From NCBI GenBank assembly GCA_902806275.1, contig CADCVY010000002.1, positions 1 through 34,702 of the forward strand: 34,702 nt of DNA. The letters are read 5' to 3'. Of the stretch, positions 1 to 34,702 are shown piece after piece. Each line of letters opens with the position of its first letter. Position 1 is the first letter of the stretch. The stretch comes from an uncultured Sphingomonas sp. (GTDB lineage: Bacteria; Pseudomonadota; Alphaproteobacteria; Sphingomonadales; Sphingomonadaceae). Position numbers and translations under genes: made by a program. Below the pieces are notes generated by a model. It saw nothing but the letters and a program-made list of their open reading frames with translations, searched no databases and had not been told where the DNA came from.

Positions 1-1091
1 GGCGCGGCCGCTATTACCTGCAGTACGGCGCCCCGGGATCGGAGTTCAACGCCTACGCCAACGGCACTTACGTGTCGGACAAGCCGCTCGGCCCCTTCAC
101 CTATGCGCCATGGAACCCGGTCGCCTACCGTCCCGGCGGTTTCGCCGAAGGCACCGGTCACGGCTCCACCTTCGCCGACCATCACGGCAATTGGTACAAC
201 AGCGGCACGTCCTGGATCGGCCACAATTGGGGGATGGAGCGGCGCATCGTCATCCACCCGGCGCGGTTCGAGCGAGACGGCCAGTTCCACGCCTCCACCC
301 GCTTCGGCGACTGGCCGCGGCTGGTGCCCACCGCGCCGGTCGCGAAGCTCGACGACCTGTTCGCGGGCTGGATGCTGCTGTCCTATCGCAAGCCGCTGAC
401 CGCTTCCTCGACGCTAGGCGAATTTGCCGCCAACCGCGCCAGCGACGAGGCCCCGCGCACGTTCTGGGTAGCGGCAAGCAAGCGCGCCGGCGAGACGCTT
501 ACCATGGATCTCGGCGCACCAGCGACCGTGCAAGCGGTGCAGGTCAACTTCGCCGACTACAATTCGGGGCGCTACGCCGACGCGCCCGACATCTACACCG
601 AGTTCGAGCTGCAGCAGTCGCTCGACGGCCGCAGGTGGCAGCCGCTCGCCCGCACCGAGCCGCCGCGCCGGGATCGCCCCAACGCCTATTTCGAGCTGCC
701 CGCGCCGGTGCGCACGCGGTTCGTGCGCTACGTGCACGGCCACGTCGGCGCCGCGCATCTCGCGATCAGCGACCTGCGCGTGTTCGGCAATGCCGGCGGC
801 CGGGCGCCGACGACCCCGGGGGCGGTGAGCGCCGTCCGTGACGCGGACGCGCGCAATGCCCTGGTGCGCTGGGGCAGCGTGCCGGGGGCGACCGGCTACA
901 ACATCCGCTGGGGGCACCGGCCGGATCGGCTCACGCAGACCTACCAGTTGTGGAGCGATGAACTGGGCAGCGGAGCGACGCTCGGCAAGCAGCTGCGCGC
1001 CTTGAACGTTGGCGTGCCCTATTGGGTGGCGGTGGAGGCATTCAACGAAAGCGGCGTTTCACGGCTGAGCCCGGTTGTGCGCGTGCGCTAG
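1..1091 (+). CDS. GH43-like glycosidase with discoidin and FnIII domains (C-terminal part)
   Basis: The reading frame is already open at position 3 and enters from outside the window, so only the last ~362 residues are present. The opening residues (RGRYYLQYGAPGSEFNAY, then SDKPLGPF and GTGHGSTF) resemble the end of a five-bladed GH43-type glycosidase or xylosidase domain. About residues 130-260 of the visible part look like an F5/8 type C (discoidin) carbohydrate-binding domain, and the last ~90 residues look like a fibronectin type III domain (WGSVPGATGYNIRWG). The protein is probably exported and acts on plant or microbial polysaccharide, but the catalytic acids and any signal peptide lie outside the window, so substrate is open. 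Its TAG stop overlaps the stop of the convergent gene in the shared bases CTAG. The domain assignment is from pattern recognition, not a search. Confidence 0.8.
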   Translation, partial: RGRYYLQYGAPGSEFNAYANGTYVSDKPLGPFTYAPWNPVAYRPGGFAEGTGHGSTFADHHGNWYNSGTSWIGHNWGMERRIVIHPARFERDGQFHASTRFGDWPRLVPTAPVAKLDDLFAGWMLLSYRKPLTASSTLGEFAANRASDEAPRTFWVAASKRAGETLTMDLGAPATVQAVQVNFADYNSGRYADAPDIYTEFELQQSLDGRRWQPLARTEPPRRDRPNAYFELPAPVRTRFVRYVHGHVGAAHLAISDLRVFGNAGGRAPTTPGAVSAVRDADARNALVRWGSVPGATGYNIRWGHRPDRLTQTYQLWSDELGSGATLGKQLRALNVGVPYWVAVEAFNESGVSRLSPVVRVR

Positions 1092-2509
1092 CTGCGGAGC
1101 CAGCCGCCGCTGAACCCGGCGCGCTTGAGGCCGAGCCGCAGTGCCGGCACCTCTCGCATGGTCCGCCACACGAACTCGTCGCGATAGTTCGCCGCCTGCA
1201 GCAGGATGGGACCCTGGTCGATGCCCAGATAGTCGCGCCCGACCCAGCCGTGCTTTGGATCGACCGTGCCGCTTTTCGAAGGCACGTCGAAGTAGCGGAA
1301 GCTGGGATTGAAGCTGTCGAGGAAGCCGTAGCGCGAGTAGATGCGCGCGCCATGTTCGCGCAGCAGCGCTCTTGCGCAGGGAATGACGACCTCGGGCGCG
1401 AACGGCAGCGAACCGAGCGCGGCGGTGGGCGCGATGGTGCCGTCGTCGCGGCCGTCCGGCAGGTCGACTGGCCCGCGCGCCGCATAGCTCAAGAAAGTCC
1501 GGCGCTGCCCCTTGAACGGCAGCACCGCCTCGACCGGGCCGTCGCAGGCCGTCAGGCCCCAGACATCGGCCGAATAGCCGTCCCACCCCATCGGATTAGC
1601 TGCGCAATAGGCGCGGTTGGCATATGTCGCGCGCCGGCTGTTCTCGAAATAGTCGATGCCGGCCGCGCGCATTGGCGCGTCCTTGATGCCGCGAAAATCC
1701 ACCCACACGTGGCTGTACTGATGGCCGAACAGTGGCCCGAAGGCGAGGTGCCGGGTTGCCCCAGCGCCGCGCCAAACCTGCGGGTAGGGCCGCGTCCATT
1801 CTGTCCAACTGCCGGCCGGCACCGCGTGCATCGGTGCCCCAAGTGCCAGCAAATATACCGCCATGCCCTCGTTGTAGCCGTCCCAGTTGCGGGCGATCAG
1901 CCCCGTTTCGGGATGCCAGCCCATCGAGATTGCGGCGCGGCCATCGTGACGGAAGAAGTTCCAGTCGGCGCGCGCATAAATCGCCGCGGCGAGCGTGCGG
2001 ATCTCGCCATCTGCGGCTTCGGCTCGATCGAACCACTGGCCAGCGAAGAGCACGCCAAGCAGCAGCAGCGTCGAATCGATGCTCGACAGCTCGGTGCGGC
2101 GGAAGCGCTGGCCGGTCTGCACGTCGAGAAAATGGTAGAAGAAGCCCTTGTGCCCCGTGACGCCGGCCCGTGCCTCGCCCTGCGGCGCATTCCAGAGGAA
2201 CCGCAGGGTGGTCAGGGTCAGCTCGCGAGCCGCCGCTCGCGTGACCCAGCCGCGCTCGACGCCTAAAGGATAAGCGGTAAGGGCGAAGCCGACCGCGGCG
2301 ATGCTCGAAAAGGATGGTGTCGGCCAGCGGTCCGGCACCAGTCCGTTGGCACGGTTTGCGGTTTCCCAGAAGAAGCGGAAGGTTCGACGCTCGATGTCGT
2401 CGTAGAAGGACGGCAAGCGGGGTGCCGGGCCCAGCATCGCACAACCCCCGAGCGTGCCTCCGGCAAGCGCTGCCGAGCCCTTGAGCAGGGTTCGGCGATC
2501 GAGACTCAT
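1088..2509 (-). CDS. Glucoamylase-family (PF10091, GH144-like) glycoside hydrolase, exported lipoprotein
   Basis: This 473-residue protein begins with a twin-arginine signal (DRRTLLKG, residues 4-11) followed by a lipobox-like LGGC with Cys23, so it is probably Tat-exported and membrane-anchored. The rest matches the PF10091 family along its length: FRFFWETANRANGLVPDR, SSIAAVGFALTAYPLG, HKGFFYHFLD, ELSSIDSTLLLLG, WDGYNEGMAVYLLALG, GHQYSHVWVDFRG, DVWGLTACDGP, DGTIAPTAALGSLPF and YLGIDQGPILL. That family contains the GH144 endo-beta-1,2-glucanases, despite the name 'glucoamylase'. It follows the LacI gene with an ATGA overlap, so the two are likely translationally coupled. Export, a nearby GH3 beta-glucosidase and a sugar symporter fit a glucan-degrading role. 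A beta-1,2-glucan substrate is an inference from family membership; the family assignment itself is firm. Confidence 0.9.
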   Translation of the reverse strand: MSLDRRTLLKGSAALAGGTLGGCAMLGPAPRLPSFYDDIERRTFRFFWETANRANGLVPDRWPTPSFSSIAAVGFALTAYPLGVERGWVTRAAARELTLTTLRFLWNAPQGEARAGVTGHKGFFYHFLDVQTGQRFRRTELSSIDSTLLLLGVLFAGQWFDRAEAADGEIRTLAAAIYARADWNFFRHDGRAAISMGWHPETGLIARNWDGYNEGMAVYLLALGAPMHAVPAGSWTEWTRPYPQVWRGAGATRHLAFGPLFGHQYSHVWVDFRGIKDAPMRAAGIDYFENSRRATYANRAYCAANPMGWDGYSADVWGLTACDGPVEAVLPFKGQRRTFLSYAARGPVDLPDGRDDGTIAPTAALGSLPFAPEVVIPCARALLREHGARIYSRYGFLDSFNPSFRYFDVPSKSGTVDPKHGWVGRDYLGIDQGPILLQAANYRDEFVWRTMREVPALRLGLKRAGFSGGWLRS

Positions 2510-3489
2510 GCGTTCGGCACGGTCGAACGGCGGATGACCAGTTCAGGCGAATGCAGCTCGGAAACCGGCTCCGCGGCGCCGTTCTCGAGCATCGTGATGA
2601 GCCGCGACAGGGCCCGGGCGCCGAGCTCGGCGATTCGTACGCGGACCGTCGTCAATTCGAGGTGCTCGGCGAGCGGGACGTCGTCGAACCCGGCGACCGC
2701 GACATCTTCGGGCATACGCAGTCCGGCTGCCCGCAGCGCCTGTATTGCGCCGATCGCCATCATGTCGTTCGCGGCGAACACGGCATCGAACCGCTCGCCC
2801 GCTTCGATCAGCCCGCGCACGGCGGCGTTGCCCGATTCGACGCTGAAGTCACCGCTGGCGAGGATCCGCTCGTCGGCCGAACTCGCGCTTGCGAACGCCG
2901 CCGCGCGTTCCTGCGCGTCGAGATTGTGGCTCGGGCCCCCGACATAGACCATCCGGCTGCGGCCAATCGCCTTCAGATGCTTGATCACCGCCCTGACGCC
3001 GGCGTGATTGTCGATCCGGATATTGGAATGGCTGCGGACATTGGCCGGCGCATTGATCAGCACCGCCCGGCTCGCCTGCGGCAGCGCCCGCGAGATGGCG
3101 GCCCGGTCGAGATGCGGCGCCATCACCACCAGCGCGTCCACCCGCCCGCGCATCGCTTGCAGCGCCGCTTTAGCCTGGGCGCTGCCGGCGTGCATGTTGG
3201 CCAGCAGCAGCAGGTAGCCGCGCCGGTTCGCCTCGACGTCCATGCCGCGCACGATTTCGGAGAAGAACTCGCCATGGACGTCGGGCAGGAGCACGCCGAT
3301 CGCATTCGTCCGGGCCAGGCTGAGGCTGCGCGCGCCGGCGTGCGGGACATAGCCGAGATCGCGGGCCGCGGCAGCGACCTTGGCGCGGGTCTGCTCGCTG
3401 ACATGGTCGAGGCCATTGAGGGCTCGGGAGACGGACGCAACCGAGACCTGCGCCTTTCGTGCCACGTCGCGGATCGTTGCTTCGCCCAT
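2506..3489 (-). CDS. LacI-family transcriptional regulator
   Basis: The 327-residue protein has a classic LacI helix-turn-helix at residues 5-25 (TIRDVARKAQVSVASVSRAL), a hinge around 45-60, and a periplasmic-binding-protein-like effector domain (IGVLLPD, VDALVVMAPHL, VFAANDMMAIGAIQALR, MPEDVAVAGFDDVPLAEHL). It is therefore a DNA-binding repressor or activator that senses a sugar. It is the first gene of a minus-strand pair with the PF10091 hydrolase (4-bp ATGA overlap) and is divergent from the GH3 beta-glucosidase. The shared 153-bp intergenic region holds a perfect 12-bp palindrome of LacI-operator type, so it most likely controls itself and both glycosidase transcripts. The effector is unknown; a glucose disaccharide such as sophorose would be consistent with the neighbours. 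Confidence 0.93.
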   Translation of the reverse strand: MGEATIRDVARKAQVSVASVSRALNGLDHVSEQTRAKVAAAARDLGYVPHAGARSLSLARTNAIGVLLPDVHGEFFSEIVRGMDVEANRRGYLLLLANMHAGSAQAKAALQAMRGRVDALVVMAPHLDRAAISRALPQASRAVLINAPANVRSHSNIRIDNHAGVRAVIKHLKAIGRSRMVYVGGPSHNLDAQERAAAFASASSADERILASGDFSVESGNAAVRGLIEAGERFDAVFAANDMMAIGAIQALRAAGLRMPEDVAVAGFDDVPLAEHLELTTVRVRIAELGARALSRLITMLENGAAEPVSELHSPELVIRRSTVPNA

Positions 3490-3532
3490 CGGTCGGTACG
3501 CTGCCCAATATTGCTCGCCAAGCAGCTATCCG

Positions 3533-3552
3533 CTGGCACCGGCTTTTGCCAG
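3533..3552. promoter_or_regulatory. CTGGCA/TGCCAG inverted repeat in the lacI-GH3 intergenic region
   Basis: CTGGCA at 3533-3538 and TGCCAG at 3547-3552 form a perfect 6-bp inverted repeat with an 8-bp spacer, 14 bp from the stronger palindrome at 3567. It could be a second regulator site or a chance pairing. No function is established. Confidence 0.3.
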
Positions 3553-3566
3553 TGGCGGCGGGCCAT

Positions 3567-3578
3567 GTAACCGGTTAC
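3567..3578. promoter_or_regulatory. Candidate LacI-family operator, GTAACCGGTTAC
   Basis: A perfect 12-bp palindrome with a central CG lies in the 153-bp gap between the divergent LacI gene and the GH3 beta-glucosidase. Even-length palindromes with a central CpG are the usual operators of LacI-family proteins. Its position, about 65 bp upstream of the GH3 start and about 78 bp upstream of the lacI start, suits control of both transcripts. I saw no second copy upstream of the transporter or glucokinase genes. Confidence 0.65.
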
Positions 3579-3642
3579 GCTGCCGGCGACCAGCGCGGCT
3601 CTCGTGGCTGCCTGCAAAAAGCTCTGCACAGGGGACTAGTGG

Positions 3643-5931
3643 ATGGTCGACACGCGCATTTCACGTCGCGCGGCGCTGATGGGCGCCGCGACGGTAGGGG
3701 CCTGGATCGCAAGTCCGGCGCGTGCGCTGCTGCAAGCCGGCGAAACCGGTCGAGTGCCGGCCTCCATCGATGCGCTGATCGCGCGCATGACGATAGAAGA
3801 AAAGGCGGGCCAGCTCAGCCTCATGGCCTCCGCCTGGGGCGGCAGCAAGGCGGTGGCGCTCAACCCCCCGACCAACGGCCCAAGCTTCGAAAGCCAAGTC
3901 GAAGAGGCCCGGCTTGGCCAACTCACCGGCGTGTTCAACGGCAACAGCGCGCGCATGGCGCGTATCATGCAGACGGCGGTGATGAACGGCTCGCGCCTCA
4001 AGATCCCGCTGATTTTCGCCGCCGACATCATCCATGGCCACCGCACCATCTTTCCCGTGCCGCTCGCGGAAGCCGCAAGTTTCGACCCGGAGCTTGCCCG
4101 GCGCACCGCGGAGATGGCGGCGTTCGAGGCAGCCGGCGCCGGGATCGACTGGAACTTCGCACCGATGGTCGACATCGCCCGCGACCAGCGGTGGGGGCGC
4201 GGCGTCGAGGGGGCGGGCGAGGACGTGTTGCTAGGGCAACTGTTCGCCGCAGCCCGGGTGCGCGGCTTTCAGGGGAAGAGCCTGCGCTCGACCGAACACA
4301 TGCTTGCCACCGCCAAGCATTTCGCCGCCTACGGCGCCGCGGAAGCCGGCCTGGACTATAATACCGTCGACGTTTCGGAGCGCACGCTCCGCGAAGTCTA
4401 CCTGCCGCCGTTCAAGGCGGCTTTCGATGCGGGCGCGTTGTCGACCATGGCCGCCTTTAACGAGCTGTCTGGAATCCCCGCGACCGGCAGCGAATGGCTG
4501 ATGACGCGGCTGCTGCGCGGCGAGTGGGGTTTCCGTGGTTTCATCGTTTCCGACTATACCGGCGACGAGGAGATGATCGCCCACGGCTTCGCCAAGGATG
4601 CGCGCGACGCCACGAAGCTGGCTTTCCTCGCGGGCGTCGACATGAGCATGCAGAGCGGCTTTTACCGTAAGCACTTGCCCGACCTTGTACGCAGCGGCGA
4701 AGTGCCAACGGCGCGCGTCGACGAGTCGGTGCGGCGAGTGCTGGCGATGAAGGCCATGCTCGGCCTGTTCGACGATCCTTTCCGCCGGATCGACGAGCGG
4801 CGCGAGTCCGCTCGGTCGATGACCCCGAGGGCGCGGGCACTGGCCCGCGAAGCCGGGCGCCGTTCGATCGTCATGCTGAAGAACGACGGCGGCCTGCTAC
4901 CCCTGCCGCGCGGCGGCAAGCGCATCGCGCTGATCGGCCCATTCGCCAGTGGCCAGCACAACCTCAACGGGCCGTGGGTGATCTACGGCGACGATGAGAA
5001 ATCGGTCGACCTCGCGACCGGCGTGCGCGCCGCGCTGCGCAACGGCAACGCATTGCTGGTTGCGCAGGGCTCCGGCGTTGAAGAGCCGCTCGCCGGCGGC
5101 ATCGAACAGGCGGTGGAAGCCGCGCGGCAGGCGGACATCGTCGTGCTGGCGCTTGGCGAGTCCTTCAACATGTCCGGTGAGGCCCAGTCGCGCACGGAGA
5201 TCATCGTGCCCGAACCGCAGCAGCGGCTCGCCGAAGCTGTCGCTGCCATCGGCAAGCCCACCGTGATCGTGCTCAAGAACGGCCGAGCATTGGCGCTCGC
5301 AGGCGCGGTCGCCAACGCACCGGCCATCCTGGTCACCTGGTTCCTGGGCACCGAGACCGGGCACGCCATCGCCGACGTGCTGTTCGGCGCCTACGGTCCG
5401 TCGGCCCGTTTGCCGGTCAGCTTCCCGCGCGTATCGGGCCAGCAGCCTTATTATTATGCTCATAAGCCGACCGGCCGCCCCAATCCTCGCGGCGAGAAGC
5501 TGGAGGAGTATAAGGCTCACTTCCGTGGCATCACGAACACCGCGCTTTATCCCTTCGGCCACGGGCTCACATACGGCCGGATCGAGTATTCCGATCTGGC
5601 CCTATCCAGTCCCCAGCTTGCGGCAAACGGGACCATCGAGGTGCGGGCACGGGTCACCAACCGAGGCCGCCGCCCGGCCGAGGAAGTGATGCAGCTCTAC
5701 ATCCGCGACAAGGCGGCAAGCGTCACCCGCCCGGTGCGCGAGCTCAAGGCCTTCCGCCGGGTGGCGCTTCAGCCTGGTCAGTCCCAAACCGTTCGTTTCC
5801 GCCTGCGGCCGGCCGACCTCGCCTTCATCGGCCGCGACAATCGGCCGGTGATCGAACCGGGGACGTTCGACGTCTGGATCGCCCCATCGGCCGAAGCCGA
5901 CGGCGTCCAAGGCACCTTTACGCTCGCCTAG
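3643..5931 (+). CDS. bglX: GH3 beta-glucosidase (BglX type), exported
   Basis: The 762-residue enzyme should remove terminal beta-linked glucose from oligosaccharides. It starts with a twin-arginine-like signal (SRRAALMG, then an Ala-rich segment to about residue 29). The N-terminal GH3 barrel shows DIIHGHRTIFP (Asp128, His131), KHFAAYG (Lys225, His226) and GFIVSDY with Asp304 as the expected nucleophile. The C-terminal GH3 domain spans about 410-640 (IVMLKNDGGLLPL), and a fibronectin III-like domain closes the protein (about 680-760), giving the full BglX layout and length. The ATG has an AGGGG Shine-Dalgarno at about 3629-3634. It is divergent from lacI and convergent with the transporter, 5 bp apart. 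Linkage specificity cannot be read from sequence; some GH3 enzymes of this shape prefer sophorose, which would match the PF10091 neighbour. Confidence 0.92.
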   Translation: MVDTRISRRAALMGAATVGAWIASPARALLQAGETGRVPASIDALIARMTIEEKAGQLSLMASAWGGSKAVALNPPTNGPSFESQVEEARLGQLTGVFNGNSARMARIMQTAVMNGSRLKIPLIFAADIIHGHRTIFPVPLAEAASFDPELARRTAEMAAFEAAGAGIDWNFAPMVDIARDQRWGRGVEGAGEDVLLGQLFAAARVRGFQGKSLRSTEHMLATAKHFAAYGAAEAGLDYNTVDVSERTLREVYLPPFKAAFDAGALSTMAAFNELSGIPATGSEWLMTRLLRGEWGFRGFIVSDYTGDEEMIAHGFAKDARDATKLAFLAGVDMSMQSGFYRKHLPDLVRSGEVPTARVDESVRRVLAMKAMLGLFDDPFRRIDERRESARSMTPRARALAREAGRRSIVMLKNDGGLLPLPRGGKRIALIGPFASGQHNLNGPWVIYGDDEKSVDLATGVRAALRNGNALLVAQGSGVEEPLAGGIEQAVEAARQADIVVLALGESFNMSGEAQSRTEIIVPEPQQRLAEAVAAIGKPTVIVLKNGRALALAGAVANAPAILVTWFLGTETGHAIADVLFGAYGPSARLPVSFPRVSGQQPYYYAHKPTGRPNPRGEKLEEYKAHFRGITNTALYPFGHGLTYGRIEYSDLALSSPQLAANGTIEVRARVTNRGRRPAEEVMQLYIRDKAASVTRPVRELKAFRRVALQPGQSQTVRFRLRPADLAFIGRDNRPVIEPGTFDVWIAPSAEADGVQGTFTLA

Positions 5932-5936
5932 CAGCG

Positions 5937-7340
5937 TCAGGCGCTGGGCCGTGCTGCTCGAGCTTCCTCGACGATCCTCCTGTGGACGCCGCGCGCGAGT
6001 GGGTTCGCCAGCATTGCCGCGCATGACAGCGCCAGGAACACGAGCGGCGTAAGGGCGATCGTCCAGCGCAACGCCTCGAGCGTCGCGCCCACCTGCTCGA
6101 CATTGGCGACATAGCCGGTCGCTCCGAGCGACCACCCAAGGAGAGCGGTGCCGAGCCCGATGCCGAGCCTTTGCAGCAGCGCGGCCATGCCGAACACGAT
6201 GCCCTCGACGTGCACGCCGGTTGTGCGCTCGCCGTATTCGATAGTGTTCGGGAGCATTGCCCAGAAGGCGAAGTTGAGGCCGATGATCATGGCTTGGGTC
6301 GCACCCAGGAACAGGTACATGCTTGCCGAATCGTTCAATTGAAGCGCTGCGAACAGGACAAGGCTTGAGGCAGCACCCGCAGCCGCCGCGAGCCAGACGG
6401 CGCGGAGGCCGACACGGCGCGCCAGCAGCATCCAGCATGGCACCGCGATGGCGCTGATCAGCGCCATCGATGCAAGCGCAAGGTCGCCGCCGCGCGGATC
6501 ACCCAGTGCGTATTTGAAGAAATATAGGACCGACTTGTTGAGCACCGTCGCCGCGACCACCATCGCCATCATTGCCGCGGCGAGGCTGACGAACGCGCGG
6601 TTGCGTGCGATGCTGGCCAGCGCGAGGCGCGTCGAGCCGGCGTGCGGCACGGAAGCGCGCGCCGGCGCATGCAACCGGTAGCCGACAATCAGCAGGATAA
6701 GCGTTGCCGCGCCGGCGAAGACTGCCGCGGTCGCCAGGAAGGCGCCAGCCGAACCTTTGGTGCCGGTGAGCCAGCTGCCGATCGGAACCGTCCCGAGCGC
6801 GACCGTGAGCGCCGCCGCCGTGCCGAACAGCATCCGTGCGGCGGCAATGAAGGCGCGGTCGCGGCTGTCGTTGCTGATCCGTGCGGAGATCGCGAGATAG
6901 GGCACGTTGACTGCCGCATAGGCGGTCCGGAACAGCAGGTGGCCGATCAGCAAGCCGGCGATGCCCCACATCCCGGGAGCAAGCGGAGGAAGGTAAGTGC
7001 ATCCAAAGGCAAGCGCGAGCGGCAGGGCGCCCCGGCGCAGCACCGCACTATTGTCGGTTCGCTCGCGGCGGTCGAGGGCAAGCCCGGCGGCAAAGTTCAT
7101 GAGCGCGTCCCACAGCGCACCGATGGTGAAGATCGCCGCCGCCGTCGTGATCGGCACTCCGAGCACGTCCGTGTAGTAATACAGCAGGAAAAGCATTGCG
7201 CTTTGCCAATACAGGTTGAAGGCGAAGTCGCCGGAGGCGAACAGCAGCAGCTGCGTGCCGGTTCGCCGAGTTCCTGCTTCCTGCAGCAGCTTGCTCACGA
7301 AGCGATCCGAACGCTTACTGCCCGAGCGCGGCTTGAACAT
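5937..7340 (-). CDS. GPH-type MFS sugar:cation symporter
   Basis: The 467-residue protein has about twelve hydrophobic segments and the pattern of the glycoside-pentoside-hexuronide family (MFS_2): an early LYWQSAMLFLLYYYTDVLG, then AIFTIGALWDALMNFAAGLALDRRE with the acidic residues typical of the cation-coupled site. It should import a mono- or oligosaccharide across the inner membrane. A GAGGG element (7347-7351 on the plus strand as CCCTC) precedes the ATG. It sits head-to-tail after glucokinase, with a 154-bp gap, and is convergent with the GH3 gene, so it probably feeds sugars released by the two exported hydrolases to glucokinase. The substrate is inferred from neighbours only. Confidence 0.88.
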   Translation of the reverse strand: MFKPRSGSKRSDRFVSKLLQEAGTRRTGTQLLLFASGDFAFNLYWQSAMLFLLYYYTDVLGVPITTAAAIFTIGALWDALMNFAAGLALDRRERTDNSAVLRRGALPLALAFGCTYLPPLAPGMWGIAGLLIGHLLFRTAYAAVNVPYLAISARISNDSRDRAFIAAARMLFGTAAALTVALGTVPIGSWLTGTKGSAGAFLATAAVFAGAATLILLIVGYRLHAPARASVPHAGSTRLALASIARNRAFVSLAAAMMAMVVAATVLNKSVLYFFKYALGDPRGGDLALASMALISAIAVPCWMLLARRVGLRAVWLAAAAGAASSLVLFAALQLNDSASMYLFLGATQAMIIGLNFAFWAMLPNTIEYGERTTGVHVEGIVFGMAALLQRLGIGLGTALLGWSLGATGYVANVEQVGATLEALRWTIALTPLVFLALSCAAMLANPLARGVHRRIVEEARAARPSA

Positions 7341-7494
7341 GAGCGTCCCTCGAAGGCCAGGTCACGGACCCGCCGACACGCCAACCCACCGGCTGCAGCT
7401 CAGCCGCCCATCTTGCGCGCCAGCGACGTTGAGGCGCCTGCTAGAGCGGGAAGGCGACGGGTGATTGTTCAACCGCGGGTGACGTCGTTGATCG

Positions 7495-8466
7495 TCATCG
7501 GTGATCTCGGGCAAAGGCGGCGGCCGCGCCGATCAGCCCCGGCTGCGAATGGGTGAGCAGTTTGACGGGCATGGCGTCCAGGTGCCGCTCAAAGCGCCCC
7601 TTGGCGATGAACCGATCGCGAAAGCCCGAGCGCGGCAGGTGGTCCGCCAAGCGCAATCCAAGACCCCCGGCGATGACCACTCCCGCGGCGCCCTGCGCCA
7701 GCGCCAGATCGCCCGCGACGGCGCCGAGCACGAGACACAATCGGTCCAATGCCGCCGTTGCGAGCCCATCGGTCCCTTCGAGCGCCTCTCGCCATAGTTC
7801 CTTGTCATCGTGGATCGACTCGGACCGGTTGTCGACCGCGCTCAGCGCAGCGTAGATGTTCATCAGCCCGAGGCCTGAGACCAGGCGCTCGACCGAAACC
7901 CGCCGGAAACGCTTGCGTAAGTAAGACAGCATCCGGTCTTCGAGCGGGTCCAGCGGGGCGAAGTCGATGTGTCCCCCCTCGGTTTCGATGACGTCGTAAC
8001 TGCCGTCGGCCCTCCGAAGCAAAGCTGCCACGCCAAGGCCGGTGCCCGGACCAACGATGGTGATGACGCCGTCTTTCGGCAGCTGCACGTCCGGTCCGCA
8101 CTGATAACGATAGGCGGCGGGGTCGAGCGTTGCGACCGCGTGCGCAATCGCGCCGAAGTCGTTGACGATGGTGACACGCTCGACGCCAAGCTCGCCGCCC
8201 AGGAGTGCCGGACGGATGACCCATGGGTTGTTGGTCAGCTTGAGCGCTTCGCCCCCGATCGGGCCGGCAAAGGCGATCGCGAGGTCCGTCGGCACGTCGC
8301 CGTCGATGCGTCCCCTAAACTCCTGCCACGCGAGCTGGAAGCTGGCATGCTCGCTCGTGGCGAGCGTAACCGGCGGCTCCAGCCTGGCGACTTGCCTGTC
8401 TTCGATCCACGCGAGCGCAAAGCGGGCGTGGGTTCCGCCGATGTCAGCGGTAACGATCTGCTTCAC
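7495..8466 (-). CDS. glk: Glucokinase
   Basis: This 323-residue protein is a glucokinase of the bacterial Glk family: DIGGTHARFA (residues 8-17) is the phosphate-binding loop, Asp103 in NDFGA is the catalytic base, GPGTGLGVA is the second nucleotide motif, and ETEGGH is the sugar-binding signature. It phosphorylates cytoplasmic glucose to glucose 6-phosphate. It is upstream of the symporter on the same strand and divergent from 6-phosphofructokinase, with a 285-bp intergenic region. The gene closes the pathway from exported glucosidases through uptake to phosphorylated sugar. Length and motifs are normal. Confidence 0.95.
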   Translation of the reverse strand: MKQIVTADIGGTHARFALAWIEDRQVARLEPPVTLATSEHASFQLAWQEFRGRIDGDVPTDLAIAFAGPIGGEALKLTNNPWVIRPALLGGELGVERVTIVNDFGAIAHAVATLDPAAYRYQCGPDVQLPKDGVITIVGPGTGLGVAALLRRADGSYDVIETEGGHIDFAPLDPLEDRMLSYLRKRFRRVSVERLVSGLGLMNIYAALSAVDNRSESIHDDKELWREALEGTDGLATAALDRLCLVLGAVAGDLALAQGAAGVVIAGGLGLRLADHLPRSGFRDRFIAKGRFERHLDAMPVKLLTHSQPGLIGAAAAFARDHR

Positions 8467-8672
8467 CCGCTTTGCACTCCGAACATCGCTGATGTGGCGG
8501 CAGTTTTGGTCATGTCAGCTTCCCGGACGACTTCGCCTCGGCCGGACTGCGATGCTGGTCGGCAACCCTTCGGGTGGCAGCTGCATCCATGCGGCAAGGT
8601 AGGGGCCGTTTATCGCGCCTGCTCCAGCGATTGGCAATTCGGGCGGCGGACGGCGGGCGACGCCTGCTCCGG

Positions 8673-8725
8673 CCAATCGGTACTGGCGGGTGCCACCCGC
8701 GTGAAATAGGGACACAACCGATTGG
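8673..8725. repeat. Nested inverted repeat upstream of pfk
   Basis: CCAATCGGT (8673-8681) and ACCGATTGG (8717-8725) are perfect 9-bp inverted arms. Inside them GCGGGT (8686-8691) and ACCCGC (8695-8700) form a second perfect 6-bp hairpin with a 3-base loop. The structure ends 26 bp before the pfk start, in the 285-bp divergent region between glk and pfk. It could be a regulator site or a structured leader; no known riboswitch is recognised. The remainder of that intergenic region shows nothing else clear. Confidence 0.5.
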
Positions 8726-8751
8726 GGCGTTCCTGAAGGTGATCACGTGAG

Positions 8752-9855
8752 ATGAAAATTGGAGTCCTCACGGGCGGCGGCGACGTCCCTGGTCTGAACC
8801 CTTGCATCCGTTCGATCACTCTGTCGGCCAACAATCTCGGGTGGGAGGTGCTCGGCTTTAAACGGGGTTGGCAGGGAGTCCTCGACATCGATCCGGACGA
8901 TCCCGCGTCAGTGGCGCATAATAGTCAGCTGCTCAGCCGCGACAGCGTGCGCGGCATCGATCGCACCGGTGGCACGATCCTCCACACGTCGCGCGTGGAC
9001 CCGCGCACGCACCCGAACGGAGACAAGACGGGGCACGTGCTGCACGTGCTCGACCGCCTCGGAGTGGATGCCGTGGTGACGCTTGGAGGTGACGGCACGC
9101 TCCGCTTCTCGGCGCATCTGTCGCGCCAAGGGGTGCCGGTCGTCGCGATCCCCAAGACGATGGACAATGATGTGTTCGGGACGGACTATGCGATCGGCTT
9201 CTCGACGGCGGTCAGCCGTTCGGTCGAGGCGATCAACGCGTTGCGCACGACGGTGGAAAGCCATGAACGCATTGGGATAGTGGAGCTGTTCGGTCGCCGC
9301 AGCGGCGAAACTGCGCTGCTCGCCGGCTTCCTTGCTCAGGTGGACCGCACGGTGATCGCAGAAGTCCCCGCCGACCTCGACCTCTTGCTGCCACTCCTGG
9401 CGAAGGACAGGGCCGAGAGCGGCGCTGGATACGCCATGTGCGTGATCTCAGAAGGAGCGAGGATCGCCGGCGAAAACGACTACGATGATGCGGCGCGCTC
9501 ATTGGCGGGCAGCGACCGCGAAGAGACCAATGTCAGCATGAGACTTGGCCGCCACATCAAGGAGAGGCTTGGTTGCGGCACCGTGGTCCAGGAACTCGCA
9601 TATCTGATGCGTGCGGGCGAGCCAGACGCGATGGACCGGATGGTAGGTCTGGCATTCGGCGCCCTCGCCGTGCAGCTGAAGTCCCGCGGAGAGCACGCGC
9701 GGATGGTTGCGCTTAAGGGAGGCAGCTACAGCCACGTGCCGATCGAAACGCTCGAGCAGGGTCACAAATCGGTCGACGTGCCGGCCCTGTACGACCCACA
9801 GCTGTATCGAGCCAAGCTGATGCGCGTCGAGAACATGCCGATGTTCCTGTATTAG
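8752..9855 (+). CDS. pfkA: 6-phosphofructokinase
   Basis: The 367-residue protein phosphorylates fructose 6-phosphate in glycolysis. It carries GGGDVPGLN (residues 8-16), GGDGT (112-116), PKTMDND (134-140, Asp138 as catalytic base) and the GRRSGETALLAG segment. Residue choice is mixed: Gly115 in GGDGT is the ATP-type choice, whereas Lys135 in PKTMDND occupies the position that is Gly in E. coli-type ATP enzymes and Lys in PPi enzymes. That Gly/Lys combination is known in a subgroup of ATP-dependent PFKs, so ATP is the better guess. A GAAGGTG element at 8735-8741 precedes the ATG. Sphingomonads usually rely on the Entner-Doudoroff route, so a pfk divergent from glk is noteworthy. The donor is uncertain. 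Confidence 0.93.
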   Translation: MKIGVLTGGGDVPGLNPCIRSITLSANNLGWEVLGFKRGWQGVLDIDPDDPASVAHNSQLLSRDSVRGIDRTGGTILHTSRVDPRTHPNGDKTGHVLHVLDRLGVDAVVTLGGDGTLRFSAHLSRQGVPVVAIPKTMDNDVFGTDYAIGFSTAVSRSVEAINALRTTVESHERIGIVELFGRRSGETALLAGFLAQVDRTVIAEVPADLDLLLPLLAKDRAESGAGYAMCVISEGARIAGENDYDDAARSLAGSDREETNVSMRLGRHIKERLGCGTVVQELAYLMRAGEPDAMDRMVGLAFGALAVQLKSRGEHARMVALKGGSYSHVPIETLEQGHKSVDVPALYDPQLYRAKLMRVENMPMFLY

Positions 9856-10235
9856 GTTTCGACCGCGCTCGAACGCAGAAGCAGGGTTCTGGCACGTCGC
9901 TTGCAGCGTCAGGGTATGATGAGCATGCGACTGCCTGAGCCGATCGGCCACACTACTTGGAAAGACGGGCAATCCCGTGTCCACTTCCGGACAAATGGTG
10001 TTCACGGTCGGACAGGAGTTGCCTCTGCTGGCAGGCTGTCCGGCAGCAAATTACCCCGCGAGATTCGTTACCACTCGGTACAGAAATCTGCTTGACCGGC
10101 ATCGATGCACTTCATACTGACCGGTACAGAATGACGATCGCGCCATTGCCACGGTTGATGCAGAACAGCCATAGCGCCGCAATACACCATGCTTGGCTCG
10201 CTGAAACACAGGGGCACAAGCGAATGGAGTGGAAG
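9856..10235. other. 380-bp intergenic region with no convincing gene
   Basis: No open frame here shows family features. Visible elements are a GCCGATCGGC palindrome (9939-9948), two copies of CGGTACAGAA (10076-10085 and 10122-10131), and two copies of TGACCGG (10093-10099 and 10118-10124). The second cluster, ACTGACCGGTACAG, resembles half of a TetR-type operator. The region could be a decayed regulatory region or gene remnant. Confidence 0.5.
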
Positions 10236-10309
10236 TGGAGGCCCGAGCCGGAATCGAACCGGCGTGCAAGGATTTGCAGTCCTCTGCGTAACCACTCCGC
10301 CATCGGGCC
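10236..10309 (-). tRNA. tRNA-Cys (GCA)
   Basis: The minus strand folds as a complete 74-base tRNA. GGCCCGA pairs with TCGGGCC in the acceptor stem, the anticodon loop CTGCAAA carries GCA, the T arm is GCCGG-TTCGATT-CCGGC, and the 3' CCA is encoded (10236-10238). The discriminator base is U, as expected for tRNA-Cys. It is antisense to the leader of the downstream methyltransferase gene, which rules out the longer upstream start of that frame. Confidence 0.97.
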
Positions 10310-10475
10310 GAGGCCAAGCGCCTTGCCGCGACCTGCGGCTGGCGGTCAAGCCCGAATGACGTGGAGACGGTCGCAACAGGCGGCGGCTCCGTCCGGTCAA
10401 TTGCGGTTGGCGCGGCAGCGGCCAACAGGTAGAAGCAGCCTTGAACCCAAGGTGTGTTATCGTCATAAGACGGCT

Positions 10476-11126
10476 ATGACAGTTCGATCCCCGATCTTCG
10501 ATTTCAGGGCCGCGCGCCTTGCCATGGTCGAGAACCAGCTTCGGCCCCAGGGCGTGGTCGACGCTCGGGTTGTGGACGCCATGACCCATGTCGAGCGCGA
10601 GCGCTTCCTGCCCCCGGAGACCCGCCCGCTGGCTTACGTCGACCGCGCGGTGTCGCTCGGGCACGGCCGCTTTCTGCCGGCCCCGACGGTGCTCGGCTCC
10701 CTGCTGACCCAGATGATGCCGGAGCCGGGCCAGCGCGCGCTCGTGGTCGGTGCCGGCACCGGTTATGCCGCCGCGGTGCTGGCGCACATCGGGGTCGAAG
10801 TGGTCGCGCTGGAAGCCGAGCCGGAGTTGATCGCGCACGGCCGCAAGCTTGGCATTGCTCTGGTCGAAGGTCCGCTCGCTGCCGGATACCAGCAGGGGGC
10901 GTCGTACAATCTGATCCTCATCGACGGCGCCGTCGAAGTCATTCCCGACGCGATCGTCGACCAGCTTGCCGACGGCGGCCGTCTCGGCACCGCACTGGTC
11001 GACCGTGGAATCACTCGGCTGATCGTCGGTCGCAAGGCGGGCAGCGCGTTCGGCTATTTGTCCATCGGCGATTCTGGCGTACCTGCACTGCCGGGCTTCA
11101 CTCGCCCGGAAGCGTTTACTTTTTAA
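10476..11126 (+). CDS. Protein-L-isoaspartate O-methyltransferase-like protein
   Basis: Taken from the ATG at 10476, this 216-residue protein resembles the PCMT family (PF01135): RLAMVENQLRPQGVVD at the N-terminus, VERERFLP, then a SAM-binding Rossmann core (ALVVGAGTGYAAAVLAHIG, VVALEAEPEL) and YNLILIDGAVEVIP. The glycine-rich loop is VGAGTGY. It may methylate isoaspartyl residues, but sphingomonad members next to tolC are divergent and their substrate is not established. The frame stays open to 9957, but the extra part runs antisense through tRNA-Cys and matches nothing, so I reject it. The gene ends 10 bp before tolC, suggesting cotranscription. Confidence 0.88.
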   Translation: MTVRSPIFDFRAARLAMVENQLRPQGVVDARVVDAMTHVERERFLPPETRPLAYVDRAVSLGHGRFLPAPTVLGSLLTQMMPEPGQRALVVGAGTGYAAAVLAHIGVEVVALEAEPELIAHGRKLGIALVEGPLAAGYQQGASYNLILIDGAVEVIPDAIVDQLADGGRLGTALVDRGITRLIVGRKAGSAFGYLSIGDSGVPALPGFTRPEAFTF

Positions 11127-11136
11127 GGGGTTGGGC

Positions 11137-12681
11137 GTGTATCACAAACTTCTCACCGGCTCGCTTGCGGCCATCCTGATGGCTGGAACCGCGTCCGCCG
11201 ACACGCTCCGCGAGGCGCTGGTTGCGGCCTATCGTTCCAACCCGACGATCTCCGCCCAGCGCGAAGTTTTGCGCGGGACCGACGCCAATGTCGCCATCGC
11301 CCGCGCCGCCGGGCGCCCGCAGGTCAGCGGCACCGTCGGCCTCAACCGCGACCTGACCCGAAGCGGCATCCTCGATACCGGCGGCAAGGGCCCGACGCTC
11401 TCGGGGGGAGTCGATGTCAGCTACCCTTTATTCAACGGCGGGAGCGTGCGGAACAGCATCCGCGCCGCTGAGACCCGCGTCGAAGCAGGCCGCGCAACGC
11501 TGCGGGCGATCGAGGGCGACATCTTCACTGACGCCGTGTCCGCTTACATGGACGTCATCCGCGACCGCGCGATTGTCGAGCTCAACCTCAACAACGTCCG
11601 CGTGCTCACCACCAACCTCGAGGCGACCCGCGACCGCTTCCAAATCGGCGACCTCACCCGCACCGACGTCGCCCAGTCGGAAGCGCGCCTCCAGCTCGGC
11701 CGCTCGCAGCTGGCGACCGCGCAGGGCCGCCTGACCGGCAGCGAGGCCAATTACCGGCGTGTGATCGGCCAGCCGCCGGGCCAGCTGGCGCCCCCGCCGC
11801 CGCTGCCGCCCTTGCCGACGACGTTCGACGAAGCGGTGCGGATCGCGCTGACCAACAACCCCGACCTGATCGCCATCGCGCGCCAGGCGACTGCGGCAGG
11901 GTTCGATGTCGACGTCGCCCGGGCCGGCCGGCTGCCGAGACTGTCGGCCGTCGGGCGCGGCACGTACATCAACGAGATCCGGGGGGCCGGCAGCAACCCG
12001 ATCACCGGCGTATCCAATCCCAGCACCGGCACCGAAACCAGCGCCGGCCTGAGCGCCAGCATTCCGATCTTCCAGGGCGGCCTGCCGGCTGCCCGCATCC
12101 GCCAGGCGCAGGCGCAGCAGGGGCAGGTGTTCGAGCAAGTCATCGGCACCGAGCGCGCGGTGGTTGCCGTTACCCGCTCGGCGTTCGCGACTTACGAAGC
12201 GGCGCAGCGAGCCATTCAGTCTAACACGGTTGCCGTGCAAGCCAACGAACTCGCGCTGGAAGGCGCCCGCGCCGAGCAGGGTGTCGGCACCCGAACGGTG
12301 CTCGACGTGCTCAACGCCGAGCAGGAATTGCTCAACTCGCAGGTCGCGCTGGTGACCGCCAAGCGCGACGCTTACGTCGCCGGGTTCGAGTTGCTCAACG
12401 CCATGGGGCAGGCCGAAGCGCAGGACCTCGGGCTTGAGGGCGGACCCCTATACGACCCGCTGGCCAATTATCGCCGCGTGTCACGCAACTGGAACGATTG
12501 GTCCGGCGAGCGGATGCGGGCTCCGAGCGCGACACGGACCGTGACGCCGCAGGAAATGCCCGCTAATCCGACGGTAACGCCAGAGCTGATCAACCAGCTG
12601 CTGAACCAAAGCGGCCCGGTGGGGGGCACCGTCCCGACCCAGCCGGTGACCACTCCAGTGGTGACTCAGCCGCCGCAATAA
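11137..12681 (+). CDS. tolC: TolC-family outer membrane efflux protein
   Basis: This 514-residue protein has a signal peptide ending near residue 22 (LLTGSLAAILMAGTASA) and the two-repeat layout of TolC/OEP proteins: TLREALVAAYRSNPTISAQR, then LSGGVDVSYPLFNGG and ETRVEAGRATLRAIEGD; second repeat TFDEAVRIALTNNPDLIA, ASIPIFQGGLPAARIRQA and GVGTRTVLDVLNAEQELL. It forms the outer-membrane exit duct of type I secretion or RND efflux complexes. I start it at GTG 11137, which follows AAGGGG (11125-11130) by 6 bases; the TTG at 11131 would leave no spacing. A Pro/Thr/Gln-rich tail of about 40 residues (VPTQPVTTPVVTQPPQ) follows the barrel/tunnel. It lies between the Pcm-like gene and popZ. Confidence 0.95.
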   Translation: MYHKLLTGSLAAILMAGTASADTLREALVAAYRSNPTISAQREVLRGTDANVAIARAAGRPQVSGTVGLNRDLTRSGILDTGGKGPTLSGGVDVSYPLFNGGSVRNSIRAAETRVEAGRATLRAIEGDIFTDAVSAYMDVIRDRAIVELNLNNVRVLTTNLEATRDRFQIGDLTRTDVAQSEARLQLGRSQLATAQGRLTGSEANYRRVIGQPPGQLAPPPPLPPLPTTFDEAVRIALTNNPDLIAIARQATAAGFDVDVARAGRLPRLSAVGRGTYINEIRGAGSNPITGVSNPSTGTETSAGLSASIPIFQGGLPAARIRQAQAQQGQVFEQVIGTERAVVAVTRSAFATYEAAQRAIQSNTVAVQANELALEGARAEQGVGTRTVLDVLNAEQELLNSQVALVTAKRDAYVAGFELLNAMGQAEAQDLGLEGGPLYDPLANYRRVSRNWNDWSGERMRAPSATRTVTPQEMPANPTVTPELINQLLNQSGPVGGTVPTQPVTTPVVTQPPQ

Positions 12682-12696
12682 GCGATATCGCAGCGC

Positions 12697-13107
12697 ATGC
12701 AGTCACAGGGCCGCGAACCTTCGATGGAAGACATCCTCGCGTCGATCAAGAAAGTGATCGCCGAGGAGAAGGAGCTGCGCTCCGCACCCGCTGCCTCCGA
12801 CCTTTCGGCGGCGGACCTCAGCGGCGAAGACGATGTGCTCGAACTTGAGGAGCCATTGGCGCCGCCGGTCGACCTCGGCCCGCCACTGCTCGACGAACAG
12901 GCGGCGGGCGCGACGCGCGTCGCCCTTGAGCAGCTGCAGACTGTCGCGGCCACCGTCCCGGCCCAGCCGATCGTCAACCCGCTCGAAGAAGTTATCCGCG
13001 ACATGCTGCGGCCGATCCTCAAGCAATGGTTGGACGAGCATCTGCCGCATATGGTCGACGAGCACGTCAGGCGCGAGATCACCAGGATCACCGGGCGGCC
13101 GCTCTAG
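12697..13107 (+). CDS. popZ: PopZ-like polar organising protein (DUF2497)
   Basis: The 136-residue protein has the two conserved ends of the DUF2497/PopZ family: an N-terminal helix EPSMEDILASIKKVIAEE (residues 7-24) and a C-terminal helical block VIRDMLRPILKQWLDEHLP followed by VDEHVRREITRITG (about 100-134). In Caulobacter PopZ forms a polar matrix that anchors the chromosome origin and cell-cycle proteins. The linker here is acidic but short (about 70 residues), shorter than in Caulobacter PopZ. It lies 15 bp after tolC and is likely cotranscribed. No strong Shine-Dalgarno is visible; the start is set by the conserved SQGREPSMEDIL segment. Confidence 0.87.
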   Translation: MQSQGREPSMEDILASIKKVIAEEKELRSAPAASDLSAADLSGEDDVLELEEPLAPPVDLGPPLLDEQAAGATRVALEQLQTVAATVPAQPIVNPLEEVIRDMLRPILKQWLDEHLPHMVDEHVRREITRITGRPL

Positions 13108-13114
13108 GTCGCGT

Positions 13115-13233
13115 GCTTCGATACGGGCTCCCGCTGCGCGCAAGCCCTACTCAGCATGAGCGGTCACGGAGAAGGGAAGTCAAACCCCGGCCATCCTGAG
13201 TAGCCGCGCCAGCGGCGTGTCGAAGGACCGCTC
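13115..13233. repeat. Pair of inverted sphingomonad-type intergenic repeat units
   Basis: The unit at 13115-13163 (GCTTCGATACGGGCTC... ending TCAGCATGAGCGG) and the unit at 13191-13233 (CCATCCTGAG...TGTCGAAGGACCGCTC) are related and face each other, so the pair forms an imperfect palindrome. Each contains its own small hairpin, for example AGCCGC-GCCA-GCGGCG in the second. TCCTGAG and TGTCGAAGGA are also the ends of the palindrome inside valS, so the two belong to one repeat class. This and the next repeat fill the popZ-peptidase gap. Confidence 0.75.
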
Positions 13234-13239
13234 TAAATA

Positions 13240-13357
13240 CCTCTGGCTTTTGCAGGGGAGGGGGACCGCCGAAGGCGGTGGAGGGGTTCTCCGTACGGGA
13301 CCGAGAACCCCTCCACCAGCTTCGCTGGTCCCCCTCCGCACGAAATCGTGGGGAGGA
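13240..13357. repeat. Multi-hairpin palindromic repeat, copy 1
   Basis: Outer arms GGAGGGGGACC / GGTCCCCCTCC enclose three hairpins: ACCGCC-GAA-GGCGGT, a central 15-bp perfect stem GGTGGAGGGGTTCTC (13277-13291) with GAGAACCCCTCCACC (13303-13317), and ACCAGC-TTC-GCTGGT. A flanking hairpin lies on each side. The same layout recurs at 25677-25817 and 30086-30218 with different but still paired side stems. It ends 37 bp before the peptidase start. Confidence 0.85.
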
Positions 13358-13394
13358 TGGTTGCGCCTTGCCGCACCTTTGCTACCCCTCCATC

Positions 13395-15503
13395 ATGATC
13401 AAGCCCGCTTTGCTTTTCGCGGCGGCTGTTGCCGCGCTCTCCGCCGTCCCCGCTGATGCCCGCCCGATGACCGCGACCGACATGCACATGATGCACCGTC
13501 TCGGCGCGCCGGAAGTCTCGCCGGACGGCCGCTGGGCAGTGTTCACCGTCTCCGACACTGACCTTGCCTCCAACAAGCGCAACAACCGGCTCCATCTGCT
13601 CGACCTCACCCGCGCCGGCGCGGTGCCGCAGCCGATCGCGGGCGCCGACGGCGGGCACGATGCGGTGTTCGGACCCGACGGTGCGCTCTACTTCCTCAAA
13701 ACTGTGGGCGAGCGCACGCAGCTCCACCGCATGCCGGTCGGCAGCGCGGCAGTGGCTATCAGCGACTTCGGCGCGGAGATATCCGGCTTCAAGATCGCGC
13801 CCGGAGGCAACCGCGTGGTGGTCTGGGCCGACCGCCCCGACTGCCCCGACCTGGGCTGCGCGGCGACGACTTTCCCGCGCAAGCCGGAGGGCTCAGGCCG
13901 CACCTACGACGAATTGTTCGTGCGGCATTGGGACGCATGGGCCGAACCCGGCACGCGCTCGCGGCTTTACGCCTTCCCGCTGGCTAATGGCCGCGTCAGC
14001 GGTCCGGAAGTGCGGCTCACCGGCAACCTCGTCGGCGACACGCCGTCCAAGCCGTTCGGCGGCGGCGAGGAGATCGCGATCTCGCCGGATGGCCGCACCG
14101 TCTATTTCGCCCTGCGCGAAGCGGGGCGCATCGAAGCGACTTCGACCAACCTCGACATCTTCGCAGTGCCGGCGGACGGCAGCGCGCCGCCCTCTAATCT
14201 GACCGCCGCCAACGACGCCACCGACACGCTGCCGGCCGTCTCCCCCGATGGCCGCACCCTAGCCTACGTCGCCATGGCGCGGCCGGGCTATGAGGCGGAC
14301 CGGCAGGTCGTCATGCTGCGCGACCTCGCCACCGGCAATGTCCGCCCGCTGACCCAAAGCTGGGACCGCTCCGTCAGCTCGCTCGCCTGGGCTCGCGACG
14401 GCCGCAGCCTGCTGGTCACCGCCGGCGAAACGCTCGAGGAACCGGTGTCCCGGATCGACGCCGCGAACGGCCGGGTCACGCGCCTGACCCGCGAAGGCCA
14501 TGCCGGCAACGTCCGGCCGCTGCCCGACGGCGGCGCCCTGTTCACGTCCAACAGCGTGATGGCGCCCGACGATCTGTACCGGCTCGACGGACGCGGCCGC
14601 GTGCGCCAGCTGACCGCGGTGAACCGCGCGCTGCTCGCCCAGCTTGACCCCGTCACCTTCGACAAGTTCAGCTTCGCCGGAGCCAACAACGATCGCGTGT
14701 GGGGCATCAAGGTCAAGCCGGTGGTCAGCCGCACCCTTCCGATCGCGTTCGTTATCCACGGCGGCCCCCAGGGCAGCTTCGGCAACGCCTGGTCGTATCG
14801 CTGGAACCCGCGGCTGTTCGCCAGCGGCGGCTATGGGGTGGTGTCGATCGATTTCCACGGCTCCACGGGCTACGGCCAGGCCTTTACCGACTCCATCCGC
14901 AACAATTGGGGCGGCTGGCCGCTCGAGGACCTGCAGAAGGGCCTGGCCTTCGCCACCGCCAACGACCGCCAACTCGAAGCCAACAACGCTTGCGCGCTTG
15001 GCGCCAGCTACGGCGGCTACATGGTCAATTGGATCGCCGGACAATGGCCCGACCGCTTCAAATGCCTGGTCCAGCACGACGGCGTGTTCGACCAGCGGGC
15101 CATGGCCTACGAGACCGAGGAGCTGTGGTTCACCGAGTGGGAGCATGGCGGCAAGGCCTATTTCGAGGATCCCGCCGCATACGAGCGCTGGAACCCGGTC
15201 AATTACGTCACCCGCTGGAAGACGCCGATGCTGGTGATCACCGGCGAAAAGGACTTCCGCATCCCCTACACGCAGGGGCTCGCGAGCTTCACCGCGCTGC
15301 AGCGGCGGAACATTCCTTCGCGGCTGCTGGTGTTCCCGGACGAGAATCACTGGGTGCTCAAGCCGAAGAACTCGATCCAGTGGTATGACGAGGTGTTCGG
15401 CTGGCTGGGCCGCTGGACGGGGCAGGAGCCCGCGCCGGCGGTGACGAGTGCACCGTCTGATCTAGCCCCGGTAGCTACCGTCTCACCCGAACGCGGGAAA
15501 TAA
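13395..15503 (+). CDS. Exported S9-family (prolyl oligopeptidase-type) peptidase
   Basis: Starting at ATG 13395 the protein has 702 residues and a signal peptide ending near residue 23 (LLFAAAVAALSAVPADA). Residues ~30-430 form a beta-propeller with repeated SPDGR blades (VSPDGRWAVF, ISPDGRTVYF, VSPDGRTLAYV). The C-terminal alpha/beta hydrolase carries the triad Ser538 in GASYGGYM, Asp620 in GEKDFRIPY and His652 in DENHWVL, preceded by the oxyanion-region HGGPQGSFG. It should cleave short peptides in the periplasm, as a dipeptidyl or acylaminoacyl peptidase. The frame stays open upstream to 13278, but that part translates the repeat and is rejected. The gene separates popZ from valS and is bounded by repeats on both sides. 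Confidence 0.93.
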   Translation: MIKPALLFAAAVAALSAVPADARPMTATDMHMMHRLGAPEVSPDGRWAVFTVSDTDLASNKRNNRLHLLDLTRAGAVPQPIAGADGGHDAVFGPDGALYFLKTVGERTQLHRMPVGSAAVAISDFGAEISGFKIAPGGNRVVVWADRPDCPDLGCAATTFPRKPEGSGRTYDELFVRHWDAWAEPGTRSRLYAFPLANGRVSGPEVRLTGNLVGDTPSKPFGGGEEIAISPDGRTVYFALREAGRIEATSTNLDIFAVPADGSAPPSNLTAANDATDTLPAVSPDGRTLAYVAMARPGYEADRQVVMLRDLATGNVRPLTQSWDRSVSSLAWARDGRSLLVTAGETLEEPVSRIDAANGRVTRLTREGHAGNVRPLPDGGALFTSNSVMAPDDLYRLDGRGRVRQLTAVNRALLAQLDPVTFDKFSFAGANNDRVWGIKVKPVVSRTLPIAFVIHGGPQGSFGNAWSYRWNPRLFASGGYGVVSIDFHGSTGYGQAFTDSIRNNWGGWPLEDLQKGLAFATANDRQLEANNACALGASYGGYMVNWIAGQWPDRFKCLVQHDGVFDQRAMAYETEELWFTEWEHGGKAYFEDPAAYERWNPVNYVTRWKTPMLVITGEKDFRIPYTQGLASFTALQRRNIPSRLLVFPDENHWVLKPKNSIQWYDEVFGWLGRWTGQEPAPAVTSAPSDLAPVATVSPERGK

Positions 15504-15510
15504 CCGCGTT

Positions 15511-15600
15511 CGTCATGCTGAACTTGTTTCAGCATCCATTCTCCCTCCAGCGACGCAGTGTCCGCGGAGGGATGGACCCTGAACCAAGTTCAGGGTGACG
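15511..15600. repeat. Two-hairpin intergenic repeat upstream of valS
   Basis: TGCTGAA-CTTG-TTTCAGCA at the left and ACCCTGAAC-CAA-GTTCAGGGT at the right are two hairpins. The sequences between them (CCATTCTCCCTCC and GGAGGGATGG) pair with each other, so the whole unit is an imperfect palindrome. It begins 7 bp after the peptidase stop and ends 47 bp before valS. The rest of the gap shows nothing clear. Confidence 0.7.
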
Positions 15601-15647
15601 CATCCCACGGTTGTGTGCGTGGCTATGCATCCGCTAACCGCCCGCCG

Positions 15648-18362
15648 ATGACCGAACTGCCGAAGACCTTCGAGCCGGGCGCCATCGAGGCCCGCTGGTA
15701 CCAGCATTGGGAAAGCCGCGGGCTGTTCCGCCCCGAGCGCCCGGACGCAAGCCCGTGGACCATCGTCAACCCGCCGCCCAACGTCACCGGCTCGCTCCAC
15801 ATCGGCCACGCGCTCGACAACACGCTGCAGGACATCATGACCCGCTACGAGCGGATGCGCGGCAAGGACGCCTTGTGGGTGGTCGGCACCGACCATGCCG
15901 GCATCGCCACCCAGATGGTGGTCGAGCGCCAGCTCGAAGAGCGGCAGGATAAGCGGACCAACTACGGCCGCGACGAGTTCGTCGCCAAGGTCTGGGAGTG
16001 GAAGGAAGAAAGCGGCGGCCAGATCACGCGCCAGCTCCGCCGCCTCGGCTGTTCGATGGACTGGTCGAACGAGCGCTTCACCATGGACGAGGGCTTCACC
16101 CGCGCCGTGCTCAAGGTGTTTGTCCAGCTTCACCGCGAAGGCCTGCTCTACCGCGACAAGCGGCTGGTGAACTGGGACCCCAAGTTCCAGTCGGCGATCA
16201 GCGACCTCGAGGTCGAGACCCGCGAGGTCCAGGGCAAGTTCTGGCACCTCCGCTATCCGCTGGCCGACGGCAGCGGGACGATCTCGGTAGCGACCACGCG
16301 GCCTGAAACCATGCTCGCTGACATGGCGGTCGCGGTGCACCCGGACGACGAGCGCTACCGCGACCTAGTCGGCAAGCAGGTGCGGCTGCCGATCGCCGGC
16401 CGGCTGATCCCGATCATCACCGACGAGCATGCCGATCCGGAGCTTGGATCAGGCGCGGTGAAGATCACGCCGGGCCATGATTTCAACGACTTCCAGGTCG
16501 GCAAGCGCGCCGGGTTCAAGCCGTCCGAGATGCTCAACATGCTCGATGTCCAAGCGCGGGTGGTGCAATGCGGTGGCATTCCGGACGAGCTGCTCGGGCT
16601 CGACCGCTTCGACGCCCGCAAGCGAGTGGTCGAACTGCTCGAAGCCGAAGGCGCGTTGGACCGGGTCGAGGACCGCCTGGTAGCTACCCCGCACGGCGAC
16701 CGCTCGGGCGTGGTGATCGAGCCGTGGCTGACCGACCAATGGTACGTCGACGCCGCGACGCTCGCCAAGCCGGCGATCAAGGCGGTGCGCTCGGGCGCGA
16801 TCAAGATCGTGCCGAAGACGTGGGAGAAGACGTGGTTCAACTGGCTGGAGAACATCCAGCCCTGGTGCGTCTCGCGCCAGCTATGGTGGGGGCACCGCAT
16901 CCCGGCGTGGTACGACGAGGACGGCCAGGTTTATGTCGCCGAAAGCAAGGACGAGGCTCGCGCGGCCGCAGGCGGCAAGCCCTTGCGTCAGGACGAGGAC
17001 GTCCTCGACACCTGGTTCAGCTCGGCCTTGTGGCCGTTCGCGACGATCGGCTGGCCCGAGCAGACGCAGGAGCTCAACCGCCACTACCCCAACGACCTGC
17101 TGATCTCCGGCTTCGACATCATCTTTTTCTGGGATGCGCGCATGGCGATGCAGGGCATCCACTTCATGGGGGAGGTGCCGTGGAAGACGCTCTACCTCCA
17201 CGGCCTGGTGCGCGATGCGGCTGGGCAGAAGATGTCCAAGTCCAAGGGCAACACCGTCGACCCGCTCGGGCTGATCGACCGCTACGGCGCCGACGCGCTG
17301 CGCTTCACGCTGGCGGCGATGGAGAGCCAGGGCCGCGACATCAAGCTCGATGAAAAGCGCGTCGAGGGCTACCGCAACTTCGCGACCAAGCTGTGGAACG
17401 CCGCGCGCTTTCTGCAGATGAATGGGGTCGGCGCCAGCGACAGCATCGCCGCGCCGGAGGCCAAGTTGCCGGTCAACCGCTGGATCATCGGCGAGGTGGT
17501 CGAAACGCTTGGCCGCCTCAACAAGGCGTTGGACGAGCTGCGCTTCGACGGCATGGCCGACGCCATTTACCACTTTGCCTGGGGCACCTTCTGCGACTGG
17601 TACGTGGAGTTGATCAAGGGAGAGCTTACCCCCGCAGCCGTTCGTCCTGAGCCTGTCGAAGGACTGTCCTCCTCTTCTTCTGGCGATCAGGAAGAAAGTG
17701 CAGTCCTTCGACAAGCTCAGGACGAACGGGTGGAGGAAACGAGAAAGGTGGCAGCCTGGGCGTTCGACCAGGTCCTGGTCATGCTCCACCCGTTCATGCC
17801 CTTCGTCACCGAGGAGCTGTGGAACGCGAGCGAACGCCCGTACGAGCTGATCGTCGCCAAATGGCCCAAGCCTGAAGCGCAGGCCGATGCCGGCGCCAAG
17901 GCGGAAATCGAATGGCTGATCCGCCTGGTCAGCGAAGTCCGGTCGGCCCGCACCGAGCTGAACGTGCCTCCCTCGGCCAAGCTGCACCTGTTCGCCACCG
18001 ATGCAGGCGACGAGATTGCAGCGCGGCTGGACCGGCAGTTTGCAACGGTGTCGCGCCTGGCGCGGCTTGAATCCATTCAGCTGTCGGCGTTTCCTGGCAC
18101 CGGCGCCGCGCAGGTCGTCGTCGATGGCGTGACCTATGCTTTGCCGCTTGAAGGCGTCATCGATCTTGCTGCCGAGCGCGACCGCCTCGCCAAGGGGATC
18201 GCTGCGGCGGAGAAGGAGCGGGACAGTCTCGCCGGACGGCTGTCCAACCCGAACTTCACGGAGCGGGCCAAGCCCGAAGCGGTGGAAAAGGCTCGCGCCG
18301 ACCATGGGGCGAAATCGGCCGAGGCCGAGCGGCTGCGAGCGGCGCTGGAGCGCTTGGGATAG
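15648..18362 (+). CDS. valS: Valyl-tRNA synthetase
   Basis: The 904-residue enzyme charges tRNA-Val. It has the class I HIGH motif at residues 51-54 ([12 protein letters not shown]), the editing domain with [17 protein letters not shown], the KMSKS motif at 528-532 ([16 protein letters not shown]), the anticodon-binding domain ([14 protein letters not shown]) and a C-terminal coiled coil (about 845-904, [20 protein letters not shown]). I start it at ATG 15648 ([17 protein letters not shown]); the frame is open to 15558 but that stretch only translates the upstream repeat. Residues about 664-694 (VRPEPVEG...LRQAQDER) are encoded by a palindromic repeat inserted in frame in the loop after [11 protein letters not shown], where other ValRS have a short connector. 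Confidence 0.97.
17638..17729. repeat. Palindromic repeat inserted in frame within valS
   Basis: Two 29-bp arms, 17638-17666 and 17701-17729, are inverted copies with a single mismatch. Both contain CGTTCGTCCTGAGC and TGTCGAAGGACTG or their complements. The 34-bp centre is Ser/Glu-coding and partly paired (TTCTTC/GAAGAA). The element adds about 31 residues without breaking the frame. Its ends match the intergenic repeat class at 13115-13233. Confidence 0.9.
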
Positions 18363-18364
18363 TG

Positions 18365-18440
18365 TTCCCCGGCGTAGGCCGGGTCCGGGAGCGCGTAAGC
18401 GCTGCTTCGCATCGCCCTAAGCCCCGGCCCGCGCCGGGGA
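18365..18440. repeat. GC-rich palindromic repeat between valS and the lipid kinase; possible bidirectional terminator
   Basis: The left arm (TCCCCGGCGTAGGCCGGGTC, 18366-18385) pairs with the right arm (GCCCCGGCCCGCGCCGGGGA, 18421-18440). CCCCGGC-CCGC-GCCGGGG (18422-18439) is a strong hairpin on its own, and AGCGC-GTAA-GCGCT lies in the middle. It occupies nearly the whole 79-bp gap between two convergent genes. A terminator role is plausible, but no T-run follows. Confidence 0.65.
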
Positions 18441-18441
18441 G

Positions 18442-19338
18442 CTAGCTAGTGCGCGGCGCCGCCACCGTCACCGCGTCCGGGATCACGCTGACCTCGAACG
18501 GCGTTTCCGGGCCCAGCTCGCCGTCGATCGACACCCGCATCCGCGGCCTGGTGGTCACCCGCATCTTGGTCCCGTGAAACTCGCGCACCGTGCCCTTGCG
18601 CGCCTCCAGCTTGGCGGCGCTGGCAAAATAGCTCCAGCCAAGGCCGAACACGCTGCGGCCCTGAACCGCCTGGATCACGACTTCGCCGCTGTGCAGGTCG
18701 GCGCTTTCGATCAGCTCCATGCCGCCGTGGAAGCGGCCGTTGGCGATCCGCGCTTCAGTCGCCCATAGGCGATGGGTGCCGCGCTCGTCTTCGATCTTGA
18801 GGCGGAACGCCTTGAAGCTCGCCGCCGACCAGCCGGCCCACAGCAGATAACCCGTGCGGCCGAGCAGCTTCTTCAAGCTCTGCGGCACGGTCTCCGCCAC
18901 CACCGGCGCCAGGCCTAGCGCCGCGTTGTTGAGGAAATAATCGCCGTTGATCGCGGCCAGATCGACCTTGCGCGGCTCGCCATGGGCAATCACGTCGATG
19001 GCGCCGTCGAGGTCGAGTGGAAAGTCGAGCGTGCGGGCGAAGCTGTTCGCCGTGCCGAGTGGAAGGAAAGCGAATACGGTGTTCGTTCCCAGGAAATAAT
19101 CGATGGTCTCGGACAAAGTCCCGTCGCCCCCGCCGACGATCACCATCGGCGCGCGGTCAATGGCGGCGCTGACTTCGCCGGCAAGCGTCTCCGGCTCGTC
19201 GATCGCGCGCGCGTCGATGAGCTCGACGCCGGCCATCTCGAGCTTGGCGCGCGCTTCGTCGAACGCCTCGGCGCCGCGGCGGCTGGCGGTGTTGACGATC
19301 AGGATCGCCTGACGGGGAAGTTTCTCGCGCACGCTCAC
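18442..19338 (-). CDS. Diacylglycerol/lipid kinase family protein
   Basis: The 298-residue protein belongs to the DagK_cat/YegS-like lipid kinases: ILIVNTASRRG near the N-terminus, the nucleotide motif VIVGGGDGTLSETI (about 67-80), then FLPLGTANSFARTLDFP, and a C-terminal beta-rich domain with VSIDGELGPETPFEV. It should phosphorylate diacylglycerol or a related lipid at the inner face of the membrane, using ATP. The start codon is GTG with no clear Shine-Dalgarno. It is convergent with valS across a palindromic repeat and divergent from hemB, 73 bp away. The lipid substrate is unknown. Confidence 0.9.
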   Translation of the reverse strand: MSVREKLPRQAILIVNTASRRGAEAFDEARAKLEMAGVELIDARAIDEPETLAGEVSAAIDRAPMVIVGGGDGTLSETIDYFLGTNTVFAFLPLGTANSFARTLDFPLDLDGAIDVIAHGEPRKVDLAAINGDYFLNNAALGLAPVVAETVPQSLKKLLGRTGYLLWAGWSAASFKAFRLKIEDERGTHRLWATEARIANGRFHGGMELIESADLHSGEVVIQAVQGRSVFGLGWSYFASAAKLEARKGTVREFHGTKMRVTTRPRMRVSIDGELGPETPFEVSVIPDAVTVAAPRTS

Positions 19339-19368
19339 TTAGCGGTGGGTAGCAACAAGAGTTCCGGT

Positions 19369-19396
19369 CGTCTCGACTTCGCTTGACACGAACGGG
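19369..19396. repeat. Single arm of a sphingomonad-type repeat upstream of hemB
   Basis: CGTCTCGACTTCGC followed by TTGACACGAACGGG resembles one arm of the class seen in valS (which ends in GACGAACGG). The opposite arm is absent, so this looks like a degraded copy. It contains a TTGACA that mimics a -35 box. Confidence 0.5.
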
Positions 19397-19411
19397 TAAG
19401 GCGAGGGCGAA

Positions 19412-20404
19412 ATGACCGCCTCCTTTCCCGCCCTCCGCATGCGCCGCGGCCGCTCCGCCCCATGGATGCGCGAGATGCTGGCCGAGCACCGGCTGCACCC
19501 GAGCGACCTCATCTGGCCATTGTTCATCTGCGACGGCGCGGGTTGCGAGGAGCCGATCCGATCGCTTCCGGGGGTGAGCCGGTGGACGGTCGACCGGCTC
19601 GGCCAGCGGGCGCGGCTGGCGGTGGACGCGGGGATCCCGTGCGTGGCGCTGTTCCCGAACACGCCGCAGGGCCTCCGCACCGAGGATGCACGCGAGGCGC
19701 TGAACCGCGAGAACCTGATCTGCTCGGGCATCAAGGCGATCAAGGACGCGGTGCCGAACATCGGCGTGCTGACCGACGTCGCGCTCGACCTCTATACCAG
19801 CCACGGCCACGACGGACTGACCGAAGACGATGGCCAGGTCGTCAACGATCATACGGTCGAAATCCTCGCGCACCAGGCGCTGGTCCAGGCCGAAGCCGGG
19901 GCCGACATCGTCGCCCCGTCCGACATGATGGACGGCCGCGTCGCGGCGATCCGCGATGCCTTGGAAGGCGAGGGCCACCAGCATGTCGCAATCATGGCCT
20001 ATGCCGCCAAATATGCCTCGGCATTCTACGGCCCGTTCCGCGATGCGGTGGGCTCGTCCGGGCGCCTGAAGGGCGACAAGCGCGGCTATCAGATGAACCC
20101 GGCCAACGTCGACGAAGCCCTGCGCGAGGTCGAACTCGACCTTGCGGAGGGCGCCGACATGGTGATGGTCAAGCCCGGCCTGCCCTACCTCGACGTGCTG
20201 GCCCGCGTGAAGGACGCGTTCGGCGTTCCGACCTTCGCCTACCAGGTGAGCGGCGAATATGCGATGATCGAGGCCGCCGCGGCCGCGGGTGCAGGGGACC
20301 GCGACGCCCTGATGCTGGAGACGTTGCTGGCCTTCAAACGCGGCGGCGCGACGGGGGTGCTCAGTTACCACGCACTCGACGCTGCCCGGCTGATCAATGG
20401 TTGA
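19412..20404 (+). CDS. hemB: Delta-aminolevulinic acid dehydratase (porphobilinogen synthase)
   Basis: This 330-residue enzyme condenses two 5-aminolevulinate molecules to porphobilinogen in haem synthesis. The two Schiff-base lysines are Lys200 in MAYAAKYAS and Lys254 in MVMVKPGLPY. The segment DVALDLYTSHGHDG replaces the cysteine-rich zinc site of other HemBs, so this is the zinc-independent, magnesium-responsive type common in alphaproteobacteria. Other family blocks present are DLIWPLFI, PGVSRW, SDMMDGRV and YQVSGEYAMI. A GCGAGG element lies just upstream of the ATG. The stop overlaps the GNAT start by 8 bp, indicating coupling. Confidence 0.97.
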   Translation: MTASFPALRMRRGRSAPWMREMLAEHRLHPSDLIWPLFICDGAGCEEPIRSLPGVSRWTVDRLGQRARLAVDAGIPCVALFPNTPQGLRTEDAREALNRENLICSGIKAIKDAVPNIGVLTDVALDLYTSHGHDGLTEDDGQVVNDHTVEILAHQALVQAEAGADIVAPSDMMDGRVAAIRDALEGEGHQHVAIMAYAAKYASAFYGPFRDAVGSSGRLKGDKRGYQMNPANVDEALREVELDLAEGADMVMVKPGLPYLDVLARVKDAFGVPTFAYQVSGEYAMIEAAAAAGAGDRDALMLETLLAFKRGGATGVLSYHALDAARLING

Positions 20405-20966
20405 GGTCGCCGCCCAAACCGCGCGGCTGCTGCTGCGCACCTGGACCGACGCCGACAAGGCCGAGTTCACCCGCTTCACCAATACGCCCGCGGTGATGCG
20501 CTGGCTGGGCGGAGTCCAGGACGCCGAGTCGATGGCGGCTGCGTTCGAGCGCATCGACGGCTATCAGCGCGACTTCGGCCACACCCTGTGGGCTGTCGAG
20601 CGCAAGGCCGACCGCGCGCTCCTCGGCTTCTGCGGGCTCAAGCGCGTCAACTCGCCGGGCGCGGGCGATCTGACTGGCGATTTCGAGGTCGGCTGGCGGC
20701 TTCGCGAGGACGCGTGGGGGCAGGGCTTCGCCAAGGAAGCAGCGATCGCCAGCCTCGACCTCGCCTTCGGCCGCTTCGCAGCGCCCCACGTCGTCGCCTT
20801 GACGGTCGCCGGCAACGCCGACAGCCACGGATTGATGAAGCGGCTCGGCATGCGCCGGCGAGCGGACCTGGATTTCCAAGACAGCCGCTTCGGGCCGGAG
20901 CTCAACCCGACGATCATCTATCGCATCGATGCCGCGGCTTGGGCGGAAGCGCGACCCGCTACGTAA
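20397..20966 (+). CDS. GNAT-family N-acetyltransferase (RimJ/RimL-like)
   Basis: The 189-residue protein has the RimJ/RimL-type GNAT pattern: TARLLLRTWTDADKAEF, an acceptor-side segment LGFCGLKRV, FEVGWRLREDAWGQGFAKEA (the acetyl-CoA loop, about residues 97-116) and NADSHGLMKRLGM. It should transfer acetyl groups from acetyl-CoA to a protein N-terminus or small molecule; the substrate cannot be read. Its ATG lies within the last codons of hemB (8-bp overlap), so it is probably cotranslated. Its stop overlaps the convergent TSUP gene by 8 bp. Confidence 0.9.
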   Translation: MVEVAAQTARLLLRTWTDADKAEFTRFTNTPAVMRWLGGVQDAESMAAAFERIDGYQRDFGHTLWAVERKADRALLGFCGLKRVNSPGAGDLTGDFEVGWRLREDAWGQGFAKEAAIASLDLAFGRFAAPHVVALTVAGNADSHGLMKRLGMRRRADLDFQDSRFGPELNPTIIYRIDAAAWAEARPAT

Positions 20967-21825
20967 GGGCCCGGTAAAGGCCGTAGAGGCTGGTCGTTGT
21001 CACCAGCGCACCGACAAAGGTCAGCAGGATGTCGGGATTGACGCGCTTGGCGATCATCGCGCCGAACGGCGCGGCGAGCACCCCGCCGATCAGCAGCCCA
21101 AGAGTTGCGATCGTGAACGCTTCCCAGCCGAGCGCGGCGATAAAGGTCACCGAGATCGTCACGGTCAAAAAGAACTCGGCGGTGTTGACGGTGCCGATCG
21201 TCTTGCGCGGATTGCTGCCCTGCACGAGCAAGTTGGAAGTGACGATGGCGCCCCAGCCGCCGCCGCCGGCCGCATCGAGGAAGCCGCCGACCAGGCCGAG
21301 GGGCGCCACCACCTTCGGCTGCCGCTCGGTATGCCGGTGCATGAGGCCGCGGTAGAACAGGTACAGGCCGAGCGCCGTCAGATAGGCAAGCACGATCGGC
21401 TTGGCGACGTCGGCATCGATCTGCGTCAGCACATAGGCGCCCAACACGCCGCCGATCACGCCGGGGATGACGATCCGCATGAACAGCGCCCAGTCGACGT
21501 TGCGGTGCGCCACGTGGCTGATGCCCGACACCGCGGTGGTGAACGTCTCGGCCGTGTGCACCCCGGCCGAGGCGGCGGCCGGCGGCACGCCCATGCTGAT
21601 CAGGAGCGTGCTTGAAATTTGGCCGTAGGCCATGCCGAGCGCGCCGTCGACCAGCTGCGCCGCGAAGCCGATGAGCATGAAGGGAATCAAGACCGACGGG
21701 TCGGCCAATATCGACGGGAAGATGGTGTGCTCCAGCCCTGTTAAGTGGCGGAGACTTGCCGGAGCATCGCTCCTTCGGCAAGTGGCGACACGCCCGCGCC
21801 AGGCAAGTCGTCTGGTATTTGCCAT
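20959..21825 (-). CDS. TSUP-family (TauE/SafE) membrane exporter
   Basis: This is a TauE/SafE family membrane protein with about eight hydrophobic segments. The first repeat carries IGFAAQLVDGALGMAYGQIS and the second LVGGFLDAAGGGGWGAIVTS, as expected for this duplicated fold. Members move sulfite, organosulfonates or other anions; divergence from cysE hints at sulfur metabolism. The ATG at 21825 (behind GGAG) gives 288 residues, but residues 1-30 are Arg-rich and unlike the family, and they span an inverted repeat. Homology seems to begin at LEHTIFPSILADP, where only CTG (21735) or TTG (21708) could start. The start is therefore uncertain; the gene itself is not. Confidence 0.85.
   Translation of the reverse strand: MANTRRLAWRGRVATCRRSDAPASLRHLTGLEHTIFPSILADPSVLIPFMLIGFAAQLVDGALGMAYGQISSTLLISMGVPPAAASAGVHTAETFTTAVSGISHVAHRNVDWALFMRIVIPGVIGGVLGAYVLTQIDADVAKPIVLAYLTALGLYLFYRGLMHRHTERQPKVVAPLGLVGGFLDAAGGGGWGAIVTSNLLVQGSNPRKTIGTVNTAEFFLTVTISVTFIAALGWEAFTIATLGLLIGGVLAAPFGAMIAKRVNPDILLTFVGALVTTTSLYGLYRALT
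21754..21783. promoter_or_regulatory. Inverted repeat near the TSUP 5' end
   Basis: ACTTGCCG (21754-21761) and CGGCAAGT (21776-21783) are perfect 8-bp arms, with a further AGC/GCT pairing inside. It lies between the possible TSUP starts at 21825 and 21735, in the TSUP-cysE region. It may be an operator or a leader hairpin if the shorter TSUP start is real. No known riboswitch is recognised. Confidence 0.45.
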
Positions 21826-21868
21826 TCTCCAGACCTAAATTGCCGCTGTTATTCGCAAAGGTGCCGGC

Positions 21869-22570
21869 TTGAAGTCTGGTCTGATCGGCTTTCTGGAATC
21901 GGTGAAATCCCGCGATCCGGCGGCGCGCTCCCGCTGGGACGTGCTGTTCTATCCGGGCGTGTGGGCGGTCGGCCTGCACCGGGTCGCGCATTGGCTCTGG
22001 GAGGGGCGGCTGTTCTTCATCGCCCGGCTGGTCAACCATCTGGCGCGGTTCCTGACGGGCATCGACATTCACCCGGGCGCCAGGATCGGCAAGCGCTTCT
22101 TTCTCGATCACGGCTTCAGCGTCATCGGCGAAAGCGCGGAGATCGGCGACGACGTCACCATTTACCAGCATGTCACTCTGGGCGGCACCAACCCGACCAC
22201 CGGCATCGGCGGCAAGCGTCACCCGACCTTGCGCAACGGCGTGGTGATCGGCTCTGGCGCCCAGGTGCTGGGCCCGATCGAGGTCGGGGAGGGCGCCAAG
22301 GTGGGCGCCAATTCGGTGGTCACCAAGGATGTCGCGCCGGCCTCGACCGTGGTCGGCATCCCCGCCCGTCCGGTGCCTGTAGACACTGTGCACTACAGCC
22401 CCGGCTTCGTCCCTTACGGTACCCCGTGCGCCGAGGATGTGGATCCGGTCCGCGCCCGGCTCGCCGAGCTGGAACAGGAGCTTGAGCAGCTGCGCAAGGA
22501 GGTGGCGGTGCTAAAAACCGCCCGCCGCGGGCAGGGGGTCGAGCCGCAGCCGAAGGTCAAGAGCGCTTGA
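21869..22570 (+). CDS. cysE: Serine O-acetyltransferase
   Basis: The 233-residue enzyme acetylates serine with acetyl-CoA, the first step of cysteine synthesis. After an N-terminal helical segment (RDPAARSRWDVLFYPGVWA, AHWLWEGRLFFIARL) it shows a left-handed beta-helix of hexapeptide repeats from about residue 66 (DIHPGARIGKRFFLDHG, VIGESAEIGDDVTIYQHVTL, GAKVGANSVVTKDV), with the His of DHG as the expected base. Residues about 195-215 form a short coiled coil. It starts at TTG 21869 behind AAAGG. Its TGA overlaps the DUF2794 start by 4 bp. It is divergent from the TSUP gene. Confidence 0.94.
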   Translation: MKSGLIGFLESVKSRDPAARSRWDVLFYPGVWAVGLHRVAHWLWEGRLFFIARLVNHLARFLTGIDIHPGARIGKRFFLDHGFSVIGESAEIGDDVTIYQHVTLGGTNPTTGIGGKRHPTLRNGVVIGSGAQVLGPIEVGEGAKVGANSVVTKDVAPASTVVGIPARPVPVDTVHYSPGFVPYGTPCAEDVDPVRARLAELEQELEQLRKEVAVLKTARRGQGVEPQPKVKSA

Positions 22571-22911
22571 GCGTCATCGCGCCGTTCCCCGGCGCCTGGG
22601 ACCGGCGCCCGGTTGCCACCTTCGACCGCAAGGAACTGACCCGCATTCTCGACCTCTACGGCCGGATGGTCGCGGCGGGGCACTGGCGGGATTATGCGCT
22701 GCGGATCGATGACCCCGAAGTCGCGATCTTCGCCGCCTACCGCCGCCACTCGGAGCGGCCCGAGATCCGGATCGAGAAACGCCCGGCGCTGCGGACGAAG
22801 CAGGGGGCATTCGCGCTGATCGGCGAGCATGGCGCTGTGCTCAAGCGGGGCCATGAGCTTGGGCCCGTGCTGGCCCCGCTGGAGCGCCGGCTTATGCGGC
22901 TGGTTGGCTAG
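22567..22911 (+). CDS. DUF2794 family protein
   Basis: The 114-residue protein matches the alphaproteobacterial DUF2794 family: FDRKELTRILDLYGRMVAAG, HWRDYALRIDDPEVAIFAAYRR, then IEKRPALRTKQGAFALIG and AVLKRGHELGPVLAPLERR. Its function is not known. It starts at TTG 22567 overlapping the cysE stop (TTGA), so it is translationally coupled to cysE. Its last 20 bp overlap the convergent DUF2157 gene. Confidence 0.88.
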   Translation: MSVIAPFPGAWDRRPVATFDRKELTRILDLYGRMVAAGHWRDYALRIDDPEVAIFAAYRRHSERPEIRIEKRPALRTKQGAFALIGEHGAVLKRGHELGPVLAPLERRLMRLVG

Positions 22912-24007
22912 CAGCCAGCGAGGCTGAGCGGCCCACGACCGGCAGCCGCGCCCGCAAGCCCCCGGGCAGCGGGCGGACGATCGCCGCGCGGGCCTGGTGC
23001 CAGAAGGCGGACAGCAGAAGCAGCGCCGAGCCGATCACCAGCGCCGTCAGCGCGACATTAAGCTCGACAGCGCCGAACCGCTTCAACAGGTCGGACATCG
23101 CCCACAGCACGTAGGCCAGCGACGACACCAGCAAGGCACGGCGGTCGATCGCTAGGGCGGTTAGGCCAAGCGCAACGTAAAGCAGGACCACGACCGCGCC
23201 TTCGACGAGGCTTGCGTTGCCGTCGGTCAGGCCGAGCAGGGTGAAGACCGGGTGCACGATCATCGGCGCTGCCAGCAGGTGTAGCCAGAAGGCGACGTCC
23301 GAGCGCCGGGTCAGCCGCTCGCGGTCGCTGCTGTCCCACCACATGGCGAACAGGAACATGCCGATGCCGAGCACCAGCACGATGGAGAGGAAGATCGGCC
23401 GCAGTTTCTCGCCGGCGTCCCCGACGACGCTAAGCACAACCCCCAGAACGATGCCCGCGACGGCCCCGGCGCCGGCGGCAACGGTGATCGGAACGCGGAA
23501 GCGGCGCCAGTGCAGCCAGGCGGCCCCGGCGGCGATCGCCGCGGCCACCGCGCCGAGGATACCGCCAAGCTGGGCATTGTTGTTGAGCTGCTCGTCGCCG
23601 ACGATCTGGGCAAGGATCATCGCACTGGCCGCGAAAACGCCGCCGACGAAGCCGAGCAGCAGGATGATCGACGGCAGCGCCATGCGCCGCTTAGCCGTAA
23701 AGAACAGCGCCAGCGCCCACGACGCAGCGGCGACCGCAAGCGGGCCGAGGAACGATGGGCCTTCCCCCTCCATGTCGAGGCCGAGCGCGGAGCCGGCGCG
23801 ATGACCGATCCAGGCGAGCGCGAACAGCAGGATCACCGCGGCGATCGACACGAAGATGTCGTTGAAGCCGGTCAGCAGCCGGAACTGCTCCTCGTCGGGG
23901 ATGACCGTCGAGCGCTGGCTCTCGACATGCGCACGCAAGGCGTCGGCCGCTTGCGGCGTGATCGCGCCCGCGGCGACGGCGTCGTCGAGCTCTTGTTGGC
24001 TGTACAT
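22892..24007 (-). CDS. DUF2157-domain membrane protein
   Basis: Starting at ATG 24007, behind a strong GGAGGG, the protein has 371 residues. The N-terminal ~60 residues are soluble and helical (MYSQQELDDAVAAGAITPQAADALRAHV, typical of DUF2157). They are followed by roughly ten membrane segments, for example VSIAAVILLFALAWIG, PSIILLLGFVGGVFAAS, ITVAAGAGAVAGIVLGVV and LNVALTALVIGSALLLLSAF. Function is unknown. The frame stays open upstream to 24121, but the Shine-Dalgarno and the family start favour 24007. An inverted repeat at 24037-24056 lies 30 bp upstream. Confidence 0.87.
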   Translation of the reverse strand: MYSQQELDDAVAAGAITPQAADALRAHVESQRSTVIPDEEQFRLLTGFNDIFVSIAAVILLFALAWIGHRAGSALGLDMEGEGPSFLGPLAVAAASWALALFFTAKRRMALPSIILLLGFVGGVFAASAMILAQIVGDEQLNNNAQLGGILGAVAAAIAAGAAWLHWRRFRVPITVAAGAGAVAGIVLGVVLSVVGDAGEKLRPIFLSIVLVLGIGMFLFAMWWDSSDRERLTRRSDVAFWLHLLAAPMIVHPVFTLLGLTDGNASLVEGAVVVLLYVALGLTALAIDRRALLVSSLAYVLWAMSDLLKRFGAVELNVALTALVIGSALLLLSAFWHQARAAIVRPLPGGLRARLPVVGRSASLAASQPAA

Positions 24008-24036
24008 CGGGCTGCCCTCCAGGAAAGTGCCACTTG

Positions 24037-24056
24037 CGTAACGAAGGTGTGTTACG
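24037..24056. promoter_or_regulatory. CGTAAC/GTTACG inverted repeat, candidate operator
   Basis: CGTAAC (24037-24042) and GTTACG (24051-24056) are perfect 6-bp arms with an 8-bp spacer, in the 106-bp gap between the divergent DUF2157 and SRAP genes. The shape suits a dimeric repressor. No LexA-like GTTC-N7-GTTC box is seen for the SRAP gene. Confidence 0.4.
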
Positions 24057-24113
24057 TAGTCAATACAGCAGTGCGGTTGACGAGCAGCGCTGGGCACTCG
24101 AAGGCGACAGCGG

Positions 24114-24716
24114 ATGTGCAATCTCTACACCATGACTGCGACCGTTGACGAAATGCGGCGGGTGTTCGGCCCCTTCGAGGGCGACACCACCAACCTGCCG
24201 CCGTTTGACGAGATCTACCCCGGCTACAGCGCGCCGGTGCTGCGGCGGACCGATGCCGGCGGGCTGAGCCTCGAAATGATGAAATGGGGCTTTCCCGGGC
24301 CGGCAAGCGCGGGGTCGCGGGCGATCACCAACGTCCGCAACCTCGACAGCCCGTTCTGGCGGACGGCGCTCACCGATCCGAAGCGGCGCTGCATCGTCCC
24401 GGTCACCCGCTTTTGCGAGTGGACCGCCGAGCCGGACCCCGCGACCAGGCGCAAGGGGAAAGTGTGGTTTGGGCTGCACGAGGATGCGCATCCGTTGTTC
24501 GCCTTTGCCGGCATCTGGCGCCCGGGGGCGGAAGGGCCGTTCATGGCGTTCCTGACCTGCGCGGCCAACCGGGTGGTCGGCGCCGTCCACCCAAAGGCCA
24601 TGCCGGTGATGCTGACGCCGGGCGCCGATGTCGCGCGTTGGCTCGACGAGGAGCGGGCGGACGCTTGCAGCCTTGCCGTGCCTTTCGCGGATACGGCGAT
24701 GCGTCGCGTGAGTTAA
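24114..24716 (+). CDS. SOS-response-associated (SRAP/YedK/HMCES) protein
   Basis: The 200-residue protein is an SRAP-family protein, which covalently traps abasic sites in single-stranded DNA through Cys2. The sequence begins MCNLYTM, so Cys2 is present after Met removal. Further family blocks are MMKWGFPGP, an ITNVRNLDSPFW segment in place of the usual NARSET, RCIVPVTRFCEW with the active-site Glu, and the VHPKAMPVML block with the conserved His. The NARSET block is therefore atypical, as in a known sphingomonad subgroup. It is divergent from the DUF2157 gene; the small protein at 24753 follows 36 bp later on the same strand. Confidence 0.9.
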   Translation: MCNLYTMTATVDEMRRVFGPFEGDTTNLPPFDEIYPGYSAPVLRRTDAGGLSLEMMKWGFPGPASAGSRAITNVRNLDSPFWRTALTDPKRRCIVPVTRFCEWTAEPDPATRRKGKVWFGLHEDAHPLFAFAGIWRPGAEGPFMAFLTCAANRVVGAVHPKAMPVMLTPGADVARWLDEERADACSLAVPFADTAMRRVS

Positions 24717-24752
24717 GGCACACGAAGCTCATTCGGACAGGAGATACCCAAC

Positions 24753-25151
24753 ATGGCGAAAAAGGCATCGGGCAAGGGCGAGAACGGCAAACGCGACAAA
24801 GGCAACGGGTCCCAAACCCAGTCGCGCGCAGTTGCAGTGCAGGCGAGCGACGGCGGCTCGGATGACGAAGGTCGCACCCAGGACGGCATGGGGGAAGCCT
24901 TGATCAAGCTGCTGCAAAGCCCGCTGGTCGCCGATCTGCTTGCCGTTGCCGCGACCGCGGCGCTGGCGGCGCTTGCCGAGCATGGCTTCAGCAGCCGTGG
25001 CGCGCCCGAGAACGCTAGCGGCAAGCGAGCAGGCCGGGCGGTCAAGGAGGCCGGCAAGGCCGCGGCCGCCGCGATCGGCCGTCGCATCAGCAACGAATTC
25101 CAGGAGATCAAAGCCGCGTCGAAGAAGCCGATGGCCGACGCAGAAGCGTAA
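24753..25151 (+). CDS. Small Lys/Ala-rich protein of unknown function
   Basis: This 132-residue protein begins with a charged, disordered stretch (MAKKASGKGENGKRDKGNG). A helical segment around residues 46-76 (GEALIKLLQSPLVADLLAVA, then ATAALAALAEHG) is hydrophobic enough to be a membrane or packing helix, and the C-terminus is another Lys/Ala-rich helix. I recognise no family. An AGGAG Shine-Dalgarno at 24738-24742 supports translation. It overlaps the convergent rsmD gene by 44 bp. The pattern faintly resembles histone-like or phasin-like proteins, but that is speculation. Confidence 0.75.
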   Translation: MAKKASGKGENGKRDKGNGSQTQSRAVAVQASDGGSDDEGRTQDGMGEALIKLLQSPLVADLLAVAATAALAALAEHGFSSRGAPENASGKRAGRAVKEAGKAAAAAIGRRISNEFQEIKAASKKPMADAEA

Positions 25152-25668
25152 GGCGGGCGCGGCCGACGTCGCGCACGGCTTCAGTGGTGAAGGTGCCCGG
25201 TTCGACGTCGTCGGTGCGGCTGGTTTCGACGCTGAGCCAGCCGCCGGGCGCGAGCCATTCGGCCTTGGCGATGGCGGCGACCGCGTCGGTACCCGAGCCG
25301 CTTGCATAGGGCGGGTCGGCGAACACGAGGTCGAACGGGTCGGAGCGAGGCAGCGACAAGGCCGAGCCGCCGAGCACCCGAATCTGGGCGGTTGCGCCCA
25401 GCCGCTCGGCGTTGCGCCTGATCGTCGCGGCCGCGCGGGCATCGCTTTCCACGAAGGTGGCTGAAGCGGCGCCGCGCGACAGGGCCTCGAGCCCAAGCGC
25501 GCCGCTGCCGGCGAACAGGTCGGCCACGCGCAAGTCCTCGAAGCTGCCGAGCCGGCTGGCGAGCATGGAGAACAAAGTCTCGCGGACGCGATCGGCGGTC
25601 GGCCGGGTCGACCCTCCCGGCGGCGCGTCGAGCGAACGCCCGCGCCACGCGCCCGCGATGATCCTCAT
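25108..25668 (-). CDS. rsmD: 16S rRNA (guanine966-N2)-methyltransferase
   Basis: The 186-residue enzyme methylates G966 of 16S rRNA using SAM. It begins with the family signature MRIIAGAWRGR and TRPTADRVRETLFSML. It has the SAM loop DLFAGSGALGLEALSRGA (residues 50-67) and the N6/N2-amine motif DPPY (118-121). Its Shine-Dalgarno, GGGAGGA, is the end of the multi-hairpin repeat that separates it from rluB upstream. Its 3' end overlaps the convergent small gene by 44 bp. Confidence 0.95.
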   Translation of the reverse strand: MRIIAGAWRGRSLDAPPGGSTRPTADRVRETLFSMLASRLGSFEDLRVADLFAGSGALGLEALSRGAASATFVESDARAAATIRRNAERLGATAQIRVLGGSALSLPRSDPFDLVFADPPYASGSGTDAVAAIAKAEWLAPGGWLSVETSRTDDVEPGTFTTEAVRDVGRARLTLLRRPSASSTRL

Positions 25669-25676
25669 GCTTCAAA

Positions 25677-25683
25677 TCCTCCC
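25677..25683 (-). promoter_or_regulatory. rsmD Shine-Dalgarno supplied by a repeat
   Basis: On the minus strand GGGAGGA lies 8 bases before the rsmD ATG, and is also the terminal hairpin strand of repeat copy 2. It may be sequestered when that hairpin forms. Confidence 0.6.
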
Positions 25684-25817
25684 TGCCGGCATAGCCGGTG
25701 GGGAGGGGGACCGCTCAGCGGAGCTGAGTGGTGGAGGGGCCAAACGGCGCGAGGCCCCTCCACCATCGAACCCTCCGTTCGATGGTCCCCCTCCCCATCG
25801 CTGCGCGATCGGGAGGA
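25677..25817. repeat. Multi-hairpin palindromic repeat, copy 2 (rluB-rsmD gap)
   Basis: Outer arms GGGGAGGGGGACC / GGTCCCCCTCCCC pair over 13 bp. Inside are ACCGCTCAGC-GGA-GCTGAGTGGT (one wobble), a central 12-bp stem GGTGGAGGGGCC / GGCCCCTCCACC, and ACCATCGAAC-CCTCC-GTTCGATGGT. Flanking hairpins are CCGGC-ATA-GCCGG at the left and ATCGC-TGC-GCGAT at the right. It fills almost all of the 155-bp rluB-rsmD gap. Confidence 0.9.
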
Positions 25818-25823
25818 GCTTTG

Positions 25824-26636
25824 TCACCGCAGCCCCTTGCGGAACTCGGCCAGCTGTTCGCTCGGCACCTCGTCGACGTTGCCGGGCTCCAGCCCGTCCA
25901 GCGTCAGCGGGCCGTAGGACGTGCGGATCAGCCGCGAGACCTGCAGGTCGAGGTGCGCGAGGACGTTCCGGACCTCGCGGTTCTTGCCCTCGGTGAGGCT
26001 CATCTCGATCCAGCAATTGCGGCCGGTGCGGCGCTCCATGTTGGCGTTGATCGAGCCGTAGCGCACGCCGTCGATGGTCACGCCCTCGGCGAGGTCTTCC
26101 AGCTGATCCTGCGAGACAGCGCCGAAAGCGCGGGCGCGGTAGGTGCGGACCACGCCGGTGCTCGGCAGTTCGAGCTGCCGCTTGAGCTCGCCGTCGTTGG
26201 TCAGCAGCAGCAGCCCTTCGGTCATATAGTCGAGGCGGCCGACCGGCATGACGCGCGACATTCCCGGAGGCAGGCGGTCGTAGATGGTCGCGCGGCCTTT
26301 CGGGTCGAAAGCGGCGGTGAGCGTGCTCGGCGGCTTGTAGAACCGGTGCAGGCGCGTGGCCTTGGCCGGGCGCACCGGGCGGCCGTCGACGGTGAGGCCG
26401 ATGACATCCTCGAGCAGGGTCGCGGGCGTGGTGATCTTTTCCCCGTTGAGCGCGATGCGTCCTTCGGCGATCATGCGTTCGATCTCGCGGCGCGAAGCGA
26501 TGCCGGCGCGGGCCAGCAGCTTGGCGATGCGCTGCGGCCCGCCGTCGCTTTTCCGTGGTGCGGCAGGCACGGTCCGCCCGGCTCGGCGTGGCCGCGGCAC
26601 TGGAGTGCGCTTCGTTCGTTGCGGGGGCAGAGTCAT
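25824..26636 (-). CDS. rluB: 23S rRNA pseudouridine synthase (RluB-like)
   Basis: The 270-residue protein has a basic N-terminal tail, an S4 RNA-binding domain (about 35-80, RIAKLLARAGIASRREIERM) and a RsuA/RluB catalytic domain. The catalytic Asp136 is in PVGRLDYMTEGLLLLTNDG. KPPSTLTAAFDPKGRATIYD and EGKNREVRNVLAHL are further family blocks. It isomerises a uridine in large-subunit rRNA; the exact site (2605 by analogy) is inferred. It precedes rsmD on the same strand across repeat copy 2. The start lies 14 bp from the divergent response regulator. Confidence 0.93.
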   Translation of the reverse strand: MTLPPQRTKRTPVPRPRRAGRTVPAAPRKSDGGPQRIAKLLARAGIASRREIERMIAEGRIALNGEKITTPATLLEDVIGLTVDGRPVRPAKATRLHRFYKPPSTLTAAFDPKGRATIYDRLPPGMSRVMPVGRLDYMTEGLLLLTNDGELKRQLELPSTGVVRTYRARAFGAVSQDQLEDLAEGVTIDGVRYGSINANMERRTGRNCWIEMSLTEGKNREVRNVLAHLDLQVSRLIRTSYGPLTLDGLEPGNVDEVPSEQLAEFRKGLR

Positions 26637-26650
26637 TGGCCGGGGTCACG

Positions 26651-27088
26651 ATGCTGTTCGGGAGAAGGAAGTCGGTCGTCAAGCGGATCCTCATCGTCGA
26701 GGATGAGCCGCTGACGGCGTTCGACAACGAAAACCTGCTCGGGGACGCGGGGTACGAGATCGTCGGCACGGTCGACGACTTCGAAGAAGCCTTGCAGGTG
26801 CTCGACCGCGAGCAGGTCGACCTGATCCTCAGCGACGTCCGCCTGCGCAGCCAGCAGACCGGCATCGACCTTGCCCGCGAAGCGAAGGCGCGGGGCATCC
26901 CGACCCTGTTTGCAACCGGGCACCCGTATCCCGGCGCCGAGAGCATCGCCGTCGGCTGCCTTACCAAGCCCTATTCGGACCGGCAGCTCAAAAGCGCCAT
27001 CCAGGCGGTCGACCGCCACCTCCAGCGGCAGAAGGTCAAGCCGCTCAAGGGCCTCGAACTGTTCGCCCACGGCGACCGGCAGAGCTGA
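26651..27088 (+). CDS. Single-domain response regulator
   Basis: From ATG 26651 the protein has 145 residues and consists of a receiver domain with a short basic tail. Motifs are RILIVEDEPLTAFD (acidic pocket), Asp62 in LILSDVRL as the phosphorylation site, and Lys106 in CLTKPYSDRQL. There is no output domain, so it probably acts in a phosphorelay or by protein contact. No histidine kinase is in the window. The frame remains open upstream to 26555, but that part is antisense to rluB and matches nothing. Only 14 bp separate it from rluB, so its promoter must lie within the rluB 5' end or overlap it. Confidence 0.88.
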   Translation: MLFGRRKSVVKRILIVEDEPLTAFDNENLLGDAGYEIVGTVDDFEEALQVLDREQVDLILSDVRLRSQQTGIDLAREAKARGIPTLFATGHPYPGAESIAVGCLTKPYSDRQLKSAIQAVDRHLQRQKVKPLKGLELFAHGDRQS

Positions 27089-27145
27089 ACCGGCACTAGC
27101 CACGCGGCCCACGGCTGCTAGCATGGCACGCTCAACGGAGGGCGC

Positions 27146-28879
27146 ATGGCCGCGAACGCGATTTCAGCACAAGGCGAGACGAAATCGAAGGGCTGGGGGC
27201 TGCTCAAGGTGGCTTTGCGCAACCGCAAGACCGGCATCATGCTGGTGTTCGGCTTTGCCGCCGGCCTGCCGTACACCCTGCTGATCGGCACGCTCAATGC
27301 CTGGCTCGGCGAGTGGGAGATCGACCTGGCCACGATCGGCGTGCTGTCGTGGATCGGCCTTGCCTACGCGTTCAAGTTCCTGTGGTCGCCGCTCGTCGAC
27401 CGCGTTCGCCTGCCCGGACTGGAGCGGCTGGGGCGGCGGCGAAGCTGGCTGCTGGTCTGCCAGCTGCTGCTGACCGCGACCTTCTTCGCCTTGTCGCTGT
27501 CCGACCCGCGGCTGCAGCTCGGCTGGTTCGCGCTGGTGGCGGTGATCGGCGCCTTTGCCTCGGCGACGCAGGACGTGGTGATCGACGCCTGGCGGATCGA
27601 CGTTGCGGATGAGAAGGCGCCGGTCGAGATCCTCTCGTCCATCTACCAGTTCGGCTACCGCATCGCGGCGCTGATCGGCGGCGCCCTCGCGCTGGTGCTG
27701 TCCGAGCGGGTTTCGTGGCCCACCGTCTACGGCATCATGGGCGCTTTCATGGCGCTGACGGTCGTCGCGACCCTGTTCGCGCCCGACACGCCGCGCGATG
27801 CCATCGAGCGCGAGCAGAGCGCATTGCGCCAGGTGGGGGCGATCGATCCCAAGCTACGGGCGATAGGGTTGGCGATCGTCGGGCTCGGCTGGGCGTGGGC
27901 GATCTGGACGGTCGGGACCTTCATGGCGCGAGTGCTCGGAGGTTCGATCGATCCCGTCACTGGCAAGCCGCCCGCCACCGGCGACTTCACCAAGCTCTAT
28001 GGCCCTTGGATCGTGGTTGCGACGGTGATCCTGCCGGCGGTCGTCGCGGCGGTGTTCAACTGGCTCAAGGCGCGCAAGGGCTACATCCTGACTTCGGACG
28101 AGCCAGCCACCAGCGGTGGGGAACGGGCGGCCGATCATGCCTATTCGGCGCTGATCCTGCCGCTCGGCGAACTGGTCCGGCGGATCGGCTGGGGCGTGAT
28201 CATCGTGCTTGGGCTGATTCTCAGCTACCGCATCACCGACCTGATCTGGGGATCATTCGCTTTCCCCTTCTACCTTCAGGAGCTGAAATACACCGGCGAC
28301 GAGGTCGCGTTCGCGTCCAAGATCTTCGGCGTGTTCATGACCATGGCCGGGATCGCCATCGGCGGCATCCTGTTCGCGACGATCGGCCGGATGCCGACCC
28401 TCCTGATCGGGGCAATCGTCGCGGCCGCGAGCAACCTACTTTACGCGGACCTTGCCGCGGGTGCGCCATTTATCGACTCGTTCGCCCGCACCTTCGGCCT
28501 CGACGCGTTCGGACAGGATCTGCGGATGGTTCGGCTGCTGATCGCCATCTCGGGTGAGAATATCGCCGCCGGGCTCGCCGGAGCCGCGTTCGTCGCTTAT
28601 CTGTCTTCGATCACTTCGCGCGAGTTCAGCGCCGTTCAATATGCGCTACTTTCCTCGCTAACCTTCCTGGTCGGGTCGCTCGGCCGGGCGGCGATCGGCG
28701 AGCGGATCGAGCAAGTCGGCTACGCACCGGTGTTCCTGCTGTGTGCGGCGATCGGCATGATCGCAGTGGCCTTCGTCGTGCTCGAATGGGCGCGAATCGC
28801 GTGGGCGGACCGCAGGAAAGGCAGCGGTGACGTGCTCGCTGCCGATGCCGCGAGGGCGGTCGAGGGCGACACCGCTTAG
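27146..28879 (+). CDS. ampG: AmpG-family muropeptide/MFS transporter
   Basis: The 577-residue membrane protein matches the AmpG branch of the major facilitator superfamily: MLVFGFAAGLPYTLLIGTLN, SWIGLAYAFKFLWSPLVDR, GRRRSWLLVCQLLL, ASATQDVVIDAWRID and AALIGGALALVLSE. AmpG imports anhydro-muropeptides for peptidoglycan recycling. It is longer than E. coli AmpG (about 490 residues), with a long central part between the two halves (about 260-320) as in other alphaproteobacterial members. A GGAGGGC element precedes the ATG. It follows the response regulator by 57 bp and shares TTAG with the convergent folC at the stop codons. Substrate is by family analogy. Confidence 0.9.
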   Translation: MAANAISAQGETKSKGWGLLKVALRNRKTGIMLVFGFAAGLPYTLLIGTLNAWLGEWEIDLATIGVLSWIGLAYAFKFLWSPLVDRVRLPGLERLGRRRSWLLVCQLLLTATFFALSLSDPRLQLGWFALVAVIGAFASATQDVVIDAWRIDVADEKAPVEILSSIYQFGYRIAALIGGALALVLSERVSWPTVYGIMGAFMALTVVATLFAPDTPRDAIEREQSALRQVGAIDPKLRAIGLAIVGLGWAWAIWTVGTFMARVLGGSIDPVTGKPPATGDFTKLYGPWIVVATVILPAVVAAVFNWLKARKGYILTSDEPATSGGERAADHAYSALILPLGELVRRIGWGVIIVLGLILSYRITDLIWGSFAFPFYLQELKYTGDEVAFASKIFGVFMTMAGIAIGGILFATIGRMPTLLIGAIVAAASNLLYADLAAGAPFIDSFARTFGLDAFGQDLRMVRLLIAISGENIAAGLAGAAFVAYLSSITSREFSAVQYALLSSLTFLVGSLGRAAIGERIEQVGYAPVFLLCAAIGMIAVAFVVLEWARIAWADRRKGSGDVLAADAARAVEGDTA

Positions 28880-30081
28880 TCGGGCGTCTGATGATACGCC
28901 GCGAGGGCTTTGCCGGCGAGGTACAACGAACCTGCGACCAGCCGCGGTGCCGGCAGGTGTGCCAGCGCTTCACTCAGCGAGGACGACGCGCGGCCGCCGA
29001 AGCGTTCGGCCAGGTGGGCCGGATCGTGGTGCTCGTGGCCGGGCACGGGAACGAAGGTCAGCGACAATGCGTGCGGGGCCAGGGCGGCGACGATCGCTTT
29101 CGCGTCCTTGTTGGCTAGGATTCCGAGCACCAGGTGCATCGGCTGACGCTCGGTTAGTAGTTGCCCAAGCGCCTGCGCCGCCGCCGGGTTGTGGGCGCCA
29201 TCGACCCAGGTGGCCGGATCACCGCTTAGCTGCTGGAAGCGCGCGGGCCATTGCGTCGTGGCGGTCGCGCGCAGGAAGAGCTGACGATCGACGGACAGCG
29301 CATCTTGCGCGCCCAGCATTGCCCAGGCGAGCCCCGCATTCTGTTTCTGGTGCCGGCCCGCCAACCCCGGCCTCAGATCGGGATCGATCATCCAGTCGCG
29401 GCCTTCCAGAAGCAGCGGCGCGCCGCGCTCGGCGGCGGTACGGAAGATCGCCGCTTCGGCTTCCGGTACCTGCGCGAGGCTTACCAGCGGTACGCCGGCT
29501 TTGGCGATGCCCGCCTTTTCGCCAGCGATCGCAACGATATCGCCGCCGAGGAACTGCTGGTGATCGAGGCCCAGACTGGCGATGCCAGTGACCAGTGGAT
29601 GCTCGATGACGTTGGTGGCGTCGAGCCGGCCGCCAAGCCCGACTTCGAGGATGCAGGCGTCTGCCGGCGCTCGCGCGAAGGCGAGAAAGGCGACGGCGGT
29701 GGTGACCTCGAAGAAGCTTGCTTCGATGTCGGCGCCGGCGTCCAGCACTTCGGTCAGCAATGCCGCCAGTGCGTCGTCGCCGATCAACTTGCCGGCCATG
29801 CGGATGCGTTCGTTGAAGCGCACCAGGTGGGGGCTGGTGAAGACGTGGACACGGTAGCCGGCCGCCTCAATCGCGGCGCGGAGGAAAGCGCAGGTTGAGC
29901 CTTTGCCGTTGGTGCCGGCGACGTGGAACACCGGCGGCAGCCGGTCCTGCGGGCGGCCGAGGCGGTCGAGCACGACGGCGATGCGATCAAGCCCGAGGCG
30001 GTCGCCGCCGGGCGAGAGCAGGGACAGGCGGTCAAGCTGCGCTTGCACCCGCGGGTCGGTGGAGGTGGCGGAGTCCGGCAA
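28876..30081 (-). CDS. folC: Bifunctional folylpolyglutamate/dihydrofolate synthase
   Basis: The 401-residue Mur-ligase-family enzyme adds glutamate to folates. It shows the P-loop HVAGTNGKGST (GTNGKGS at 56-62), FTSPHLVRFNERI, EVGLGGRLDATNV, LDHQQFLGGD and the C-terminal WVDGAHNPAAA. It starts at TTG 30081. The Shine-Dalgarno GGGAGGA, 4 bases upstream, is the terminal part of repeat copy 3. It is the last gene of the lapA-pyrF-accD-folC run. Its end overlaps ampG by 4 bp. Confidence 0.95.
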   Translation of the reverse strand: MPDSATSTDPRVQAQLDRLSLLSPGGDRLGLDRIAVVLDRLGRPQDRLPPVFHVAGTNGKGSTCAFLRAAIEAAGYRVHVFTSPHLVRFNERIRMAGKLIGDDALAALLTEVLDAGADIEASFFEVTTAVAFLAFARAPADACILEVGLGGRLDATNVIEHPLVTGIASLGLDHQQFLGGDIVAIAGEKAGIAKAGVPLVSLAQVPEAEAAIFRTAAERGAPLLLEGRDWMIDPDLRPGLAGRHQKQNAGLAWAMLGAQDALSVDRQLFLRATATTQWPARFQQLSGDPATWVDGAHNPAAAQALGQLLTERQPMHLVLGILANKDAKAIVAALAPHALSLTFVPVPGHEHHDPAHLAERFGGRASSSLSEALAHLPAPRLVAGSLYLAGKALAAYHQTPD

Positions 30082-30085
30082 TCAA

Positions 30086-30092
30086 TCCTCCC
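30086..30092 (-). promoter_or_regulatory. folC Shine-Dalgarno supplied by a repeat
   Basis: GGGAGGA on the minus strand lies 4 bases before the TTG start of folC and is the end of repeat copy 3. No other Shine-Dalgarno is available. Confidence 0.6.
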
Positions 30093-30218
30093 TGTCGCGC
30101 AGCGATGGGGAGGGAGATTGCTGCCAAAGGCAGTGGTGGAGGGGCCTCTCGCCACGGGGGGCCCCTCCACCATGCTGCGCATGGTCCCCCTCCCCACGAG
30201 CTGCGCTCGCAGGGAGGA
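30086..30218. repeat. Multi-hairpin palindromic repeat, copy 3 (accD-folC gap)
   Basis: The central stem GGTGGAGGGGCC / GGCCCCTCCACC is identical to that of copy 2. The side hairpins are TTGCTGCC-AAA-GGCAGTGG (with wobble pairs) and ACCATGC-TGC-GCATGGT. The outer arm GGGGAGGGAGATT pairs imperfectly with GGTCCCCCTCCCC. Flanking hairpins have loops GCA (left) and TGC (right). It occupies nearly the whole 146-bp gap. Confidence 0.9.
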
Positions 30219-30227
30219 CTTTATTTG

Positions 30228-31082
30228 TCACGCCGGCTCTCGTTCCGGTGCCAGATAACCCACCAGCAGCGCCAGCTTCTCCTTCAGCTCGGCGCGCGGC
30301 ACGACCATGTCGATCATCCCGTGGTCCAGCAGGTACTCCGCCCGCTGGAACCCTTCGGGAAGCTTTTCGCGAATGGTTTGCTCGATCACCCGCTGGCCGG
30401 CGAAGCCGATCAGTGCGCCCGGCTCGGCGAGCTGGACGTCGCCCAGCATCGCGTAGGAAGCCGTCACCCCGCCGGTGGTCGGATCGGTCAGCACCACGAT
30501 GTAGGGCAGGCCGGCTTCCTTGAGCTCGGCCAGCGCCACGGTGGAGCGCGGCATCTGCATCAGCGACAATATGCCTTCCTGCATGCGGGCGCCGCCGGCA
30601 GCCGTGAACAGGATGTACGGGGATTTGGCAGCGATCGCCGCGCGCACCCCAGCGACGAAGGCGGCGCCGACCGCGATGCCCATCGACCCGCCCATGAAGG
30701 CGAAATCCTGGACTCCGAGAATGACCTCGCGCCCGTCGATCCTGCCGCGCGCATTGACCAGCGCATCCTTCTCGTTCGTCTTGGTGCGGGCCGCCTTCAG
30801 CCGCTCGCCGTAGCGCTTGGTGTCGCGGAACTTGAGCGGGTCCTCGCGCACGTCCGGCGCGGGCAGGAGCTCGAACTGAGCGGCGTCGAACAAATGCTCG
30901 AAACGCTTCATTGGGCCGATGCGGTCGTGAAAGTCGCAGCGCGGGCAGACGCTGTAATTTTCCTCCCACTCCTTGACGAACACCATGGTGCCGCACTTCA
31001 CGCACTTGTGCCACAGGTTCTCGACGCTCTGGCGCTTGGGCAGGAACGGGATGCCGCTGCGGACCCGGCTCAGCCAGCTCAT
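30228..31082 (-). CDS. accD: Acetyl-CoA carboxylase carboxyltransferase beta subunit
   Basis: The 284-residue protein is the beta subunit of the carboxyltransferase that makes malonyl-CoA for fatty-acid synthesis. The N-terminal zinc ribbon has Cys27, Cys30, Cys46 and Cys49 (KCVKCGTM and SVCPRCDFH). The crotonase-like core shows [29 protein letters not shown] and [19 protein letters not shown] start it at ATG 31082 ([13 protein letters not shown]), which overlaps the pyrF stop as ATGA; the frame is open upstream but only through pyrF in another frame. It is followed by folC across repeat copy 3. Confidence 0.97.
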
Positions 31083-31774
31083 GCGCTTTTCCTCGTTGGT
31101 TGCGGCAGGGTCGCTGCGATCTCCTGCAGAGCCCGCGCCGGGTCCGGCGATTCGGTGATCGGCCGGCCAATGACGAGGATCGAGGCGCCGTCGGACACTG
31201 CTTCTTGGGGCGTGACGACTCGCTTCTGGTCGCCAGCGTCCGCCTCGGCGGGCCGGACGCCGGGGACGACGAAATAGCCGTCCGGCCATTCGGCGCGGGC
31301 GGCGGCGACTTCCTCGCCGGAGCAGACGATGCCGTCGATGCCGGCCTCGCGGGCAAGCGCGGCAAGCCGCTTCACCTGCTCCTCGGCCGATCCGGACACG
31401 CCGGTGTCGGACAAGTCCTGCTGGTCGAGGCTGGTGAGCACCGTCACCGCGACCACCTTGGTACGCTTCGGCGCCGCAGCCTTGGCCGCGGCCATCATCT
31501 CTCGTCCTCCCGCGGCGTGCACCGTCAGCACTGCCGGACTGAGATGGGCGATGGAGGCAACCGCCTTGCCGACTGTGTTGGGGATGTCGTGGAACTTCAA
31601 GTCGAGGAAGAGCGGCAGTTCGCCTTCGCAGATGTGGAGCACGCCCTCTTCCCCGTTGGCGCAGAAGAACTCGAGGCCAAGCTTCACTCCGCCGGCGAGC
31701 CCGCGGATGCCGCGCGCGATCGCTGCCGCCCGGTGGACGTCGGTGGTGTCGATCGCAACGAAGACAGGGTTCAT
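31079..31774 (-). CDS. pyrF: Orotidine 5'-phosphate decarboxylase
   Basis: The 231-residue enzyme makes UMP in pyrimidine synthesis. VFVAIDTTD at the N-terminus, [11 protein letters not shown], the catalytic [11 protein letters not shown] with Lys60, VTVLTSL, VVPGVRP and LVIGRPIT are the family blocks, and length is normal. It overlaps lapA upstream and accD downstream with ATGA at both junctions, so the three are translationally coupled. In many sphingomonads trpF, trpB and trpA lie between pyrF and accD; here they do not. Confidence 0.96.
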
Positions 31775-32073
31775 ATCACGGCTTCTCCATGGTCATGCAC
31801 GGGCTGGGGCTGCACGGACTGGGGCTGGACGGGAGCGGCGGCTTGCCGTTGCGCGGTCTCGAGCCGCCGCTGTACCGCCCACAGCCGCGCACGCATTACT
31901 AGCCAGGTCGGCACCAGCCCAAACAAAAAGGCGACCAGCAGCAGCAGCGGGATCTTGATGTCGGCCTGGATGTCGCCCCACAGGTTCAGGGTCACGTCGC
32001 CCCAATTGCGCGTGCCGAACAGGACCAGGATGACGGCAAGCAGGACCCAGAACAGGGTCTTGAGAAAATGCAT
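31771..32073 (-). CDS. lapA: LapA-domain small membrane protein
   Basis: Starting at ATG 32073 the protein has 100 residues: two membrane helices ([21 protein letters not shown] and [20 protein letters not shown]) around a short periplasmic loop, then a basic helix ([17 protein letters not shown]) and a Gln/Pro-rich tail. This is the LapA (LPS assembly protein A domain, PF06305) layout. In E. coli LapA helps regulate lipopolysaccharide amount. It is first in the run with pyrF (ATGA overlap). The frame is open to 32361, but that part is unlike the family. A 166-bp gap to the divergent hydrolase shows no clear promoter. Confidence 0.85.
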
Positions 32074-32239
32074 CGGTGGTTCGCTCCCGAGGGGGCGCTT
32101 TAGGCGAGGCGGCCGAGCATTGCCATAAGCGAGGCGTTCGTCGCTTGCCCCAATCGTTTGGTCGCAGCCGCTGCTCCATGGCGTTGTTGGCCGGTCCGGC
32201 GAGCTGCACACATCCGGCAAGGGGCGGGAGGAGCAGTCG

Positions 32240-33565
32240 TTGCGTAAGCTGGACAAGGTTGCGGTCGGCACGCTTGCCCTGCTGTCGGGTATCGCTTTGT
32301 TCGGCATGCGCCCCCAGGCGGAGCCGCAGCCGGCCGCCCCGACGGCCAAGGCGAACCTCAAACTCGCCTCGGTTTCGACCGAAGCCCGCCGCGACGTCGA
32401 CTATGCCGCGCTCGACGGGCGCCTGCAGCGGCTGATGACCAAGCCGGCCATGGTCGGGCTTGCGGTCGGAGTGGTCGAGAACGGCCGCATCACCTTCCTG
32501 CGCGGCTATGGCGAGACGTTGGCTGGGTCGGGGGAGCAGGTGTCCCCGGACACCGTGTTCCGCTGGGCGTCGGTGTCGAAGGGCGTTGCCGGCACCATGG
32601 TCGGCAAGCTGGCGGAGCAGGGCAAGGTCAAGCTGAACGCGCCGGTGGTGAACTACGCGCCGGGGCTGAAGCTGCCGAACAGCAACGAGTATACGGCGAC
32701 CGTCGGCGACCTGCTGTCGCACCGGCTCGGGCTGTATCGCAATGCCTACGACAACAAGCTGGAGGAGGGGCACGACCCCGCGATCCTGCGCCTGTCGCTT
32801 GCGCAGTTGAACGCCACCTGCGCGCCGGGCACCTGCTGGTCTTACCAGAACGTCGCATTCGACGCGTCGAGCGACATGGTTTCGCGGATCACCGGCGAGA
32901 CTTACGAGGAGTCCGTCAAGCAGCAGCTGTTCAACCCGCTGGGCATGAGCAGCGGCAGCGTGTCGCTGGCCGGGCTGGAAGCGAGCCGGAGCTGGGCGCG
33001 GCCCCATGGGACCGGCAAGCGGCCGCTGCCGATCGTCGATACCTACTACAAGGTGCCCGCGGCGGGCGGCGTCAACAGCAACATCAAGGACCTGTCGCTG
33101 TGGATGCTGGCGCAGATGGGCCAGATGCCCGACGTCCTGTCACCCAAGCTGCTGAGCACCATCCACGCGCCATATGTGCTGACGCCGCGCGAGCGGGCGC
33201 GGATGCGCCGCTACCTCGAGCGGCTCAGCACGGCCTGGTACGGCTACGGCTGGCGCTCTTACGATTATGCCGGCCACCGGATCGTCGGCCATCATGGCGG
33301 CATCAACGGTTATCGCGCGCTGATCCTGTTCGACCCCGCCAAGAAGAGCGGCGTCGTCGCCTTGTGGAACAGCAACACCAACCAGCCGAGCGGGCTGGAG
33401 TTCGAGGTGATGGACATGGTCTACCGCCTCCCGTTCCGCGACTGGCTGCAGCTCGACAGCGCGCCCGCACCAGCGGCGCCGCCCCCCGAGCCTGAAGCTG
33501 CCGAAGGTCCTGAAACCATTGCCGCGGCCAATGAGACCGGCACGGTGGCCGCCGCGGGCCGCTAG
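32240..33565 (+). CDS. Exported serine hydrolase, beta-lactamase/class C type
   Basis: The 441-residue protein has an N-terminal signal or anchor segment (VAVGTLALLSGIALFG, about 8-22). The serine beta-lactamase fold shows SVSK at 111-114 (Ser111 nucleophile, Lys114), the YQN triad element at 202-204, and HHGG at 351-354 in place of the KTG motif. HHGG is usual for esterase or D-amino-peptidase-like class C relatives rather than true beta-lactamases. The C-terminus is a Pro/Ala/Glu-rich tail. It starts at TTG 32240 behind GGAGGAG. It is divergent from lapA and convergent with the small membrane gene, sharing CTAG. Substrate is unknown; antibiotic resistance should not be assumed. Confidence 0.9.
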   Translation: MRKLDKVAVGTLALLSGIALFGMRPQAEPQPAAPTAKANLKLASVSTEARRDVDYAALDGRLQRLMTKPAMVGLAVGVVENGRITFLRGYGETLAGSGEQVSPDTVFRWASVSKGVAGTMVGKLAEQGKVKLNAPVVNYAPGLKLPNSNEYTATVGDLLSHRLGLYRNAYDNKLEEGHDPAILRLSLAQLNATCAPGTCWSYQNVAFDASSDMVSRITGETYEESVKQQLFNPLGMSSGSVSLAGLEASRSWARPHGTGKRPLPIVDTYYKVPAAGGVNSNIKDLSLWMLAQMGQMPDVLSPKLLSTIHAPYVLTPRERARMRRYLERLSTAWYGYGWRSYDYAGHRIVGHHGGINGYRALILFDPAKKSGVVALWNSNTNQPSGLEFEVMDMVYRLPFRDWLQLDSAPAPAAPPPEPEAAEGPETIAAANETGTVAAAGR

Positions 33566-33816
33566 CTCCGGCGCGCTTCGGCCTTCGCCTTCTGCACTTC
33601 CCGCTTCTGGTCAAGGTGCGCCTGGTAGCGGAACAGCATGCCGGCGATCGCCGTCGCCATCCCGGCGATCAGCGCCGGCTCATGCCACGCCGGGTCCGCC
33701 GGCCCAGGCCAGGACATCGCGCCGAGCAGCAGCACGCCGACGATCGAACCGATGTAGCCGATGCCCTCCCAATCGACCTTCGCGTTCGTCGCCGGTGTTA
33801 CGGTGTCGTGACGCAT
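33562..33816 (-). CDS. Small membrane protein, two helices
   Basis: Starting at ATG 33816 the protein has 84 residues: a short polar N-terminus (MRHDTVTPATNAKVDWEG), two membrane segments (IGYIGSIVGVLLLGAMSW and PALIAGMATAIAGMLFRYQ) and a charged C-terminus (KREVQKAKAEARR). I recognise no family. It is divergent from the hemerythrin gene and shares the region that holds the candidate EcfG promoter. The frame is open to 33984 but that would run antisense into hemerythrin. Its stop overlaps the hydrolase stop at CTAG. Confidence 0.65.
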   Translation of the reverse strand: MRHDTVTPATNAKVDWEGIGYIGSIVGVLLLGAMSWPGPADPAWHEPALIAGMATAIAGMLFRYQAHLDQKREVQKAKAEARRS

Positions 33817-33823
33817 ATCCAGA

Positions 33824-33849
33824 GGAACATACCAGCAAGCGGATTTGTT
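33824..33849 (+). promoter_or_regulatory. Candidate EcfG (general stress sigma factor) promoter
   Basis: GGAAC at 33824-33828 and TGTT at 33846-33849 are spaced by 17 bases, close to the alphaproteobacterial EcfG consensus GGAAC-N16/17-CGTT. It lies 28 bp before the hemerythrin start, with a Shine-Dalgarno in between, so the geometry fits. The first base of the -10 box deviates (T for C). Confidence 0.5.
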
Positions 33850-33877
33850 TCGCCTCAAGAACCAGGAGAACGAAGCC

Positions 33878-34393
33878 ATGGCCACGACCAAGTCCCCCGA
33901 TGCGATCACCTTGCTCAAGGAAGACCATCGCACGGTGGAGAAGCTGTTCAAGGAGTTCGAGAGCGCCAAGGGCGATGGGCGCAAGCAGAAGATCGCGCAG
34001 GAAATCTGCCTCGAGCTGACGGTCCACGCCCAGATCGAAGAAGAGACTTTTTACCCGGCCTGCGAGGGCAAGGTCGATGAGGACGACCTCAAGGAAGCCT
34101 ATGTCGAGCATGACGGCGCCAAGGTGCTGATCGCCGAGATCGAGAGCGGCGACGGCAAGAGCGACGAATATTTCGAGGCCAAGGTCAAGGTGCTGCAGGA
34201 GCAGATCGAGCATCACGTCAAGGAAGAGGAGCAGCGGCTGCTCGGCATCTTCAGCCAGGCCAAGCGCGCCGGCCTCGACATGGACGCGCTCGGCGATGAG
34301 CTCCAGGCGCGCAAGGACGCGCTGATCGCCGAATACAAGAAAAGCGGCCTGCCCAAGCCCGAGCTGACGACGATGAGCGACGTGAAGGTCTAG
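33878..34393 (+). CDS. Hemerythrin HHE-domain protein
   Basis: The 171-residue protein, started at ATG 33878 behind AGGAG (33864-33868), is a helical hemerythrin-like protein. The iron-ligand pattern is LLKEDHRTVEKLF, LTVHAQIEEETFYPA, VEHDGAKVLIAEI and IEHHVKEEEQRLLGIF, so the His and Glu ligands of a di-iron site are all visible. Members bind oxygen or nitric oxide or sense iron and stress. A C-terminal helix (DELQARKDALIAEYKKSG) follows. The candidate EcfG promoter upstream suggests induction by general stress. Ligand and partner are unknown. Confidence 0.92.
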   Translation: MATTKSPDAITLLKEDHRTVEKLFKEFESAKGDGRKQKIAQEICLELTVHAQIEEETFYPACEGKVDEDDLKEAYVEHDGAKVLIAEIESGDGKSDEYFEAKVKVLQEQIEHHVKEEEQRLLGIFSQAKRAGLDMDALGDELQARKDALIAEYKKSGLPKPELTTMSDVKV

Positions 34394-34429
34394 GCCGCAG
34401 GCGCCGCCGATATCTGCCGGCGCGGCTTT
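34394..34429 (+). terminator. Possible terminator after the hemerythrin gene
   Basis: GCGCCG (34401-34406) and CGGCGC (34418-34423) form a perfect 6-bp stem that can be extended by GCC/GGC, followed by TTT. It starts 7 bp after the stop codon. The T-run is short, so efficiency is doubtful. The next 140 bp show nothing clear. Confidence 0.4.
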
Positions 34430-34568
34430 GTATCAGCCGCGACCGTCTGCAATGGGCGGCAAGCGACCAGTGCAGGTGTAACCGTCGAGCACAGTCGCGT
34501 GGGCTGAAAGGTTTCCGGCTCCTGCTGACCGAATTTCATTCGATCGGCATTGCGGCTAAACCTCGCCG

Positions 34569-34702
34569 ATGAGGGAAGTCGGAGAACCAAGGTCAGCCAG
34601 CCAGGCCGAGCGTTTACTTGCGGAACTTGCTGCACAGCAGCGGCGGCTGATCGATGCATATTATCGCCGCTGGATCGAGGATCTACGGGCATCTCCGCCC
34701 CC
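34569..34702 (+). CDS. Partial open frame of unknown function
   Basis: An ATG at 34569 opens a frame that reaches the window end without a stop (44 residues). The translation, MREVGEPRSASQAERLLAEL then AQQRRLIDAYYRRWIEDLR, is helical and looks like real protein. I recognise no family, and no good Shine-Dalgarno precedes it. It may be the start of a small regulatory or conserved hypothetical protein. Confidence 0.4.
   Translation, partial: MREVGEPRSASQAERLLAELAAQQRRLIDAYYRRWIEDLRASPP

Follow-up and report, generated by a model that had tools for sequence, protein, structure and literature searches.

A dispersed palindromic element of Sphingomonas and related bacteria whose inner hairpins vary while staying paired

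The window, i.e., the whole 34,702-nt stretch of Sphingomonas sp. DNA analyzed here, carries three copies of a multi-hairpin intergenic element of 118 to 141 bp, at positions 13240-13357, 25677-25817, and 30086-30218. An earlier note had claimed these copies, and their sequences stand at those coordinates with predicted folds that beat every shuffle. Copy 1 lies between a DUF2497 gene (12697-13107, + strand) and an S9 peptidase gene (13395-15503, + strand). Its left end is degenerate and lacks TCCTCC; its left half (13255-13286, + strand) consists of the arm GGGGAGGGGGACC, the inner hairpin GCC(GAA)GGC, and the core GGTGGAGGGG, and its inverted right half (13308-13337, - strand) of the core, the inner hairpin AGC(GAA)GCT as read on the - strand, and a shortened arm, GGTCCCCCTCC. 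Copy 2 is complete and adjoins genes for a pseudouridine synthase (25824-26636, - strand) and a Cons_hypoth95-family methyltransferase (25108-25668, - strand). From left to right, it comprises the TCCTCCC side of a terminal stem (25677-25683), a left outer hairpin (25684-25699), the purine arm GGGGAGGGGGACC (25700-25712, + strand), inner hairpin A (25713-25729, + strand) with a C(GGA)G loop on the purine strand, the central stem GGTGGAGGGG/CCCCTCCACC with its apical spacer (25730-25764), inner hairpin C (25765-25783, - strand) with a 5-nt loop that is not GNA, the second arm GGTCCCCCTCCCC (25784-25796, - strand), a right outer hairpin (25797-25810), and the GGGAGGA side of the terminal stem (25811-25817). 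Copy 3, also complete, fills the gap between a carboxyl transferase gene (30228-31289, - strand), presumably accD-like, and a Mur-ligase-domain gene (28876-30081, - strand) that we take to be folC-like. It contains a diverged left arm, GGGGAGGGAGATT (30107-30119, + strand), inner hairpin A with a C(AAA)G loop (30120-30134, + strand), the central stem and apical spacer (30135-30171), inner hairpin C, which reads ATGC(GCA)GCAT on the - (purine) strand (30172-30182), the second arm GGTCCCCCTCCCC (30183-30195, - strand), and the right outer hairpin with terminal GGGAGGA (30196-30218). The terminal stem TCCTCCC/GGGAGGA is thus found in copies 2 and 3. Since the left arm of copy 3 is GGGGAGGGAGATT instead of GGGGAGGGGGACC, the outer arms are not all constant in sequence, contrary to what the earlier note had supposed.

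Each of the three copies folds better than all of its 200 dinucleotide shuffles, both as RNA (+ strand; z of -7.2, -8.7, and -10.2 for copies 1, 2, and 3) and as DNA (z of -7.0, -8.5, and -8.7). The nested-hairpin layout put forward in the earlier note is the minimum-energy structure of copy 2 only; copies 1 and 3 are instead predicted to adopt, at minimum energy, mostly a single long hairpin in which the two arms pair together.

Further copies were sought in this genome and in relatives, and were found. The incomplete Sphingomonas sp. genome holds 20 exact half-elements. Of 385 alphaproteobacterial genomes sampled, 8 have matches, as do 15 of 61 genomes of the genus; the reversed-pattern control gave none in either sample. 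Among the matches listed, named contigs with the element belong to Sphingomonas, Sphingobium, Caulobacter, and Brevundimonas. Three plasmid records match copy 2 (two from Sphingomonas, one from Novosphingobium), and a search of phage records with the same copy gave no match. The named loci, at least 118, were chosen by an exact central stem and are therefore biased toward intact copies; organism names are known for 80 of the 118. Parsing of 120 central-stem matches yielded 75 with both arms, 27 with one, and 18 with none, and some of these 18 are chance hits (e.g., Streptomyces), while others resemble diverged or contig-end copies (L080, L116). All 118 loci were rescanned with mismatches permitted, and 101 of them contribute halves. 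The set of 342 halves shrank to 335 once identical ones were removed; halves from the genus were taken from stretches fetched around matches.

The unit that emerges is an inverted dimer, in which a variable spacer separates two oppositely oriented halves of two hairpins each, every half running TCCTCC, outer hairpin, GGGGAGGGGGACC, inner hairpin, GGTGGAGGGG. Among the matches listed, the 335 halves resolve into 144 complete inverted dimers and 47 single halves, the spacer measures 14 to 34 bp in 142 of the 144 complete elements (i.e., those with a spacer of at least 12 bp), and 290 of the 335 halves have odd-length inner hairpins with three-base loops. Most inner hairpins contain three to seven variable pairs and a 3-nt loop, and they recur across copies and genomes as though exchanged whole. 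A second half type, GGAGGTGGC-hairpin-GACGGAGGGG, accounts for 11 halves and reads CCGTC on the other strand.

That the side hairpins vary yet pair, first noted in the window, was borne out well beyond it. Among the matches listed, full pairing is seen in 133 of 139 eleven-base inner hairpins, and re-dealing their 3' halves gives a mean of 28.6 and a maximum of 45; the other inner-hairpin sets are fully paired in 72/74, 29/36, 11/23, and 26/27 cases, against shuffled means of 31.7, 5.2, 1.6, and 5.1. Stems in the further copies have mostly remained paired, and neither outcome that the earlier note had named as refuting its claim, a lack of more copies or unpaired side stems in them, came about. 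In a cell-by-cell analysis, 98.9% of cells are paired and 27 carry changes on both sides versus 6.8 after shuffling, a value reached in none of 500 shuffles, while two of the five measures in that analysis are not unusual (34 and 102 of 500). The first spacer pair beside the central stem is paired in 115 of 142 elements among the matches listed (41.9 expected), and two base pairs outside the element ends covary (z of 5.4 and 4.9). Statistical tests thus establish pairing-preserving change in the inner hairpins, in the four spacer pairs nearest the central stem, and in the two pairs outside the ends. A z of 3.3 was likewise obtained for the ninth base beyond the ends. Arms say little on pairing because they hardly vary: the change is identical in both arms at 25 positions and is confined to one arm or different at 41. 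The outer hairpins were folded only crudely, 240 of 974 pairs being left unpaired, so that this fold was kept out of the evidence. The idea that a difference between the arms guards against a long perfect palindrome was dropped; identical inner hairpins occur in 1 of 144 elements, and random re-pairing within groups expects only about 3.6.

Copies mostly adjoin gene ends in tight gaps. Among the matches listed, 209 of 259 element ends were placed beside a gene start or stop, as called by a home-made codon score that left 50 of the 259 undecided. In many cases, the terminal GGAGGA is spaced from the following start codon as a Shine-Dalgarno sequence would be, a possible reason why insertion is tolerated in tight gene pairs. 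Comparison of orthologous gaps, suggested in the earlier note, revealed both states at the same gene junctions: one junction carries the element in 5 of 39 resolved genomes and lacks it in 34, and a second carries it in 4 of 28, with other palindromic inserts in 6. The element-free junction would be the older state. The tree used in this comparison is midpoint-rooted, covers one gene from 29 genomes, and is shown without support values.

The two strands of the inner hairpin are not equivalent. Among the matches listed, the purine strand carries a C(GNA)G loop in 276 of 335 halves and the opposite strand in a single half; at the same named loci, such a loop occurs on either strand in 26 of 506 other perfect triloop hairpins. 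Likewise among the matches listed, the first variable pair is commonly G.T (75 cases) and rarely A.C (3 versus 42 expected). According to an excerpt of PMC4686876, C(GNA)G is the loop of an ultra-stable DNA mini-hairpin, and in an excerpt of PMC4496689, extrusion at sub-physiological supercoiling requires a 5' G and a 3' A in the loop and a C-G closing pair. Loop polarity and A.C avoidance together suggest, from sequence patterns, DNA folding by one of the two strands. The earlier note had offered a folded RNA, a cruciform DNA, or a mechanism that renews palindromes, an interpretation that is partly supported; the polarity favors a fold of one DNA strand and makes RNA and purely mutational renewal less favored. 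The polarity could in part reflect a sequence preference instead of folding.

Among the alternatives, action as RNA at gene ends survives best, although we hold it rather unlikely. The element would then be a 3' end stabilizer, an RNase target, a transcription attenuator, or a translation attenuator that hides the terminal GGAGGA. Its stems are very stable as RNA in the window copies, and the 77 elements with both ends classified among the matches listed lie between 47 co-directional, 23 convergent, and 7 divergent gene pairs. T is also enriched just outside the ends (mean of 2.6 per 8 nt versus 1.5 at nt 13 to 20); 17 of 241 ends have five or more T within 8 nt, versus 0 of 241 at nt 13 to 20. 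However, a transcript in either direction reads one inner hairpin from the purine side and one from the pyrimidine side, so that C(GNA)G loops and A.C avoidance confined to the purine side count against RNA. The three-base loops of the odd-length hairpins in those 290 halves (of 335 among the matches listed) are likewise not of the GNRA or UUCG type, the tetraloops that usually stabilize RNA. At the Rfam gathering score, the window matched only tRNA and five further loci matched nothing, so that no other RNA family was assigned; sub-threshold matches at copy 2 are microRNA models. An intrinsic terminator, in which a T tract comes after a GC stem, is not supported given those 17 of 241 ends, despite the T enrichment, and the stretch 25500-26000 contains no terminator-like site.

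Quite improbable in our judgment is a mutational origin of the compensatory changes, in which template switching at quasi-palindromes copies one side of a stem onto the other with no selection on folding. It would fit the joint change of both sides of a pair and the recurrent hairpins common to copies and genomes, seemingly swapped as units. Since both polarities are present in every element, we argue, such correction would nevertheless be expected neither to favor G.T above A.C nor to settle GNA on one strand relative to the arm. Mobilization as a classical miniature element by a DDE transposase acting on terminal inverted repeats is very improbable: dispersal, a length of 118 to 141 bp in the window, orthologous sites free of the element, and terminal TCCTCC/GGAGGA repeats with the two covarying pairs would agree with it, but a direct repeat of 3 to 8 nt, as a target site duplication would leave, flanks 0 of 106 exact-end elements among the matches listed (for 3 nt, chance alone predicts 1.9). 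A duplication of 1 to 2 nt may still be present; those of 2 nt number 12, versus 8.6 ± 2.4 by chance, with no very close empty-site relative for comparison. That the element represents a variant of the CIR (CcrM-associated intergenic repeat) of Caulobacter is scarcely credible, since, although both are intergenic inverted repeats of more than 100 bp in Caulobacter-related genomes and some Caulobacter copies have GAGTC/GACTC at the spacer, GANTC occurs in only 30 of 144 elements with 30-nt flanks among the matches listed, below the letter-shuffled mean of 52.9 (range, 38 to 73), and CIR is described in an excerpt of PMC2229807, the basis of this comparison, without 5'-3' end pairing.

We lean toward reading the element as a REPIN-like, non-autonomous, palindromic DNA element dispersed through these genomes. 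Its purine strand would fold as DNA in the cell, either on extrusion driven by negative supercoiling or while single-stranded, and a putative enzyme or host factor would recognize the C(GNA)G mini-hairpins. Under selection for folding, the stems would stay paired even as their bases drift or are exchanged among copies. Energy predictions for copies 1 and 3 count against this reading, in that a long single hairpin may compete there with the many-hairpin fold. RAYT as the mobilizer is unsupported: a transposase screen that covered PF01797 (Y1, RAYT-type) only gave no match in 17 of 20 carriers tested, several of them incomplete drafts (15 of the 17 of one sample, plus G008 and G009 of another), and no element motifs were found beside the Y1 loci (L317, L316, and L039) of carriers. 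The three carriers with a Y1 match are G070, G088, and G005.

A fuller and more tentative version of the REPIN-like reading, which we regard as possible, is a mobile intergenic family centered on C(GNA)G DNA mini-hairpins that are strand-specific and can be extruded by supercoiling. A putative non-Y1 mover would read hairpin shape and loop, not stem sequence, leaving paired stems free to change, and the ends would double as ribosome-binding sequences that permit entry into tightly packed gene pairs. If so, the family would constitute a large natural sequence set in which selection acts on DNA folded as a single strand or a cruciform rather than on RNA, and would open a route to a candidate hairpin-recognizing mobilizer. 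It would also explain how repeats enter abutting gene pairs and would caution annotators that many of the gaps and start signals they find here may stem from elements.

The element looks like an apparently undescribed relative of known bacterial palindromic repeats, set apart from CIR by description only. In the open-license literature, no description of it was found, its oligonucleotides retrieved no bacterial-repeat paper as judged by title and start of the abstract, and excerpts of PMC4741004, PMC10969869, and PMC12306157 do not mention it. CIR, which the excerpt of PMC2229807 describes as two arms and a linker, shares with it long intergenic inverted repeats in Caulobacter and relatives; in the element, unlike CIR, end-to-end pairing is constant and the CcrM site GANTC is not. 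The promoter hairpin of the N4 phage virion RNA polymerase is, in the excerpt of PMC4496689, a small one-strand DNA hairpin extruded from supercoiled DNA, with the same 5' G, 3' A, and C-G closing pair; it is a phage promoter, not a dispersed repeat, and the likeness is confined to the loop. REPIN/BIME elements, inverted REP pairs associated with RAYT (Bertels and Rainey 2011; excerpts of PMC3116915), resemble the element in their inverted palindromic pair with a spacer, dispersal between genes, alternative long-hairpin and clover folds, and the pair as main unit. Unlike REPINs, the element has two hairpins per half with purine arms, C(GNA)G loops, Shine-Dalgarno-like ends, and 17 of 20 carriers with no Y1 gene, and none of the 335 halves among the matches listed has the REP tag GTAG or its complement within its conserved parts. 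CGTC REPs (Di Nocera 2013; excerpts of PMC3733652), listed for S. chlorophenolicum and S. wittichii, are like the element mostly alphaproteobacterial, mostly head-to-head dimers (heterodimers being common in several families) with no known transposase, and mostly located between co-directional or convergent genes. They have an unpaired CGTC (TGTC, CCTC) tag, an 8- to 9-bp stem, and a 4- to 5-nt loop in those excerpts, whereas in the element CACC precedes the hairpin, the variable pairs are fewer and are supplemented by ACC/GGT, and the loops are of 3 nt. A count of CGTC itself gave 3 of 335 type A halves with the tag in their conserved parts among the matches listed. The second half type, in contrast, does read CCGTC on its other strand.

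Two half-elements, each consisting of an arm, an inner hairpin and a core, face each other across a variable spacer in the elements at 13240-13357, 25677-25817 and 30086-30218 (copies 1, 2 and 3), whose sequences were confirmed in the window. The first half reads TCCTCCC, outer hairpin, GGGGAGGGGGACC, inner hairpin A, GGTGGAGGGG and spacer; the second continues from the spacer with CCCCTCCACC, inner hairpin C, GGTCCCCCTCCCC, outer hairpin and GGGAGGA. This layout is clearest in copy 2; the left end of copy 1 is not clean, and the left arm of copy 3 has diverged. Each copy is predicted to fold better than all 200 of its shuffles, as DNA and as RNA. The nested hairpins described in the earlier note are the minimum-energy fold of copy 2 but not of copies 1 and 3, which are predicted to form mostly one long hairpin. 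According to Pfam, the neighbors are a DUF2497 gene and an S9 peptidase gene (copy 1), a pseudouridine synthase and a Cons_hypoth95 methyltransferase (copy 2), and a carboxyl transferase and a Mur-ligase-domain protein (copy 3), the last two genes being presumably accD and folC. Another palindromic repeat type (..GCCCTACTCAGCATGAGCGG / CCATCCTGAGTAGCCGCG..GTGTCGAAGGACCG) lies in the stretch 13100-13240, directly 5' of copy 1.

The element belongs to a dispersed family. Its own genome, a 1.62-Mb draft in 114 contigs that is 72% complete, holds 24 places matching a copy 1 query (both strands of the palindrome counted), 8 occurrences of the exact central stem and 20 exact half-elements (9 forward, 11 reverse). 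The central pattern occurs in 15 of 61 genus genomes, own genome included, with up to 27 copies in one (G046), and its reversed control in none of the 61. A locus was examined for 14 of these 15 genomes, and each locus contained at least one half with an arm. Exact halves were found in 8 of the 385 genomes of a class sample, in the own family and two others (reversed control, 0 of 385). A scan of named contigs returned at least 118 stretches with a match; among the 80 names seen, the matches listed include Sphingomonas, Sphingobium, Sphingosinicella, Porphyrobacter, Caulobacter, Brevundimonas and Phenylobacterium, and some, e.g., Streptomyces, show a central match without arms. Copy 2 matched three plasmid records and none of the phage records searched.

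Compensatory change in the inner hairpins was assessed in a set of 335 different half-elements, of which named contigs supplied 219 and the genus and the window 116. Their variable pairs comprise 1355 Watson-Crick, 84 G-T, 29 A-C and 44 other combinations; most A-C pairs (21 of 29) are the seventh of the stem, a position close to the loop in long hairpins. When the 3' halves were dealt anew among copies of equal length (1000 deals), this pairing was destroyed: 11-base hairpins were fully paired in 133 of 139 cases versus a redealt mean of 28.6 (maximum, 45), and the corresponding figures were 72/74 versus 31.7 for 9 bases, 29/36 versus 5.2 for 15, 11/23 versus 1.6 for 17, and 26/27 versus 5.1 for 18. 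By a looser test, 23 of 29 halves in the own genome and 45 of 48 in G046 are fully paired. Among 26 distinct genus sequences, a pair counter found 98.9% of cells paired, and both changes on both sides (27 cells versus 6.8 shuffled) and covariation (0.476 versus 0.184) exceeded all 500 shuffles; measures counting pairs or types were not unusual (34/500 and 102/500 shuffles).

Long-range pairs covary as well. Going from the central stem into the spacer, pairs one to four are complementary in 115, 88, 73 and 66 of 142 elements (41.9, 37.7, 35.8 and 38.4 expected), and pairs five and six do not exceed chance (34 and 47). The next two base pairs outward from TCCTCC/GGAGGA match in 67/106 and 54/106 (41.5 and 32.9 expected). 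The 23 complete elements of G046 carry the AACC variant in both arms 17 times and GACC in both 4 times, with one mixed and one other variant. At the ninth base outside the element ends, flank complementarity is unexpectedly high, 43/106 versus 27.8 in shuffles (z 3.3).

The surprising part of this family is a strand-polar DNA mini-hairpin. In 276 of 335 halves, C(GNA)G stands at the inner-hairpin center on the purine strand, i.e., the strand on which the arm is purine-rich; a single half has it on the other strand. Strictly centered, it occurs in 251 of 290 odd-length hairpins and its complement in none. The named loci contain 506 further perfect hairpins with a 3-base loop, of which 26 carry it on either strand. 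Four of the six inner hairpins of the window have a GNA loop. The first variable pair is A-T 159, G-C 78, G-T 75 and A-C 3 times, versus 120, 39, 114 and 42 expected by independence within these four classes; avoidance is thus far stronger for A-C than for G-T, as would follow from a requirement that the purine strand itself fold. Passages of PMC4686876 describe GNA loops with two or more G-C pairs as unusually stable, nuclease-resistant DNA mini-hairpins. For phage N4 promoters, passages of PMC4496689 report that extrusion requires a loop with 5' G and 3' A and a closing C-G pair, and was seen at subphysiological supercoiling and in the cell. We infer that the present element would extrude in the cell.

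Besides 144 complete pairs, the loci yielded 47 single halves, many of which have a partner that has decayed. Eleven halves belong to a second type, GGAGGTGGC-hairpin-GACGGAGGGG, and 8 of them have C(GNA)G; this type contributes to 2 mixed dimers versus 147 dimers of the first type, a count that takes in more loci than that of the 144 pairs. Halves are therefore exchanged as units, as they are in BIME and REPIN repeats. In loci L139 and L147, a further hairpin (TCGAAGAGAG..CTCTCTTCGA) replaces part of one arm, producing nested palindromes. The open frame 15558-18362 of the window, with matches to valyl-tRNA synthetase families, contains a different inverted repeat at 17635-17732 (32-nt arms, 94% complementary) and is not interrupted by it; this looks like an in-frame palindromic insertion. 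At locus L281 (G000:C34:3100-3800), two half-elements stand back to back in or beside a frame that we take to read like isoleucyl-tRNA synthetase (PQWFIAMD); insertion into genes may thus occur with this element type as well.

At the copy 2 junction, resolved in 39 different genomes of the 71 in the genus set, 5 have the element, with 130-161 additional bases separating the flanks; the other 34 lack it, and their flanks are separated by -1 to 30 additional bases (mostly 2). At the copy 3 junction (28 of 30 loci resolved), 4 loci have this element, 18 have 5-17 extra bases and 6 have other palindromic inserts (109-133 extra bases). Since these six relatives (L178, L181, L182, L183, L184 and L196) hold other-looking inserts, this junction may be a hot spot for palindromic repeats of several kinds. 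A single-gene tree shows the carriers scattered, the tree neighbors G062 and G066 have different inserts in the same gap, and side hairpins at one junction differ between genomes. From this pattern we read repeated gain; loss or replacement is also possible at this divergence.

Among 259 element ends, the gene boundary faced is a start for 87 and a stop for 122, with 50 undecided. The start codon begins 1-13 nt past GGAGGA in 49 of the 87 (e.g., GGGGAGGACCTAATG in genome G055), and the stop codon ends 0-20 nt ahead of the element in 106 of the 122. Both ends were called in 77 of 142 elements; the flanking genes are codirectional for 47 of these, convergent for 23 and divergent for 7. A function of the end sequence near start codons is weakly suggested, because its closeness could simply reflect tight gaps and the sequence itself lies in a predicted hairpin.

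PF01797 (Y1, RAYT type), the only transposase family screened, matched 7 of 41 relatives, one (G005) among 25 genus genomes, and 2 of 17 carrier genomes (G070 and G088). G005 is itself a carrier and the carriers G008 and G009 have no match, leaving 17 of 20 carriers without one. No Y1 match was obtained in G139, a genome with 36 exact halves that is rated 100% complete, and the element motifs searched were absent from the Y1 loci of G070, G088 and G005. Judged by site counts, a link to the Caulobacter CcrM-associated intergenic repeat (CIR) is unlikely, as GANTC, the CcrM site, occurs in 30 of 144 elements, below the shuffled mean of 52.9. The element differs from CGTC REP by tag and loop and from RAYT-type REPINs by having neither RAYT association nor GTAG tag, but it works as a REPIN, an inverted pair of REP units, does, and we file it as a new variant of palindromic intergenic repeats.
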